From Prevotella sp. (GTDB taxonomy: Bacteria; Bacteroidota; Bacteroidia; Bacteroidales; Bacteroidaceae), in assembly GCA_017474515.1 (NCBI GenBank), contig JAFVHN010000056.1, forward strand, positions 1 to 54,808: 54,808 nucleotides of DNA. Reading direction: 5' to 3'. How positions within the stretch are numbered: position 1 is the first letter of the stretch; each line of letters opens with the position of its first letter. This document shows positions 1 to 54,808 of this stretch, one piece after another. The notes beneath the pieces are model-generated. The model had not been told where the DNA came from, did not search any database, and saw nothing but the letters and a program-made list of their open reading frames with translations. The position numbers were made by a program, and so were the translations under genes.

Positions 1-1139
1 GCAAATCCGGCCACGAGCAACAGAAGCGACCATACGGCCAACGGCTTGATGAGTTGTTGCGGAATGACAATGTCGCCGCCCGTAGCCTGGCTGGCCGATG
101 TCTTGCCCTTCGGCCGGAGGTCGATGCGCGGGGGAGCGCCCAGCAGGTTGAACCGTGCATCGAAGGGCTCGCACCCTTTCCGCGACACCTGCACCCTGAC
201 GCCCACGAGTTCCTCTTCCTTCAGTTTCAGCACCTGCCCTTTCACGAGCGGCCGCCCGTTGAGCAGCAACTGATGGTCGGCCACCGGTTTTTCCTTGTAA
301 TAAACCTTGAAGGCCGAGAAAGGAATGTTGCGCCACCAAACGATGCCCGCGGGCAACAACAGGGCATGGTCGGCGGTGACATGGTCGTCGAGCATCACGT
401 CGTCGAACCCCTCGCGCTTCAGCCTCACCTGCACATGTGTGCCTTTCGACACCCTGACGGGAGCCGTAAGCAGCTGTCCGCCAACGTATGCCGCCACCCC
501 CGGCGGCAGCGTGCCGTTGACCGGCGGCAGCAGGGTGGCATAGCGCTCGCTGGCCACCGTCGTGAGGTCGGCCAGTTGCGACAGCGCCTGCGCATTGAGC
601 ACGGGCCTGGCCTGCACGTCGATGAAGAACACCGTAGGGTGTTGCAGGTAACAGCTCTGGTGGATGCCTTCCATAATCAGCGGCCCCAGGTAGTCGTGCC
701 CCGTTCCCGTTCCGAAGAACCTCACTGCCGACTGTTCCGCAGGCCTCACGTTGCGCCCGTCAACGACGTTGTCGTCGGGCCACGCCCGGGCCAGCAGGGG
801 GTCCAGGTTGTCGTAGTTGTCGGTGCCGCTGAGCATGTCGTCCTGTGCCGTTGCCACTAGCCTCACCAGCTCTTCGCCGGGCACCACGATGCCCTTGGGA
901 ATGAAGAACCACACGGCGGTATAGTCGCCGCCGCGCCCCATCTCCAACGGCCGGGCCACGATGAAGAATGCTCCCAAGTCGTTGTGGCTGAGCACATAGA
1001 ACATCGAGCGCAGCCCCAGCCAGTTGATGTGTTCGCGCAGGTCGTAGGTCTGGCCATACCACGGCCCTTTCTGCGTAATCTTGATGTCGCGCAGCCCTCC
1101 CAGCACCTTCTGCACCAGCATTTCAATTCTCTGTGCCAT
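1..1139 (-). CDS. Membrane-associated partner of the adjacent GTPase, C-terminus beyond window
   Basis: Reading the minus strand from an ATG at 1139 gives 379 open codons that run off the left edge, so the gene is incomplete. The start lies 6 bp after the stop of the GTPase gene, so the two are probably co-transcribed. The first 200 or so residues look soluble, without a signal peptide (it begins MAQRIEMLVQ). Two stretches near residues 215-270 and 290-345 have a PEGA-like look (short beta-rich units with VNGxLPPG and LNGRPLVKG turns). A hydrophobic segment begins near residue 367 (PLAVWSLLLLVAGF) and continues past the edge, suggesting a membrane anchor. I do not recognise the family. Its role is inferred only from pairing with the GTPase. 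Confidence 0.7.
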   Translation of the reverse strand, partial: MAQRIEMLVQKVLGGLRDIKITQKGPWYGQTYDLREHINWLGLRSMFYVLSHNDLGAFFIVARPLEMGRGGDYTAVWFFIPKGIVVPGEELVRLVATAQDDMLSGTDNYDNLDPLLARAWPDDNVVDGRNVRPAEQSAVRFFGTGTGHDYLGPLIMEGIHQSCYLQHPTVFFIDVQARPVLNAQALSQLADLTTVASERYATLLPPVNGTLPPGVAAYVGGQLLTAPVRVSKGTHVQVRLKREGFDDVMLDDHVTADHALLLPAGIVWWRNIPFSAFKVYYKEKPVADHQLLLNGRPLVKGQVLKLKEEELVGVRVQVSRKGCEPFDARFNLLGAPPRIDLRPKGKTSASQATGGDIVIPQQLIKPLAVWSLLLLVAGF

Positions 1140-1145
1140 GGCCTG

Positions 1146-2498
1146 CTATTTCCTGAAATGGTCTTTCAACTTTGTCAGCCTGCCGGGCTTCACGCCGTAG
1201 GAGCGCTCCATCAGGAGTGCCACGATGCGCTCGGCCGAGGCGGGATTGAAGCGGCAGAAGTCCTTGAAGCACACCTCGCCGATGGTGAACGGCCATATCT
1301 TCACCTTGCCGCCGTTGATTTCGTTCTCCTCGCAAATGCGGGTGAGGTTGTTGTAGAAGCCCAGGTAGTTCTGCTCAACATATTTCTTGAGATGCTCCTC
1401 GAGCTGCTGACCTTCCAGGCGGGTCTTGTCGGCCTTGGTAATGATGATGTAGATGGCGTCTGTCTGGTCGCGGAACACGCCCTTCCGGCGCAGGTGCATG
1501 GCGGCGGCGTCGAGGAAATTCACTTGCGGCAGGTCGTTGTAGAGGCGCTGCTCGGCACCGTATTCAATGACGAAGAAATGTATCTTGCGGTTCACCGAAC
1601 GGTTGCTCAGCAGGATGTTGTCGAGGGTGTCCATGGCCATCTGCTGAGCGTTGTTCAGCTGCTCGCCGGCATCTTTTAGGAACATGCAGGTGAACAGCTC
1701 GCCGGCCATGTCGATGCAGGCAATGGGGTGAACCTTCAAGTGGCTGTCCTGCAACTGGAAGCGCATTTCGTAGGTGCTCGTAACGGGGGTGCCGCCGGGC
1801 AGCTGGCACACCGTGTCGGGGGTGAACACCGACGACAGGCGGCTCATGTATCCGAAGCCCTGGCAATCGCTGTCGGGAAGCATGCTTCGGGCCGACAGGC
1901 CGTTGCGTGCCACGCTGAGGATGGAGCCCAGCGCACAGGTCTTTCCCGACGAGGGGATGCCCCAGAAATACACCTCGGTGCAGCCTCCGGCAATCTCGGT
2001 GAGCGGTGCCGGCGACTCGAAGTTCTGCACAAATCCGCTATGCAGCATATTGTCGATGAAGTCGTCGTCGATGCCGCACTGGCGGAGGTCGCGGCGGTTC
2101 AGGATGCCGCGCTCGATGATGCGTCCGCAGGCTGCCGACGACAACAGGTTGTGGTCCTGGCGGATGCTCTCGCGCAAGGTGTCCATGGTGATGACATCCA
2201 GCTGCTCCAGTTGCATCACAGCGTTGCACACCTCGTCGGGCGTGCTGGCGTAGTTGATGCGGGCCTCCAGGATTTCCGTGGCGTTCATGCGCGAGCTCTT
2301 GTCGTTCATGATTTGCGTTATCAGCTGGTTGGCGCGGCGGATGTATTCCCGGTGCTCGCGGCTGCCCTCCCATTTCTCTATGAAGGCGTCGAGGGCCTCC
2401 ACCGTGTGCGCTTGGCTGGCCACCAGCCAGTCGGCCTCCACGTCATCGGCGGCAGGCATCGCACCTACATTCGGTAAATCAGACTTGTTGCTTGGCAT
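1146..2498 (-). CDS. P-loop GTPase of unknown function
   Basis: A 450-residue soluble protein. Residues 1-165 are helical and of unknown function. A G domain follows: a Walker A/G1 motif GIPSSGKT at 180-187, a G3-like DMAG at 263-266 and a G4-like TKAD at 354-357, preceded by the hydrophobic strand IYIII. The order and spacing fit a TRAFAC-type GTPase rather than an ATPase. The open frame extends to 2591, but the ATG at 2498 (MPSNKSDLPN) is preferred because the promoter at 2562-2569 would put the transcript start inside the longer form. It is followed closely by the partner gene at the window edge. The closest idea is a GTPase acting with a membrane or effector partner; no specific system can be named. 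Confidence 0.75.
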   Translation of the reverse strand: MPSNKSDLPNVGAMPAADDVEADWLVASQAHTVEALDAFIEKWEGSREHREYIRRANQLITQIMNDKSSRMNATEILEARINYASTPDEVCNAVMQLEQLDVITMDTLRESIRQDHNLLSSAACGRIIERGILNRRDLRQCGIDDDFIDNMLHSGFVQNFESPAPLTEIAGGCTEVYFWGIPSSGKTCALGSILSVARNGLSARSMLPDSDCQGFGYMSRLSSVFTPDTVCQLPGGTPVTSTYEMRFQLQDSHLKVHPIACIDMAGELFTCMFLKDAGEQLNNAQQMAMDTLDNILLSNRSVNRKIHFFVIEYGAEQRLYNDLPQVNFLDAAAMHLRRKGVFRDQTDAIYIIITKADKTRLEGQQLEEHLKKYVEQNYLGFYNNLTRICEENEINGGKVKIWPFTIGEVCFKDFCRFNPASAERIVALLMERSYGVKPGRLTKLKDHFRK

Positions 2499-2561
2499 GG
2501 ATGCAATATAAAATGTACGACTTATCGCCATGCGACTGAGCCACATGGTGCTTGGATGGTG

Positions 2562-2569
2562 CAAAGGTA
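2562..2569 (-). promoter_or_regulatory. Bacteroidetes-type promoter of the GTPase gene
   Basis: On the minus strand the sequence is TACCTTTG, a match to the -7 box TAnnTTTG, with a TTTG -33 element at 2589-2592 and a 19-bp spacer. The start of transcription would fall near 2555, giving a leader of about 55 nt. Confidence 0.65.
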
Positions 2570-2661
2570 CGGATAAACGAGCGAAATGCAAAAGAAAACC
2601 CCGTTTTTCTTTTTTTGCTTCTGCAAAACCAATAGACCTTAACGGCCTGTTTTTTGATGTG

Positions 2662-2897
2662 AAAAGGGGGATAGCGAGACAGGGTAAAATTGGTAAAAAA
2701 TCTTGACAAAACCGGCCGTTTCCCCGAAGGTTCTGTAAACCGCTGAATTTCAGCGGTTTGTAAATCGTCCAAAGTTTAACCGCAAATTAAGGGGAGAAAT
2801 CTTGAAGTTTTCTCCTCTCAATCTTCAAGATCTCTCCCCTTAATTTGCGGTCAAACCTCTTGGGGGGACTAAAAAGTTTTGAAAAATCTTGACAAAA
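2662..2897 (+). repeat. Intergenic palindromic element, copy A
   Basis: One of six copies in this window. The core (2683-2897) is bounded on both sides by a direct repeat TCTTGACAAAA. Inside are a perfect short hairpin (AAACCGCTGAA with TTCAGCGGTTT) and a long inverted repeat, left arm 2781-2800 and right arm 2831-2849 (CGCAAATTAAGGGG against CCCCTTAATTTGCG). The conserved tail AAAAGGGGGATAGC extends the left end to about 2662. It fills most of the gap between the GTPase promoter and the zinc-ribbon gene. No coding potential is seen; the short frames across it are translations of the repeat. Confidence 0.85.
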
Positions 2898-2966
2898 CGA
2901 AGGTCTGCGTTCTGTCGTTTTTTGGGAAACCGGAACTTGGCGAATGTGAAGCAAAAAACATCTTCA

Positions 2967-3272
2967 CTACATGGCGGCCTGAGCGACCATTGCGCACACC
3001 TTCAGTCCGCCGATGACGCTGCACACGAAGAGGAGCGAGCCGATGAAGAATGCCGCCAGGCGGCGGTTGAGGGTGCGCTGCGACAGCCCGCCCACCATGC
3101 GGGCGTGCTCGTATTCCTCTTGCCGCCGGGCTTCTTCGGCAAAACTGGCCCGCGAGACGTGGACGGGGAAGACATTCCCGCATGTCGGGCATTTACACTT
3201 GATGTCGCCGGGAGCCGACAGTTTCAGCACTGCCCGCTTGCCGCATTTGTTGCATGTTACGCTGTATTTCAT
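2967..3272 (-). CDS. Zinc-ribbon membrane protein
   Basis: A 101-residue protein. The N-terminus has two cysteine knuckles, CNKCGK at 7-12 and CPTCGN at 28-33, typical of a zinc ribbon (MJ0042/DUF-type N-terminal zinc finger). A charged linker follows, then one hydrophobic segment near residues 73-95 (AAFFIGSLLFVCSVIGGL). It is probably anchored in the inner membrane with the ribbon in the cytoplasm. It is transcribed toward repeat copy A, and a CCTAGG array lies just upstream. The role is unknown; such ribbons often mediate protein or nucleic-acid contacts. Confidence 0.7.
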   Translation of the reverse strand: MKYSVTCNKCGKRAVLKLSAPGDIKCKCPTCGNVFPVHVSRASFAEEARRQEEYEHARMVGGLSQRTLNRRLAAFFIGSLLFVCSVIGGLKVCAMVAQAAM

Positions 3273-3303
3273 TTTGGGGGAGTTTTTTGAGGGGGTAGGT
3301 TTT

Positions 3304-3349
3304 CCTAGGAGGTCCTAGGTCTTCCTAGGATTTCCTAGGGCTTCCTAGG
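3304..3349. repeat. CCTAGG tandem array, period 10
   Basis: Five CCTAGG palindromes at exact 10-bp spacing separated by variable 4-base fillers. The array starts 2 bp beyond the stop codon of the ADP-ribosylglycohydrolase gene (in that gene's direction) and fills the gap to the zinc-ribbon gene. Confidence 0.9.
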
Positions 3350-3351
3350 TT

Positions 3352-4143
3352 TTACCAGATAGATTTCTTTGCCCTTTCGCAGAACTGGGCTACAATGTCG
3401 AGCATGTCGGGGGGCAGGTAAGAGAAGGCTTTTTCCACCAGGTCCAAGGGAATCTCATAAAACGCCTCGGCCAGGGTTCCGGTGATGGCGGCCTTGGTGT
3501 CGGTGTCGCCGTCGGCGAGCACGGCAATGCGTATGGCATCCTCGAAATTCTCGCTTTCCAGGAAGCAGCGGATGGCCCAGGGCACCGTTTCCATGCAGGT
3601 GCCGTCGAAGTGGCCTTGCCGCCCTATGCGGTAGATGTCTTTCAACGGCGGAAGCTTATAGCCCCAAAGGCGTTCCACCTTGCCCTCTACCTCGTCCTTG
3701 GTGATGCGGCAGGTGCGCAGCCAATAGGTCAGCGTGGCAATGCACTCGGCGCCCTTGATGCCCTCGGGATGGTTGTGCGAGGGCATGGCGGAGAGGCGGG
3801 CCTGCTCTTTCACGTCGTTATAATCGTCGAAGAGCCACGCCACGGCACTTACACGCATGGCGGCGCCGTTGCCCAGCGACCCGTAGGGCTGGGGGTCGGC
3901 GCTGAAAATCCATTTGTAGAATTTTCCGCCGTAGCTACCTTTGGGGTTGGGGTATCGGCGGCACCATTCGAGCAGCGCGTCGCGATAGGACTTGCCGTTG
4001 AGAATGGCATCGGCCACGGCAATGGTGCAGATGGTGTCGTCGGTATAGTCGCACTCGTCTGTAAATAGTTCGAACCCTTTTTGCGGCGGTTCCGAAAACT
4101 CAAATCTTGAGCCTACGATGTCTCCGATAATTGCTCCAAGCAC
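3352..4143 (-). CDS. ADP-ribosylglycohydrolase (DraG/ADPRH family)
   Basis: The 263-residue protein has the hallmarks of ADP-ribosylglycohydrolases: an N-terminal GDIVGSRFE, the metal-binding TDDT at 34-37, GNGAAMR at 91-97, SHNHPEG at 122-128 and the second metal site DGDTDTKAA from 211. Enzymes of this family remove ADP-ribose from proteins or small molecules with bound Mg or Mn. There is no signal peptide, so it acts in the cytoplasm. Start is a GTG at 4143; no ATG is available upstream and the residues after it match the family N-terminus. It lies 34 bp after the pectate lyase gene and may be read through from it. The substrate cannot be told from the sequence. Confidence 0.9.
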   Translation of the reverse strand: MLGAIIGDIVGSRFEFSEPPQKGFELFTDECDYTDDTICTIAVADAILNGKSYRDALLEWCRRYPNPKGSYGGKFYKWIFSADPQPYGSLGNGAAMRVSAVAWLFDDYNDVKEQARLSAMPSHNHPEGIKGAECIATLTYWLRTCRITKDEVEGKVERLWGYKLPPLKDIYRIGRQGHFDGTCMETVPWAIRCFLESENFEDAIRIAVLADGDTDTKAAITGTLAEAFYEIPLDLVEKAFSYLPPDMLDIVAQFCERAKKSIW

Positions 4144-4177
4144 GATGTGAAAGGTGAAAAGGTGAAAAAAGGGGGGA

Positions 4178-6427
4178 TTAGCGGCGCATGATTTTCATGC
4201 TTTGGGTGGTGCCGTCCTTCATGGTGGCGCTCAGGATGTAGGGTCCACGGGGCAGGTTGGCGGTGCTGATGTATTGCGAAAGCTGCGAGTCGGCCACGCG
4301 GCGGCCCTGCATGTTGTAGAGGCAAAGGCGGCTGATGTCGCCATAAACGATGATGGCATTGTCCAGCTGGTAGATGTCGGGGCGCGAGGGATTGGTACAT
4401 AACGTGCTGATGCCTACGGGCTTGCCGTCTTCGTCCACCTCAATAAAGATGCCTATGGTGAGGTCGGTAAGGAACATGTCGCCCTTGCTTTCCACGTTCT
4501 CTATGCGCACGGTGATGGGCTTCTTGGTGGTCTTGGCCATGCTTGCCAGGTCCACACCTGCCGTTCCGGTGCTCATGGAGAGCGTCTGCATGCCCGACTG
4601 GGTGTTGTCTTCGTTGTGCCAGCTCACTTTCAACGTGCGGTTGCCCGTGCAATAGATGTTGCTTCGCAATGAGGCCAGCGAGGGCATCGTCAGCTCCACC
4701 CATCCGGTCTTGGGGATGCGGTATGCGCCGTAGGTCGTCGTAGCGCCGTATTTGTCGCCCAGCTTTCCGGTGGCCAGGTCGCCATTCTTGCCGTAGTATT
4801 GGGGTTTCGGGCCCTGTCCCTCCAATTCCGAGGTGGCCGTGAAGAATTGTGCCACGCTATCGGGCAACACCTCGTCTTGGAAGAGGTAGTTGTTGATTAC
4901 AAGAAATTCGTCCCACAGCTTGCCTTCGTCTTCGTCGGGCTCGGGCTCCACCTCGGGGGCGGTGCCGTCGTTTTCGGGCATCACGAGCTCGTAAACGGGG
5001 TCGGCCATTGCCGTTTCAAAAGGTCCGTAGTCGGGTGCACCGCCACTGTAAGCCAGGGTGACGGTGTGAGAATAGTCGGCCTTTTGAGGCAGCGGGTTGT
5101 AGTCGGGCTTGTTGGGATTGTCGGGGCACGGGAAATTGTCGATGGGCGTGCCGCGGTCGATAAAACGGCTGGTGCTTTTCAGCCGTGCGAAAGTGGTGGG
5201 CAGCTCGCCGTTGGCCTGGCGCGGGGCAATGGCGGCAGCATAGCTGATGTTTTCAAATTCCTGCGAATAGTCGGGCCATTTCTCGTGGGTGTATTTGTTG
5301 TATCCGGCCCCTCCCTCGCCGTCGCGCAAGGGATTGAGCTTGTCGATGTCGAGCCAGTTGCAATGCGAGGCATCGGGAACAATGGTGAAGCGGTGGTTGC
5401 TCTCACTCGGCGCAAAACCGGTACAATTGCGCAACACCCAGTTGGCGTAAACGGGTGCCTCCATGTTGAAAGCATAGTTGATGTAGTTATTGAAAGCCAG
5501 GCAGTTGAACATGAACGACCCTTCCTGGTGGTGGTTCTGGTCGAAGCCTTTCTTCAGGTTGTAGGCGGCAATGTTCCTGATGAACACATGTGCCCCTACG
5601 GAATTTCCGCCCTGCTTGAGTCCTCCGAACTTGATGCCGTTGCCGTTTCCGCACTCGTTGCCCTGCGGGTCGTAGCCGTTGTGGAGTGCCCAGCAGTTCT
5701 CTATGACCACGGGGAAGACGGGGTAATACATGTCCCAGCCGTCATCGCTGTTGTTCCACGCGCGGCAACCGTGATATTCGTTTCCGGGTCCGGGATAAAG
5801 CTTACATGCAAAGCCGTCGGCGTTGCCTCCATTGGTCCACGGGTCGTAATTATTATAGGAGTCGCAATTCACCACAATGTTGCTCCTGCCGTAAATAAGG
5901 TCGGGATTTCCGGTGTTTTCACCATTGTCGCCTTTGGAAAAACCCTGTTGAAGTCCGGTGTCTCCGTTATCGTGGAAAACGCAACGCTCCACCACACAGT
6001 AGCTTCCCTCCAGTTTCATGCCGTTGTCGGCGGCGTTGCAGAAGGTCAATCCGCGGTAGTGCCAGTAGTTGGCTTCCTTTTTATGCAAGAATCCGCGGTT
6101 GGAGCCCGCCACGCTGCTCGACGAGCGGTCCTGTAGTGAGAAGTCGAAGACGGGTTGCTCGTCGGGCCATGCGAACATGCAAATGCGCTTGTCGCGGGTG
6201 CCGGTCTTGGTGACGCTGATTTTCTGGCTGAGGAAGTAGGTTCCTCCGCGCACCCACAGGGTGTCGCCGGGCTGAAGCATGTCCACGGCTTTCTGAACGT
6301 TGCCCATGGGCTTTTCAATGGAGCGGCCGGTGCCGGTGCCGTCGGGAGCCAGCCACAGTTGGCGGGCGTGAAGAGAGGGCAGCACGGCAAGGAAGATTAG
6401 TAACAGAAGGGTTTTCGGGGTGTTCAT
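4178..6427 (-). CDS. Secreted pectate lyase, polysaccharide lyase family 9, with sorting-domain-like C-terminus
   Basis: A 749-residue secreted protein; the signal peptide is about residues 1-22 (MNTPKTLLLLIFLAVLPSLHA). A right-handed parallel beta-helix follows. Family 9 signatures are present: DGFACK near 204-209, AWNNSDDGWD near 223-232 (calcium-binding aspartates), and GNGIKFGG near 261-268, whose lysine corresponds to the catalytic base of Dickeya Pel9A. After about residue 490 come an acidic linker and a beta-rich module. The last 50 residues (LYNMQGRRV, then LPRGPYILS, ending KIMRR) resemble a type IX secretion sorting domain. It cleaves polygalacturonate by beta-elimination. It lies 80 bp after the GH2 gene, probably in one operon. 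ATG 6427 is preferred over the upstream in-frame codon because of the signal peptide. Confidence 0.9.
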   Translation of the reverse strand: MNTPKTLLLLIFLAVLPSLHARQLWLAPDGTGTGRSIEKPMGNVQKAVDMLQPGDTLWVRGGTYFLSQKISVTKTGTRDKRICMFAWPDEQPVFDFSLQDRSSSSVAGSNRGFLHKKEANYWHYRGLTFCNAADNGMKLEGSYCVVERCVFHDNGDTGLQQGFSKGDNGENTGNPDLIYGRSNIVVNCDSYNNYDPWTNGGNADGFACKLYPGPGNEYHGCRAWNNSDDGWDMYYPVFPVVIENCWALHNGYDPQGNECGNGNGIKFGGLKQGGNSVGAHVFIRNIAAYNLKKGFDQNHHQEGSFMFNCLAFNNYINYAFNMEAPVYANWVLRNCTGFAPSESNHRFTIVPDASHCNWLDIDKLNPLRDGEGGAGYNKYTHEKWPDYSQEFENISYAAAIAPRQANGELPTTFARLKSTSRFIDRGTPIDNFPCPDNPNKPDYNPLPQKADYSHTVTLAYSGGAPDYGPFETAMADPVYELVMPENDGTAPEVEPEPDEDEGKLWDEFLVINNYLFQDEVLPDSVAQFFTATSELEGQGPKPQYYGKNGDLATGKLGDKYGATTTYGAYRIPKTGWVELTMPSLASLRSNIYCTGNRTLKVSWHNEDNTQSGMQTLSMSTGTAGVDLASMAKTTKKPITVRIENVESKGDMFLTDLTIGIFIEVDEDGKPVGISTLCTNPSRPDIYQLDNAIIVYGDISRLCLYNMQGRRVADSQLSQYISTANLPRGPYILSATMKDGTTQSMKIMRR

Positions 6428-6507
6428 GATTTTGTTTTTAAGTAGATGAATGGGCCGCAAAGGATGCGGTAAAGGGAAAAATAAAAGGGAGGGAGAAGAA
6501 GGACGGG

Positions 6508-8337
6508 TTAGTCGTCCTTCTTCGGTTTTCTTTTCAGGAGATGGTCGAAGGCGCCTTTCTTTTTATAGAAGTCCTGCATGACGTAGAAGGCCTGCTTGGT
6601 CTGGCCTTGTTCCGATACGAGGCCCTTGCGGTTGAAGAAGTATTGCGTCTGGTGGTTCTGGCGGCGAGGTGAGCGGAAGTCCATGAGAATCCACGGCGAA
6701 CAACCCACGAATCCGGGCGTCTTGTCATACATGGCCAGCGACTTGCGATACACTTCGGCCTGGTATTCTTCGGTCCATTTCTCGTCTTTTCCTCCGAATT
6801 TTCCTGCCACGGCACCTGCGCCGAACTCACTGACAAAGAATGGTTTCTCTTGTTTGAAGAACCATTTGCGCTGCTCGCAGTCAGAGGGTTTTCCGTTGTA
6901 CCATCCCAGATAACAATTAAAGCTGAGCAGATCCACGACGTCGGCCAATTCATCCTCCACCGTTGAGATGTCCTGATGGGTTTCCACCTCCATGGCCATG
7001 GTGAGCAGTCGCTCGTTGTCGTTGTCGCGCACCACCTTTGCCAAGCCTCTGAGGAAGTGGTTGCGCGCCTCGCTGCGTGGCGTTTCGTTGGCCACGCTCC
7101 AGATGATGACGGCACAGCGGTTGTGGTCGCGCATGATGTTGTCGCGCAACTGGCGTGCCGCGTTGTTATAAGTTTCCTGGTTGGTCCAGTTGATGGTCCA
7201 ATAAACGGGCACCTCGCTCCAAATCATGATGCCTTGTTTCTCTGCGAGCCGCACCATTTTCTCGTTGTGCGGATAATGGGCGAGCCGCATCATGTTGCAT
7301 CCCATGAACTTGGCCCACGAGATGAGCGTAGAGTCGTCTTTCTCGTTGGTACACCGTCCGAGCCTGAAGGGAGCCTCCTCGTGTGCCGACACGCCCCTCA
7401 GGAAGATGGGCTTGCCGTTGAGCAGGATATTCCGGCCCCGCGTTTCTATATGGCGGAAGCCAATGAGGTCGTTGATTTCCTCACCCTCGCATTTCACCAA
7501 TACGTTGTAGAGCTTGGGTCTTTCTGGGCTCCACAGTTCGGGCCTTGCCTCAATGGTTCCCTCTGCCACGCCCTGGCCGTCGGTGTTGAGCCTTGTCATA
7601 ATGCCCAGTTCGGGAATGCGCACCTCCACCTTGACGTCGGCCACGGGGAGGTTGAGCTTTGCCTTGATGTGGATGTCGTTATAGGAATCTTTGGCCAATG
7701 CTATCTCGTAGTCGTCAACATAGGCGGTGGGCGTTTCCACCAGCAGCACGTCGCGCGTCAGCCCGCCATAGTTCCACCAGTCGCTGTTGAGCGTGGGCAC
7801 TCCGTCAGCACTGCGCCTGTTGCACACGCGCACCACCACGGTGTTGTCGCCTTTCTTCAGGTGGCTGGTAACGTCGAAGCAGAAGGGCGTGAAGCCGCCG
7901 ACGTGGCTGCCGACATAGTTGCCGTTGAGCCACACCTGCGCCTCGTAGTTGGCCGCACCGAAATAAATATGCAGCAGGCGGTCTTTCTTGAGCGAGTACT
8001 TGAAGTCTTTCTTATACCAGATGGTGCCTTCGTAATAGAAGAGCTCGGTGCGCTGGCTATTCCAGTCGCGCGGCACGGTGAGCGCGTCCCAGTTCACGAA
8101 GTCGTATTCCACATGGTCGCTCTTGCCGTCGGGCTTGCGGTTGAGGAAGAAGCCGTCGGCATTGGGCTGCATGCGGTAGTTGTAATAGCCTGCGTCGTAG
8201 GGGTCGATGATGATGTCCCACTTGCCGTTGAGCGTCGTGGCCTTGCGGGCATAAACGTTTTGCATCACCGAGGGTGCACCCCAGGAAACGAGGGGCGACA
8301 GCATGGCGCATAGAAGGATGTAGTAGAAATGTCTCAT
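6508..8337 (-). CDS. Secreted GH2 beta-glucuronidase-like glycosidase
   Basis: A 609-residue protein with a signal peptide (residues 1-20) and the GH2 layout: jelly-roll domain (about 35-200), Ig-like domain (200-300) and a TIM barrel (300-590). The acid/base is E418 in WSVANETPR and the nucleophile E504 in VSEFGAGA. Near the C-terminus NRKG (569-572) matches the NxKG motif that binds the carboxylate of glucuronic acid in bacterial beta-glucuronidases, which favours a beta-glucuronidase over a beta-galactosidase. It precedes the pectate lyase gene, so it may trim uronic-acid side chains of pectic polymers. A promoter lies at 8382-8389. Activity on galacturonides cannot be excluded. Confidence 0.88.
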   Translation of the reverse strand: MRHFYYILLCAMLSPLVSWGAPSVMQNVYARKATTLNGKWDIIIDPYDAGYYNYRMQPNADGFFLNRKPDGKSDHVEYDFVNWDALTVPRDWNSQRTELFYYEGTIWYKKDFKYSLKKDRLLHIYFGAANYEAQVWLNGNYVGSHVGGFTPFCFDVTSHLKKGDNTVVVRVCNRRSADGVPTLNSDWWNYGGLTRDVLLVETPTAYVDDYEIALAKDSYNDIHIKAKLNLPVADVKVEVRIPELGIMTRLNTDGQGVAEGTIEARPELWSPERPKLYNVLVKCEGEEINDLIGFRHIETRGRNILLNGKPIFLRGVSAHEEAPFRLGRCTNEKDDSTLISWAKFMGCNMMRLAHYPHNEKMVRLAEKQGIMIWSEVPVYWTINWTNQETYNNAARQLRDNIMRDHNRCAVIIWSVANETPRSEARNHFLRGLAKVVRDNDNERLLTMAMEVETHQDISTVEDELADVVDLLSFNCYLGWYNGKPSDCEQRKWFFKQEKPFFVSEFGAGAVAGKFGGKDEKWTEEYQAEVYRKSLAMYDKTPGFVGCSPWILMDFRSPRRQNHQTQYFFNRKGLVSEQGQTKQAFYVMQDFYKKKGAFDHLLKRKPKKDD

Positions 8338-8381
8338 GGCTTTTTTACCAATGTATGAATGATCTTGACTGTTTCAGCCTG

Positions 8382-8389
8382 CAAATGTA
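8382..8389 (-). promoter_or_regulatory. Promoter of the GH2/PL9 operon
   Basis: Minus-strand TACATTTG matches the -7 box TAnnTTTG, about 45 bp before the GH2 start. No clear -33 TTTG is visible at the usual distance, which may mean that an activator is needed. Confidence 0.5.
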
Positions 8390-8458
8390 CATAATAATAC
8401 TGAAAAAACACCCTTTTGCTGGATATATTTTGCAGTTTTTCGATTTTCTTCTTTGAAA

Positions 8459-8509
8459 TCTAGAAAATCTAGAAGCTCTAGAAGCTCTAGAAAATCTAGA
8501 AAATCTAGA
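8459..8509. repeat. TCTAGA tandem array, period 9
   Basis: Six TCTAGA palindromes at exact 9-bp spacing with AAA or AGC fillers. The array lies directly beyond the stop codon of the LtaS-like gene (8517), in the same position relative to a stop codon as the CCTAGG arrays. Confidence 0.9.
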
Positions 8510-8516
8510 AAAAAAT

Positions 8517-10358
8517 CTACCGCTGCTTCAAATCGCGGGCCACCGTCTGAATCACCGCCTTTCCCAAATCAATGTCGGAGGCGGTGCTTGTCACGGCTTG
8601 TTGCGACTGCAGGTCGTAGGTGCTGAAGCCCGCCGGTGTGATGATGGCGAAGCCGTCGGCATGGGTGTGCAGGGCGAAGGGCCGCGCGTAGTTCGTGCTG
8701 AAGATGTCGCGGCTGAAGGTGAAATCGCCGTGCGGCAGCCCCATCTGCCCGAGCAGAGTGGCCGCCAGGTCGCTCTGCGTGCAAAGCCGTTCAACGGTGC
8801 GCGGACTTTTCACCGCGCCCCCTGTCCAAATCATGGGAATGTGCGAGCGCAGCGCTTTCGTTTCGTCAATGTCCTGGTACTTGATGCCGTGGTCGGGAAG
8901 CAGGATGAGGAGCGTGTTGTCCCATTGCGGCGTCTTGCGCAACTCACTGACGAACTGCCCTATACAGCGGTCGAGATAGTAGAAGGCGTTGAGAATTTCG
9001 TCATCGAAATGCCGTGGCATGGGCACCGTCCACGGCTCATGGCTGCTCAGCGTGAGCAGGGTGGTGAACCGCGGCGCACCATCTTCGGCGGCGGGCTGCG
9101 TGACAATTTGGAGAAGGCGGCTGAAGGTGATGCTGTCGCACACGCCCCACTTCGATGTGCCGCGCTCCACCAGCGTGAAGTCGTCTTCCGACACGATGGC
9201 CGCCGTGCCGGTGTCGAGCAGGTAGCCGCGTGTGTTGGTGAAGTCAATGTCGCCGCCATAGACAAAGGTTGACGTATAGCCGGCCCGTCCCAGCGAACGC
9301 GCCAGCGACGGCATGGTGCGCACCTTCGACGGCATTTTCATTATCGACGTCTTGGGCAGCGCCGGCCACCCGCTCAGTATGCTCACCAACCCGCGGTCGG
9401 TGCGCCAGCTGTTGGCGTAGCACTGCGTGAAATAAATGCCCTCGTGAGCCAGGCGGTTCAGGTTGGGCGTGATGTCGGAGCGCCCGCTGATTTCGGTGAA
9501 CTGCCCTCCGCAACTCTCCATCACAACGAGCACGATGTCGGGTCGCGGCGTGCGCAACAGGGTGTCGGCGGGCTGCCCTTCGGTGAAGAAGGCATGGCTC
9601 AGCACCTCGCGACATTCGTCGTCGCCGAGGAAGCGGTAGTCGGGAACGTCGGCCGCCGACTTGCCAAACGATGCAAGGAAGCTGAACAGGGGATTCACGG
9701 CGGCATGGTTGAGAAAGTGGTCTTGCGAGAAATACACCTGCCCCACGTTGGTGGTCGAAACGCTCACGCCGCCCCTGATGCCGATGACCATCAAGGGCAT
9801 GGCCACCAGCATGGCGGCCGTTGACAACAGGCGGCGGCGAAGGGGTTCCACGCGCTTCACGCCCCGCCGGCGGCTGTGCTCGCAAGGCGTCAGCCAGGTG
9901 TAGGCCTTATAAAGAAGAAAGGCCAATCCGGCAACAGCCACCAGGCGCCATGCCAGATAACCCGCCGACACACTGGCGAAGGCGTCGCCCGTGGTGTCGA
10001 TATACTGGAAAACGGAATAGTCGAGCTTGAAGCCCCAGAAGGAATACAGGCTGGCATCGGCCACCAGTGCCAGCGACAACGCCGTGGCCACCAGTGCGTT
10101 CCACAATTTGAGGAATGTGCGCACCGGCTTCCACCGATGCAGCCAGATGGAAACCAGCACGGCCAGGAAGGGCACCGCAAGCAGGTAGAGGGCGGTGGAA
10201 AGGTCGAGCGTCAGCCCGTGGCCCATCACCCGCAACACGTCGGCAGCAGCGAAGGCGTGTCCTTCGCCGTTGCACCACATAAACACGGGCTTGCCCAGCG
10301 TGAGCACCAGCACCGTGAACAGGTAAAAGGCCAACAGGTAGAGCGTGCGCGCCTTCAT
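8517..10358 (-). CDS. LtaS-like membrane phospho-transferase (alkaline phosphatase superfamily)
   Basis: A 613-residue protein. The N-terminal 190 residues hold about five membrane segments, followed by a large extracytoplasmic sulfatase-fold domain. Visible active-site elements are the metal ligand E in DIVLVVMESCGG, the nucleophile region NSWRTDRGLVSILSG (Thr expected to be catalytic), SSHEPW, and LLPDHG. Family members move phosphoglycerol or phosphoethanolamine from a phospholipid to a surface glycan or lipid; in a Gram-negative this points to envelope decoration rather than lipoteichoic acid. An alternative TTG codon is in frame at 10364, but the ATG at 10358, 2 bp after the permease stop, is preferred. 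It is the last gene of an rbfA-permease-LtaS-like operon. Confidence 0.85.
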   Translation of the reverse strand: MKARTLYLLAFYLFTVLVLTLGKPVFMWCNGEGHAFAAADVLRVMGHGLTLDLSTALYLLAVPFLAVLVSIWLHRWKPVRTFLKLWNALVATALSLALVADASLYSFWGFKLDYSVFQYIDTTGDAFASVSAGYLAWRLVAVAGLAFLLYKAYTWLTPCEHSRRRGVKRVEPLRRRLLSTAAMLVAMPLMVIGIRGGVSVSTTNVGQVYFSQDHFLNHAAVNPLFSFLASFGKSAADVPDYRFLGDDECREVLSHAFFTEGQPADTLLRTPRPDIVLVVMESCGGQFTEISGRSDITPNLNRLAHEGIYFTQCYANSWRTDRGLVSILSGWPALPKTSIMKMPSKVRTMPSLARSLGRAGYTSTFVYGGDIDFTNTRGYLLDTGTAAIVSEDDFTLVERGTSKWGVCDSITFSRLLQIVTQPAAEDGAPRFTTLLTLSSHEPWTVPMPRHFDDEILNAFYYLDRCIGQFVSELRKTPQWDNTLLILLPDHGIKYQDIDETKALRSHIPMIWTGGAVKSPRTVERLCTQSDLAATLLGQMGLPHGDFTFSRDIFSTNYARPFALHTHADGFAIITPAGFSTYDLQSQQAVTSTASDIDLGKAVIQTVARDLKQR

Positions 10359-10360
10359 CT

Positions 10361-11593
10361 TCAATCAAGAATCAGCCGACGGGCGAAATGTCGCACGGGA
10401 TACCACACCGCCACGAAGCCCACGGCCAGCACGGTGACAAAGACGAGCAGGATGTCGGTGGGATGCACGCTCACGGGGTAAGCCTCCACCACGAAGGTTC
10501 CGCTACTGCTGCCCAACTTGATGAGGCCGAAGGTTTGTTGCAACCAGCACAAGAGCAGTCCCAACACAATGCCGACAATGGCTCCCAAGGCCGAAATCAT
10601 GCGGCCCTCAAACAGGAAGATGCGCGTTATCTGGCGGTCGCTGGCACCCATGTTGCGCAGCGTCACCACGTCGTCTTTCTTGTCGATGATGAGCATTGAC
10701 AACGAGCCGATAATATTGAAACAGGCCACAACAAGAATGAACGACAGGAAGATGTAGGCAATGAACTTCTCGATTTTCATGATGCGGAAGGTGTCGGCCT
10801 GCTGCTCGTAGCGGTCTTCCACGCGAAACTCGCCCTTGCCCAGGGCTTTCATTTCCTTCTTCACGGCCTCGAGGTTGCTGCCGGCCTTCAACCGCAGCTC
10901 CAGGGCCGACAGGTTGCCTTGTTGCGAAAACAGGTTGCGGGCAAAGTTGAGCGAGGTGAGCAGGTAGCCCTTGTCGTACTTCGCCTGCCTGACGTTGAAC
11001 ACCACGCCGGGCGAGAGCAGCGAGTCCTCCACGAACCCGCCCTCGGGGTTGCTCATGTCGAGCTGTCCCTCGCGCTGCGGGGCATACACCTTCAGGTAGT
11101 CGGACCAGCGGGCACCGGTGCCCAGCGCCACGGCCAGCCGTATGCCGGGAATGCCATATTGCAGGTTGGCGGCCTCCAGGCCAAAGTCGCCGTCGCCGTA
11201 GAGAATCTCGGTGATGTGGGTGAGTTCGGCAAAATTGTCCTCCACGCCCTTCACCGTTACCATGGCCTGGTGGTCTTCAAAGATGGCCAGGGCATTGTCT
11301 TCCAGCGTCTCCGTGGCCACGTCAACCTGTGGCAGCCGCCGCATGGCCTGCAGGGCGGGATGGTCGGCACTGACCGTCTTGCCCTCCACCGGCGTCACTT
11401 TCAGCTGCGGGTCAAAAGCCGTGAAGAAGGTCGCCACCAGGTCGTGGAAGCCGTTGAACACGCTGAGCGTCACCACCAACGCCATGGTGGCCACGGCCAC
11501 GCCCATCATTGAGATGGCACTGATGACGTTGATGGCGTTGGTGCTCTTTTTCGAGAAAAGATAGCGGCGCGCAATGTAGAACGGGAAGTTCAT
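10361..11593 (-). CDS. LolC/LolE-type ABC transporter permease
   Basis: The 410-residue protein starts with the LolC/E hallmark MNFPFYIARRYLFSKKSTNAI. A first membrane helix (about 24-48, MMGVAVATMALVVTLSVFNGF) is followed by a periplasmic MacB-like domain and three C-terminal helices of the FtsX fold (near 275-300, 325-355 and 375-400). Such permeases work with the LolD ATPase to release lipoproteins from the inner membrane. No LolD gene is in the window. Start and stop overlap the neighbours (4 bp with rbfA, 2 bp gap to the LtaS-like gene), so translation is probably coupled. Confidence 0.88.
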   Translation of the reverse strand: MNFPFYIARRYLFSKKSTNAINVISAISMMGVAVATMALVVTLSVFNGFHDLVATFFTAFDPQLKVTPVEGKTVSADHPALQAMRRLPQVDVATETLEDNALAIFEDHQAMVTVKGVEDNFAELTHITEILYGDGDFGLEAANLQYGIPGIRLAVALGTGARWSDYLKVYAPQREGQLDMSNPEGGFVEDSLLSPGVVFNVRQAKYDKGYLLTSLNFARNLFSQQGNLSALELRLKAGSNLEAVKKEMKALGKGEFRVEDRYEQQADTFRIMKIEKFIAYIFLSFILVVACFNIIGSLSMLIIDKKDDVVTLRNMGASDRQITRIFLFEGRMISALGAIVGIVLGLLLCWLQQTFGLIKLGSSSGTFVVEAYPVSVHPTDILLVFVTVLAVGFVAVWYPVRHFARRLILD

Positions 11594-11925
11594 TTCTTCA
11601 GCAGTTCGTCAATGTGGTCGATGTAGTCGAGGGAATCGTCAATGAAGAAGCGCAGTTCGGGAATGATGCGCAGCTGATTCCTCACGCGGGTGCCCAGCTC
11701 GTAGCGAATGGTCTTCTTGTTCTTGTTCACATTTTCTATGATTTCCTCTCCGCGCTCGCTGGGGAACACGCTCAGATGGGCGGTGCACACGCTGAGGTCG
11801 GGGGAGATTCTCGCCCTGGTGACGCTCACCATGACACCCTTCATCTGCCGTGTCTGCTCCTGGAAGATGGTGCTCAGCTCCTTTTGCAGCAGGCGCGCAA
11901 TGCGGTTTTGTCTTGTTTCTTGCAT
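11590..11925 (-). CDS. rbfA: Ribosome-binding factor A
   Basis: A 110-residue KH-fold protein matching RbfA: N-terminus METRQNRIARLLQKELS-like, central VMVSVTRARISPDLSVCTAHLSVF, and the C-terminal IPELRFFIDDSLDYIDHIDELL. RbfA binds the 30S subunit and helps mature the 5' end of 16S rRNA. The open frame reaches 11979, but the ATG at 11925 fits the family start and lies 80 bp after the promoter at 12005-12012. It is the first gene of the operon with the LolC/E permease, an arrangement I recall from other Bacteroidetes. Confidence 0.93.
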   Translation of the reverse strand: MQETRQNRIARLLQKELSTIFQEQTRQMKGVMVSVTRARISPDLSVCTAHLSVFPSERGEEIIENVNKNKKTIRYELGTRVRNQLRIIPELRFFIDDSLDYIDHIDELLKK

Positions 11926-12004
11926 ATTAAAGAGTTTTACGTTTAATGGGCCGGAGAGGGGAGGCACTGGGGCTCGCACAGCCCTTTTCCGGCTTATTGA
12001 GGTG

Positions 12005-12012
12005 CAAAATTA
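12005..12012 (-). promoter_or_regulatory. Promoter of the rbfA operon
   Basis: Minus-strand TAATTTTG matches TAnnTTTG, about 80 bp before rbfA. No clear -33 element is visible. Confidence 0.5.
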
Positions 12013-12073
12013 CATGAAAAAAGTGAAAATCAGCACTTTTCTCGACGAAATTGCGATTTTTTTGCGTTTTGCG

Positions 12074-13177
12074 TTATTGGGCGGCGCTTTCGGGCGAAAT
12101 GGTCACCACCACGTATTCCGAGCAGGTGCCGATGCGGAACTTGCCGCCCCAGATGCCCATGCCCGAGCTGACGTAGTAGCGGGTGCCGCCCCGTTGCCAC
12201 GGGCCGTAGGCACATTCATAGACGCCGTCGGTAATCCAGCTGATGGGCCACACTTGCCCGTGGTGGGTGTGCCCCGAGAACTGGAAGTCGATGCCCGCCT
12301 GCTCGGCCTCCTCCAGGCGGTGGGGCTGGTGGTCGAGCAGGATGGTGAAGCGCTCCTTGTCGATGTTGCGGCACAGCTCGTCCAGGCTCTTGCGCGCGCG
12401 GTTGGTGCCGTCGTCGCGACCGATGATTTGCAGGGGACCCCACTCCATGATGGAGTCGCGGAGCAGCGTGATGTCGGCGCGGCGGTAGAAATCTTGCGAA
12501 CCGTCGCGGCCCGCATAGTACTCGTGGTTGCCCAGGCAGGCCACCACGGGAGCGTTCAGCCTGAGCATCTCGCGGTCCATGCCGTCGTCGAGGAGCGGCC
12601 TGATGCTGCGGTCCACAATGTCGCCCGCCACCAGGATGAGGTCGGCATGCTCCTGGTTGAGCAGCTCCACCCATCGGTGCAACTCGGCACCACGGTTGTG
12701 GTAGCCCAGGTGGAGGTCGCTCAGCATGACGATTTTCAGGGGGCGGGTGAGGGCCTTCGCCGTCGTCAGCTCCACGGTGTGCCGTTGCTTGTGGCGATAG
12801 TGGATGTTGCCATAGATGAGCAGTGCCGACAACGCCGCCACCAGGGTCCATGTGGTGACGGCATTGTCGTGGAGCACCGACGAGGGCACCACGCGGCAAA
12901 GGCGCAACACGTCGATCACCAGGAAGGCCAGGAAGAGGTAGAGCAGCACGATGAGCCACGACGTGCACACCTCATAGACCGCGGCGGCCACGCCCATGGG
13001 AAGCTTGTCGAGCCGGGGACCCATGGCCAGGAAGAGCGAAACGAACAGCGCCGCCATCACCGCGGCCACCGACCATTTGCCCCAGGTGGGCAGGGGTACC
13101 ACGTGATAGCTGCGCCAGGCCACATACGAGATGCCGGCCAGCGGCACCAGGAAGAAAAGTAGGAAAGCTGCCTTCAT
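12074..13177 (-). CDS. Membrane-anchored metallophosphoesterase (YaeI/YkuE-like)
   Basis: A 367-residue protein with four or five N-terminal membrane segments (about 1-140) and a calcineurin-like phosphoesterase domain (about 145-365). All metal-binding motifs are present: MLSDLHLGYHNR, VAGDIVD, CLGNHEYY and SGHTHHGQ. Related proteins hydrolyse UDP-diacylglucosamine-like lipids or other phosphodiesters at the membrane. The start at 13177 is 70 bp after a good promoter. It is convergent with nothing and stands alone between the rbfA operon and a repeat-filled gap. Confidence 0.9.
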   Translation of the reverse strand: MKAAFLLFFLVPLAGISYVAWRSYHVVPLPTWGKWSVAAVMAALFVSLFLAMGPRLDKLPMGVAAAVYEVCTSWLIVLLYLFLAFLVIDVLRLCRVVPSSVLHDNAVTTWTLVAALSALLIYGNIHYRHKQRHTVELTTAKALTRPLKIVMLSDLHLGYHNRGAELHRWVELLNQEHADLILVAGDIVDRSIRPLLDDGMDREMLRLNAPVVACLGNHEYYAGRDGSQDFYRRADITLLRDSIMEWGPLQIIGRDDGTNRARKSLDELCRNIDKERFTILLDHQPHRLEEAEQAGIDFQFSGHTHHGQVWPISWITDGVYECAYGPWQRGGTRYYVSSGMGIWGGKFRIGTCSEYVVVTISPESAAQ

Positions 13178-13247
13178 ATAGTCTTTTTCATTGGCCAGGA
13201 ATGACGGCCACAGGGCGTGGGCGCGGCATCATGGCTGTTTGCGGGTG

Positions 13248-13255
13248 CAAAGGTA
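13248..13255 (-). promoter_or_regulatory. Promoter of the metallophosphoesterase gene
   Basis: Minus-strand TACCTTTG matches TAnnTTTG. A TTG lies 16 bp further upstream, a shorter spacer than usual. Confidence 0.55.
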
Positions 13256-13305
13256 ATAAAAAAGGTGAAAACAACGGCCCTATGCCCTCAAGTATTTATA
13301 TTATT

Positions 13306-13374
13306 GGAGCCAACTTAACAGGAACCGACTTAACAGGAGCCGATTTAATAGAAGCCGACGCTTCCAAGCGTCGA
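13306..13374. repeat. GGAGCCGACTTAACA-type tandem repeat ending in a GC hairpin
   Basis: Three 15-bp units (GGAGCCAACTTAACA, GGAACCGACTTAACA and GGAGCCGATTTAATA) lead into the hairpin CCGACGCTT/AAGCGTCG. In one frame the units read as pentapeptide repeats (ANLTG, TDLTG, ADLIE), but the frame has only about 60 codons and shares its 5' part with the metallophosphoesterase promoter, so a gene is unlikely. Confidence 0.75.
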
Positions 13375-13435
13375 AGTAACTAAAAACCCAAATCATGTGA
13401 TTATTTAACCCTGTAAACATATTCAGCTCCTTATT

Positions 13436-13671
13436 AAAAAGATGGATAGCTGGCAGGATAAAATTTATGAAAAATCTTGACAAAATCAGCTGTTTTTCCA
13501 TAGGTTCCGTAAACCGCTGAATTTCAGCGGTTTGTAAATCGCCCAAAGTTTGACCGCAAATTTCAAGGAGAAATCTTCAAGATTTCCCCTCTCAATCTTC
13601 AAGATCTCTCCCCGAAATTTGCGGTCAAACCTCTTAGGGTATCCAAAAATCTTTGAAAAATCTTGACAAAA
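13436..13671 (+). repeat. Intergenic palindromic element, copy B
   Basis: Same orientation as copy A. TCTTGACAAAA stands at both ends, the short hairpin AAACCGCTGAA/TTCAGCGGTTT is perfect, and the long inverted repeat has TTTGACCGCAAATTT on the left and AAATTTGCGGTCAAA on the right. The tail AAAAAGATGGATAGC lies at the left end. Confidence 0.88.
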
Positions 13672-13705
13672 CGGAATCGACATTTTAGGAGCCGGCACTA
13701 ACTTA

Positions 13706-13729
13706 GGAGCCGACGCTTCCAAGCGTCGG
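13706..13729. repeat. REP-like hairpin GGAGCCGACGCTTCCAAGCG type
   Basis: A 9-bp stem (CCGACGCTT/AAGCGTCGG) around a CC centre, preceded by GGAG. The same unit recurs near 13355, 46572 and 46637. Confidence 0.8.
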
Positions 13730-13802
13730 AACTAAATGAAATTAACATATATAATCCGACGCCCTTTAGGAGCCGGCACTACCCGTTCAGGCGGATTTAG
13801 TT

Positions 13803-13901
13803 ACTCCGACGCTCGGAGGCGTCGGCTCCTATAGCGTCGGCTCCTATAGCGTCGGCTCCTACAGCGTCGGTTCTTACAGCGTCGGCTCTTACAGCGTCGG
13901 C
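13803..13901. repeat. Tandem GCGTCGGCTCCTA repeats
   Basis: A GC hairpin (CCGACGC/GCGTCGG around TCGGAG) followed by five units of about 15 bp reading GCGTCGGCTCCTATA with small changes. It is the same sequence family as the REP-like hairpins. A minus-strand frame of 79 codons across it is arginine/serine-rich repeat translation, not a gene. Confidence 0.85.
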
Positions 13902-13913
13902 CAGCACTATCGT

Positions 13914-13958
13914 CTAAACTCCTAAACTCCCAAACTCCTAAACTCCCAAACTCCCCAA
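13914..13958. repeat. CTAAACTCC/CAAACTCC microsatellite
   Basis: Short units of 7-8 bp alternate TAAACTCC and CAAACTCC. The array lies 60 bp before the glycosyltransferase promoter. A related AGTTCAGG array is found after rpoN. Confidence 0.8.
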
Positions 13959-14019
13959 AAACAATCTCCCCAACCAAAGAAAATCTGAAAAGTAATTTGG
14001 CTTTTCCCCCATTTCTCCG

Positions 14020-14027
14020 TAACTTTG
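14020..14027 (+). promoter_or_regulatory. Promoter of the glycosyltransferase gene
   Basis: TAACTTTG matches the -7 box, with TTTG at 13996-13999 and a 20-bp spacer. This predicts a leader of about 28 nt. Confidence 0.65.
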
Positions 14028-14061
14028 CATCATCAATCAATCAAACAGAACAACATTTTCC

Positions 14062-15030
14062 ATGAATCATCGTCCCATAAGTAAACTTTGGCACCGCTTC
14101 CAGCAGTTCGGCGGCTTCCCGCTCATCGGGGCCTATTTCAGGATGGGCCTCGGCGGGGCCTTGGTGCGCCAGGGCTGGCGCCTGCTGTGCCGCCGCACCG
14201 ATGCCGACCATGCCTACACCGCCATCCGCCATGAGGCCAACAAGCGCCTGACGGCACAATATGCGCCGTACATAGCCGAGCGCAAACGCCACTACGACGC
14301 GCTCACCCTGGACCAGCACCGCAGCAACAAGGTGTGGACATGCTGGTTGCAGGGCTTCAGCCACGCACCCCACATGGTGCAGGTGTGCCAGGAGTCGATG
14401 AGGCGACTGCTCACCGACCGCGACATCATACAGGTTGACGCCGACAACTACCGGCAGTACGCCACGCTGCCCGACCTCATCACCAAGCGCTACGAACGGG
14501 GCCAGATGCCGCCGGCGCTCTTCTCCGACCTGCTGCGCCTGGAGTTGCTCATCAACCACGGGGGCACGTGGATGGATGCCTCCATGCTCTGCACCGGCTA
14601 TGAGGCGCAGCGCAAGCTCTTCGACTGCGACCTGTTCATGTTCCAGCACTTCAGGAAAAACGACCGGCAGTTTGAGATTGCCTCCAACTGGTTCATCACC
14701 GCCTGCACCAACAACCGCCTGCTGCTGGTGCTCAGGGATGTGCTCACCGAGTATTGGCGCACGCACACGGTGACGCTCAACTACTATATGTTCCACGACT
14801 TTTTCAAGGCGGTGGCCGCCCTCTATCCCGACGAAACGGCCGCCATGCCGCGCAAGAACCGCCTGCTGCCCCTGCTGCTGGCTCCCCAGCTCGGCAAGCC
14901 ATACAACGCGCAGTGGATGGCCGACCTCACCACCCGTTGCTGCTTCCACAAGCTCAACTACCGCGTGGGCCAGGCTTTGGAGAACACCCGCGGAACATTC
15001 TACAGCGTGCTGTTTAAAGAGGAAGGGTAG
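14062..15030 (+). CDS. Capsular polysaccharide synthesis-type glycosyltransferase
   Basis: A 322-residue cytoplasmic or membrane-peripheral protein. The centre has the glycosyltransferase signature of the capsular polysaccharide synthesis/GT32-like group: KVWTCWLQGFSHAPHMVQVC (about 93-112), IQVDADNY, and SDLLRLELLINHGGTWMDASM (about 155-175), where WMDAS stands at the DxD-like sugar-nucleotide site. It probably transfers a sugar to a surface glycan. It stands alone rather than in a capsule cluster. A TCTAGA array follows its stop codon at once. Confidence 0.82.
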   Translation: MNHRPISKLWHRFQQFGGFPLIGAYFRMGLGGALVRQGWRLLCRRTDADHAYTAIRHEANKRLTAQYAPYIAERKRHYDALTLDQHRSNKVWTCWLQGFSHAPHMVQVCQESMRRLLTDRDIIQVDADNYRQYATLPDLITKRYERGQMPPALFSDLLRLELLINHGGTWMDASMLCTGYEAQRKLFDCDLFMFQHFRKNDRQFEIASNWFITACTNNRLLLVLRDVLTEYWRTHTVTLNYYMFHDFFKAVAALYPDETAAMPRKNRLLPLLLAPQLGKPYNAQWMADLTTRCCFHKLNYRVGQALENTRGTFYSVLFKEEG

Positions 15031-15035
15031 ATTTC

Positions 15036-15158
15036 TCTAGAGTTTCTAGATTATCTAGAGTTTCTAGAGTTTCTAGATTATCTAGAGTTTCTAGAGATTC
15101 TAGATTATCTAGAGCTTCTAGAATATCTAGAATATCTAGAGTTTCTAGAGTCTCTAGA
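15036..15158. repeat. TCTAGA tandem array, period 9, 14 units
   Basis: Fourteen TCTAGA palindromes at exact 9-bp intervals with variable 3-base fillers (GTT, TTA, GAT, GCT, ATA, GTC). It begins 5 bp after the glycosyltransferase stop codon. It is the longest such array in the window. Confidence 0.92.
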
Positions 15159-15210
15159 TTTAGCAAAAGGAGAGCCAAAATATATATTTTCGTTTTTCAT
15201 GTAGTTTTTT

Positions 15211-15228
15211 GTAGCAGTGCTGCGTCTA
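15211..15228 (+). promoter_or_regulatory. Candidate ECF-type promoter upstream of the sigma factor
   Basis: GTAGCA at 15211 and CGTCTA at 15223-15228 resemble ECF-type -35 and -10 elements, 32 bp before the sigma gene, although the spacing is short; TGTAGT at about 15200 gives a more usual spacing. It may be autoregulated. No TAnnTTTG box is present here. Confidence 0.35.
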
Positions 15229-15259
15229 AAGGTCAAAGATTCAAAAAACAGCTGAAACA

Positions 15260-15739
15260 ATGAACGTATCTGAACGACAGTTTGCGCAAACAGTTGCTGA
15301 GCACAAGAGCACCATCTACACCGTGTGCTACATGTTCTCGCAAGATGCCGACGAAGTGAACGACCTGTTCCAGGAGGTGCTGGTCAACCTGTGGAAGGGT
15401 TTCGACAGCTTCGAGCATCGCAGTGACCTACGGACGTGGATCTATCGCGTCGCCCTGAACACCTGTATCTCTCTCGACAGGAAGAAGCGGCGAAGCAAGG
15501 CCGTCCGGCTGACCATGGACATCAACCTCTTTGAAGACCGCGACGAGGACACGCGACAGGTGGACATGCTCCACAAGCGCATCTCACGGCTGCAACCCTT
15601 CGACCGGGCCATCGTCCTGCTCTGGCTTGAGAACCTCAGCTACGAGGAAATCGGGCAGATTGTCGGCATCACCGCCAAGAACGTCAGCGTCAGGCTGTTC
15701 AGAATCCGCGAGCAATTAAAACAAATGTCAAACGATTAA
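15260..15739 (+). CDS. ECF RNA polymerase sigma factor (RpoE-like)
   Basis: A 159-residue ECF sigma factor. Region 2 is about residues 20-80 (TVCYMFSQDADEVNDLFQEVLVNLWKGF, then LRTWIYRVALNTCI) and region 4 about 105-155 (LQPFDRAIVLLWLENLSYEEIGQIVGI, then NVSVRLFRIREQL). It directs RNA polymerase to envelope or nutrient-response promoters. The following gene begins 12 bp after its stop and probably encodes its membrane partner. The start codon is preceded by an A-rich stretch, as is usual in Bacteroidetes. Confidence 0.92.
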   Translation: MNVSERQFAQTVAEHKSTIYTVCYMFSQDADEVNDLFQEVLVNLWKGFDSFEHRSDLRTWIYRVALNTCISLDRKKRRSKAVRLTMDINLFEDRDEDTRQVDMLHKRISRLQPFDRAIVLLWLENLSYEEIGQIVGITAKNVSVRLFRIREQLKQMSND

Positions 15740-15751
15740 AAAAATCCCATT

Positions 15752-16342
15752 ATGCAGAACGATTTTGATTTGGAAAGCATGCGCCAACAGATGACGGTGC
15801 TTAAGAATAAGCTCAATGAGCAGGAAATAGTGAACGACCGCCTGGTGCGCCGCTCAATGAGGAAGGAAGTGAACAACATCACCCGCCGCAACTACATCCT
15901 CTTTGCCCTTTGCCTGCTGCTAATACCCTATAGTTACTGGTGTTTCGTCAAGTTGTCGGAATTTTCCCTCGCCTTCTGGATTGGCACGAGCGTCTTGATG
16001 CTCATCTGCGCAGGAGCTATATTTTACAACACCCGGAGAATTAGCGAGGCAAGCCTGATGAGCCATAGTCTTGTGGAAGCCCGACGGAAGGTGGTCAGCG
16101 CCAAGAAATTCGACAGGGACTGGTTTCTCATCGGCATTCCGATGATTATCTTGTGGCTCTCTTGGTTTGGCTATGAGGTCTATAAAAAGGGTGGATCAGA
16201 GGAAGTAACGACATTTTTCTGGGCTGGCTTGGTAGGAGCCGTCATTGGAACCATCATTGGCTTATCCTTGCAATTCAAGACCCAACACCAATATCAGGAA
16301 ATCATCGAACAGATAGAGGACCTTACGAGGGGGGAAGAGTAA
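15752..16342 (+). CDS. Membrane protein paired with ECF sigma factor
   Basis: The 196-residue protein has a cytoplasmic N-terminal helix (1-48, charged: MTVLKNKLNEQEIVNDRLVRRS) and four hydrophobic segments, near 49-68, 74-92, 127-143 and 154-172. A short charged tail ends the protein. It sits in the place of an anti-sigma factor in a two-gene operon, but has no zinc-binding anti-sigma motif that I can see. The N-terminal helix could bind the sigma factor; this is inference from position. It ends immediately before a GTGAAAA array and a 30-bp inverted repeat. Confidence 0.75.
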   Translation: MQNDFDLESMRQQMTVLKNKLNEQEIVNDRLVRRSMRKEVNNITRRNYILFALCLLLIPYSYWCFVKLSEFSLAFWIGTSVLMLICAGAIFYNTRRISEASLMSHSLVEARRKVVSAKKFDRDWFLIGIPMIILWLSWFGYEVYKKGGSEEVTTFFWAGLVGAVIGTIIGLSLQFKTQHQYQEIIEQIEDLTRGEE

Positions 16343-16344
16343 GG

Positions 16345-16500
16345 TAAAAGTGAAAAGTGAAAAGTGAAATGTGAAAGTAAAAGTGAAGAGTGAAAAGTGA
16401 AAAATTTGCTACCGCGTATCAGATGGCGGCAGCAAATTTTTCACTTTTCACTCTTCACTTTTCACTTTAAAAAGCGGCAGCAAATTTTTCACTTTTCACT
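16345..16500. repeat. GTGAAAA array with perfect 30-bp inverted repeat, probable bidirectional terminator
   Basis: AGTGAAAA units start directly after the stop at 16342. Positions 16381-16410 and 16431-16460 are perfect 30-bp inverted arms around a 20-bp centre, and a second TTTCACTTTTCACTT block runs to 16500. The element lies between convergent genes, so a transcript from either side would form a long hairpin and then a short T run. Similar sequence occurs near 4150, 19914, 20957, 23710 and 36005. Confidence 0.85.
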
Positions 16501-16501
16501 T

Positions 16502-17368
16502 TTATAAATATAGTCCGAAAGAGAGGGAGCGGAACTTGATGCCGCCGTCTTTCAAAACATCGTTGTTGCTGTATTTCAGATAAAGGGGCACACCCATGAA
16601 GCCCACGTTCAGCATCCAGTCGAGGGTGACGGGCCGCTGGTTGATGTGCTTCTCCACACGCTTGCTGGTCTCGCCAAGCACCTTGTACTTCGTCTTGATG
16701 CTGGCGTAGGTGTTGAAGTTCACCACAGGGCCGAAGCCAATCCAGAAGTCATCGTTGAAAGTGTGGACAAAGCCCAGGTTGGCCGTCAGGGAGAAGACCT
16801 TGATGCGCGAGAACTTCGGCTCCACGTCCAATGGGTATTTGTCCACGGTGACGTTGCCCTCCGCGTCCTTGGTGAAGAACGTGTCGCCCGTCATGCGATA
16901 ATTCTTCCAGTCGATGCCGAAGCCCATCGACAACTGGTTGTGGCAGCGGCGGTCAAAATAGTGATCGTATTGCGCGATAGTGGCGAAGATTTCCCATGAC
17001 CTGAAGGTTGAGAAGTCGGTGCGCCCGTCGGCCTTTGTGGGTGCGGTGAAGCCGATGCCCAGGTGCGAGGATATTTCGTTCCTGGCTGGCTGGCCGTCGT
17101 TGGTCTTCCCTATTTTCACCGAGGGGATGATGTCCCACAGGTCGCGGCCTATGCGGGTGGTGCTCACATAGTTGGAGTCAACAATCTGGATGGTGCTCTG
17201 ATAGGTGAACTTGTCGTCGCCCTCCTTGCCCACGACGGTGATTTTCTGTAGCGAGTCGTTGGTCACGATGGTCACTTTCCGGGGGTTGTGAATGACCAGG
17301 GTGTCGTTGTCCTGAGCATTGGCCGCCGTCGCTATGGCGAGCAGGGCCAGGATGATGGTTTTCTTCAT
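16502..17368 (-). CDS. Outer-membrane beta-barrel protein, last gene of an ECF operon
   Basis: A 288-residue protein with a signal peptide (1-18, MKKTIILALLAIATAANA). After about 80 residues of soluble N-terminus come alternating amphipathic strands (LSMGFGIDWKNYRM, FSLTANLGFVHTF, FWIGFGPVVNFNTYASI) and a C-terminal strand ending in FGLYL, all consistent with an outer-membrane barrel of about ten strands. It belongs to no family I can name. It lies 9 bp after the secreted-protein gene in the operon started by the sigma factor at 18791, so it may be an output or sensor of that switch. Confidence 0.75.
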   Translation of the reverse strand: MKKTIILALLAIATAANAQDNDTLVIHNPRKVTIVTNDSLQKITVVGKEGDDKFTYQSTIQIVDSNYVSTTRIGRDLWDIIPSVKIGKTNDGQPARNEISSHLGIGFTAPTKADGRTDFSTFRSWEIFATIAQYDHYFDRRCHNQLSMGFGIDWKNYRMTGDTFFTKDAEGNVTVDKYPLDVEPKFSRIKVFSLTANLGFVHTFNDDFWIGFGPVVNFNTYASIKTKYKVLGETSKRVEKHINQRPVTLDWMLNVGFMGVPLYLKYSNNDVLKDGGIKFRSLSFGLYL

Positions 17369-17377
17369 AATACTTTA

Positions 17378-17842
17378 TTATTGTTTGTTAATGATTTCTT
17401 CCAGCTGGCGGATGCCGCTCACGGTGCCCTCCATGTAAATGACGGTCACCTCGCTCGGTTTCTTGTTGTTATAGGCGATGTCCTGATAGCACAGGAACCG
17501 GTTCATGCCTCCCTGCGGGCTCAGCTGCACGTGCCAGGTGTAGGTTTTACTTGCGAGCTTCTTTTCGGAGCGCTCGCTGCCGGTGGCGAAGTGGCCCCGG
17601 CTGTCTTCGTCAACAAGGCGGCGAAGGCGGGCCACCTCCTCGGCGCTGGCCGTGAAGCGCAGGCTGCGGTAGAAGGTGAGCCGGTATTTGGCCAGTGCCT
17701 TGCCGCGCACACGGGTTTCTATGAGCCGGTCCTGGGGGATGATGTGTCCCTCAAACAGTTCGTTGATATGCAACCCCTGCTGTGCTGCGCAAAATGTCAA
17801 GTGGAACAATGCCAATGACAAGATGAAGAATAATCGCTTCAT
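17378..17842 (-). CDS. Small secreted protein of the ECF operon
   Basis: A 154-residue protein with a signal peptide (1-20, MKRLFFILSLALFHLTFCAA) and no membrane segment afterwards. The mature part contains IIPQDRLIETRVRGKALAKYRLTFYRSLRF-type sequence, repeated basic segments and a C-terminus VIYMEGTVSGIRQLEEII. It resembles a Bacteroidales-specific family (I associate it with DUF6108, not verified). It is located between the anti-sigma gene (15 bp away) and the barrel gene, so it is probably a periplasmic part of the same system. Confidence 0.72.
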   Translation of the reverse strand: MKRLFFILSLALFHLTFCAAQQGLHINELFEGHIIPQDRLIETRVRGKALAKYRLTFYRSLRFTASAEEVARLRRLVDEDSRGHFATGSERSEKKLASKTYTWHVQLSPQGGMNRFLCYQDIAYNNKKPSEVTVIYMEGTVSGIRQLEEIINKQ

Positions 17843-17857
17843 ACCTTATGTTATTTA

Positions 17858-18334
17858 TTATTCGTTGCTGAACATTGCCTTCAGTTGCTCTTCCACCACG
17901 TCGCTGCCGTCGGCGGTCAGCGTGTTCATGGTTTTGTGCATTTCGTCGAGCACCACATCACGGTCGGTGGTGCGTTGTCCGTAGATATAGGCCACACATT
18001 CCTCGTCGGACAACAAGAGGCGATGGCCCAGCAGGGCGGTTCCGGCCAGGAGCAGCACCACGGCGGCAGCGGCGGCGGCGCGGACAAGCGGGCGGCGGGC
18101 GGCCTTCTGCACCGGTTGCGGTTCGTCTTGCCGTTCCCCTTGCCGCAACGGTGTTGCAGCACTGTCAACAGGGAGGGTGCCGAAAGCGAGGAACAGCTCG
18201 CGGAAAGGCGCCAAGTCGGGGGGAAGGGGGCCGGACTGCCTGTAGAAGTCGTACAGCTCCTGTTCCTCGCGCAGGGTCGTTGCGCCGTCGAAGAACCTTT
18301 CGGTCAGTGTCCTGATTTTTTGAATATCACTCAT
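17858..18334 (-). CDS. Single-pass anti-sigma factor-like protein
   Basis: A 158-residue protein overlapping the sigma gene by 8 bp. Residues 1-85 form a cytoplasmic sigma-binding-like part (LTERFFDGATTLREEQELYDFY, a motif seen in Bacteroidales anti-sigma N-termini). One membrane helix lies near 87-107 (AAAAAAVVLLLAGTALLG). A short periplasmic tail of about 50 residues follows. Family and position imply that it holds the ECF sigma factor until an envelope signal arrives. Confidence 0.8.
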   Translation of the reverse strand: MSDIQKIRTLTERFFDGATTLREEQELYDFYRQSGPLPPDLAPFRELFLAFGTLPVDSAATPLRQGERQDEPQPVQKAARRPLVRAAAAAAVVLLLAGTALLGHRLLLSDEECVAYIYGQRTTDRDVVLDEMHKTMNTLTADGSDVVEEQLKAMFSNE

Positions 18335-18791
18335 ATTTTTTCATATATTGTTGTCTTACAGCCTGTCGTGCGCGGCTCAGGGCCTTGCGTATGGCCACCT
18401 CGTTGCTGCCGAAGAGTTCGGCAATGTCTTTCATTTCCATTCCCTCGATATGCCGTAGCCGCAAGATGGTCTGTTGAAGGTCGGGAAGCGAGTCCACCAC
18501 GTTCATCATTCGCTCCAGGCGCTCGTCGTTGTCAGCTTCCGGCGCCTCGTTGCCCGCTGCAAGCTCAACGGTGGGCTTTCGGCGGCGCAACCGGTCGATG
18601 CACAGGTTGCGGGTGAGGGTGGAAGCCAGGGCGTCGGCAGGCCGTCGCAAGTCGCCGGCCATCTGCCACAGCCGCAGCAGGACATCCTGCACGGTGTCTT
18701 CGGCATCGTCGTCGCCCAGGAAGTGCCGCGCCACATTGATGAGCCGTGGCCGCAGCCGCCGCGCTTCTTCCCTGAATTCTTCTTGCGTCAT
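18327..18791 (-). CDS. ECF RNA polymerase sigma factor
   Basis: A 154-residue ECF sigma factor: region 2 near residues 10-65 (RLINVARHFLGDDDAEDTVQDVLLRLWQM) and region 4 near 95-145 (LPDLQQTILRLRHIEGMEMKDIAELFGSNEVAIRKALSRARQAV). The frame is open up to 19004, but ATG 18791 gives the usual family start (MTQEEFREEARRL). It heads a four-gene operon with an anti-sigma, a small secreted protein and an outer-membrane barrel. Confidence 0.92.
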   Translation of the reverse strand: MTQEEFREEARRLRPRLINVARHFLGDDDAEDTVQDVLLRLWQMAGDLRRPADALASTLTRNLCIDRLRRRKPTVELAAGNEAPEADNDERLERMMNVVDSLPDLQQTILRLRHIEGMEMKDIAELFGSNEVAIRKALSRARQAVRQQYMKKYE

Positions 18792-18852
18792 TCTCTGACC
18801 TTCGTTTATTCTTATTACGCAGGAGTTCTTGTTTTGTGACATGAAAACAACA

Positions 18853-18880
18853 AAAAAACCTCTCGCGTGAGAGGTTTTTT
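18853..18880 (-). terminator. Rho-independent terminator (bidirectional in form)
   Basis: Stem AAAAAACCTCTC/GAGAGGTTTTTT with a GCGT loop, 12 bp beyond the stop of the LUD gene. A/T runs on both sides let it act in either direction; on the minus strand it ends the long rpoN-to-LUD gene run. Confidence 0.9.
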
Positions 18881-18892
18881 CGTTGTAGGGCT

Positions 18893-19528
18893 TTAATAAC
18901 CGAAGTCTTCGCCCACAAGCACTACGGTATGGCGGCTTCGCGGCGAGTTGCGCAGGAAGTGAACATGGTTGCAGATGCTCTCGGGCGAGTTGCAGTTGTG
19001 GCACACGCCGTCGGCCTGGCAGGGCGTCTTGATGTCGAAGCGTGCGGAGTTGATGGGAGCCGCCGTGCTGCGGGCCCGTTGGAAGGCTGCCTCCACGGTC
19101 TGCGCCACTTTGTTCAGCCCGATGATGAAGATGACTTTTTTCGGTCCCCAGGTAATGGCGGCCACGCGGTTGCCGTTGCCGTCGATGTTCACGATGACGC
19201 CGTCCTCGCTGATGGCATTGGCACTCGTCAGATAGACGTCGGCGGTGAAGGCGCGTTCATACATCCTGATGACCTCCGACCTGTCGGTTACGAGGTCGCG
19301 GTCGAGCACCTCCAGTGTGCCGCGGTCGCGCAGGGCCTGCGGCAGGCCCATGTCGCGGATGGTCATCGACCCTCCCCACGTCACGCTGCTGCCGTCGGCA
19401 ATGAGTTCCAAGACTTTTTTCACGGCCTCCTTGCCGGTAGGACAGTAGAAGGCTTCCATGTTGCGGCGTTTCAGGCTCTTAATCATACGTTCTGCCAGCC
19501 GCTGGTTTCTCTGTTCTTTTGGTGTCAT
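18893..19528 (-). CDS. LUD-domain protein (LutC/YkgG-like)
   Basis: A 211-residue cytoplasmic protein of the LUD family, named for lactate-utilisation proteins. It has family sequence GSSVTWGGSMTIRDMGL (about 46-62), LTSANAISEDGVIVNIDGNGNRVAA (about 99-123) and WGPKKVIFIIGLNKV. A C-terminal four-cysteine cluster (CQADGVCHNCNSPESIC, about 170-186) could bind iron-sulphur or zinc. No LutA/LutB partner is present, so it is a stand-alone member of unknown substrate. It is the last gene before the terminator. Confidence 0.87.
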   Translation of the reverse strand: MTPKEQRNQRLAERMIKSLKRRNMEAFYCPTGKEAVKKVLELIADGSSVTWGGSMTIRDMGLPQALRDRGTLEVLDRDLVTDRSEVIRMYERAFTADVYLTSANAISEDGVIVNIDGNGNRVAAITWGPKKVIFIIGLNKVAQTVEAAFQRARSTAAPINSARFDIKTPCQADGVCHNCNSPESICNHVHFLRNSPRSRHTVVLVGEDFGY

Positions 19529-19557
19529 ATTTGAGAATTAGGTGTTATGAATCTCTT

Positions 19558-19890
19558 TCAGCTTTTCCGAGGGGTTTTCTTTTTCTGCTTTGGCTCGGGC
19601 AGGGCCTTGCAGGTTTCGCTCACCAAGAGCGAGAGATAGTCGCGGTCGTCAACGTCGGCAATATAGAAATAGTCCTTGGCACCGTCGTAGGGCGGGCGCA
19701 GGTCGATGGTGCGCAACAGCGGGCGCACGGCCTCGGTGGGCTTCACGAAGAAACAATCATCGCAGATGAGTCCGAAGATTTTGCCGTTGCAATAAACGGC
19801 ATAGTCGCCGAACATCTTCCTCACGGTGATGGTTCCCGCCCCCGAGCATTGTTCGGCAATATACTGCACGAAGTCTGATTGGCTTGCCAT
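19558..19890 (-). CDS. TfoX N-terminal domain protein
   Basis: The 110-residue protein matches the TfoX/Sxy N-terminal domain: VRKMFGDYAVYCNGKIFGLICDDCFFVKPT (about 24-53), RPPYDGAKDYFYI (about 66-78), and a basic tail of lysines and arginines. In gammaproteobacteria TfoX regulates competence, but that function needs a C-terminal domain missing here. Stand-alone domains of this type are common and have no proven role. It lies 29 bp before the LUD gene. Confidence 0.85.
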   Translation of the reverse strand: MASQSDFVQYIAEQCSGAGTITVRKMFGDYAVYCNGKIFGLICDDCFFVKPTEAVRPLLRTIDLRPPYDGAKDYFYIADVDDRDYLSLLVSETCKALPEPKQKKKTPRKS

Positions 19891-19913
19891 AATTAAAAAA
19901 AGTAAAAAAAATG

Positions 19914-19969
19914 AAAGAGTGAAAAGATGAAAAACGCTGGCGGCAGCATTTTTTCACTTTTCACTCTTT
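19914..19969. terminator. GTGAAAA-type hairpin after the aldo/keto reductase gene
   Basis: Inverted arms of about 26 bp (AAAGAGTGAAAAG against CTTTTCACTCTTT, extended by CGCTG/CAGC) around GCGG. It starts 6 bp after the gpr-like stop. On the minus strand it is followed by a T-rich run, which fits an intrinsic terminator or 3' UTR stem. Confidence 0.6.
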
Positions 19970-19974
19970 ACTTT

Positions 19975-20934
19975 TCATTTATTCAAAGGCGAGGCACCGA
20001 TGGCGGAGAGGTTGTCTTGCAACTGCCGCGTGCTGCTGGCCCCCACGAGCACGGAGGTTACGCCCTCGTGCTGCAATATCCAAGCCAGGGCCATCTGCGC
20101 GAGGGTTTCGCCGCGCTGCTGTGCCTGGCCGTTCCATTCTTCCAGCTGGGCCAGCAGGGTGGGCGTGAGCATTTCCTTGCGCAAGAACTTTCCCTTGGCC
20201 ATGCGGCTGTCGTCGGGCACGCCGTTGAGATATCTGTTTGTCAGCAGTCCCTGTGCGAGGGGACTGAAGGAGATGAAGCCAATGCCGTGGTCGCGGCAAT
20301 ATTGCAGCGTGCCGTTTTCTTCCGGTTCGCGGTCGAGCATGTTGAGCTTGTCCTGGAAGATGAGCAGGGGCACGTCGCGTTGGCGCAGGTATTCGTCGGC
20401 CACCTTGAGGGCGGGCAGCGGCCATCGCGAAATGCCCACATAGAGTGCTTTTCCGCTGCGCACAATGTCCACCAGGGCCTGCAATGTCTCCTCAAGCGGG
20501 GTTTCGGGGTCGTAGCGGTGGCTGTAGAAAAGGTCCACATAGTCGAGGTGCATGCGGCGCAGCGACTGGTCGAGGCTGGCCATGAGATATTTGCGCGAGC
20601 CCCAGTTGCCGTAGGGTCCGGGCCACATGTCGTAGCCGGCCTTGGTGGAGATGAACAACTCGTCGCGATAGGGACGGAAACTGTCGTCCATCAGCCGGCC
20701 CATTGTTTCCTCGGCACTGCCATAGACGGGGCCGTAGTTATTGGCAAGGTCGAAGTGCGTGATGCCGTGGTCGAAGGCGAAATGTGTGATTTCGCGGCTC
20801 CGCTCATAAGGGTCCACGCTGCCGAAGTTGTGCCAGAAGCCAAGACTGATTTTTGGCAACAAGATACCGGAATGTCCGCAACGGGCATACTCCATGCCGT
20901 TGTCGTAGCGGGTGGGAAGGGGGAGGTAGGTCAT
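19975..20934 (-). CDS. gpr: Aldo/keto reductase, L-glyceraldehyde 3-phosphate reductase type
   Basis: A 319-residue TIM-barrel oxidoreductase. It closely follows E. coli YghZ/Gpr: SGILLPKISLGFWHNFGSVD near the N-terminus, DLANNYGPVYGSAEE (catalytic Tyr within NNYG, about 60-75), the LDYVDLFYSHRYDPETPLEET segment and the NADPH-binding VLVGASSTRQL near 300. This group reduces L-glyceraldehyde 3-phosphate and related aldehydes with NADPH, for detoxification. Exact substrate is inferred from similarity. It lies between ispG and the tfoX-like gene, separated from each by GTGAAAA-type repeats. Confidence 0.85.
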   Translation of the reverse strand: MTYLPLPTRYDNGMEYARCGHSGILLPKISLGFWHNFGSVDPYERSREITHFAFDHGITHFDLANNYGPVYGSAEETMGRLMDDSFRPYRDELFISTKAGYDMWPGPYGNWGSRKYLMASLDQSLRRMHLDYVDLFYSHRYDPETPLEETLQALVDIVRSGKALYVGISRWPLPALKVADEYLRQRDVPLLIFQDKLNMLDREPEENGTLQYCRDHGIGFISFSPLAQGLLTNRYLNGVPDDSRMAKGKFLRKEMLTPTLLAQLEEWNGQAQQRGETLAQMALAWILQHEGVTSVLVGASSTRQLQDNLSAIGASPLNK

Positions 20935-20956
20935 TGTTTTGAATTAGAAATTAGTT

Positions 20957-21016
20957 AAAGTGAAAAGTGAAAAGTGAAAAATTGGCTGCCGCCATCGGTT
21001 TCTCACTTTTCATTTT
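20957..21016. repeat. GTGAAAA array at the ispG stop codon
   Basis: AAGTGAAAAGTGAAAAGTGAAAAA, a GGCTGCCGCC centre and TCTCACTTTTCATTTTC, so the arms can pair. The right arm overlaps the end of ispG (stop at 21003). It is the same family as the element at 16345-16500. Confidence 0.7.
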
Positions 21017-22391
21017 CTTCAATGAGTTTGAGCAACTGCGTGACGGCCTCTTCCTCGGGAATGTTCTTCATGACACATTCCTTTTTGTGGTAGAGCGAAA
21101 TCTTTCCGCGCCCGGCGCCCACATATCCGTAATCGGCATCGGCCATTTCGCCCGGCCCGTTTACTATGCAGCCCATGATGCCGATTTTCAATCCCACCAA
21201 GTGGCTGGTGGCCTGCTTGATGCGAGCAATGGTTTCCTGAAGGTTGTAGAGCGTTCGTCCGCAGCCCGGACACGAGATGTACTCCGTCTTGGTGAACTTC
21301 ACCCTGGCGGCCTGCAAGATGGCATCGGCGAGGGTTTCAAGATATTGCGCGCTGAAGGCGTCGTCGTGAATGACCAGCTTGTGCGCCTTTTGGTCGATGA
21401 AGAGTGCTCCCGTGGCCATGGCCGCTTTCAGTTGCAGGTCCTCGGCATTGGTGTCGCCGAGGCTGATGGTCACGGTATCGTCAATGATGGAAGCCTCTGC
21501 CTGCGCCCTCAGCATGGCACATTCCTCCACCCATGCCACCAGTTTGCGTGCCACGGGAATTTCCTTCTCGGGGTCTTCCGAGAGCGACACACGGATGGTG
21601 TCGCCAATGCCCTCGGTGAGCAGCGCCCCTATGCCCACGGCACTCTTGATGCGCCCGTCTTCTCCCTCTCCGGCCTCGGTGACGCCGAGGTGCAGGGGAT
21701 AGTGCATGTCCTCGCGGTCCATGGTTTGCACCAGAAGCCTTACAGTGCGCACCATCACCACCGTGTTGGAGGCCTTGATGCTGATGACCACGTCGCGGAA
21801 CTGCTCATGCCGGCAGATGCGCAGGAACTCCATACAACTTTCCACAATGCCCTCGGGGGTGTCGCCGTAGCGGCTCATGATGCGGTCCGACAGAGAGCCG
21901 TGGTTCACGCCGATGCGCACGGCGGTGTGGTTGGCCTTGCAGATATTGAGGAACGGCACAAGGCGGTTCTCAATTTTCTTCAGCTCCATGGCATATTCCT
22001 CGTCGGTGTATTCCAGGTGCTTGAAGGTGCGGCCCGGATCGACGTAGTTGCCGGGGTTCACCCTGACTTTCTCACAATGGCAGGCGGCCACGTCGGCCAC
22101 GCGGGCATTGAAATGCACGTCGGCCACGAGCGGCGTGTTGAAGCCTCTCGCCCTGAGCTGCCGGCGGATGTTTTCCATGTTCTCCGCCTCGCGGGTGCCC
22201 TGTGTGGTGAGCCTCACCAGCTCGCCGCCGGCCTCGATGATGCGGATGGCCTGTTCCACACAGGCCTCGGTGTCCATGGTGTCGGTGGTGGTCATGGACT
22301 GCACACGAATGGGATTGTTGCCGCCCATGGCGACCGTGCCCACATGGATTTCGTCAGACTTCCGTCTGGAATAAAAAGAAGTTTGTGGCAT
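21003..22391 (-). CDS. ispG: 4-hydroxy-3-methylbut-2-enyl diphosphate synthase
   Basis: The 462-residue protein makes HMBPP in the MEP isoprenoid pathway with a [4Fe-4S] cluster. The N-terminal TIM barrel carries MGGNNPIRVQSMTTTDTMD (about 22-40), RIGVNHGSLSDRI and VTEAGEGEDGRIKSAVGIG. The C-terminal domain has the cluster ligands CPGCGRT near 380 and GIMGCIVNGPGE near 415. About 110 residues separate the two, so the A* insert seen in Bacteroidetes and plant enzymes (whose proteins I recall as about 600 residues or more) is short here. It lies 54 bp after purE. Confidence 0.95.
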   Translation of the reverse strand: MPQTSFYSRRKSDEIHVGTVAMGGNNPIRVQSMTTTDTMDTEACVEQAIRIIEAGGELVRLTTQGTREAENMENIRRQLRARGFNTPLVADVHFNARVADVAACHCEKVRVNPGNYVDPGRTFKHLEYTDEEYAMELKKIENRLVPFLNICKANHTAVRIGVNHGSLSDRIMSRYGDTPEGIVESCMEFLRICRHEQFRDVVISIKASNTVVMVRTVRLLVQTMDREDMHYPLHLGVTEAGEGEDGRIKSAVGIGALLTEGIGDTIRVSLSEDPEKEIPVARKLVAWVEECAMLRAQAEASIIDDTVTISLGDTNAEDLQLKAAMATGALFIDQKAHKLVIHDDAFSAQYLETLADAILQAARVKFTKTEYISCPGCGRTLYNLQETIARIKQATSHLVGLKIGIMGCIVNGPGEMADADYGYVGAGRGKISLYHKKECVMKNIPEEEAVTQLLKLIEENEK

Positions 22392-22445
22392 GGTTTCAGC
22401 AAATGAATTTTCTGGTGGAAAAAAGATGTCGGCCGGGCGCCGTGC

Positions 22446-22955
22446 TCAGTTTGTCTTGAAGGCAAATTTCAACTGTGCCAGGTCCTCGTTGGCCATGCGT
22501 ATCTTTGAGCTCAGTCCGGCCTTGTAGCCTGCCAATGCCGCCGCCAGGCCTTCGTTGCTGAGTGCCAGCATCTGGCAGGCCAGGATGGCGGCGTTCTGCG
22601 CTCCGTTGACGGCCACGGTGGCCACGGGAATTCCCGGCGGCATCTGGAGCATGCTCAGCACGGCGTCCATGCCGTCGAGCACACTCCCCTTGATGGGCAC
22701 GCCGATGACGGGCAGCGTGGTCGATGCCGCAATGACACCGGGCAGGGCGGCCGCCATGCCGGCTCCGGCAATGATGACCTTTACGCCACGGCCGGCCGCG
22801 CCGCGTGCATACTGCTCCACGGCTTCGGGCGTGCGGTGGGCCGACAATGCGTTCACCTCAAAGGGCACTTCCATGCCGTCGAGGAAGGTCATGGCTTTCT
22901 CCATGACGGGCAGGTCGCTGGTGCTGCCCATGATAATGCTTACAAGTGGGGTCAT
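22446..22955 (-). CDS. purE: N5-carboxyaminoimidazole ribonucleotide mutase
   Basis: A 169-residue class I PurE. Signature motifs are [12 protein letters not shown] (7-18), [11 protein letters not shown] (34-44, with the catalytic His) and [17 protein letters not shown] (about 61-77), then PVIGVPI and [15 protein letters not shown]. It moves the carboxylate from N5-CAIR to give CAIR in purine synthesis, and is usually an octamer. It sits between the PAP2-like gene and ispG in a co-directional run. Confidence 0.95.
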
Positions 22956-23000
22956 GGTATTGTTTATCGTTGATGAATGATTTTTATTTATAATGATGCG

Positions 23001-23618
23001 TCAGAACTTCAGGATGGCAAAGAAGGCCAGCACCGCACCGAGCAGGAATCCGCACACCACCTGCGAGAGTGTGTGCTGCCGCAATATCATGCGGCTGGTG
23101 CCCAACATGCCGCCCAACAATATGATGACGCACAGCCACCACACGGGATTGAAGCGCAGGATGGCCGAGAACACGAGCAATGCCCCGGCCACGCCGCCCA
23201 GCGCCGCCGTGTGTGTGCTGATTTTCCAAAACAGGTTGATGATGGCGCACACCACCTGTATGACCAAGGCGGCCACCACGATGCTGATCATGAAATGCGG
23301 CACCCGCCCCATGTTCATCATATAGAAGCAGAGGCAATAGCACATGATGGCGATGGCGTAGGGCACGATGCGCCGCTCGCGCAGGCCCAGCTCCCACAAC
23401 GACCAGCCCTGATAGCGGCGGTAGCGGCGGATGAGAAGGGTGGGCAACAGCACCGTGCAGAGGTAAACCATGACCATTATCTTGGCAATGTAGATGGCAG
23501 GCATGTGCTTCATGCTACTGAACATGAAGAGCATTGCCAGCCCGAACACAGGCAGGTAGAAGGGGTTGAAACATACGCTCAACACCTTGGCGGCCATGAT
23601 GATTTTCCGTTCACTCAT
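23001..23618 (-). CDS. PAP2-like membrane phosphatase family protein
   Basis: A 205-residue integral membrane protein with six or so hydrophobic segments. The PAP2 lipid-phosphatase motifs are changed: KISTHTAALGG (about 133-143) stands where PSGH is expected, and SRMILRQHTLSQVVCG (about 176-191) is like SRxxxxxHxxxD but with Gln in place of Asp. Activity is therefore uncertain. The frame extends upstream to a GTG at 23645; ATG 23618 is preferred, with the purine-rich GAGAAAGAGAA just before it. It is 45 bp before purE. Confidence 0.78.
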   Translation of the reverse strand: MSERKIIMAAKVLSVCFNPFYLPVFGLAMLFMFSSMKHMPAIYIAKIMVMVYLCTVLLPTLLIRRYRRYQGWSLWELGLRERRIVPYAIAIMCYCLCFYMMNMGRVPHFMISIVVAALVIQVVCAIINLFWKISTHTAALGGVAGALLVFSAILRFNPVWWLCVIILLGGMLGTSRMILRQHTLSQVVCGFLLGAVLAFFAILKF

Positions 23619-23657
23619 TTCAGTTTCTCTTTCTCTCAATTTCACTCTTCATTCTTT

Positions 23658-23742
23658 GGAGTTCAGGAGTTCGGAAGTTCAGGAGTTCAGACGTTACTGA
23701 TGGCAGCAAAATTATCACTTTTCACTCTTCACTTTTCACTTC
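23658..23742. repeat. AGTTCAGG and TTCACTTT microsatellites between rpoN and the PAP2-like gene
   Basis: GGAGTTCAGGAGTTC-type units with 8-bp period (23658-23690) and, next to the rpoN stop, TTTTCACTCTTCACTTTTCAC (to about 23742). They are of the two types seen at 13914 and 16345. Confidence 0.8.
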
Positions 23743-23744
23743 AC

Positions 23745-25256
23745 CTATTCTTTCCTAAGGCTTGCCTTGGGTATTCCCAGTTGCCCGCGATACTTGCTGA
23801 TGGTGCGGCGGGCGATGGTATATCCCTGTTTTTTCATTTCCTCCACCAGTGCGTCGTCGCTGAGCGGATGGTGCTTGTCCTCCTGACTGACAATGTCTTT
23901 CAACACGGCCTTCAGCTTGCGGTTCGAGGTGGCCTCGTCTTGTCCGGCCTTCACGCCCTCGCTGAAGAAGTGCCTGAGCCGGAATGTCCCCCATCGCGTC
24001 TGGGCATATTTGGCATTGCAGACCCTCGACACGGTGCTGATGTCGAGCCCAGTCTTTTGGGCCACGTCCTTGAGCACCATGGGGCGCATGTCGTCTTCGT
24101 CGCCGCTTTGGAAATAGCGCTTCTGCAGGTCGATGATGGCCTTCATGGTGACATACATGGTGCGCCGCCGCTGCTTCACGGCCTCTATGTATCCGCGGGC
24201 GCGCTCCACGTTGTTGCGGGCGTAGAGCAGGGCTTCACGGCGCTGGCGGTTCATGTTCTGCCGGTTGCCCTGATATTCGTCCATGAGGTCGAGGAACGAC
24301 TGTGCCACAAACAGTTCGGGAATGTTGCCGCGGTTGAGGGCGAAGGTCACGGTGCCGTCGTCGGCGGTGTCAACCAGGAAGTCGGGTGTTATCTGTTGCG
24401 ACACGTTGTTGTCGGGCTCGTTGAGCGCCGCTCCCGGCTTGGGATTCAGCAGCCTGATTTTCTCAAGGGCCTGCTCCAGCCGCTCGTGGCTGATGTTGAG
24501 TTGCCGCTCTATCTTCTCCCATCGCCGGTTCTTGGCGTCGTCGAAGCAGTCGGCAACAATTCGTCTCATGTCGCTGGTCAGCGTTGACGGCTCGCGCCTG
24601 TCAATCTGCAACAACAGGCATTCCTCGAGCGACCGTGCGCCGATGCCTGCCGGGTCGAAGGTCTGCAGGATGGCCAGCACCTGCCCTATTTCGGCCTCGC
24701 TGACGTTGATGCCATGCCTGAAGGCCAGTTCGTCGCTGATGTCGCCGAGGTCGCGTGTCAGCCAGCCGTTGTCGTCGAGCGAGCCGATGAGGTAGTCCAT
24801 CACCTCCTGCTGCTGCCCGGTGAGCGTGGTCTCGCCCATCTGCTCCCTCAGCTGGTCGTAGAACGACGCCTGCCCGGCATAGATTCTTTCCATATAATAG
24901 TCAGCCCCTTGCGAGGAGCCTCCGGCGGGCGTGGCCTCAGGCATGCGGTCGTCGCTGCCTATCCGTTCCAGGGCCTCGGCGAGGGCATCCTTGCGCTCCT
25001 GGCGCTCAAAGATGTCGAGCTCCGAACCGCCCTGGTCGTCGCTGCTGCCCTGGTCGTCGCCCATGTCGTTGTCGGCATAGCCTTCTTCGGGGGCGGCGGA
25101 CTCCAGCGCCGGGTTGACGTTCAGCTCGGTGAGCACGTTCTGCTCCAGCTCTGCCAAGGGCATTTCAAGCAGTTTCACCTGCAACATCTGCTGCTGCGTA
25201 AGGTGTGTGCCTTGAATCTGCCTTTGTTGTTGAATCTGGTCTAAGCTCTGTGGCAT
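23745..25256 (-). CDS. rpoN: RNA polymerase sigma-54 factor
   Basis: A 503-residue RpoN. Region I is Gln/Leu-rich (LTQQQMLQVKLLEMPLAELEQNVLTELNVNPALE, about 19-52) and region II is acidic (DDQGSSDDQGG). The core-binding region is around 110-290. The promoter-binding domain has an HTH (IDLQKRYFQSGDED to TGLDISTVSRVCNAKYAQT) and ends with the RpoN box ARRTISKYRGQLGIP. It needs an AAA+ activator; none is in the window. It follows the 217-residue gene by 46 bp and probably shares the promoter at 26015-26022. Confidence 0.95.
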   Translation of the reverse strand: MPQSLDQIQQQRQIQGTHLTQQQMLQVKLLEMPLAELEQNVLTELNVNPALESAAPEEGYADNDMGDDQGSSDDQGGSELDIFERQERKDALAEALERIGSDDRMPEATPAGGSSQGADYYMERIYAGQASFYDQLREQMGETTLTGQQQEVMDYLIGSLDDNGWLTRDLGDISDELAFRHGINVSEAEIGQVLAILQTFDPAGIGARSLEECLLLQIDRREPSTLTSDMRRIVADCFDDAKNRRWEKIERQLNISHERLEQALEKIRLLNPKPGAALNEPDNNVSQQITPDFLVDTADDGTVTFALNRGNIPELFVAQSFLDLMDEYQGNRQNMNRQRREALLYARNNVERARGYIEAVKQRRRTMYVTMKAIIDLQKRYFQSGDEDDMRPMVLKDVAQKTGLDISTVSRVCNAKYAQTRWGTFRLRHFFSEGVKAGQDEATSNRKLKAVLKDIVSQEDKHHPLSDDALVEEMKKQGYTIARRTISKYRGQLGIPKASLRKE

Positions 25257-25302
25257 TGGGGGTTATGGGGTGTTAAAGGGAGTTATGTGACTTTATGTGG
25301 GG

Positions 25303-25956
25303 TCAGGAGAAATAATCCTTCAGCTGGGCAGCCAGGGCCGCCAGCCGCTCGGGGTCCTCGCTGCCGAACCGTTTCCAGATGCGCTGGCAGGGCCTCACCA
25401 GCGGGCTGAGCACTATCTCGGAGCGGTTGAGGTAGGGGTCGCACACCTGGAATACGTCCATCATCTCAACCACCGTGGCCGTGCTCACCTTCATCAGCCT
25501 GGCCAGTTGCTGCACCTCGGGCGTTTCCACGGCCATGGTCTGCGGTGTCAGGCGGTAGTAGAGGTCGAGCACCAGGATGAACATCACCGGCTTGAGCTGC
25601 GCGTTCTCGGCGATGGGCTTGAAGTCGGCCTCCCACGACTCCTCCTGCATTTCCACGCCCTCGTAAAACTCCTGCGCGTTGCCCATGCCGGCCATGGCCC
25701 TGAGCATCTTCACGCCCTTGGCCAGCCGCTTGGGGTTGTCGGCATATTGCTTCCACAGGTGCTCCAGGCGCGGGGTGTCGAGCCGCCGCAACTTGAACAT
25801 CTGCTCGTAGAGGAATGCGGGCGGAATGTGCAACTCGAGGGCCAGGTCCACCATCTGCCGCGAGTAGAGGGCCTTCAGCCCCTCGGGCTTCTTCAGGTAG
25901 AGTTGCATGAGCAGCAGCCAGTATTCATCCTGCCACCGCCGGTGTGTCTTGTCCAT
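25303..25956 (-). CDS. Conserved hypothetical protein upstream of rpoN
   Basis: A 217-residue soluble, mostly helical protein with no signal peptide or membrane segment. It starts MDKTHRRWQDEYWLLLMQLYLKKPEGL; the centre has KRLAKGVKMLRAMAGMGNAQEFYEGVEMQEESWEADF. The C-terminus has a possible helix-turn-helix-like segment (VQQLARLMKVSTATVVEMMDVFQVCDPYL, about 155-183). The ATG at 25956 is chosen since it is 60 bp after the promoter; the longer frame reaches 26067 across the promoter. No function is known to me. Its position before rpoN is the only hint. Confidence 0.75.
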   Translation of the reverse strand: MDKTHRRWQDEYWLLLMQLYLKKPEGLKALYSRQMVDLALELHIPPAFLYEQMFKLRRLDTPRLEHLWKQYADNPKRLAKGVKMLRAMAGMGNAQEFYEGVEMQEESWEADFKPIAENAQLKPVMFILVLDLYYRLTPQTMAVETPEVQQLARLMKVSTATVVEMMDVFQVCDPYLNRSEIVLSPLVRPCQRIWKRFGSEDPERLAALAAQLKDYFS

Positions 25957-26014
25957 AGCATCGTCGTTTTGCGGAACGCCGCAGCCTTCACCGCGCCGCT
26001 CCCGAAGTTTGCTG

Positions 26015-26022
26015 CAAAAGTA
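26015..26022 (-). promoter_or_regulatory. Promoter of the rpoN gene cluster
   Basis: Minus-strand TACTTTTG matches TAnnTTTG, with TTG at 26043-26045 and a 20-bp spacer. It could drive the whole run from 25956 to 18893. Confidence 0.65.
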
Positions 26023-26072
26023 ATAAATAAATTTGTGAAATGCAAGCCCTCGGCCATTTTTTCGCAAGCGGG

Positions 26073-26306
26073 AAAAGATGGATAATTCGCCTGATAGTTT
26101 TTATGAAAAATTTTGACAAAACCGGCGGTTTTCCGCAGGTTTCGTAAACCACTGAATTTCAGCGGCTTGCAAATCGCCCAGAGTTTGACCGCAAATTTCA
26201 AGGCGAAATCTTGAAGATTGAGAGGAGAAAACTTCAAGATTTCTCCCCGGAATTTGCGGCCAAACCTCTCGGGGTGTTCAAAAATTTATGAAAAATTTTG
26301 ACAAAA
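26073..26306 (+). repeat. Intergenic palindromic element, copy C
   Basis: Same orientation as copies A and B, with TTTTGACAAAA (C to T change) at both ends, AAACCACTGAATTTCAGCGG in the short hairpin (one mismatch), and the GTTTGACCGCAAATTT arm opposite AATTTGCGGCCAAAC. The tail GGAAAAGATGGATAA is at the left end. A decayed REP-like unit (GGAACCGACGC, GCCGACGC) follows at 26308-26350. Confidence 0.85.
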
Positions 26307-26403
26307 GGAACCGACGCTAAAAAGCCGACGCAACAGGGGCCGGCTCCCATTGCGTGGGCACTGACCATGTTTCCTTCTTTGTAGAAAAAAGGAGAAGGCC
26401 CAC

Positions 26404-27372
26404 TCAGTCCATGGGATAGCGCACGTCCCACTTTTTCCTGAGCTGGTCCATGAGCTGCATGATGTAGAGGGTTTCCTCGTGCGGCATCTCGCGCGGCTCC
26501 AGCAGTCCGTCGGCAAGTGCCTGGCGGCAGGCCAGGAACTGATATTCGTAGCCCGTGATTTGCTTTGGCACGCGGATGGTTTCAACGTAAGTGCGGTCGG
26601 GGCCGTTCACGGTGACCGTTTGCGGGTTGTTAATGTTGTCGATGATGAGGTTGCCCTCGGTGCCGGCAATGACGCCGATGTTGTCGCCCACGCATGCGGC
26701 GCTCGATTGCAGGTTGCAGAGCAGTCCGTCGCTAAGCACCAGGCTGATGGCGTTGGTAAGGTCCATGCCCGTTGCCGACTTCACGCACTGGCTTTCCATG
26801 CCGATGATGTCGGCCGGGAAGAACATCCTTACGAAGTTCAGGGCATAGACGCCGAGGTCGAGCAGTGCTCCGCCGCACAGGTCGGGGCGCATGATGCGCG
26901 GCTTGTCGCCCATGGAGTAGCCCAGGGTTGCCGTCACCAGCCGCGGCTGTCCGATGCGCCCGCTGCCGATGAGGTTTCGCACGATGGCCACCACGGGCTG
27001 GTAGCGCGTCCAGATGGCCTCGGCCAGGAACACTTTCCGCTCACGGGCCAGTTCCACTATTTCCTGCGCCTGGCGGTGGTTGGCCATGAAGGCTTTCTCC
27101 ACCAGGCACGGCTTGCCGGCCAGGAGGGCCTCGCGCGTGACGTCGAAGTGGTGGGAGTGGGGCGTGCCCACATAGACCAGGTCAACGTCGGGGTCGGCAA
27201 TCAGCGCGCCATAGGAGCCGTAGGCTTTCGCAATGTTCCACTTGGAGGCGAAGGCCTCCGCCTTGTCAAGGGTCCTCGACCCCACGGCATAGGCCTGGCA
27301 GTCGGTCAGGCCGTTCAGGGTGATGGCTGCTTTCTCGGCAATCCATCCCGTTCCGATAATTCCTACTTTCAT
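26404..27372 (-). CDS. Gfo/Idh/MocA family oxidoreductase
   Basis: A 322-residue NAD(P)-dependent dehydrogenase of sugars or inositols. The N-terminal Rossmann fold begins VGIIGTGWIA. DLVYVGTPHSHHFD is at about 61-74, and LVEKAFMANHRQA at about 91-103, where Ala replaces the Pro of the usual EKP motif. The C-terminal domain has GGALLDLGVYALNF near 170. It follows the SDR gene by 27 bp, so the two (perhaps with the alcohol dehydrogenase) form a small carbohydrate-redox operon. The substrate is unknown. Confidence 0.87.
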   Translation of the reverse strand: MKVGIIGTGWIAEKAAITLNGLTDCQAYAVGSRTLDKAEAFASKWNIAKAYGSYGALIADPDVDLVYVGTPHSHHFDVTREALLAGKPCLVEKAFMANHRQAQEIVELARERKVFLAEAIWTRYQPVVAIVRNLIGSGRIGQPRLVTATLGYSMGDKPRIMRPDLCGGALLDLGVYALNFVRMFFPADIIGMESQCVKSATGMDLTNAISLVLSDGLLCNLQSSAACVGDNIGVIAGTEGNLIIDNINNPQTVTVNGPDRTYVETIRVPKQITGYEYQFLACRQALADGLLEPREMPHEETLYIMQLMDQLRKKWDVRYPMD

Positions 27373-27399
27373 AATGATTTGTCGGTAAAGGTGTTGTGG

Positions 27400-28416
27400 T
27401 TAAAAGGCTTTGCGGGCCTGTTCCTGCATTTCCACGACGCGGTCGCACCAACTGTCGAACTCGGGGTCTTCCACTTGTAGCTCGGGATGTGCGAGAAGAT
27501 AATCCACACAACGGCGCACGCCCTGGTCGAAACGTGTTACGGCCTGGAACCCCGGCACGGCGCGCTTCAGCTTCGTGCAGTCGAAGACCACGGTTACCGA
27601 CTTGTCGCCCAGGAGGTTGCCTTCGAAGTCCCATTCCTTCGGCGCCACGGCGGCCAGGAATTCCGAGGCCACATAGTAGGGTTTCACCGTCACGTGGAGT
27701 GCGTTACCAACGCACTCATAAATCTGTGTCCACGTCAGCGATTCGTCGCTCATAATCTGGAACGCCTCGCCGATGGCCTTTGGATTTCCCAGCAGTCCGA
27801 TGAACCCGCGGGCGAAGTCCTCGTTCCACGTCAGCGTCCAAAGCGAACTGCCGTCGCCCTGAATGATGACGGGCTTGCCGTCGAGCATGCGCCTGAGCAC
27901 CGGCCAGCTGCCTTTCGGCCCGTGCACGCTGACGGGCACGGCGCGCTCGCAATAGGTGTGGCTGGGCCTCACGATGGTTGCGGGGAAGCCGTTGTCGCGG
28001 TATTCCCTCATGAGCAGCTCCTCGCACGCTATCTTGTTGCGCGAATATTCCCAATGGGGGTTGGCCAGCGTGGTGCCCTCGGTGATGATGTGGCTGCGGG
28101 CCGGCTTGTTGTAGGCCGATGCCGAGCTGATGTAAACATACTGTCGTGTGCGGCCGCGGAAGAGGCGGATGTCGCGCTCCACCTGGCTGGGCAGGAAGCC
28201 GATGAACTCGCAGACGGCGTCGAACTGCGCGTCGCCCAGTTGTCGCAGCACCTCCTCCGTGTCGTCAATATCTACAATCACTTGTTTCACGCCCTGCGGC
28301 ACCTCGTTGCGGCGCGTGCCGCGGTTCAACAGCCACAGGTCGTGGCCGGCGGCGGCCAGTTGTCGGGTGATGGCACTGCTGATGGTTCCGGTGCCACCGA
28401 TAAGTAAAATTTTCAT
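27400..28416 (-). CDS. NAD-dependent epimerase/dehydratase (extended SDR)
   Basis: A 338-residue extended SDR. The Rossmann motif is GGTGTISSAI (7-16), with D50 in VIVDIDD for the cofactor. YVYISSASAYNKP near 95-106 holds the Ser/Tyr region, but a standard YxxxK is not evident; this is typical of the CSP41/NAD-dependent epimerase-like subgroup. The mid part VRPSHTYCERAVPVSVHGPKG lines the sugar site. It probably acts on a nucleotide sugar. Start ATG 28416 lies next to a CCTAGG array. Confidence 0.85.
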   Translation of the reverse strand: MKILLIGGTGTISSAITRQLAAAGHDLWLLNRGTRRNEVPQGVKQVIVDIDDTEEVLRQLGDAQFDAVCEFIGFLPSQVERDIRLFRGRTRQYVYISSASAYNKPARSHIITEGTTLANPHWEYSRNKIACEELLMREYRDNGFPATIVRPSHTYCERAVPVSVHGPKGSWPVLRRMLDGKPVIIQGDGSSLWTLTWNEDFARGFIGLLGNPKAIGEAFQIMSDESLTWTQIYECVGNALHVTVKPYYVASEFLAAVAPKEWDFEGNLLGDKSVTVVFDCTKLKRAVPGFQAVTRFDQGVRRCVDYLLAHPELQVEDPEFDSWCDRVVEMQEQARKAF

Positions 28417-28439
28417 AGTTTTTTTTTTAATTTCAAGGG

Positions 28440-28505
28440 CCTAGGAAGACCTAGGAGGTCCTAGGAAATCCTAGGAAAACCTAGGAAAACCTAGGAAACC
28501 CTAGG
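28440..28505. repeat. CCTAGG tandem array, period about 10
   Basis: Seven CCTAGG units with 9-11 bp spacing, followed by a decayed CCTGGG at 28509. It lies just beyond the stop codon of the alcohol dehydrogenase gene (28523). Confidence 0.9.
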
Positions 28506-28522
28506 AATCCCTGGGAAAGCCT

Positions 28523-29707
28523 TCATCCCCGCGCCATCTTGTAGATATTCTCCATGTCGGCGGCCTCCAGCACCTTCAGGCATCCGCAGGTGGCGGTGAA
28601 GTCGCGGCTGCACTTGCGCGTCATCTCCTTGATTTCCTCGTCGGTGATGTCGCGGCCTATGAGCTCGCGGATGTTCACCGGCATGCCGATGGCGTGGTAG
28701 AAGGTTTCCATGGCCTCGATGCCGCGGAGCGCGGTGCCCTCGGGGTCGGTGAAGTCGTTGGGCACGTCCATCACGTTGACGGCAAAGCGCACGAAGCGGC
28801 TCAGGTTCTCGTGCATCACATAGCGTGCCCAGCTGGGCCAGATGGCGGCCAGTCCGGCACCGTGGGTAACGTCGAACATTCCGCTCAGCTCGTGCTCCAG
28901 CTGGTGGGTGGCCCAGTCGTCGCTGACGCCGCATCCGGTCAGTCCCCAGTGAGCCACGCTTCCGCCCCACATGATTTGCGCCCGCTGGCGATAGTCCTCG
29001 GGATTTTTCAGCACGGCAAACACGGCGGTCTTCATCCTGCGCAGCACGGCCTCGGCCAAGTCGGTGGTCAGGTCCATGTCGTCGTCCTTGGTGAAATAGC
29101 GTTCCATGGTGTGCATCATCATGTCGGTGACGCCGGCCGCCGTCTGATAGGGCGGCAGGGTGAACGTGCGGCGCGGGTTCATAATGGCAAACTTGGGCCG
29201 CGACATGTCGTTGCTATAGCCCAGCTTCACGTCGCCGTCCTCGTTGGTGATGACGCTGGCCTCGCTCATCTCGCTGCCGGCGGCGGGGATGGTGAGCACA
29301 GAGGCCACGGGGAGCATCTTTTCAGGCTCGGCCTTGCCAAGGTAGAAGTCCCACACGTCGCCGTCGTAGCACACGCCGTAGGCTATGCACTTCGCCGAGT
29401 CGATGACGCTGCCCCCGCCCACGGCGAGGATGAAGTCCACACCCTCCCTGCGGCACAGGTCGATGCCCTCCTTGGCTTTCGACAACCGCGGATTGGGCAC
29501 CACGCCGCCCAGGGTGAACACTTGCAGGCCGCCCTCGCTAAGCAGGCCGCAGATTTTGTCGAGCAGGCCCGAGCGCTTGGCGCTCTGACCGCCGTAGTGA
29601 ACCAGCACTTTCGTGCCGCCATACTTCTTTGTCAGACGAGCCACCTGCTCCTCCGACTGTTCGCCGAACATCACTTCCGTCGGCGCGTAGTAATTAAAGT
29701 CTTTCAT
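28523..29707 (-). CDS. Iron-containing alcohol dehydrogenase (butanol dehydrogenase type)
   Basis: A 394-residue group III alcohol dehydrogenase. The NAD(P)-binding GGGSVIDSAKCIAYG is at about 97-111. The metal site residues are in the segments AAGVTDMMMHTMERYF (about 190-205), WATHQLEHELSG (about 262) and VTHGAGLAAIWPSW (about 277-290). It is close to the BdhA/YqhD group that reduces aldehydes with NADPH. Promoter at 29764-29771. It could dispose of aldehydes or regenerate cofactor in sugar fermentation. Confidence 0.9.
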   Translation of the reverse strand: MKDFNYYAPTEVMFGEQSEEQVARLTKKYGGTKVLVHYGGQSAKRSGLLDKICGLLSEGGLQVFTLGGVVPNPRLSKAKEGIDLCRREGVDFILAVGGGSVIDSAKCIAYGVCYDGDVWDFYLGKAEPEKMLPVASVLTIPAAGSEMSEASVITNEDGDVKLGYSNDMSRPKFAIMNPRRTFTLPPYQTAAGVTDMMMHTMERYFTKDDDMDLTTDLAEAVLRRMKTAVFAVLKNPEDYRQRAQIMWGGSVAHWGLTGCGVSDDWATHQLEHELSGMFDVTHGAGLAAIWPSWARYVMHENLSRFVRFAVNVMDVPNDFTDPEGTALRGIEAMETFYHAIGMPVNIRELIGRDITDEEIKEMTRKCSRDFTATCGCLKVLEAADMENIYKMARG

Positions 29708-29763
29708 TATTAAATTAAATAGGTATTATATTAGAGTCAGTACTCCTATTGCTGAGTTGGTTG

Positions 29764-29771
29764 CAAAGATA
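29764..29771 (-). promoter_or_regulatory. Promoter of the alcohol dehydrogenase gene
   Basis: Minus-strand TATCTTTG matches TAnnTTTG, 57 bp before the start codon. The nearest TTG upstream is at a 14-bp spacing, shorter than usual. Confidence 0.55.
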
Positions 29772-29797
29772 CAAAATAAATTGGACAACGGAGGGTG

Positions 29798-30030
29798 TTT
29801 TGTCAAGATTTTTCAAAGATTTTTGATTGCCCCAAGAGGTTTGACCGCAAATTTCGGGGAGAGATCTTGAAGATCGAGAGGAGAAATCTTGAAGATTTCA
29901 CCCCGAAATTTGCGGTCAAACTCCAGGCGATTTATAAACCGCTGAAATTCAGCGGTTTACGAAACCTGCGAAAAATTGCGGATTTTGTCAAGATTTTTTA
30001 CCAGTTTTCAACCATGACACTATCCACCTC
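29798..30030 (-). repeat. Intergenic palindromic element, copy D (inverted orientation)
   Basis: Reads as the reverse complement of copies A-C. Direct repeats TTTTGTCAAGATTTTT stand at both ends. The long inverted repeat is perfect over 21 bp (29839-29859 with 29901-29921: GTTTGACCGCAAATTTCGGG and its complement). The short hairpin AAACCGCTGAA/TTCAGCGGTTT follows. The tail CTATCCACCTCC is at the right end. It lies between divergent genes (alcohol dehydrogenase and BlaI). Confidence 0.9.
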
Positions 30031-30158
30031 CCTGCCTCGGAAACGGAGGCTCAAAGGCAACCGCCGCCCCCCGAAAAGATTGCTGAAAGCGCCCGCGGTG
30101 CCCCTTCCATGTGTGAACAACTAATAATTGGGCCGCAAACTACTTAATTTTTTATAAA

Positions 30159-30175
30159 AACTAAACGTTTTAGTT
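30159..30175. promoter_or_regulatory. Palindromic operator candidate for the BlaI-type repressor
   Basis: AACTAAA-CGT-TTTAGTT is a perfect 7-bp inverted repeat 20 bp upstream of the -7 box; a further half-site TTTAGTT at 30192-30198 overlaps the box. Autorepression by the BlaI-type protein is inferred. Confidence 0.5.
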
Positions 30176-30196
30176 GCATGTAACGAATATTTTTAG

Positions 30197-30204
30197 TTAC
30201 TTTG
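30197..30204 (+). promoter_or_regulatory. Promoter of the blaI-M56 operon
   Basis: TTACTTTG is close to TAnnTTTG (one mismatch). The predicted transcript start near 30211 excludes the most upstream start codons of the frame. Confidence 0.45.
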
Positions 30205-30261
30205 CCTTCGGATACTGATACTATTGTGTGTGAAAGCACTGTGAACCAAATGATTTCAACA

Positions 30262-30624
30262 ATGAAACGCCTTACCACCAAAGAACGCGAAATCATGGAG
30301 CTGTACTGGCAGCACGGCCCCATGTTCGTCAAGGAGCTCCTGGAATACTATGCCGAGCCCCGGCCCCATTTCAACACGTTGTCCACCACGGTGCGCATCC
30401 TGGAGAAGAAGGGGTTCCTGGGCCACAAGCAGTTCGGCACCTCCTACCAGTATTTCCCACTCGTCTCTGAGCGCGAATACGGCCGGAGCAGCCTGGCCGG
30501 AGTCATCAAGAACTACTTCGACGACTCCTACCTGAGCGCCGTGTCGTGTTTCGTGAAAGAGGAGAAGATTTCTGTGGAAGATCTGAAAGCACTGATAGAA
30601 CAGATTGAAAGACCCCACGAATGA
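30262..30624 (+). CDS. BlaI/MecI family transcriptional repressor
   Basis: A 120-residue winged-helix repressor, beginning MKRLTTKEREIMELYWQHGPMFVKELLE, typical of BlaI/MecI. The recognition region FNTLSTTVRILEKKGFLGH is at about 39-57, and the C-terminal dimerisation helices end LKALIEQIERPHE. An in-frame ATG lies at 30250, but ATG 30262 fits the family start. BlaI-type repressors dimerise on palindromes and are inactivated by the paired M56 protease. It lies 44 bp before that gene. Confidence 0.9.
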   Translation: MKRLTTKEREIMELYWQHGPMFVKELLEYYAEPRPHFNTLSTTVRILEKKGFLGHKQFGTSYQYFPLVSEREYGRSSLAGVIKNYFDDSYLSAVSCFVKEEKISVEDLKALIEQIERPHE

Positions 30625-30668
30625 AACCCAAGGCCCCCCGGGCCGTTGACAACTTGAATTGAAGAGCT

Positions 30669-32291
30669 ATGACGGAGTTTCTCATCTACGACCTGAAAGT
30701 GGCGGCACTGGTGGCGGTGTTCTACATGTTCTACCGCCTGATGCTGAGCCGCGAGACGTTCCACCGCGTCAACCGCGTGGTGCTGCTTGCCACGGCCCTG
30801 CTGTCGTTTGTGCTGCCCCTGTGCGTCATCACTTTGCACCGCACGGTGGTGGTGGAAGCTCCTTCGTCACAGGGACTTGCCACCGTAGGCCTGCCCATGG
30901 CCGAACCGTTGGAAAACCCCTTGGGGGCCGTATGGGGGGCGTTGTTCCTCATCGGCATGGCGCTGACGCTGGGCCACACCCTTTTGAGCATTCTCCGCGT
31001 GTGGCAGCTCATCCGCCGGAGCGAGCAACATCCGCAGGCCGACGGCACCGTGGTGTGCGTGGCGCCGGGCGACGTGCCCGCCTTCAGCTGGATGCACTTC
31101 ATCATTCTATCGAAAAGCGACTACGAGGCCCACAGCGCCCCGCTGCTCGCCCATGAACGGGGACACATCAGGCGGCGACATTCGCTCGACCTGCTCCTCG
31201 TTGACACCCTCACCGCCCTGCAATGGTTCAACCCGGCCATGTGGATGCTGCGCCAGGACCTGCGCGCCATCCACGAATACGAGGCCGACGCGGCGGTGCT
31301 CTCTCAAGGCATCAACACGAAAGAGTATCAGTATCTGCTTATCCAAAAAGCCGTGGCCAACTGCGGGTATTCAGTGGCCAACGGCATTAGTCACAGTACC
31401 CTTAAAAACCGCATTGACATGATGTTACATAAAAAATCAAGCCGCGCCAGCCTGTTCAAGCTGCTCGCGCTGGTGCCCATCGTGGGCGCCGCCCTGGCCC
31501 TTCAGGCCGAAACCGTTACCGACTATGTTTACAACACGCCGAAGAAAAAGACCGTGGTGAAGAAAGGAAAGGCCGACGCAGAGCTAAACTACGGCGACCA
31601 GACCTATGTGGTGAAGGCCATCATCGTTGACGAACCAACCGCCGAATACGCAACCTCCGGCGGCCAGGATGACGGAAAGGCACCCTATGAACCCAAGGCC
31701 GGGGAGCGCCCGCTCATCATCGTGAACGGCAACCTCGTGGACTTCGACGCGCTCACATTCATCCACTCGGAGGAAATCGAGAACATCGAGGTGTTCAAAG
31801 ATGCCGCCTCGGTGAAGAAATACAGCCAGATGTATGGGCGCGACGCCTCCGACGGCGTAATCATCATCACCACGAAGGCGACAACCGACCAAGAAGAGAA
31901 GGTGTTCGACGTGGTGGAAAAGATGCCGGAATACCCCGGCGGCCAAGTGGCCTTGATGGAGTTCCTGGCCAAGACCATCCGCTATCCCGAGGCCGCACAT
32001 AAGGCCGGCGTGCAAGGCCGGTGCATCGTGTCGTTCGTGGTGGAAACCAACGGCGCCGTGAGCAATGTAAAAGTGGTGAAAAGCGTAAGCCCGGAAATCG
32101 ATGCCGAGGCCGAGCGCGTGGTCGGGTCCATGCCCAACTGGTTGCCCGGAAGGCAGAACGGAAAACCCGTCCGCGTGAAATACACCGTCCCTCTTTCCTT
32201 CAGACTCAGCGAGCCGGAAAAGAAGGACGTCCCCACGGCGACAGGACAATTCTCACCGACCGCCACCGGACAATTCACACCAGAACAATGA
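30669..32291 (+). CDS. BlaR1-like M56 metallopeptidase with receptor-plug and TonB C-terminal domains
   Basis: The 540-residue protein has BlaR1/MecR1-type membrane helices (near 5-22, 36-56, 88-108) and a zinc protease site HERGH (162-166) with EYEAD (203-207). Another hydrophobic segment lies near 266-280. A region at about 335-400 (PLIIVNGNLVDFD, IENIEVFKDAASVKKYS, DGVIIITTK) resembles a TonB-receptor plug. The last 110 residues (TIRYPEAAHKAGVQGRCIVSFVV to YTVPLSFRL) are a TonB C-terminal domain. There is no beta-lactamase-like sensor. It likely senses an envelope signal and relieves BlaI repression. Its stop overlaps the next start (ATGA). Confidence 0.85.
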   Translation: MTEFLIYDLKVAALVAVFYMFYRLMLSRETFHRVNRVVLLATALLSFVLPLCVITLHRTVVVEAPSSQGLATVGLPMAEPLENPLGAVWGALFLIGMALTLGHTLLSILRVWQLIRRSEQHPQADGTVVCVAPGDVPAFSWMHFIILSKSDYEAHSAPLLAHERGHIRRRHSLDLLLVDTLTALQWFNPAMWMLRQDLRAIHEYEADAAVLSQGINTKEYQYLLIQKAVANCGYSVANGISHSTLKNRIDMMLHKKSSRASLFKLLALVPIVGAALALQAETVTDYVYNTPKKKTVVKKGKADAELNYGDQTYVVKAIIVDEPTAEYATSGGQDDGKAPYEPKAGERPLIIVNGNLVDFDALTFIHSEEIENIEVFKDAASVKKYSQMYGRDASDGVIIITTKATTDQEEKVFDVVEKMPEYPGGQVALMEFLAKTIRYPEAAHKAGVQGRCIVSFVVETNGAVSNVKVVKSVSPEIDAEAERVVGSMPNWLPGRQNGKPVRVKYTVPLSFRLSEPEKKDVPTATGQFSPTATGQFTPEQ

Positions 32292-34549
32292 CCGTAAAGA
32301 ATCCCTTGATGACAATTTGTGCCGCCGTGCTGATGGTTTTCATCCACGGCGGCATGACCTTGCACGCGCAAGTTGCGGCCTTGGTGCCGGAGAGTTTGAA
32401 ACTCGACGACCGCCATTTGTTGCTCGACGGCTCGCTTTCCGACGACGAGCTGAAGGGCAATCCCTTTGTGTTCAACGACTTCCGCAAGGCCGTGAGCCAT
32501 TTCTCCGACACCACAACCCTCTACATCCGCCCCTGGGTGTATTGGGTGGACAACCCCGACGTGCCGGAAGTGGTGAAAGGCGAAAACGGCCGCGAGCCAT
32601 TCGGAATGGTCATCAGGGGAAAACAGCTGCGGCTCATCGGACTGGGCCGGCAGCCCAACGACGTGGTGCTGGCCTCGCAACGCGGCCAGATGCAGGGAGC
32701 CGTGGGAAATTTCACCATGCTCGACATGCACGTTGACGACCTTCATGTGGAGAACATGACGCTCGGAAACTATTGCAACGTGGACCTCGACTATCCGCTC
32801 AACCCCCGCCTCAGCCGTAAAAAGCGCAGCGATGCCATCACCCAGGCACACGTGGGATATGTTCACGGCCAACGCCTTTTGGCACATCGCGTGCGCTTCG
32901 TCAGCCGCCTGAACCTCAACCCGCTCAACGGCGCCCGCGAAAGCCTTTATGACAGCTGCCACTTTGAATGTACCGACGACGCACTGAACGGCGGAAACGC
33001 CGTCTATCGGCATTGTGATTTCGACCTCTATGGTGCCAAACCCCTATGGAGCACCTTCGGCGCCGGGCCCATGTTCGACGATTGCGACTTCTATGTGCGC
33101 ACCGACAACCGCGAGACTTTCTTTTGCAAGCAGGGCGGGCCGGTGACCGTCGTGAATTGCCGATACCACGCTCCCGAAGGCAGTTATGTGGGCTGGACGC
33201 CATATCCCCAACGGTGGTTGCGATGTTATCAAAAGGATTTCACGCTCAACGGAGAGCCGTATGTCATCGGCAACCGGCAACCCCAGAACACCCTTTTCCC
33301 CGAAACCGTCGGCGCCATTCCTTTCTTGCCCGTCAGCAAACATGAAGCCGAGTTGCGCTCACCCGCCGACTTGCAGCTGGGCTCGGAGGAAAACGTGGCT
33401 TGGACGGTGGAAAAAGGCTTCGAGGACTTTGTGGAAATCGTGCCGCAACAAGGCGGGCAGGCCCTTTTCCATTTGCAAAACAACACCGACGAAACGGCCG
33501 ACTTCTGCATCATGGCCACCGCCGCCGACGGCCGTCAGGCGGCTTGTCACCTGACGCTTCATCCCGCCCTGTTGCCTGCCCCCTCGTTCTTGAAGGCGCC
33601 GAAAATACGTCGGCGCGCCGACAGCCTCTATGTTGACTACCGGCTCGACCTGCAAGGCCGCCGCGACCAGTCGCTCATCAGCTGGTGGCGCGACGACATC
33701 TGCGTGAGCCTCGGCCACGATTTTCCCCAGCGCTCCTACCGACTTTCTCAGGCCGACGCCGGCCACACGCTCACCGCCGTGGTAGTGCCGCGCCATCAGC
33801 GCAGCCGCGACACCCTGGCCACCCGTTCCACCTTCTTCGTGAAAAAAGCGCCGCGGCGCACCGTGCTCGACACCGATTTCCACGACTTCCCCTGCCAGTG
33901 GCAGCCCAAAATCCTGGAAGGCTACTGGACCGTTGACGGCAACAAACCGTCCGACACCGCCGACTACGACTGGCGTTTCGACAAAAACAAACCGATGTGG
34001 GAATACGGCGAGGGCTTCAACGGAGCCGTGGGCCACGGGCTCTTGCAGGCTCAGCGCGGTGCCCGACTCATGTACACGCCCATGGAAAAAGAGTACGGCC
34101 CCATGTCGCTCACCCTTCTGGTGGACCCCACGAAAACCGCCGGCCAGGGTTTCGGCTCCGCCACCGGACAATACATGGACGTGTGCCTGAAGTTCGACAC
34201 CCGCACCCTGACGGGCTACGGCCTCCGCATCATCCGCACGGTGAAGCATGCCAAGGCCGTGGATTTCCTCCTTGTAGAATATGAAAACGGAAACGTAAGG
34301 CCCCTCAGCGCCCCCGTTTCCGCCACTTGTTACCGCACTGGTTGCACCATCAGCCTGACTTATGCCGACGGGTTGTTGAAGGCGCACGTCTCCACAACCA
34401 CTCCCCGGCCCTCCGATTCCCCGCTTCCCCACGTTGTGGATTTGCAAGCCTCCGTGGCGCATAATGCCTTCGGCGGCATCCACATCCAGCACACCGGCTC
34501 GTGCGGCGAGAGCACCACCATGCTTCACCGCCTGACCGCCGCGTGGTGA
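32288..34549 (+). CDS. Secreted right-handed beta-helix protein, pectinesterase-like
   Basis: A 753-residue protein with a signal peptide (about 1-27, cleaved after LHAQ). Residues 30-340 form beta-helix-like turns (YDSCHFECTDDALNGGNAVYRHCDFDLYG, PMFDDCDFYVR) and resemble carbohydrate-esterase-8/pectinesterase-like proteins; the expected catalytic pattern was not confirmed. A beta-sandwich pair follows (about 370-540), then a C-terminal LamG-like domain (about 545-750). The start is ATG 32288, overlapping the stop of the M56 gene (ATGA), so it is probably translated with it. An upstream open frame exists but reads through the M56 gene. It ends exactly where the convergent Sde182-like gene ends. 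Confidence 0.72.
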   Translation: MTVKNPLMTICAAVLMVFIHGGMTLHAQVAALVPESLKLDDRHLLLDGSLSDDELKGNPFVFNDFRKAVSHFSDTTTLYIRPWVYWVDNPDVPEVVKGENGREPFGMVIRGKQLRLIGLGRQPNDVVLASQRGQMQGAVGNFTMLDMHVDDLHVENMTLGNYCNVDLDYPLNPRLSRKKRSDAITQAHVGYVHGQRLLAHRVRFVSRLNLNPLNGARESLYDSCHFECTDDALNGGNAVYRHCDFDLYGAKPLWSTFGAGPMFDDCDFYVRTDNRETFFCKQGGPVTVVNCRYHAPEGSYVGWTPYPQRWLRCYQKDFTLNGEPYVIGNRQPQNTLFPETVGAIPFLPVSKHEAELRSPADLQLGSEENVAWTVEKGFEDFVEIVPQQGGQALFHLQNNTDETADFCIMATAADGRQAACHLTLHPALLPAPSFLKAPKIRRRADSLYVDYRLDLQGRRDQSLISWWRDDICVSLGHDFPQRSYRLSQADAGHTLTAVVVPRHQRSRDTLATRSTFFVKKAPRRTVLDTDFHDFPCQWQPKILEGYWTVDGNKPSDTADYDWRFDKNKPMWEYGEGFNGAVGHGLLQAQRGARLMYTPMEKEYGPMSLTLLVDPTKTAGQGFGSATGQYMDVCLKFDTRTLTGYGLRIIRTVKHAKAVDFLLVEYENGNVRPLSAPVSATCYRTGCTISLTYADGLLKAHVSTTTPRPSDSPLPHVVDLQASVAHNAFGGIHIQHTGSCGESTTMLHRLTAAW

Positions 34550-35944
34550 CTACTCTACATGGACGATGACGCGGCGGTAGGCCACCAGGTGGAACGGCCC
34601 GTCGTCGTGCACCTCGCAGATGATGTGGAGGTCCTCGCCGCCGGCATCTTGCGGAATGTCGATTGTAACCGCCGGCCGGTCACCATGGTCGATGACGGCC
34701 CGTGCGGTGGCCGTTTCCGGTTGTTGCCACCAAGAAAACGTCAGGCGGTCGCCGTCGCCGTCGGTTGAGCGCGACGCATCCAGGTGCAGCCGCCCTCCCG
34801 CCTTCGCCTTGATGTGAACGGGTTGCAGGCCCTTCTTCCCGTTGACCACCACCGTGGGGTTGTGGTTTCCCCGTCCCTCTTCGGCCCACTCCATGCGTGC
34901 CATGAAGTCGTTCAGTTCGTCGGGATAGAAGCGTTTCTTGTAGCCTATGCTCCTGCTCCGCACCGGTTCCTGCCAGCTGTTCCAAGCCGTGGTGAGCGAG
35001 TCGGGGCACATTCCGCGCTCATGCACGCCGGCCCATCCCGCCTGCCGCGGGTCCTCGGGGTCGTTGAGGCCGTGGGGCATCAGGTAGAGGAAGCTCGGCG
35101 TGTCGCCCTCCACACCCCATTTATAAGTGGGATATTCCTTTCCCAGCGCCCCTTTCCCCTGGATATGTTCTTTGTGCAGGGCCCAGTTTTGTTTTCCCAG
35201 TTCACATTGTTCCTGCCATGTTCCCTCGTCCCAGATGAATTGCAGCTCATCGCGGAACTCCCCGCGCAGCCATTGGTGCGAGCTGTATGCGCGGTCCATG
35301 CGCTGGCTGTATTGCATGTCCTGGTCGGTGATGGTGTAGATGCGGAACTTTCCCACGAAGCGTTTCACTTCCTCCTCCGTGCGCGATTGCTTCACGCGCC
35401 AGATGGCCTGCGCCAGCGTGTTGGCCCCTCCCCATGCGGCCACGTAGATGGGCCGCGGGTCGTCTTCGTCGGCCAGGCGGATGAGCAGGCGGCTGCCCGG
35501 CGAGTCGTTGTCGCTGCCCACGGCCTTGATGCCGCCGCGGATGCTGCCCATGACGGCGCGGCCGCGCAGGTAGTCGGCACTGGGCCAGTAGCCCAGCTGC
35601 TGGCGGTTGTTCTCCTTGGCCAGGGGCAGGAACCTTGTTTGTGCCGACCGCCTCATCAGGTTCGGCAGGTCGTGGCCGTAGGCATCGATGACGCGGAAAA
35701 GCAGTTGCGCCCACTCCACGGGGTAAGGGTCGCAATTCCATCCCACCGACGTGATAAGTGCCTCAATCTCAAAGCGGTCGGCATAGCTCAGCAGCCTCAC
35801 CATCGACTCCATGTCGTCGGGTTCCACGTCGGCAGGTGCAATGTCGGTACACACCACGAGCCGCGGTTTCAGGTTCTTGTCTTTTGCGTTGCATACCGTG
35901 ATCAGGGTGAGCAACAAAAGCATTGCAGATAGTGTTCTTTTCAT
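34550..35944 (-). CDS. Sde182-like (DUF1593) secreted protein
   Basis: A 464-residue protein with a signal peptide (1-20, MKRTLSAMLLLLTLITVCNA). The N-terminal part is the nucleoside-hydrolase-like DUF1593 fold: LVVCTDIAPADVEPDDMESMVRLL (about 28-51) with clustered Asp, ITSVGWNCDPYPVEW, and YVAAWGGANTLAQA near 165. The C-terminal 85 residues form an Ig/Sde182-C-like domain (GGRLHLDASRSTDGDGDRLTFSWWQQ, then VIVHVE). Relatives in Saccharophagus are linked to plant polysaccharide. The upstream frame starts at 36013; the ATG at 35944 is preferred for the signal peptide. Confidence 0.85.
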   Translation of the reverse strand: MKRTLSAMLLLLTLITVCNAKDKNLKPRLVVCTDIAPADVEPDDMESMVRLLSYADRFEIEALITSVGWNCDPYPVEWAQLLFRVIDAYGHDLPNLMRRSAQTRFLPLAKENNRQQLGYWPSADYLRGRAVMGSIRGGIKAVGSDNDSPGSRLLIRLADEDDPRPIYVAAWGGANTLAQAIWRVKQSRTEEEVKRFVGKFRIYTITDQDMQYSQRMDRAYSSHQWLRGEFRDELQFIWDEGTWQEQCELGKQNWALHKEHIQGKGALGKEYPTYKWGVEGDTPSFLYLMPHGLNDPEDPRQAGWAGVHERGMCPDSLTTAWNSWQEPVRSRSIGYKKRFYPDELNDFMARMEWAEEGRGNHNPTVVVNGKKGLQPVHIKAKAGGRLHLDASRSTDGDGDRLTFSWWQQPETATARAVIDHGDRPAVTIDIPQDAGGEDLHIICEVHDDGPFHLVAYRRVIVHVE

Positions 35945-36032
35945 TATGAATCGGTGTTTATTTTGGGGGTGATGGGGTTGACGGGGTGAATGGGAAAAAG
36001 ATGGCGGCAGCAAATTTTACACTCTTCACCCT

Positions 36033-36380
36033 TCACTTTTCACTCAGAAAAGGCTCCCAGCGGTGGCGTTTCATGTCCACATGCCCGTTTTCAAGAAACC
36101 TCACGCCCTCCTCCTCCAGGAGCGTGCGCTGGCGGCTCCAGCCGGGAGCCGTGCGCCCCGCCACGGTCACCACGCGGTGGCACGGCAGGCGGTCGGCACC
36201 GGGCGTGAGGCGCAGCGTGCGGCCCACCATCCGCGCATGGCTGGGCCATCCCGCCAGGGCGGCAATGTCGCCGTAGGTGGTCACCCGTCCGCGCGGTATC
36301 TGCCCAACGATGTTCAGCACGTCATGGCCGAAGCGGCGGGCCTCATCGGCGGTCATCCGGTCGCGATAGTCTTTCATCAT
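36033..36380 (-). CDS. Short MGMT DNA-binding-domain protein (alkyltransferase or ATL-like)
   Basis: A 115-residue protein consisting of only the C-terminal domain of O6-alkylguanine-DNA alkyltransferase: GHDVLNIVGQIPRGRVTTYGDIAALAGWP (18-46), ARMVGRTLRL, and the active-site PCHRVV (about 66-71) with the cysteine kept. Alkyltransferase-like (ATL) proteins of this length usually have Trp or Ala in that place, so this one may still accept alkyl groups. It repairs or flags alkylated guanine. MM start; either ATG is possible (36380 or 36377). A GTGAAAA-type motif touches its stop. Confidence 0.85.
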   Translation of the reverse strand: MMKDYRDRMTADEARRFGHDVLNIVGQIPRGRVTTYGDIAALAGWPSHARMVGRTLRLTPGADRLPCHRVVTVAGRTAPGWSRQRTLLEEEGVRFLENGHVDMKRHRWEPFLSEK

Positions 36381-36441
36381 TTCAAGCGCACTGGTTTCTA
36401 TGCCGCAAAATTACAAATTTTTCTCCACACCCGCGCATTTA

Positions 36442-36678
36442 TTTTGTCAAGTTTTTTTATCAATTTTTGGACACCCCAAGAGGTTTGACCGCAAATTGCG
36501 GGGAGAAATCTTGAAGATTGAGAGGAGAAATCTTGAAGATTTCACATTGAAATTTGCGGTCAAACCCGGGCCGATTTATAAACCGCTGAAATTCAGCGAT
36601 TTACAGAACCTGTGGAAAAAGGGACGATTTTGTCAAGATTTTTTACCAATTTTACTCCATGTCGCTATCCACCTTTTT
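36442..36678 (-). repeat. Intergenic palindromic element, copy E (inverted orientation)
   Basis: Same orientation as copy D. TTTTGTCAAG starts it, TTTTGTCAAGATTTTTTACC is near the right end, the inverted arms are GGTTTGACCGCAAATTG and GAAATTTGCGGTCAAAC, and the short hairpin has AAACCGCTGAAATTCAGCG with one decayed end. The tail CTATCCACCTTTTTC is shared with copy D. It lies between divergent genes. Confidence 0.87.
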
Positions 36679-36721
36679 CTGCCCGAAACCAGGGAGCGGC
36701 GGGTGCAGTTGCGTAGTTTTA

Positions 36722-36738
36722 GCAACGCATTGCGCAAT
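36722..36738. promoter_or_regulatory. LacI-type operator candidate O1
   Basis: GCAACGCATTGCGCAAT contains the palindrome ATTGCGCAAT. It repeats almost exactly 162 bp downstream (36884-36900) and lies 40 bp before a promoter. Confidence 0.5.
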
Positions 36739-36778
36739 GATAATTGTAAAAAGATAGTGATGTTATAAAAGGAATGTC

Positions 36779-36786
36779 TATCTTTG
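36779..36786 (+). promoter_or_regulatory. Upstream promoter P1 before lacI
   Basis: TATCTTTG is an exact TAnnTTTG match. A transcript from here would begin near 36793, pass the hairpin at 36844-36873, and could either end there or run on into lacI. Confidence 0.5.
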
Positions 36787-36843
36787 CACCACCTTAACCC
36801 ACACAATTACAATTATTTCATTAGCGTTTAGTAAGATAACCGG

Positions 36844-36873
36844 GCCACTTTCTTGTGAAAGGCGGTGGCTTTT
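36844..36873 (+). terminator. Hairpin followed by T run, attenuator or small-RNA terminator candidate
   Basis: GCCA/TGGC outer pairing and CTTTC/GAAAG inner pairing around TTGT, with a GCGG bulge, followed by TTTTG. It stands between promoters P1 and P2. Confidence 0.4.
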
Positions 36874-36883
36874 GTATATAAAA

Positions 36884-36900
36884 GCAACGCGTTGCGCAAC
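36884..36900. promoter_or_regulatory. LacI-type operator candidate O2
   Basis: GCAACGCGTTGCGCAAC holds two overlapping perfect palindromes, GCAACGCGTTGC and GTTGCGCAAC. It differs from O1 by two bases. A weaker relative (GCGCATGTTGCG) lies at 36908-36919. Confidence 0.55.
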
Positions 36901-36940
36901 ATATTTAGCGCATGTTGCGTTTCATTTGCGTAGAAACTTA

Positions 36941-36948
36941 TAATTTTG
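36941..36948 (+). promoter_or_regulatory. Promoter P2 of lacI-GH9 operon
   Basis: TAATTTTG matches TAnnTTTG, 20 bp before the lacI start. O2 and its relative sit directly upstream, in position to block it. Confidence 0.5.
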
Positions 36949-36967
36949 TAGGGAAAATCCATCATCA

Positions 36968-37975
36968 ATGAAAAGAATATCCCAGCGCGACATTGCCCGT
37001 GCCCTGAACATCAACGTTTCCACGGTGTCGCGGGCGCTGAGGGGCCTCGACGGCGTTAGCGACGACCTTCGCCGGCAAATCATGAGCATGGCCGAGGAGC
37101 GGGGCTACCGGCCCAACCCCTTTGCCGTGAGCCTGCGCTACGACACCACGCGCACCATCGGCGTGGTGGTGCCCGACGTGGCGTTCAACCACAACGCCCA
37201 CATCGTGAAAAGCATAGAGGCCGAGGCGCGCAAGGCCGGATACATGTGCATCATCACCGACTCCGACGACAAGCAGGAGACCGAGGCCGAGTGCCTCGAC
37301 CTGCTGGTGAACATGCACGTGGAGGGCATCATCATCTGCCTGTCGCAGGAAACGACGGACTTCTCGCACCTGGAGAAGCTGAAGAAGGCGCGCATGCCCA
37401 TCGTGCTGTTCGACCGCGACCCGCGCATCGGCATTTCATCGGTCGTCATCAACGACGTTGCCTCGGCGCGGCAGGTCACCAACAGCCTCCTCGACGACGG
37501 TGCCCGCCGCATTGCCTTCCTGGGCGGACCCAGCAGGATGAGGCAGACCGCCGACCGCAAGCACGGATACCTGGAGGCGCTGCGCGAACGCGGCGTGCCG
37601 GTAAGGACGGAATTGGTGAAGTGCAACCACATCAGCTTCAACTCGGGACTGAAGGACACCCTCGACCTGCTCGACTTGCCCGAGCCGCCCGACGCCATCC
37701 TGGCCTCGCACGGGCTGCTGGCCATCTCGGCGCTGCAGGCCATCACCAGCCGGGGCCTGCGCATCCCCGAGGACGTGGCCATCATAGGATATATCAGCGA
37801 CTGGGTGTCGGAGATGTCGTCGCCACGCATCTCGTTCGTCAAACAAAACCAGCACGAAATGGGCTGCAAAGCCTTCCGCCTGCTTCAAGACCAGATGAAC
37901 GGCGACGATAGCATTCAACATGTGGTGGTGAGCGCACGGTTGGAAATTCGCGACAGCACGAAGAAAACAAAGTGA
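36968..37975 (+). CDS. LacI family transcriptional regulator
   Basis: A 335-residue LacI-type regulator. The N-terminal HTH is QRDIARALNINVSTVSRALRGLDGVS (5-30) with the hinge helix near 48-60. The periplasmic-binding-protein-like ligand domain follows (TIGVVVPDVAFNHNAHIVKSIEAEA, VLFDRDPRIGISSVVIND, AIIGYISDW). It probably binds a sugar released from the polysaccharide degraded by the GH9 enzymes. It is the first gene of the run lacI-GH9-barrel-GH9; the GH9 gene starts 86 bp after its stop. Binding to O1 and O2 is inferred. Confidence 0.9.
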   Translation: MKRISQRDIARALNINVSTVSRALRGLDGVSDDLRRQIMSMAEERGYRPNPFAVSLRYDTTRTIGVVVPDVAFNHNAHIVKSIEAEARKAGYMCIITDSDDKQETEAECLDLLVNMHVEGIIICLSQETTDFSHLEKLKKARMPIVLFDRDPRIGISSVVINDVASARQVTNSLLDDGARRIAFLGGPSRMRQTADRKHGYLEALRERGVPVRTELVKCNHISFNSGLKDTLDLLDLPEPPDAILASHGLLAISALQAITSRGLRIPEDVAIIGYISDWVSEMSSPRISFVKQNQHEMGCKAFRLLQDQMNGDDSIQHVVVSARLEIRDSTKKTK

Positions 37976-38061
37976 AATCACCACTCTCGAAAAGGGAAGA
38001 AACAACGAAACGAAACACCCCCATCCTCGTGGAACGGGCTGGGGCTTATTATTTTAAAAAA

Positions 38062-40584
38062 ATGAAAAAAGCTATCTTCTTTTTCCTGCTCCTTGCGACC
38101 ACGGCGGCCACAGCGCAGAACCTGCAATTGAACGAGCTTGAGTACTTCGAGCGGCAGGGAGTGAACATCCTGGTGTTCAGCAACAGTTTCAACGGCGGTT
38201 TCAACGACGAGAAGAACTCGGGCATTGAAATCATCCACCACGGCGTGCGCACCGTGCAGGGCGGCGCCGTGCGCCTGAACAACACCCCCGAGCAGTGGGA
38301 CCTGGTGCCGAAGATGACCAGCCGCACCGTCAACCGCGAGGACGGAACCATTGAGGTGGCCATGCGCTACGACGACTACGACTTCGACAGCCGCGTCGTG
38401 GTGAAGGCCAAGGGCCGCGCGGTGGAAATTGCCGTATGGCTCGACAAGCCGGTGCCCGAGAAACTGGCGGGCGAGGCCGGCTTCAACCTGGAATTCCTGC
38501 CCTCGCAATACTGGCTCAAGACGTTCACCATGGACGGGCGCATAGGCCGGCTGCCGCGCTATGCCACCAGCCAGACCACGACGCGCCCCAACAGCGAGAA
38601 GCCGCGGCAGTTCAAGGGTTTCAAGACCTACGACGACCGCGGCACGGGCCGATTCATCGACCCCCTGCCCATAGAAACGGGGCACCGGCTGAGCCTGGCC
38701 ACCGACGACCCGTCGCGGCTGGTGAGCATCAGCAGCGACGACGCCGAGCTGAAACTCTACGACGGGCGCATGCTGGCACAGAACGGATGGTTCGTGGTGA
38801 GAAGCATTCTGCCCAAGGGAAAAACCGGAAAGGTGGTGACATGGACCGTGGAGCCCAACGCCATTGCCGGATGGGTGAGAGAGCCCAACATCGGATTCTC
38901 GCAGGTGGGATATATTCCCGAACAGCCCAAAGTGGCCGTCATAGAGCTCGACAAGGCCGACACCCCGCAGGGGCAGGCACGCCTCATGCGCGTCAATGCC
39001 GACGGCACGGCCACCACGGCCTACAGCGGCGACGTGAAGTCCTGGGGACCTTATTATAAATATAATTATGTGAAATTCGACTTCAGCAGCGTCACCCAGC
39101 CCGGCGTTTACTACATACAATACGGGCCGACGCGCACCAACGACTTCATTATCGACGACCACGTCTATGACAAAATCACCGACGCCACCACCGACGTGTG
39201 GGTACCCATTCACATGAACCACATGTATGTGACCGAGGGCTACCGCACCTGGCACGGCGAACCGTTCAAGGAGGGCTACCTGCAAGCGCCTGAGAGCGAC
39301 CACTTTGACCTGCACCGGCAGGGGGCGTCAACCGACACGAAGTACAAGCCGCTGGAACTCATTCCCGGGCTGAACATCGGCGGATTCTTCGACGCCGGCG
39401 ACTTCGACATTGAGACCGGGTCGAACATCAACGTGGTGCACAACTTCATTCGCACATGGGAACTGTTCCACCCGCAGCGCGACGAGACCTTTGTCAGCCA
39501 AGAGCAGCGATATGTGGACCTGCACCGGCCCGACGGCGTGCCCGACGTACTGCAGTTCATTGAGCACGGCACGCTGAACCTCGTGGCGCAGGCCGAGCAG
39601 ATAGGGCACATGGCCTCGACGCTCTCGAACTCCATTCTCGACAATTACCACCACCTCGGCGATGCCGCCAGCATTACCGACGGCCTGCACTATGACCCCT
39701 CGCTGAAGCCTTACGAGGTGAGCGCCGACGGCAAGCGCAGCGGCACGCCCGACGACATGTGGGCCTTCACCACGCGCAACCCAAGCCTCGATTTCCAGGC
39801 CGCCACCATGTTTGCCGCAGCCAGCCGTGCCCTCACCGGCTATAACGACGCCCTGGCCGCCCGTGCGCTGACGCAGTCGAAACGCCTCATGGAAGAGGCC
39901 ACCGAGCTGATGAGCCGCCGCAACCAAACCGCCAATCAGCGCAACAACCAGGCCAACAACATGGCCACCAACCTGCAGCTCTACGGTGCCACACGCGAGC
40001 GGCAGTATCTCGACAATTTCCAGAAACAGATATGGACGGCCCTCGACCGCAACGTTTCAAACAACATGCAGACGGCACTCGACGCCATTCCCTACATGGA
40101 CGAGGCCTATAAAAAGCGGTTGCGGCCATACGTGGAAAAATATGAGGACTACATCCGCAACTTCGACACGCAGAACCCCTACGGCGTGCCCATCGGACTG
40201 GGCAACTGGGCCGGTGGAAACGCGGTGCTCAGCTTCGGCACCACCGTTTGCTTCGCACACCTCTATTTCCCTGACATCGTGCCCAAGGACGAGGTCTATC
40301 GCGTGGCAAACTGGCTCTACGGATGCCATCCTTATCACAACTACTCGTTCGTGGCCGTGGTGGGCGCGGCAAGGCCCAAGCAGGTGTTCTACGGCAACAA
40401 CCGCGCCGACTTCTCGTTCATCCCCGGAAACGTGGCTCCGGGACTGCTGTTCCGCAAGCCCGACCACTTCGAGAACTACGACGACTGGCCTTTCCTTTGG
40501 GGACAGAACGAAGGCACCATCGCCGGAAACACACAATACATCATCTTCGGCTCTGCTCTGAAAGATATTATTTACAAGAAATGA
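38062..40584 (+). CDS. Secreted GH9 glycoside hydrolase (first copy)
   Basis: An 840-residue protein with a signal peptide (1-18, cleaved after ATAQ). A roughly 270-residue N-terminal beta-rich domain is shared with the second GH9. Then comes a CelD N-type Ig-like domain (about 280-375: FSQVGYIPEQPKVAVIEL, PGVYYIQYG) and the GH9 catalytic (alpha/alpha)6 barrel (about 385-840). Catalytic residues: DAGD at 444-447 (base) and E817 in WGQNEGT (acid). GH9 enzymes cut beta-1,4-glucans by inversion. The start at 38062 is preferred because of the signal peptide, rather than the upstream frame that overlaps lacI. The stop is followed by a GAGTTAT-type short repeat. Confidence 0.9.
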   Translation: MKKAIFFFLLLATTAATAQNLQLNELEYFERQGVNILVFSNSFNGGFNDEKNSGIEIIHHGVRTVQGGAVRLNNTPEQWDLVPKMTSRTVNREDGTIEVAMRYDDYDFDSRVVVKAKGRAVEIAVWLDKPVPEKLAGEAGFNLEFLPSQYWLKTFTMDGRIGRLPRYATSQTTTRPNSEKPRQFKGFKTYDDRGTGRFIDPLPIETGHRLSLATDDPSRLVSISSDDAELKLYDGRMLAQNGWFVVRSILPKGKTGKVVTWTVEPNAIAGWVREPNIGFSQVGYIPEQPKVAVIELDKADTPQGQARLMRVNADGTATTAYSGDVKSWGPYYKYNYVKFDFSSVTQPGVYYIQYGPTRTNDFIIDDHVYDKITDATTDVWVPIHMNHMYVTEGYRTWHGEPFKEGYLQAPESDHFDLHRQGASTDTKYKPLELIPGLNIGGFFDAGDFDIETGSNINVVHNFIRTWELFHPQRDETFVSQEQRYVDLHRPDGVPDVLQFIEHGTLNLVAQAEQIGHMASTLSNSILDNYHHLGDAASITDGLHYDPSLKPYEVSADGKRSGTPDDMWAFTTRNPSLDFQAATMFAAASRALTGYNDALAARALTQSKRLMEEATELMSRRNQTANQRNNQANNMATNLQLYGATRERQYLDNFQKQIWTALDRNVSNNMQTALDAIPYMDEAYKKRLRPYVEKYEDYIRNFDTQNPYGVPIGLGNWAGGNAVLSFGTTVCFAHLYFPDIVPKDEVYRVANWLYGCHPYHNYSFVAVVGAARPKQVFYGNNRADFSFIPGNVAPGLLFRKPDHFENYDDWPFLWGQNEGTIAGNTQYIIFGSALKDIIYKK

Positions 40585-40612
40585 GTTATGAGTTACGAGT
40601 TATAAATTATGA
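40585..40612. repeat. GAGTTAT-type spacer repeat
   Basis: Units GTTATGAGTTACGAGTTATA directly follow the first GH9 stop and end at the start codon of the barrel gene. This is another instance of a short tandem array at a stop codon. Confidence 0.6.
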
Positions 40613-43512
40613 GTCTTAAAATTCGTTTTACATTCTTATTGGCATTATTCACATGGGCCGTGACCGGCATGAAGGCACAGCCCGAAGACCGCAGGCTGAC
40701 CATCAGCGGGCAGCTGCTGGATGCCGACCAGAAAGAGCCGATGGCGCAGGCAACCATACAACTTTTCCAAACCACCGACAGCACTTTCGTCGGCGGAACC
40801 ATCAGCAACAACCGCGGTTATTTCGACATTGAAGCACCGTCGAACGGCACCTACCGCCTGAAGATAACGTCGGTGGGCTACCAACCCATTGAACGCGAGG
40901 TGACTTTGCGGCGCAACCAAAACCAGGACCTGGGCAACCTGCTCATGTCGCCCGAAAGCTTTATGCTACAGGAAGCCGTCGTCACAGGGCGCGCCGCACA
41001 AGTGGTGGCACGCAAGGACACCCTCATCTACAACCCCGAGGCGTACCGAACACCCGAGGGCTCGGCCATAGAAGAGCTCATCAAGCGAATGCCGGGAGCA
41101 GAGGTCGATGAAGACGGAAACATCACCGTCAACGGAAAACAGGTGAAGAAAATCCTGCTCGACGGAAAGGAATTTATGCTCGGCGACGTGGAAACGGCAT
41201 TGAAAAACCTGCCCGTAAGCATCATCCAGAACGTGAAATTCTACGACCAGCAGAGCGACCAGGCGCGCATCACCGGCATTGAAGACGGCAACAAGGAAAC
41301 GGTGCTCGACTTCACCATCAAGAAGGGCATGAACCGCGGATACATGACCAATCTCGACATTGCCGGAGGCACGCAACACCGATACGCCTCCCGGGGAATG
41401 GGCAGCAGCTTCACCGACAAGACGCGATTTGTGCTCATGGGCAACTTCAACAACAAGGAGGAAAACGCCGGATGGTGGAACCGCCGGGGACTGAATGCCC
41501 GCAAGATGCTGGGCACCAACCTCAACTACGACGACGGCAAGAAGTTGAAAATGGATGCCAGCATACGGTGGAACCACCGCAACGGCGACAATGTGAACGA
41601 CAACACCAGCGAGAACTTCTATAGCGAGGAACACCGCACCTTCTCAAACAGCCACTCGAAAAATCTCACCCGAAGCAACAACTGGAACGGCAACCTGCGC
41701 TTTGAATGGAAACCCGACACGCTGACCAACATCCTCATCCGCGCCAATGGCAGCCTGGGCACCAACGATGCCACGCAGACCTCACTGTCGGCAACATTCT
41801 CCGACGACCCCTATCTCTACGTTTCCGACCCGCTCGACAACGAAGCCATCACGCTGATGAACGCTAAGCAACTGGCCGTCAACCACAACATGCAGTCGAG
41901 CCTCACCTACGGCGAAAACAAAAATATCTGGGGAATGGTGCAGTTCTACCGCCGCCTCAACCCGAAAGGCCGCAACATCACCCTGCGACTGGAAGGCAGC
42001 GCCGGAGACAGCCAGCAGGAAAACACCTCGAACAACGAAGTGCAGCTCTTCCGCGAAAAGAACATTGCCGGACAGGATTCCACCTACTTCACCGCCCGCT
42101 ACAACACCACCCCAACCGACAACAGCGGCTACGTGATCAGCGCACTCTACAGCGAACCGCTATGGAAAGGCGCACACCTGCAAACCAACTACGAGCTGCG
42201 CTACAGCCAAAACAAAAGCGACCGCCAAACCTACGACTTCAGCCACCAGCCCGAAAACATCTTCTCGGGAATCATCCCCGTTTATCGCGAATGGGACACT
42301 TGGCTGGCTCCCGTGCGCAGCACCCTCGACGGATTTCTTGACAAAAACCTCAGCCGGTATTCCGAATACAAGAACTACACCCACAACATCCGCCTCACCC
42401 TGCGACACTGGCAGGAGGAGTACGACTACAACGTGGGCTTCCTCGTGCAGCCGCAGCACTCAGACTTCGTGCAAGACTACCGCGGCATCTACGTTGACAC
42501 CGTGCGCAACGTCACCAACCTGACGCCGACCATCGACTTCCACTACAAGTTCAGCGACCAGCAGAACATCTGGGTTCACTACAGGGGCGACACGCAACAG
42601 CCCGACATCACCCAGCTGCTTGACATCACCGACGACTCCAACCCCCTCTACATCTCGCAGGGCAATCCCGGGCTGAAGCCGCAATTCACCAACTCGCTCA
42701 ACGTCTATTACAACAACTACATCCAAAAGCACAAGCGCAGCTTCGTGGTCTATGGCAACTACCGCAACACGCGCAACAGCATCTCGAACCTTGTGCGCTA
42801 CAACAGCACCACCGGCGGCAGCATTTCGCGGCCCGAGAACATCAACGGCAACTGGAACGCCGACGGCGGATTTACCTTCAACACCGCCCTCGACTCGGCC
42901 GCGCACTGGAACATCGGCACCGACACCCGCGCCCGCTACAACAACTACGTCAGCTATATAGCACAGCAGAGGGCCGATGCGCGGAAAAACACCACGCACT
43001 CCGTCAACCTCACCGAAAGGCTCAACTTCAGCTTCCGCAACGACTGGCTGGAGGTGACGCTCGACGGATGGTGCAACTACCAGCACACGCGCAACGAGCT
43101 GCAGCCCACCGCCAACCTCGACACCTGGCAGTTCAACTACGGCGGACAGATGCTCCTCAGGCTGCCCTACGGCATTGAGATGAGCACCAACCTCCACGAA
43201 AACTGCCGCCGAGGATACAACGACCCGTCGTCGAACACCAACGAGCTCATCTGGAACGGACAGGTCACCAAGTCGTTCCTCAAGAGCAAGTCGCTCGTGG
43301 TCAGCCTCAATTTCTACGACATCCTCGCACAGCAGAGCAACTACAGCCGATGGATTTCGGCCACAGGGCGAAGCGACACACGCTACAACAGCATCAACTC
43401 CTACGCCATGCTCCACGTGCGCTATCGTCTCAACATGTTCGGCGGAAAAGTGGACACCGAGGGACGTTACGACAAAAAATGGGGAAACAACGACCGCCGC
43501 AACCGATGGTAA
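40609..43512 (+). CDS. TonB-receptor-like outer-membrane beta-barrel protein
   Basis: A 967-residue protein with a signal peptide (1-23). Residues 28-110 form a carboxypeptidase regulatory-like (CNA/transthyretin) domain (ISGQLLDADQKEPMAQATIQLF, then YRLKITSVGYQPIEREV). A plug-like domain follows at about 125-215 (LQEAVVTGRAAQVVARKDTLIYN, IEELIKRMPGAEVDEDGNITVNGK), then a barrel (OMP_b-brl_3 type) to the end. It likely lets the products of the flanking GH9 enzymes cross the outer membrane. No SusD-like partner is nearby. It starts 24 bp after the first GH9 gene. Confidence 0.88.
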   Translation: MSLKIRFTFLLALFTWAVTGMKAQPEDRRLTISGQLLDADQKEPMAQATIQLFQTTDSTFVGGTISNNRGYFDIEAPSNGTYRLKITSVGYQPIEREVTLRRNQNQDLGNLLMSPESFMLQEAVVTGRAAQVVARKDTLIYNPEAYRTPEGSAIEELIKRMPGAEVDEDGNITVNGKQVKKILLDGKEFMLGDVETALKNLPVSIIQNVKFYDQQSDQARITGIEDGNKETVLDFTIKKGMNRGYMTNLDIAGGTQHRYASRGMGSSFTDKTRFVLMGNFNNKEENAGWWNRRGLNARKMLGTNLNYDDGKKLKMDASIRWNHRNGDNVNDNTSENFYSEEHRTFSNSHSKNLTRSNNWNGNLRFEWKPDTLTNILIRANGSLGTNDATQTSLSATFSDDPYLYVSDPLDNEAITLMNAKQLAVNHNMQSSLTYGENKNIWGMVQFYRRLNPKGRNITLRLEGSAGDSQQENTSNNEVQLFREKNIAGQDSTYFTARYNTTPTDNSGYVISALYSEPLWKGAHLQTNYELRYSQNKSDRQTYDFSHQPENIFSGIIPVYREWDTWLAPVRSTLDGFLDKNLSRYSEYKNYTHNIRLTLRHWQEEYDYNVGFLVQPQHSDFVQDYRGIYVDTVRNVTNLTPTIDFHYKFSDQQNIWVHYRGDTQQPDITQLLDITDDSNPLYISQGNPGLKPQFTNSLNVYYNNYIQKHKRSFVVYGNYRNTRNSISNLVRYNSTTGGSISRPENINGNWNADGGFTFNTALDSAAHWNIGTDTRARYNNYVSYIAQQRADARKNTTHSVNLTERLNFSFRNDWLEVTLDGWCNYQHTRNELQPTANLDTWQFNYGGQMLLRLPYGIEMSTNLHENCRRGYNDPSSNTNELIWNGQVTKSFLKSKSLVVSLNFYDILAQQSNYSRWISATGRSDTRYNSINSYAMLHVRYRLNMFGGKVDTEGRYDKKWGNNDRRNRW

Positions 43513-43565
43513 TTTAAAACCTGGCCTACCTCCAACCCCTGACGGGGGATTGTGCAACCTCACAT

Positions 43566-43596
43566 CTTCCCCCAAGGGGGGATTAGAGGGGGGCTC
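43566..43596. repeat. CCCCCAAGGGGGGATTAGAG-type hairpin
   Basis: C5/G5 stem with an AAGG-like centre followed by ATTAGAGGGGGGCT. It sits in the 100-bp gap before the second GH9. I recall this motif as common between Bacteroidetes genes. A similar CTCCCCTCGGGAGGGGG element is at 46747. Confidence 0.6.
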
Positions 43597-43612
43597 CTAT
43601 TTCACCTTTTAT

Positions 43613-46132
43613 ATGAAGCACTACTCAACCATGATTCTCGCCCTTCTGTTCATTATGCAGACGGCGGGAGCACAGACTTTCAAACTCAATGCCGACGGCT
43701 ATTTCAACGCCGGCGGAACCGACGTGATGGCCTTCAGCGACTTCTATCCCGAAGGACATCAGGGCGGCGTGTGTGTCATCATGAATGCCAAGCGCATTGC
43801 CACCAACGGCGACATACGCCTGGAGGCCACGCCCGGGCAATGGCAACCCGTGCCCAAACAACTCAGCCGCAAGGCCGAGGGCAACAAAATCACCACAACC
43901 CTCTGTTACCCAGACTCTTCGCGCCATCTGACGGGCTTCAATCCGATGGTCTATCCCGACTACCAGTTCAACTACACCGTCACCGTGGAGCCGCAGGGAC
44001 AGGGCATCCTCGTCACCGTGGACCTCGACAAGCCCGTGCCGCAGTTCCTGCTCGGAAAGGTGGGCTTCAACCTGGAATTTTTCCCCGGCGAACTCTTCGG
44101 AAAGCCGTGGCTCATGGACGACCAGGCAGGCATCTATCCGCAGCAGCCCAACGCGCCACTTGAACTCTTGCCCACCAACCGCGGCCACGACGGCGACTAC
44201 TTTGCCAGACGCGGGCAAAAGGCCGACCTGGCACAACTCGACGGCGAGGGCTACAGCCCCTTGCGAGCCGACGACATCATTGCCGCGCCCTACGCCGAGG
44301 GCCGCCGCTTCACATCGCGCCCCGACGACGCCGCGCAGAAAGTCACCGTGGAGAGTTTCACCGGCAACCTGAAACTCTACGACGGCCGCATGAACCACAA
44401 CAACGGATGGTTCGTGCTGCGCAGCGAGATTGCCCAGGGAGCCACCAAGGGCGCCGTCAAGTGGCTGATAACCCCCGAGGTGGACAACAACTGGCGATAC
44501 CAGCCCGTCATTCAGACCTCACAAGTGGGCTACCTCACCAACCAGCAGAAGCGCGTTGTCATTGAAACCGACCGCCGCGACAGCCTCTCGGCCGCCGAGG
44601 CCACCCTCTGGCGCATAGAGGCCGCCGGCGAGCGGCTCGTCAGCACCGTGAAGGCCGACTCGTGGGGCCGCTTCCTGCGCTATCACTACCTCACCGCCGA
44701 CTTTTCCAACGTCACCGAGCCCGGACTCTATCGCGTGCGCTACGGCATGGAGCAGTCCAGCGTCTTCCGCATCGGCGACAATGTCTATGACCGCGGCGTG
44801 TGGCAACCCGTGGTGGAATATTTCCTGCCCGTGCAGATGTGCCACATGCGCGTAAGCGAGAAATACCGCATCTGGCACGATGCCTGCCACATGGACGACG
44901 CCCTCATGGCCCGCGTGGGCAACCATATCGACGGCTACGACCAGCGCCCCGGGCTCAGCAAGTTTGCCGAGGGTGAGCGCGTGCCGGGCGTGAACGTCGG
45001 GGGATGGCACGACGCCGGAGACTTCGACCTGCGCGTGGAGTCGCAGGCCGGAGAGGCTTACATCCTTGCCCTGGCCTACGAGCAGTTCCACCCCGACATC
45101 GACGTCACCGCCATCGACCAGCAACGCCACCGCGTGGAAATCCATGAGCCCGACGGCAAGAACGACATCCTCCAGCAGGTGGAGAACGGTGCCCTCACCG
45201 TGGTGCGCTCCTACCAGGCGCTCGGACGGCTCTATCGCGGCATCATCTGCAACTCCCTGCGGCAATACGCCATGCTGGGCGACGCGGCGGCCATGACCGA
45301 CGGACTGGCCGGAAATGCCGACGACCGATGGATTTTCACCGAGGACAACCCCGGGCGCGCACTCTCCACGGCCGCCAACCTGGCCGGAGCGGCCCGCGTG
45401 CTGCGCGGCTTCAACGACGCCCTGGCCGGGGAATGTCAGACCATTGCCGCCACCATCTACCGCGACACCCAGGCCTCGGGATTTCTCGTGGGAAGCAAGT
45501 TGCAGGCGGCCGTGGAACTCTATCTCACCACGGGCGAGCAGCCTTACCTCGACTTCATTCTCAGCCAGCAGGAGCTCATCACCCGAGGCATAGGACGCAC
45601 GGGATGGTACACGGCACGCATCGCCAAAATGCTGGAAACCAAGAAGGACAAGCAGAGCCGCCGGTTCGCCGCCGCCTTCCGGCAGGCACTCAACCAATAT
45701 CGCGATCAACTGGAGCGACAGGCCGCCGAAACGCCCTACGGCGTGCCCTACCGTCCCAGCATCTGGGGGGCAGGATGGGACATCCAGCGCTTTGGATTTG
45801 AATACTATTTCCTCACCAGCGCCTATCCCGACATCTTCCCGAAAGAAACCGTGAACAACGCGCTGAACTTCATCCTTGGCTGCCATCCCGGCAGCAACAC
45901 GGCATCGTTCGCCTCGGGCGTGGGGGCACGCTCGGCAACGGTGGCCTACGGACTGAACCGCGCCGACTGGAGCTACATCCCCGGCGGAGTGGTGTCGGGC
46001 ACGGCGCTCATCCGCCCCGATTTCCCCGAACTGCTCACCTTCCCCTTCCTGTGGCAGCAGGTGGAATACGTCCTGGGCGGCGGTTCCTCGCACTACATGT
46101 TCCTGGTGCTGGCAGCAATGGAGAAAAAATAA
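43613..46132 (+). CDS. Secreted GH9 glycoside hydrolase (second copy)
   Basis: An 839-residue paralogue of the gene at 38062 with the same layout: signal peptide (1-20), N-terminal beta-rich domain with the shared DLDKPVP...VGFNLEFFP stretch (about 140-165), CelD N-type Ig domain (TSQVGYLTNQQKRVVIE), then the GH9 barrel. DAGD at 467-470 and E818 in WQQVEYVLGG are kept, but the sequence around the acid differs from the first copy, suggesting a different substrate or cleavage pattern. The start is the ATG at 43613; the longer frame runs through the G-rich hairpin. A terminator-like hairpin follows. Confidence 0.9.
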   Translation: MKHYSTMILALLFIMQTAGAQTFKLNADGYFNAGGTDVMAFSDFYPEGHQGGVCVIMNAKRIATNGDIRLEATPGQWQPVPKQLSRKAEGNKITTTLCYPDSSRHLTGFNPMVYPDYQFNYTVTVEPQGQGILVTVDLDKPVPQFLLGKVGFNLEFFPGELFGKPWLMDDQAGIYPQQPNAPLELLPTNRGHDGDYFARRGQKADLAQLDGEGYSPLRADDIIAAPYAEGRRFTSRPDDAAQKVTVESFTGNLKLYDGRMNHNNGWFVLRSEIAQGATKGAVKWLITPEVDNNWRYQPVIQTSQVGYLTNQQKRVVIETDRRDSLSAAEATLWRIEAAGERLVSTVKADSWGRFLRYHYLTADFSNVTEPGLYRVRYGMEQSSVFRIGDNVYDRGVWQPVVEYFLPVQMCHMRVSEKYRIWHDACHMDDALMARVGNHIDGYDQRPGLSKFAEGERVPGVNVGGWHDAGDFDLRVESQAGEAYILALAYEQFHPDIDVTAIDQQRHRVEIHEPDGKNDILQQVENGALTVVRSYQALGRLYRGIICNSLRQYAMLGDAAAMTDGLAGNADDRWIFTEDNPGRALSTAANLAGAARVLRGFNDALAGECQTIAATIYRDTQASGFLVGSKLQAAVELYLTTGEQPYLDFILSQQELITRGIGRTGWYTARIAKMLETKKDKQSRRFAAAFRQALNQYRDQLERQAAETPYGVPYRPSIWGAGWDIQRFGFEYYFLTSAYPDIFPKETVNNALNFILGCHPGSNTASFASGVGARSATVAYGLNRADWSYIPGGVVSGTALIRPDFPELLTFPFLWQQVEYVLGGGSSHYMFLVLAAMEKK

Positions 46133-46174
46133 ACCGCCCCTTTCCTTTGGCCCCCACCCCACCCCGTGGCGGCA

Positions 46175-46231
46175 AAAACATAAATTCCGCCGCATTGTGC
46201 ATACCCTGCATGGTGCGGCGGAATGTTTATT
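46175..46231 (+). terminator. Long hairpin after the second GH9 gene
   Basis: ATTCCGCCGCA pairs with TGCGGCGGAAT (with AACAT/ATGTT extending the stem) around a 19-bp centre, 43 bp after the GH9 stop. The run of T after it is short, so the terminator role is inferred. Confidence 0.55.
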
Positions 46232-46317
46232 GCTACGCACAACCTCGGGCGCTGAGAGGTGGAAAAAACGTTCACCAAATGTAGGGACGCGAGGTATCGC
46301 GCCCGAAAAAAAACAGG

Positions 46318-46533
46318 GGGGTAATTTTGGTAAAAAATCTTGACAAAATTACCAAAATTTTGAAGATTTTGTAAAGCATTGATTTACAACAACTTGCAAA
46401 TCACCCGAATTTTGACCGCAAATTTCAGGGAGAGATCTTGAAGATTTCTCCCCTCAAACTTCAAAATCTCTCCTCGAAATTTGCGGTCAAACCTCTTGGA
46501 GTGCCCAAATTTTTATGAAAAATCTTGACAAAA
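46318..46533 (+). repeat. Intergenic palindromic element, copy F
   Basis: The most diverged copy, in the A/B/C orientation. TCTTGACAAAA stands at both ends and the long inverted repeat is kept (TTTGACCGCAAATTTC and GAAATTTGCGGTCAAA), but the short AAACCGCTGAA hairpin has decayed to GTAAAGCATTGATTTAC. Confidence 0.82.
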
Positions 46534-46566
46534 CGACGCGGTAGGAACCAACTTAAAAGCCAATTT

Positions 46567-46740
46567 AGGAGCCGACGCTTCCAAGCGTCGGAGTAATAAA
46601 TAATCTGAACATTATAAGGTCCGATGCCATTAGGAGCCGACGCTTCCAAGCGTCGGAGTATATATTTCTACCGCGTCTTACTATATACTCCGACGCTCGG
46701 AGGCGTCGGCTCCTAAGTCGGCTCTACAAAATCGGCTCCT
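46567..46740. repeat. REP-like GC hairpin cluster
   Basis: Two copies of GGAGCCGACGCTTCCAAGCG hairpin (stems at 46572-46591 and 46637-46656), one CCGACGC-TCGGAG-GCGTCGG (46690-46709), then GGCTCCTA half-units up to 46740. Adjacent to palindromic element copy F, as at 13.4-13.9 kb. Confidence 0.85.
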
Positions 46741-46785
46741 ACCGCAGAGCTCCCCTCGGGAGGGGGCGGGGGTGGGCTGTAGCTC

Positions 46786-49389
46786 CTACAGCCTGCCCTT
46801 TTCCTCGTTTCCGGCACCCGTTCCGCGATATTTCGAGCCGGTGGCGTTGAAGTTGTAGGTCAGCGTCAGGCCCACGCACTGGGTGTAGGAATCAACATAC
46901 TGATAGGTCTTGCCAATGTCGTAGTAAGTGGTGATTTCACTGCATGAGGTGCGGAAGATGTCGTTGGCGTAGAGCGTTGCCGACAACCGTCCCTCCAAGA
47001 AGGTCTTCTGCACCCGCGCATTCACCGCGAAGTTGCTGCCGCGATACATAAAACCCCAGTGGTTGCTGCCGGTATAGCTGACGTGCAAGAGCGCCTTGGT
47101 GGCGGGGTTGAAGACGAACCAGCTCTTCAGGTCGAAGCTGAATTCCGGTTTGTTCAGCTTCTCGGAAGCGCCGTAGCCCTGGGCGTCGAACATCTGCTGA
47201 TAGTAGTGCAGGGTGGCGGTGGGCTGCCAAAAGCCCAGCTTGGGAGAGGCCACAAGGGTGGCATAGACGCGGTCCTGGTGGTCGAAGTTGAGGGGCTGGA
47301 AAATGCCTATCTCCTTCTCTTCGTCGTAAACCCTGCAAATATGCGTGAAGAGGTCGTTCTCGCGGGTGAAGCCCGTCACGAAGGTCAGCCACGAATAGGT
47401 GAGGTTGAGGTCCACACTTTGTCGTACCGAAGGCCGCAAGAGTGGATTTCCGCCTTCGTAGAACATTCGGCTGTCGTAAACAATCACCGAGCTCAGCATG
47501 TTGTAGGGCGGGCGGGTGATGCGCTTGCTATAGCCGAGCTGTGCGCCCCACTTTCCCTTGCGCCATCCCACCGACAGGTTGGGGAACCAGTCGTTGTAGG
47601 TCCGGCTGGGCTCTGCCTGCCAGGTGCCGAACGAGGAGTAATCGGCCGCCACGTGCTCAAAGCGCAGCCCGCCGTTCAGCTGCCATTGTCCCCACTGCAA
47701 CTCATAGTCGGCAAAGGCGGCAATGTTTTTTTCCTTCATCTCGTTGTCAACGTCGGGAATGATGTTTTCCTCGTTGATGTTGACGCCGTGGCTCTGCGTG
47801 GACGTGGCCTCCGAGCCGCCGCTGAGCACGCCTTTCCACACGGGATAGGTGAGCACCAGCTTGCCGGCAGCCATGCGGCGGTCTTCACTATTGAACGTGG
47901 TGATGGTGCGGTCGCCCAGTTCGCGGCTGAACTCCTGCTGGTAGAGCTGGTCCTGGCTTTTGCGCCGCAACACGGTGGCATTCAGGTCGATGCCCATCTG
48001 CCCCACCTTTCCTATATAGTAAGTGTTCAGTTCCCACACGGGCCGGTCGGGCGTGCGGATATCTGTTTTCAGGAAGACGTCGCCATAGAACTCCCCGTTC
48101 TTCTGGTATCTCTGACTCATGTCGGTCTTGAAGCCGTTGTAAAAAACTTTCTGCGAAGAGAAGGTCAGGCCCAGGGAATGGTCGGCGTTGAAGTCGTAGT
48201 TCATTCCGGCGTTGTACTCCAGTTGTGTCCAGCTGCTCCTGATGGGCAGGTCAACGCGTGCGAAGAACTGGTCTTTCCTGATTTGCAGCTCCTGCTCCAC
48301 GTCTTGTTCCACGCTGTAGTGGCCATTGTCGAGGGCCACGGTGGCGAAGGCCTCCAGGCCGCCGGTGCGGTATTTGAAGGTCAGGTCGTCGTAGGTGTTC
48401 CACTTGTTGTTCTTCCACGTCTGGCTGGTGGCCATCAGGCTGAAGCCGTCGCCCTGCGTCTTCAGCGTCTTGATGCGAATGACGGCGTTCACCTCGGCAT
48501 TGTATTTCGCCCCCGGCGTGGTGATGATGTCCACGTTCTTGATGTCCACCGACTTGAGCTGCCTGAGCTCGTTGGCGTCGCGCACCTTCTTGTTGTTGAT
48601 GTAGATTTCGGGCTCGCCCTTGGCCACTACGGTGAACTTGCCGTCCTTGCCCTGCACCAGGGGGAGCATGGAAAGCAGGTCGTCGGCGGTGCCCACGTCG
48701 CGGAGGATGCTGTGCTGCACATCAACGGTCATGCCGCCGGTGGTCATCTTGTACTGAGGTATTTCGCCCTTCACGGTAACTCCCTGCACGGTATAGGTCT
48801 CGGGGTGCAGGGTGACGGTGCCGACGTGCCCTGTGCCGACCAGCCGCGTCACGGTCTTATAGCCTACGAAGCTGACTTTCATGATGACGCGCTGCTCCTT
48901 GCATGGTATGACGAAGTCGCCGTTCTCGTTGCTCACGCTGCCGTTGACGTATGTGGAATCTGCGGTGCCCGAAGGTGACATGGCAGCGCTGAGCAACGAG
49001 ATGTTGGCGTACTCCACGGGGCGGCCGGCGTTATCTACTACGCGGCCAATGACCTTGGTGTCAGCCTTTTGCGTACATTCTATGTAGATGCGGTCGCCGT
49101 CGTAGGTCACTTTCATGGGATAGAAGCCAATGACCTCGCGCAACGCGTCGCGGATGGCAAGGCCGTGGAAGCGGCAGGTCACGGTGAAATCCTCAAGGTC
49201 GTTGTAAACAAAGGAGATGTCGTACTGCCCCTGCCCCTGGGCATTGAGGTCCTCGAGCACGCGGCTGAGCGACTGGTTCTGGTAGTTGCGGGTGAGGCGC
49301 ACGGCGGCTTGCGAAGCGCCCTGCTGGTTCTGGGCCACGGCGGCCAAGGCCATGGCGCACAGCAACAGCATGATATATGCTTTTTTCAT
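46786..49389 (-). CDS. Outer-membrane barrel protein with STN signalling domain
   Basis: The 867-residue protein has a signal peptide (1-19, MKKAYIMLLLCAMALAAVA), an N-terminal secretin/TonB STN-like domain (about 25-110, NYQNQSLSRVLEDLNAQGQGQYDISFVYNDL), a carboxypeptidase regulatory-like domain (about 112-200, VIGRVVDNAGRPVEYANISLLS), a plug-like region (about 205-310) and a barrel (about 320-867). It resembles FecA-like transducers that pass a signal to an anti-sigma factor. The gene is 17 bp after the anti-sigma gene. The open frame extends to 49944 but only the ATG at 49389 gives a signal peptide. Confidence 0.87.
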   Translation of the reverse strand: MKKAYIMLLLCAMALAAVAQNQQGASQAAVRLTRNYQNQSLSRVLEDLNAQGQGQYDISFVYNDLEDFTVTCRFHGLAIRDALREVIGFYPMKVTYDGDRIYIECTQKADTKVIGRVVDNAGRPVEYANISLLSAAMSPSGTADSTYVNGSVSNENGDFVIPCKEQRVIMKVSFVGYKTVTRLVGTGHVGTVTLHPETYTVQGVTVKGEIPQYKMTTGGMTVDVQHSILRDVGTADDLLSMLPLVQGKDGKFTVVAKGEPEIYINNKKVRDANELRQLKSVDIKNVDIITTPGAKYNAEVNAVIRIKTLKTQGDGFSLMATSQTWKNNKWNTYDDLTFKYRTGGLEAFATVALDNGHYSVEQDVEQELQIRKDQFFARVDLPIRSSWTQLEYNAGMNYDFNADHSLGLTFSSQKVFYNGFKTDMSQRYQKNGEFYGDVFLKTDIRTPDRPVWELNTYYIGKVGQMGIDLNATVLRRKSQDQLYQQEFSRELGDRTITTFNSEDRRMAAGKLVLTYPVWKGVLSGGSEATSTQSHGVNINEENIIPDVDNEMKEKNIAAFADYELQWGQWQLNGGLRFEHVAADYSSFGTWQAEPSRTYNDWFPNLSVGWRKGKWGAQLGYSKRITRPPYNMLSSVIVYDSRMFYEGGNPLLRPSVRQSVDLNLTYSWLTFVTGFTRENDLFTHICRVYDEEKEIGIFQPLNFDHQDRVYATLVASPKLGFWQPTATLHYYQQMFDAQGYGASEKLNKPEFSFDLKSWFVFNPATKALLHVSYTGSNHWGFMYRGSNFAVNARVQKTFLEGRLSATLYANDIFRTSCSEITTYYDIGKTYQYVDSYTQCVGLTLTYNFNATGSKYRGTGAGNEEKGRL

Positions 49390-49406
49390 AAAAAGGTCGG
49401 GGATTA

Positions 49407-50042
49407 TTAAGGTTTCACAATCAGCTTGCCATTCTCCACGGCGAGGTGTACGCGGTCGAAGTGGTTGAGGTCGGCCACCACCCTGTCGAGGCTGTCGGTG
49501 CGGTTCCATTTGTAGTAGAGGCGCAGGGCGTGGGCCGCTTCGCTGTTGACGACCAGCTCTTTCTGATAATGGCCGGCCATCTCCCTGAGCATGTCGTCGA
49601 GGGGCACGTCCTGGAAGATGCGCACCGCGTCGGCCAGGCTGTCGGCGGGCTGGGGCTGGGGCTGGCTGACAATGGTGTCGGGCGGCGCTACGGCCAGCTC
49701 CACGGTGTCGGTTTTCGGCGCGGCCGCCTCGCTTTTCTTCAGCATGCGGATGGCGGCGTATGCAATGCCCGAAAGCATGAGCACGCCAATGGCCACCGCC
49801 GCAATCTTCCTGAGAACAGGGCTGAATGACAGGAGGGTGGAAGGTTTGGAAGGACTGGCTTCCGGCTCTACTCCCTGCCCGTTCAGTTTTTCCATAAAGA
49901 TGGCATCGGTGGCCCGCACCATCGCGTTGTAGAGCTGCCGGCACTCCTCGTCGGCCATCAACTGGCGGATTTCCTCCTCTGTGTAGCGGTCGGGATGCTC
50001 CTGCATCTCCAAGAGCCGCGTCAGTTTCTCGTCTTTTGTCAT
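49407..50042 (-). CDS. Anti-sigma factor with FecR C-terminal-like domain
   Basis: A 211-residue protein overlapping the sigma gene by 4 bp (ATGA type). Residues 1-95 are cytoplasmic (TKDEKLTRLLEMQEHPDRYTEEEIRQLMADEECRQLY). One membrane helix lies near 92-110 (AAVAIGVLMLSGIAYAAI). The periplasmic part ends with a DUF4974/STN-like domain (about 140-211, RIFQDVPLDDMLREMAGHYQKELVV, then RVHLAVENGKLIVKP). It probably senses the state of the STN-bearing barrel protein next to it and holds the sigma factor. Confidence 0.87.
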   Translation of the reverse strand: MTKDEKLTRLLEMQEHPDRYTEEEIRQLMADEECRQLYNAMVRATDAIFMEKLNGQGVEPEASPSKPSTLLSFSPVLRKIAAVAIGVLMLSGIAYAAIRMLKKSEAAAPKTDTVELAVAPPDTIVSQPQPQPADSLADAVRIFQDVPLDDMLREMAGHYQKELVVNSEAAHALRLYYKWNRTDSLDRVVADLNHFDRVHLAVENGKLIVKP

Positions 50043-50527
50043 GGGTTGAATCGGTTTTTCAGTTTTTTGATTGCCTGGGAAAGATGTTTGTAAACGGCGG
50101 CTTCGCTGATGCCCACTTCCTGCGCTATCTCGCGGTATTTCAGCCGGTCGCCGTAGTGCATGAGGAAGACGCGGCGCGTCTGCGGCGTCAGCTCGCCATG
50201 GATGAACTGCTGGTATTCCCGGTAGAGCGCCTCTTCCTCGTCGCGGCCGTCGTCGGCCACGTCGTCGAGGGGCAGTGCCCGTCGCATGCGTTCGTGCAGT
50301 TTCATCCGTTTCAGGCGGTTCAGACATTCATGTCGCACACTGCTGCGGGCGTAGGCCACCAGCCGGTCGCCCGTCGGCAACAGGTCGGCCGTCATCAGCC
50401 GCGCCATGACGTCGCTGACGGCGTCGCGGCCGTCCTCCTCGTCGTGAAGCAGCAGGTACGCCGTGCGCAGCAGCTCTTCGTAGTGCAGGCGGTAAAGGTC
50501 CGCCACCATTTGGTCGTTCTTCGGCAT
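50039..50527 (-). CDS. ECF RNA polymerase sigma factor
   Basis: A 162-residue ECF sigma factor. Region 2 is at about 10-70 (LYRLHYEELLRTAYLLLHDEEDGRDAVSDVMARLM), and region 4 at about 110-158 (LTPQTRRVFLMHYGDRLKYREIAQEVGISEAAVYKHLSQAIKKLKNRF). It starts the operon sigma, anti-sigma, barrel protein. Confidence 0.92.
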   Translation of the reverse strand: MPKNDQMVADLYRLHYEELLRTAYLLLHDEEDGRDAVSDVMARLMTADLLPTGDRLVAYARSSVRHECLNRLKRMKLHERMRRALPLDDVADDGRDEEEALYREYQQFIHGELTPQTRRVFLMHYGDRLKYREIAQEVGISEAAVYKHLSQAIKKLKNRFNP

Positions 50528-50547
50528 TCTTTTTTTGTCTTTTACCT

Positions 50548-50555
50548 GATAGACA
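50548..50555 (-). promoter_or_regulatory. Candidate ECF-type promoter of the third ECF operon
   Basis: The minus strand reads TGTCTATC here, similar to the CGTCTA element before the sigma gene at 15260. No TAnnTTTG box was seen upstream of the gene. Confidence 0.3.
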
Positions 50556-50615
50556 ATTCAACCGGATTTTTCCCAACCCTGAAAAGAAATAATTTTTATG
50601 AAGTCCGTAAAAAAA

Positions 50616-50671
50616 AAGCCCTTGCTCTTTCGGTGAATACGAACTCGCATTCAGCGGAAAAACAAGGGCTT
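50616..50671 (-). terminator. Terminator of the symporter gene
   Basis: AAGCCCTTG and CAAGGGCTT form the outer stem, with GAATACGAA/TTCGTATTC-like pairing inside. On the minus strand it ends in a run of T (complement of AAAAAAAAA at 50609-50617), 22 bp after the symporter stop. Confidence 0.85.
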
Positions 50672-50693
50672 ATATGCAGATGTCAACAATGGC

Positions 50694-52226
50694 TTAACGC
50701 TTCATTTTCTTATAGCAGTTGAACATGAGTTCCACGTCTTTTTCCGACAGTTTCGGCGTAAGCAGGCTGGCCACCACCACGACCACGAATCCGCCAACCA
50801 TGGCCACGGCGCCGCAGTTGATGGGGTTCATGGGGTTGCCCAACAGCATGTTGACAACGGTGAGCCCCACACCCCACACGAAGCATGCCCACACGCCGCC
50901 CTTGGTGGCTCCGCGCCAATAGAGGCCGAGCATGAACGGGGCAAGGAAGGCTCCGGCCAGGGCGCCCCATGAGATGCCCATGAGCTGGGCAATGAAGGTG
51001 GGCGGATTGAGCGCGATAAGCAGCGAAATGGTGATGAAGAACACGATGAGCACACGCATGATGACCACCTTGCGGCGTTCCACCCGCTCGGCCACCACGT
51101 CGTCGATGCTGCCTTCTTCCACCTCGCCCGGCAGCGACTTCTTGTCGCGGTAGATGAGGTCGAGGGTCATCGTGCTGCTCGACGTGAGCACCAGCGAGGC
51201 CAGCGTGGACATGCTGGCCGAGAGCACCAGCAACACCACCAGCGCAATCATGAAATCGGGCAGCGAGGCCAGCATGGAAGGAATGATGGAGTCGAAGTCC
51301 AAACGGCCGTTGGGAAGGGTGGGCGGCATGCCGAACAGGCGTCCGAAACCTCCGAGGAAATAACAGCCGCCGGCCACGATGAAGGCAAAGAGCGTTGAGA
51401 TGATGGTGCCACGGCGGATGGCACTCTCATCGGTGATGCTGTAGAATTTTCCCACCATCTGCGGCAAGCCCCATGTGCCCAGAGAGGTGAGCACCACCAC
51501 GCCGAGAAGGTTCCAAGGGTCGGGGCCCCACAACGAGGCGAAACCGCCATTGCCGCCGCCATCGTCGGCAGGCAGCTGCGACATCTTCTCAAAGGCTGCG
51601 GAAAGGCCGCCCTGGGCACTGAGCACGGCGGCAATGACACAGACAATGCCGAAAAGCATGATAATGCCCTGTATGAAGTCGTTCATGGCCGTGGCCTTAT
51701 AGCCGCCAAGGATGACATAGACGGCGGTGAGCACCGCCATGATGATGACGCAATACTGGTAAGGAATGCCGAAACCCATCTCGAAAAGGGTGGAAATGCC
51801 TTTGTAAACGCCTGCCGTGTAGGGAATAAGGAACACGAAGGCAATGACGCTGGCCGTGACGCGCAGGCCCTGGCTCTGGTAGCGCGTGCCGAAGAAGTCG
51901 GGCATGGTGCGGCTGTCGATGTGCTGCGTCATCAGCTTCGTACGACGGCCCAGCAACAACCAGGCCAACAGGGAGCCGATGACGGCATTTCCCACGCCAA
52001 TCCATGTGCTCGACAGGCCGTATTTCCAGCCAAACTGTCCGGCGTAGCCCACGAAGACCACTGCCGAGAAATAACTGGTGCCGTAGGCAAAGGCGGTGAG
52101 CCATGGACCCACGCTGCGCCCGCCGAGCACGAAGCCGTCAACACTTCTGGCCTGTTTGCGCGAGAACACGCCCACGGCAACCGTGATGGCCAGGAAAACA
52201 ATCGTAAGTAGAATTTTGATGAACAT
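50694..52226 (-). CDS. Sodium:solute symporter (SSS family)
   Basis: A 510-residue integral membrane protein with about 13 hydrophobic segments. SSS landmarks are the N-terminal SVDGFVLGGRSVGPWLTAFAYGTSYFSA (about 29-56), IPYTAGVYKGISTLFEMGFG, and a segment LASLVLTSSSTMTLDLIYRDKK (about 345-366), where Ser/Thr line the sodium site. It uses the sodium gradient to take up a sugar, amino acid or vitamin; which one cannot be told. A gap of 35 bp separates it from the nuclease gene upstream. Confidence 0.9.
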   Translation of the reverse strand: MFIKILLTIVFLAITVAVGVFSRKQARSVDGFVLGGRSVGPWLTAFAYGTSYFSAVVFVGYAGQFGWKYGLSSTWIGVGNAVIGSLLAWLLLGRRTKLMTQHIDSRTMPDFFGTRYQSQGLRVTASVIAFVFLIPYTAGVYKGISTLFEMGFGIPYQYCVIIMAVLTAVYVILGGYKATAMNDFIQGIIMLFGIVCVIAAVLSAQGGLSAAFEKMSQLPADDGGGNGGFASLWGPDPWNLLGVVVLTSLGTWGLPQMVGKFYSITDESAIRRGTIISTLFAFIVAGGCYFLGGFGRLFGMPPTLPNGRLDFDSIIPSMLASLPDFMIALVVLLVLSASMSTLASLVLTSSSTMTLDLIYRDKKSLPGEVEEGSIDDVVAERVERRKVVIMRVLIVFFITISLLIALNPPTFIAQLMGISWGALAGAFLAPFMLGLYWRGATKGGVWACFVWGVGLTVVNMLLGNPMNPINCGAVAMVGGFVVVVVASLLTPKLSEKDVELMFNCYKKMKR

Positions 52227-52261
52227 CTTTTTATAAATTTTGTTTTTCTTCTTTTCTTTTT

Positions 52262-53290
52262 CTATTTCTGTTGTTCTAAGAAGAATTGCTTCTGTTGCTC
52301 AATCTCACGTTTCAGCTCTTCCTCCGTAGGCATGTAAGTCATGTACTTGGCTGCGAAAATCTGATCGTTGTCATGCAGCACTGAGTAGCGGGCTATCGTT
52401 TTGTCCGTATCGGTACACAACAGCACACCAATGGTGGGTTGGTCATCATCGCCTTTTACCATGTCATCGTACATACGGACATACATGTCCAGCTGGCCAA
52501 TGTCCTGATGCGAGAGGCAATGCGTCTTCAACTCAAAAATGACAAAACGCTTCATTTTGAAATTATAAAACACCAGGTCGATATAGAAGTCTGCCGTATC
52601 GGTGACAATGTGTTGTTGACGTTCCACAAAAGCAAAGCCCCTGCCCAATTCAAGAATAAACTTTTCGAGGTTGCTTATGAGAGCCTGCTCCAGCTCAGAC
52701 TCTGAATAGGCACTGTTGCGCTGAAATCCCATAAACTCGGCTACCACGGGGTTCTTGATGTATTCCAACGGGTCTTTGTCTGCCTGTTGGGGCAAGTCGC
52801 AGGAACTGACAGGCAACTGTGCCGACAGGCGCCGTTCATAGTACTGAGTGGAGATGTTGCGGTCGAGTTCACGAACGCTCCAAATATTCTCCGAAGCAGC
52901 TTTAAGATACCATATTCTTGCTTCGGGATTAACGACAGACAGAACACGCCGGACATGCGACCACCCAAGATTGTGAACACGCGTGTTCACAATCTGTAAA
53001 TCGGGGAATAGAAGATAGAATTTCTTGTAATAGTCAAGATTTCGTTTGCTATAACTATTGCCGTAAATCGAGGTCAGGTTCTCTGCGAGTGTCTTTATCA
53101 ATCTTTTACCATATTCAGCCCGTGACTGTCCCGCTTGTTCTTCCTGAACAATACGCCGCCCAACATTCCAAAAGGTGGTTATTGCGGTCTGCCCTGCTGC
53201 GGCATACGCTATTTGTCTCCCTTTTTCTATGATGGCTTTCACATCATTAACAAAGGACCTTTCTTTCTGATTGACGTCATTGTTTGTCAT
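52262..53290 (-). CDS. YhcG/DUF1016-type PD-(D/E)XK nuclease
   Basis: A 342-residue protein. The N-terminal DUF1016 winged-helix-like domain (about 10-155, TTFWNVGRRIVQEEQAGQSRAEYGKRLIKTLA) precedes a PD-(D/E)XK nuclease fold (about 170-335) with D238 in FYIDLVFYN and E253/K255 in IFELK. Relatives are found beside restriction and mobile-element loci. The gene is visibly more AT-rich than its neighbours and its codons differ (more TTT, AAA, ATT), which suggests transfer. It lies alone between a symporter and a porin with no methylase partner. Confidence 0.88.
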   Translation of the reverse strand: MTNNDVNQKERSFVNDVKAIIEKGRQIAYAAAGQTAITTFWNVGRRIVQEEQAGQSRAEYGKRLIKTLAENLTSIYGNSYSKRNLDYYKKFYLLFPDLQIVNTRVHNLGWSHVRRVLSVVNPEARIWYLKAASENIWSVRELDRNISTQYYERRLSAQLPVSSCDLPQQADKDPLEYIKNPVVAEFMGFQRNSAYSESELEQALISNLEKFILELGRGFAFVERQQHIVTDTADFYIDLVFYNFKMKRFVIFELKTHCLSHQDIGQLDMYVRMYDDMVKGDDDQPTIGVLLCTDTDKTIARYSVLHDNDQIFAAKYMTYMPTEEELKREIEQQKQFFLEQQK

Positions 53291-53388
53291 CTTTACGCTT
53301 CGTTTTTATTATTTGGGATGGAATTAGTAAGAGATGAGCCGTTCATTCCTAAACAGCAGATGGGTCAAAAAACATCAAACTGCAAATA

Positions 53389-54462
53389 CTAAAAAGCGAA
53401 CTGCACCTGGGCCTGGAGCCAGTTGTAGTCGTCCTGGAACTGGCTCCAGGTGCGGGTGTATTGCAATTGTAGGCGGCACTTCTTGTAGAACCAGTATTGC
53501 AGTCCCATGGTGGCCTGCGTCTGGCTGTAGTCCATGTCGGTGTTGCGGTCGTAGTAGTCGGCACTGGCCACCATGTCGAGGCCGTTGGCCAGCGGCACGC
53601 AGGCCGTGACGTAACCACCGCGGCTTCCCACGTCGCCGTCCTTGCCTCCGAGCCATTCTGCCCTGACGCTCACCGGCCTTGCCTCTTTGTATTTGCCAGG
53701 GGCGTAGGCACCCGTTTTCAGTTCTGCGCCGATGCTATAGCGGTCGCGGGTGTAGTCGTCGCCGACTTTCACGCCCGGGTTCCAAGCGGCCTGTCCCACG
53801 GCGTGGCCTTTGCCTTTCTGTCCCGATGCCACCACGCGGAAGCCCTTCACGGGCCGCACTTCCAGCTTTGCTATGAGGTCCTTGTTGTTGTTGCCGTCGC
53901 GACGGTTCACGCCCTGCCCGTTCATGACGGCCAGCTCGTAGTGGAGTTTGTTGGAGGCCAGGTCGCCAAAGACCATCAGTCCCATGTCGCGGCCATAGTT
54001 CACGCCGTTGAGCGGGTCGGGACCCTCGCCAGCCAGGAAGAGCACAGCCTGCGAATACACGTCGATGAGTTCCAACTGCGTGGGCGACAGCGGGTTTTCC
54101 ATGGAATAGCTGTGCTTGAACTGTCCAAGCCTTACGGTGAGGGCCTGGTCGTTGGAGAGACGGTAGTCGGTATAAAATTCCTGCACCACGCTCGAGAAGT
54201 CGTGCATGAAGAGGAACGACCAGCGGTCGGTGATGCGTGCCTTTGCCCAAAGCAGCGTGCGCTTCAGGTTGAAGTCGTTGACGTTCTGCCCGTTGGCGTC
54301 ATTCCACGAATAGCCGCCCTGGGCATAGCCGTTGAAGGTGATGCGCGAGGCGATGTCTTTCATCCAGTCGGGGTCCGACTGTTGTGCCCGTGCCGGGCCG
54401 ATGGTTACTGCCGACAGCAGGAAGGCGGCCGGAAGCAGTAGCGAGTGTATTTTTTTCATCAT
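53389..54462 (-). CDS. Phosphate-selective porin-like (OprO/P) outer-membrane protein
   Basis: A 357-residue protein with a signal peptide (1-27, MM-KKIHSLLLPAAFLLSAVTIGPARAQ). The mature part has the OprP-type strand pattern (ITFNGYAQGGYSW, FNLKRTLLWAKARITDRWSFLFMHDF, LTVRLGQFKHSYSMENPLSP) and ends in a terminal strand WLQAQVQFAF with the C-terminal Phe. It probably forms a trimeric channel for phosphate or another anion. The longer frame starts at 54522, but the ATG at 54462 is after the promoter. Confidence 0.86.
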   Translation of the reverse strand: MMKKIHSLLLPAAFLLSAVTIGPARAQQSDPDWMKDIASRITFNGYAQGGYSWNDANGQNVNDFNLKRTLLWAKARITDRWSFLFMHDFSSVVQEFYTDYRLSNDQALTVRLGQFKHSYSMENPLSPTQLELIDVYSQAVLFLAGEGPDPLNGVNYGRDMGLMVFGDLASNKLHYELAVMNGQGVNRRDGNNNKDLIAKLEVRPVKGFRVVASGQKGKGHAVGQAAWNPGVKVGDDYTRDRYSIGAELKTGAYAPGKYKEARPVSVRAEWLGGKDGDVGSRGGYVTACVPLANGLDMVASADYYDRNTDMDYSQTQATMGLQYWFYKKCRLQLQYTRTWSQFQDDYNWLQAQVQFAF

Positions 54463-54499
54463 GAGGAAATAATTATTCGGTTGTTTTTCAAATTGTCGG

Positions 54500-54507
54500 C
54501 AAAGGTA
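54500..54507 (-). promoter_or_regulatory. Promoter of the porin gene
   Basis: Minus-strand TACCTTTG matches TAnnTTTG with a TTG at 54527-54529 and a 19-bp spacer. Confidence 0.65.
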
Positions 54508-54582
54508 AGTATTTCCGTGCAATCTGCAAGGTCTTTTCGCGATTATTTTCTAAAATGAAAGCAAAAAGAGCAAAATCGGGCG

Positions 54583-54644
54583 TATAGGTCATTTTGCAGG
54601 CTGTAATCGACCACATGTTGTTCTATAGGTCAAATTGCAGGCTG
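54583..54644. repeat. 21-bp direct repeat pair with hairpin
   Basis: TATAGGTCATTTTGCAGGCT and TATAGGTCAAATTGCAGGCT (each plus one further G) occur 41 bp apart (54583 and 54624) with two differences. The second copy leads into the hairpin TTGCAGGC/GCCTGCAA (54635-54660), which ends at the -33 element of the next promoter. Confidence 0.8.
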
Positions 54645-54684
54645 AGATTTCGGCCTGCAATTTTGCTGTGTCAATGAAAGTTCT

Positions 54685-54692
54685 TACCTTTA
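54685..54692 (+). promoter_or_regulatory. Promoter of the candidate RNA at the right edge
   Basis: TACCTTTA differs from TAnnTTTG only in the last base; TTTTG at 54661-54665 stands exactly 19 bp before it. Confidence 0.5.
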
Positions 54693-54697
54693 CATCG

Positions 54698-54806
54698 CAG
54701 TCTGAAGCATAGTGGAGCTCTGCTGGGGAGCAACTCCATGAGGAATAGGACTGTGCAGATCGACAAGTATGGGCAGGGGTCTCTATTGGCGGGGCTCCTG
54801 CTTTTT
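54698..54806 (+). ncRNA. Candidate small structured RNA of about 110 nt
   Basis: No open frame of note. The predicted transcript start is near 54698. A closing stem CAGTC (54698-54702) / GACTG (54749-54753) encloses a hairpin TGGAG (54713-54717) / CTCCA (54734-54738) with inner CTC/GAG pairing. A terminator-like hairpin GCAGGGG (54773-54779) / CTCCTGC (54795-54801) is followed by TTTTT. No match to a known RNA family is claimed, and no SRP-type GGAA tetraloop is present. Confidence 0.45.
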
Positions 54807-54808
54807 CA

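Follow-up and report, generated by a model that had tools for sequence, protein, structure and literature searches.

Descriptions of PINSR-type repeats have so far covered individual species or small groups and have assigned them no function. PINSR itself, from P. intermedia, is a 188-bp intergenic repeat that is present in 177 to 184 copies and was judged to be non-coding; it is described as limited to a small Prevotella group, with about three quarters of its sites common to two strains. BrickBuilt, a MITE of P. gingivalis and P. gulae, is reported to occur in 19 copies of 84 to 991 nt that carry IS5-like inverted ends (PMC4596501).

Here we analyze a repeated element in a 54,808-nucleotide contig of a Prevotella sp. 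(the window, in its full length). A preliminary description of this DNA had reported six copies of a repeated, intergenic element with nested inverted repeats and no transposase inside, and had listed a mobile element, a structured RNA, a DNA-protein binding site or a chromosome-organizing repeat as its possible identity. All six copies are present, and their bounds have been refined in a 233-column frame (Table 1). Copies A, B, C, E and F align to copy D with BLAST E-values of at most 3.4e-48.

Table 1. Element copies in the window and internal features of the reference copy.
Feature	Position	Strand	Remark
Copy A	2664..2897	-	element copy, 233-column frame
Copy B	13439..13671	-	element copy, 233-column frame
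Copy C	26075..26306	-	element copy; array centre inverted
Copy D	29798..30030	+	element copy; served as reference
Copy E	36442..36675	+	element copy, 233-column frame
Copy F	46301..46533	-	element copy; degenerate tail
Box 1 of copy D	29798..29815	+	
Array of four 22-bp units, copy D	29839..29926	+	
Accessory palindrome (short hairpin), copy D	29931..29964	+	TTTnnAA-N5-TGAnnnTCA-N5-TTAnAAAA
Box 2 of copy D	29983..30002	+	direct repeat of box 1

A periodic intergenic element present in about 195 copies

The element is a periodic array with mostly fixed spacing that lies between genes and has a similar layout in related species. Within its 233 bases are four 22-base units spaced about two helix turns, and equivalent positions therefore return on nearly the same helix face every two turns. 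Unit 4 of copy D carries the reverse complement of unit 1, and units 2 and 3 are near-palindromic, an arrangement that produces a long palindrome. Both this long palindrome and the short hairpin noted earlier exist. The 'end repeats' are likewise present, but they are direct repeats of TTTTGTCAA-type boxes rather than inverted ones, and the element has no terminal inverted repeats. The box-to-box distance, scored by a simple word rule, is 185 or 186 bp in 114 of 141 copies, and the array centre is inverted in 29 of the 141, including copy C. Among these copies from the species of the window (G000), the boxes and array average 83% identity, compared with 45% for the inner spacers.

The genome contains 391 box matches at no more than two mismatches, versus 5 for the reversed control. 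Because each copy has two boxes, this corresponds to approximately 195 copies, and the earlier expectation of hundreds per genome was correct. Nearly all of the 141 retrieved copies (140) cover model positions from 15 or below to 205 or above of the 233, and the remaining one extends from 16 to 213. No copy of the 141 extends further than about 30 bp into a called gene. The element family is found in this one sampled species and as a single copy in another genome, G414. A plasmid or phage origin was rejected: neither plasmids nor phages yield a match to copy D, the exact stem pattern is absent from viral contigs, and a copy from the related genome G162 has no plasmid match.

Related species share the layout and differ in unit sequence

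Periodicity was examined by scoring shifts of 10 to 44 against the 95% limit of shuffled sequences, with 141 copies in G000 and five to nine loci in each other genome. A 22-bp period emerged in eight of nine genomes tested (G000, G148, G162, G118, G136, G194, G074 and G077), where 22 bp tops all shifts above the shuffle limit, with the exception of G194, in which 44 bp ranks first and 22 bp second. No 22-bp period was seen in G075, the second most box-rich genome.

The 33-bp palindrome TTTnnAA-N5-TGAnnnTCA-N5-TTAnAAA occurs in eight genomes, and the hairpin motif does not rise above control in G118, G136, G194 or the main G074 family. A multi-copy box (TTTTGTCAAnATnTTT) was found in only 8 of 200 genomes, and these are partly other than the eight bearing the palindrome. 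Unit sequences vary between species over a similar layout, and some related species have the layout without a stable stem. This combination of a similar layout and different unit sequences suggests protein-binding DNA over structured RNA.

Array and boxes change slowly in orthologous copies

In the few orthologous copies available, the array and boxes change more slowly than neighboring intergenic DNA. Five orthologous pairs were aligned. One of them, L243/L250, was not counted, as its alignment fails both inside the element and outside it. In four pairs from two other species (G148 and G162), the array is identical at 328 of 342 positions (95.9%) and the outer flanks at 731 of 833 (87.8%; Fisher p=8e-6), where gaps, including 22 lost nucleotides, are not scored as differences. 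Array and box regions together (609/642) are likewise better kept than the rest of the element including the hairpin (267/316, p=2e-7), and the hairpin region is kept no better than the flanks. Array identity by pair is 100, 91, 100 and 91%, and pair L240/L246 has a left flank (97%) that is more conserved than its array. The difference in one orthologous pair is the loss of exactly 22 nt. The one pair from G000 and G414 also distinguishes conserved blocks from spacers (p=0.016), although the element in this pair has changed more than the left outer flank (98%).

Position relative to genes between species is a lead. A first test gave p=0.012 but was biased by locus layout, and a fairer same-side/opposite-side test gave 11 versus 2 with 7 neither (p=0.02), or 7 versus 2 once repeated loci were merged by hand. 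In an empty-site comparison at copy D, the yqhD-like gene is found in 193 other genomes of the 398, with 86% identity at best, and the neighborhood of the copy D site is not syntenic in 11 other yqhD-like loci inspected.

A candidate protein-binding array and its alternatives

Among the identities first suggested, a DNA-protein binding site or chromosome-organizing repeat fits best, whereas the mobile-element option is left without inverted ends, convincing target-site duplications or solo boxes in the loci sampled. We consider the chances about evenly balanced that the element is a dispersed intergenic, putative protein-binding DNA array under selection. An element composed of some four 22-bp units, with a 33-bp palindrome alongside and direct-repeat boxes at both ends, could act as follows: each unit would be the site for a DNA-binding protein with species-specific specificity, several protein molecules would assemble side by side on the array, and the assembly may play a role at the level of the chromosome or at transcription-unit boundaries. 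A genus-wide extension is more speculative, and we hold it to be rather unlikely: a DNA-binding protein and its tens to hundreds of arrays of 22-bp sites would change together, creating species 'dialects' over a conserved layout, partly at the same gene ends.

It is possible, if somewhat doubtful, that the element is instead selfish: a non-autonomous mobile element of MITE-like or REP-like type that an unrecognized transposase moves in trans, in which case the conserved blocks would reflect what the transposase needs. Consistent with this explanation, roughly 200 copies are dispersed in one sampled species (apart from the G414 copy), all but one of the 141 are full length by the model rule, and BrickBuilt of P. 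gingivalis is a MITE that holds 23-nt repeats (PMC4596501). However, the ends are direct repeats, and the target-site duplications that the preliminary description proposed to look for are not convincing: across 140 copies and 3220 settings of length and boundary there is no consistent length or place, the best cases being 2 copies versus 0.05 expected (6 nt) and 5 versus 0.8 (5 nt). With neither terminal inverted repeats nor a target-site duplication, we did not retain the MITE class; REP/RAYT was also set aside, as GTAG/CGTC and their complements are absent from the 233-nt consensus and there is no linked RAYT gene. Moreover, none of 196 boxes lies outside elements in 556 kb of own loci, which were chosen around elements. 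The search for an autonomous relative with the same ends covered these loci, from an assembly that is 88% complete, and PF01797 as the one transposase family. This Y1 family has no match in five of eight box-rich genomes, and the sole G000 match (L283) lies in a 3.3-kb locus without the element. Finally, the array is kept at shared sites in orthologous copies.

A structured RNA element read from neighboring genes, such as a terminator, an attenuator or a stabilizing 3' hairpin, seems improbable. The fold is very stable in the species of the window, where the long palindrome, folded as single-stranded DNA in four of the window copies, has z between -9.6 and -13.0, and the array region folds well in G136 (mean z -5.9), but in G162 and G074 its folding barely exceeds that of shuffled sequence (mean z -0.6 each). 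The stem difference reported between copies A and D, TTAAGGGG/CCCCTTAA versus TTTCGGGG/CCCCGAAA, is seen in the sequence. Its interpretation as compensating change that keeps base pairing is at best weakly borne out, since paired cells in the long palindrome of 41 copies barely exceed column shuffles (89.3% versus 88.1%) and one-sided transitions in the long stem of 141 copies are wobble-compatible equally by strand (221 versus 211, p=0.67). Double changes in the 41 copies number 44 cells versus 26.7 in column shuffles. The pairs richest in double changes lie in the central part, which is inverted in 29 of 141 copies. Given the near-shuffle pairing, the lack of a wobble strand and the weak G162 and G074 folds, we rejected RNA structure as a conserved property of the long stem. 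Wobble-compatible changes in the short hairpin do favor one strand (261 versus 71), but this skew leans on many-mismatch, mostly unpaired positions. Copies are nearer gene ends than gene starts and have a weak orientation bias (31 versus 16 codirectional, p=0.04), as such an RNA would predict. However, 72 of 119 elements occupy divergent or convergent gaps, compared with 25 of 66 other gaps of at least 150 bp (p=0.004; loci chosen because they bear the element, 22 of 141 edge copies left out), and the window has no Rfam match at gathering score. The excess in divergent or convergent gaps also counts in favor of the protein-binding array.

The -7 word of Bacteroidetes promoters is TAnnTTTG. A portable promoter or regulatory insert is very improbable: the box is TTGACA-like and, when reversed (AAAAATCTTGACAAAA), resembles a -35 region, TTTTGTAA of the reversed hairpin keeps a constant distance to box 2, and segments of BrickBuilt are reported to have driven lacZ expression in E. 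coli (PMC4596501), but the TA of that word is not conserved at the expected place (141-copy profile, by eye) and the median distance from gene starts is 234 to 468 bp.

Comparison with known systems

The element resembles REP/RAYT systems (PMC3733652) in being a dispersed palindromic repeat of high copy number, and differs in having a 22-bp array and neither a GTAG/CGTC tag nor a linked RAYT. Like the present element, BrickBuilt is intergenic and is made of tandem units, which are 23 nt long and lie between a leader and a tail (PMC4596501). In contrast, the element described here has about 200 copies, a nearly fixed length and direct-repeat boxes in place of inverted ends, and GAGACC-type ends of BrickBuilt are absent from the 233-nt consensus.

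Our search of the open-licence literature turned up no description of Prevotella arrays with a 22-bp unit. Likened by description alone, PINSR is the nearest described element: both are intergenic, both are without terminal inverted repeats, and the copy numbers are similar (about 180 per genome versus about 195). The section describing PINSR, however, names no 22-bp organization and no layout common to other species. If a layout of 22-bp array, 33-bp palindrome and boxes were common, with species-specific units, it would give a concrete binding-site prediction and would point to a protein that organizes the chromosome or acts at domain boundaries in a major group of bacteria of the gut and mouth. 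The concerted sequence change of hundreds of sites would raise a question of broad interest, and PINSR-like repeats would be one phenomenon.

Copy number and anatomy of the element

All six copies that a preliminary description had reported in the window were recovered and are mutually similar, and its expectation of hundreds of copies per genome is borne out by box matches in the 3.51-Mb assembly (88% complete), from which we estimate approximately 195. A search of this genome (G000) with a covariance model of the core of the element listed at least 150 matches, some of which represent both strands of one copy. When two or fewer mismatches are allowed, box TTTTGTCAAGATTTTT occurs at 391 places, compared to 5 for a reversed control. 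By a model-based rule, 140 of 141 fetched copies are full length. A simple word rule finds boxes 1 and 2, the direct repeats near the element ends, separated by 185 or 186 bp in 114 of the 141; the distance takes another value in 18, and the second word is missing in 9. The long 'stem' formed across the array exists because unit 4 contains the reverse complement of unit 1, and units 2 and 3 are near-palindromic.

Parts of the element, in the orientation of copy D (29798..30030, + strand), and other repeats observed (window positions unless a locus, L, of a genome, G, is named)
Feature	Position	Sequence or description
Box 1	First part of element	TTTTGTCAAGATTTTTCA, then a variable spacer
Array of four 22-bp units		Consensus in order GTTTGACCGCAAATTTCGGGGA, GAGATCTTGAAGATTGAGAGGA, GAAATCTTGAAGATTTCTCCCC, GAAATTTGCGGTCAAACTTCGG, then a spacer
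33-bp palindrome (short hairpin)	After array and spacer	TTTnnAA-N5-TGAnnnTCA-N5-TTAnAAA, then another spacer
Box 2, then weaker tail		Tail end near TATCCA
Separate family of short-period palindromic arrays	8447-8512; 15015-15170	TCTAGA words every 9 bp
Mutually inverted arrays	3285-3369; 28431-28515	CCTAGG words every 10 bp
Repeats adjoining elements B and F	13802-13908; 46566-46715	15-bp repeats GCGTCGGCTCCTA and palindromes CCGACGCTTCCAAGCGTCGG
Dispersed repeats	16343-16522; 19905-19987; 20953-20992; 23695-23748; 35999-36052	TCACTTTTCAC with GCGGCAGC end
Left-flank repeat	Stops a few bases from box 1, e.g. L007, L013, L033, L034	CATTTNTCATTTAGCGAAGCGCC; seen in several of 60 copies inspected, uncounted
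Multi-copy G414 repeat	L186:5975-6300	Source of most of 118 matches; top shift 9, not 22
Sole PF01797 (Y1) hit of the genome	L283 (G000:C24:23184-23495)	Among REP-type GTAGGGACATAC...GTATGTCC repeats, near an rpoC-like gene (read by eye)
Repeats adjoining a yqhD-like gene	L198 (G185, another species)	GGAGTTATCGG-type

Distribution among genomes

BLAST with copy D found no match in 39 other related genomes. Among 398 genomes of the same genus, the exact two-box pattern is found 146 times in G000 and once in each of two others, G074 and G313. The interiors of these last two differ, as judged in loci L191 and L187 (identical in the matched sequence). Of 200 genomes, eight contain the single box TTTTGTCAAnATnTTT in multiple copies (G000 259 matches, G075 35, G136 18, G074 17, G118 16, G194 14, G162 13 and G148 12, with controls of 0 to 1), and other genomes carry 0 to 2. 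Outside the genus, 47 genomes gave no clear box enrichment; the count in one of them was 13 matches versus 5 in its control.

The Prevotella genome RGIG5970 (locus L186, G414) contains one box pair and one full element. Its element is embedded in a segment of 1.9 kb or more that matches G000 locus L081 at 95% identity and ends abruptly on one side, and therefore this copy most likely moved along with a piece of chromosome. The match itself is a likely transfer between Prevotella species.

A layout common to several species

Loci of box-rich genomes carry arrays built of other words, located upstream of the box. By autocorrelation, the top shift is 22 bp (44 in G194) in eight of nine genomes, unlike G075, which exhibits no 22-bp period; in G077, one of the 22-bp genomes, arrays are present and the box is absent. 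Eight weak model hits fall in five further species (G091, G004, G018, G055 and G105). All seven that were inspected contain the 33-bp palindrome, matching 15-17 of its 17 fixed positions, although the search model itself includes the hairpin, and a shift of 22 or 44 bp ranks top in five and second in two, as scored without a shuffle control.

A palindrome score of at least 13 is reached by 13 of 14 loci of G148 and G162 versus 14 of 216 random windows, by 2/6 loci of G075, 2/6 of G077 and 1/7 of G136, and by none of G118 (0/7), G194 (0/6) or two G074 sets (0/9 and 0/2). Within 120 kb of G162, taken to be P. melaninogenica, there are 13 repeat regions exceeding 160 bp, but all six stretches that make up this sample had been picked for containing a box hit; intergenic repeats with at least two hits were absent from G016 and G040, sampled over 60 kb each. 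At some loci (L291/L113 and L269/L016 are examples), each of two species has an array of its own next to the corresponding gene end, in numbers too small and too interdependent to support a general claim.

RNA structure or DNA

The preliminary description had argued from compensating changes that base pairing itself is kept. Across 41 copies, double changes do exceed those in shuffles (44 cells versus 26.7), but the paired fraction is barely higher than with shuffled partners (89.3% versus 88.1%). Among 141 copies, one-sided transitions giving G-U pairs in the long stem are balanced by strand (221 versus 211, p=0.67); the short hairpin is skewed (71 versus 261), but this skew depends largely on positions at which pairing is mostly absent. 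The array centre is direct in 109 copies, inverted in 29 and unclear in 3, as expected of DNA-level rearrangement of a palindrome.

When the segment lying 95-205 bp upstream of the box was folded with RNA energies and compared to single-base shuffles, G162 and G074 hardly exceeded shuffled sequence (mean z -0.6 each), folding was moderate in G118, G148, G075 and G194 (mean z -1.7 to -3.5), and it was strong in G136 (-5.9) and in the element's own species (-11.0 over the first 60 of the 141 copies).

Constraint on the array and boxes

In four orthologous pairs from G148 and G162, identity is 328/342 (95.9%) for the array, with 22 gap positions left out of the count, 68/72 for box 1, and 213/228 for the box-2 region with its preceding 40 nt, compared to 267/316 (84.5%) for the rest of the element including the hairpin, 731/833 (87.8%) for outer flanks, and 1523/1599 (95.2%) for neighbouring, mostly coding DNA. 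Conservation varies from pair to pair: array identity is 100, 91, 100 and 91%, and the left flank of L240/L246 (97%) is better kept than its array, which differs by loss of exactly 22 nt. In the G000/G414 pair, differences number 7/182 in blocks versus 7/51 in spacers (p=0.016), and 4/228 and 13/187 in the outer flanks. Within G000, mean identity is 83% for boxes and array and 45% for inner spacers. Because spacers have changed greatly while blocks and their spacing are preserved, these comparisons argue for selection on the blocks.

Genomic context and proposed function

No copy overlaps genes called by codon usage beyond approximately 30 bp. Of the 119 copies flanked by genes on both sides, 72 occupy divergent or convergent gaps, a class that makes up 25 of 66 other gaps of at least 150 bp (p=0.004). 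Copies sit closer to gene ends (median distances 59-108 bp) than to gene starts (234-468 bp), and codirectional copies exhibit a weak orientation preference (31 versus 16, p=0.04).

Periodicity and layout are observed directly, as is constraint in a few copies. The most economical reading, in which we infer both the binding protein and the role of the element, is that it serves as the site of a nucleoprotein assembly. Several copies of a sequence-specific protein would line up over the array on the same side of the helix, in some species a protein bound to the 33-bp palindrome might make a second contribution, and the boxes would bound the site.

Comparison with known repeats

A search for mobile-element features (terminal inverted repeats, target-site duplications, and solo boxes in the loci examined) found none that was convincing. 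By their published descriptions, the P. gingivalis MITE BrickBuilt (PMC4596501) and the REP/RAYT systems (PMC3733652) each have defining ends unlike those of our element. The closest published element found is PINSR, a 188-bp P. intermedia repeat (PMC4755523), which by its description, rather than by sequence, resembles ours in length, copy number, intergenic position and narrow distribution. Since PINSR is nearest and the other two differ in their defining ends, we file the element as PINSR-like on the basis of that description, the new point being a layout common across species.
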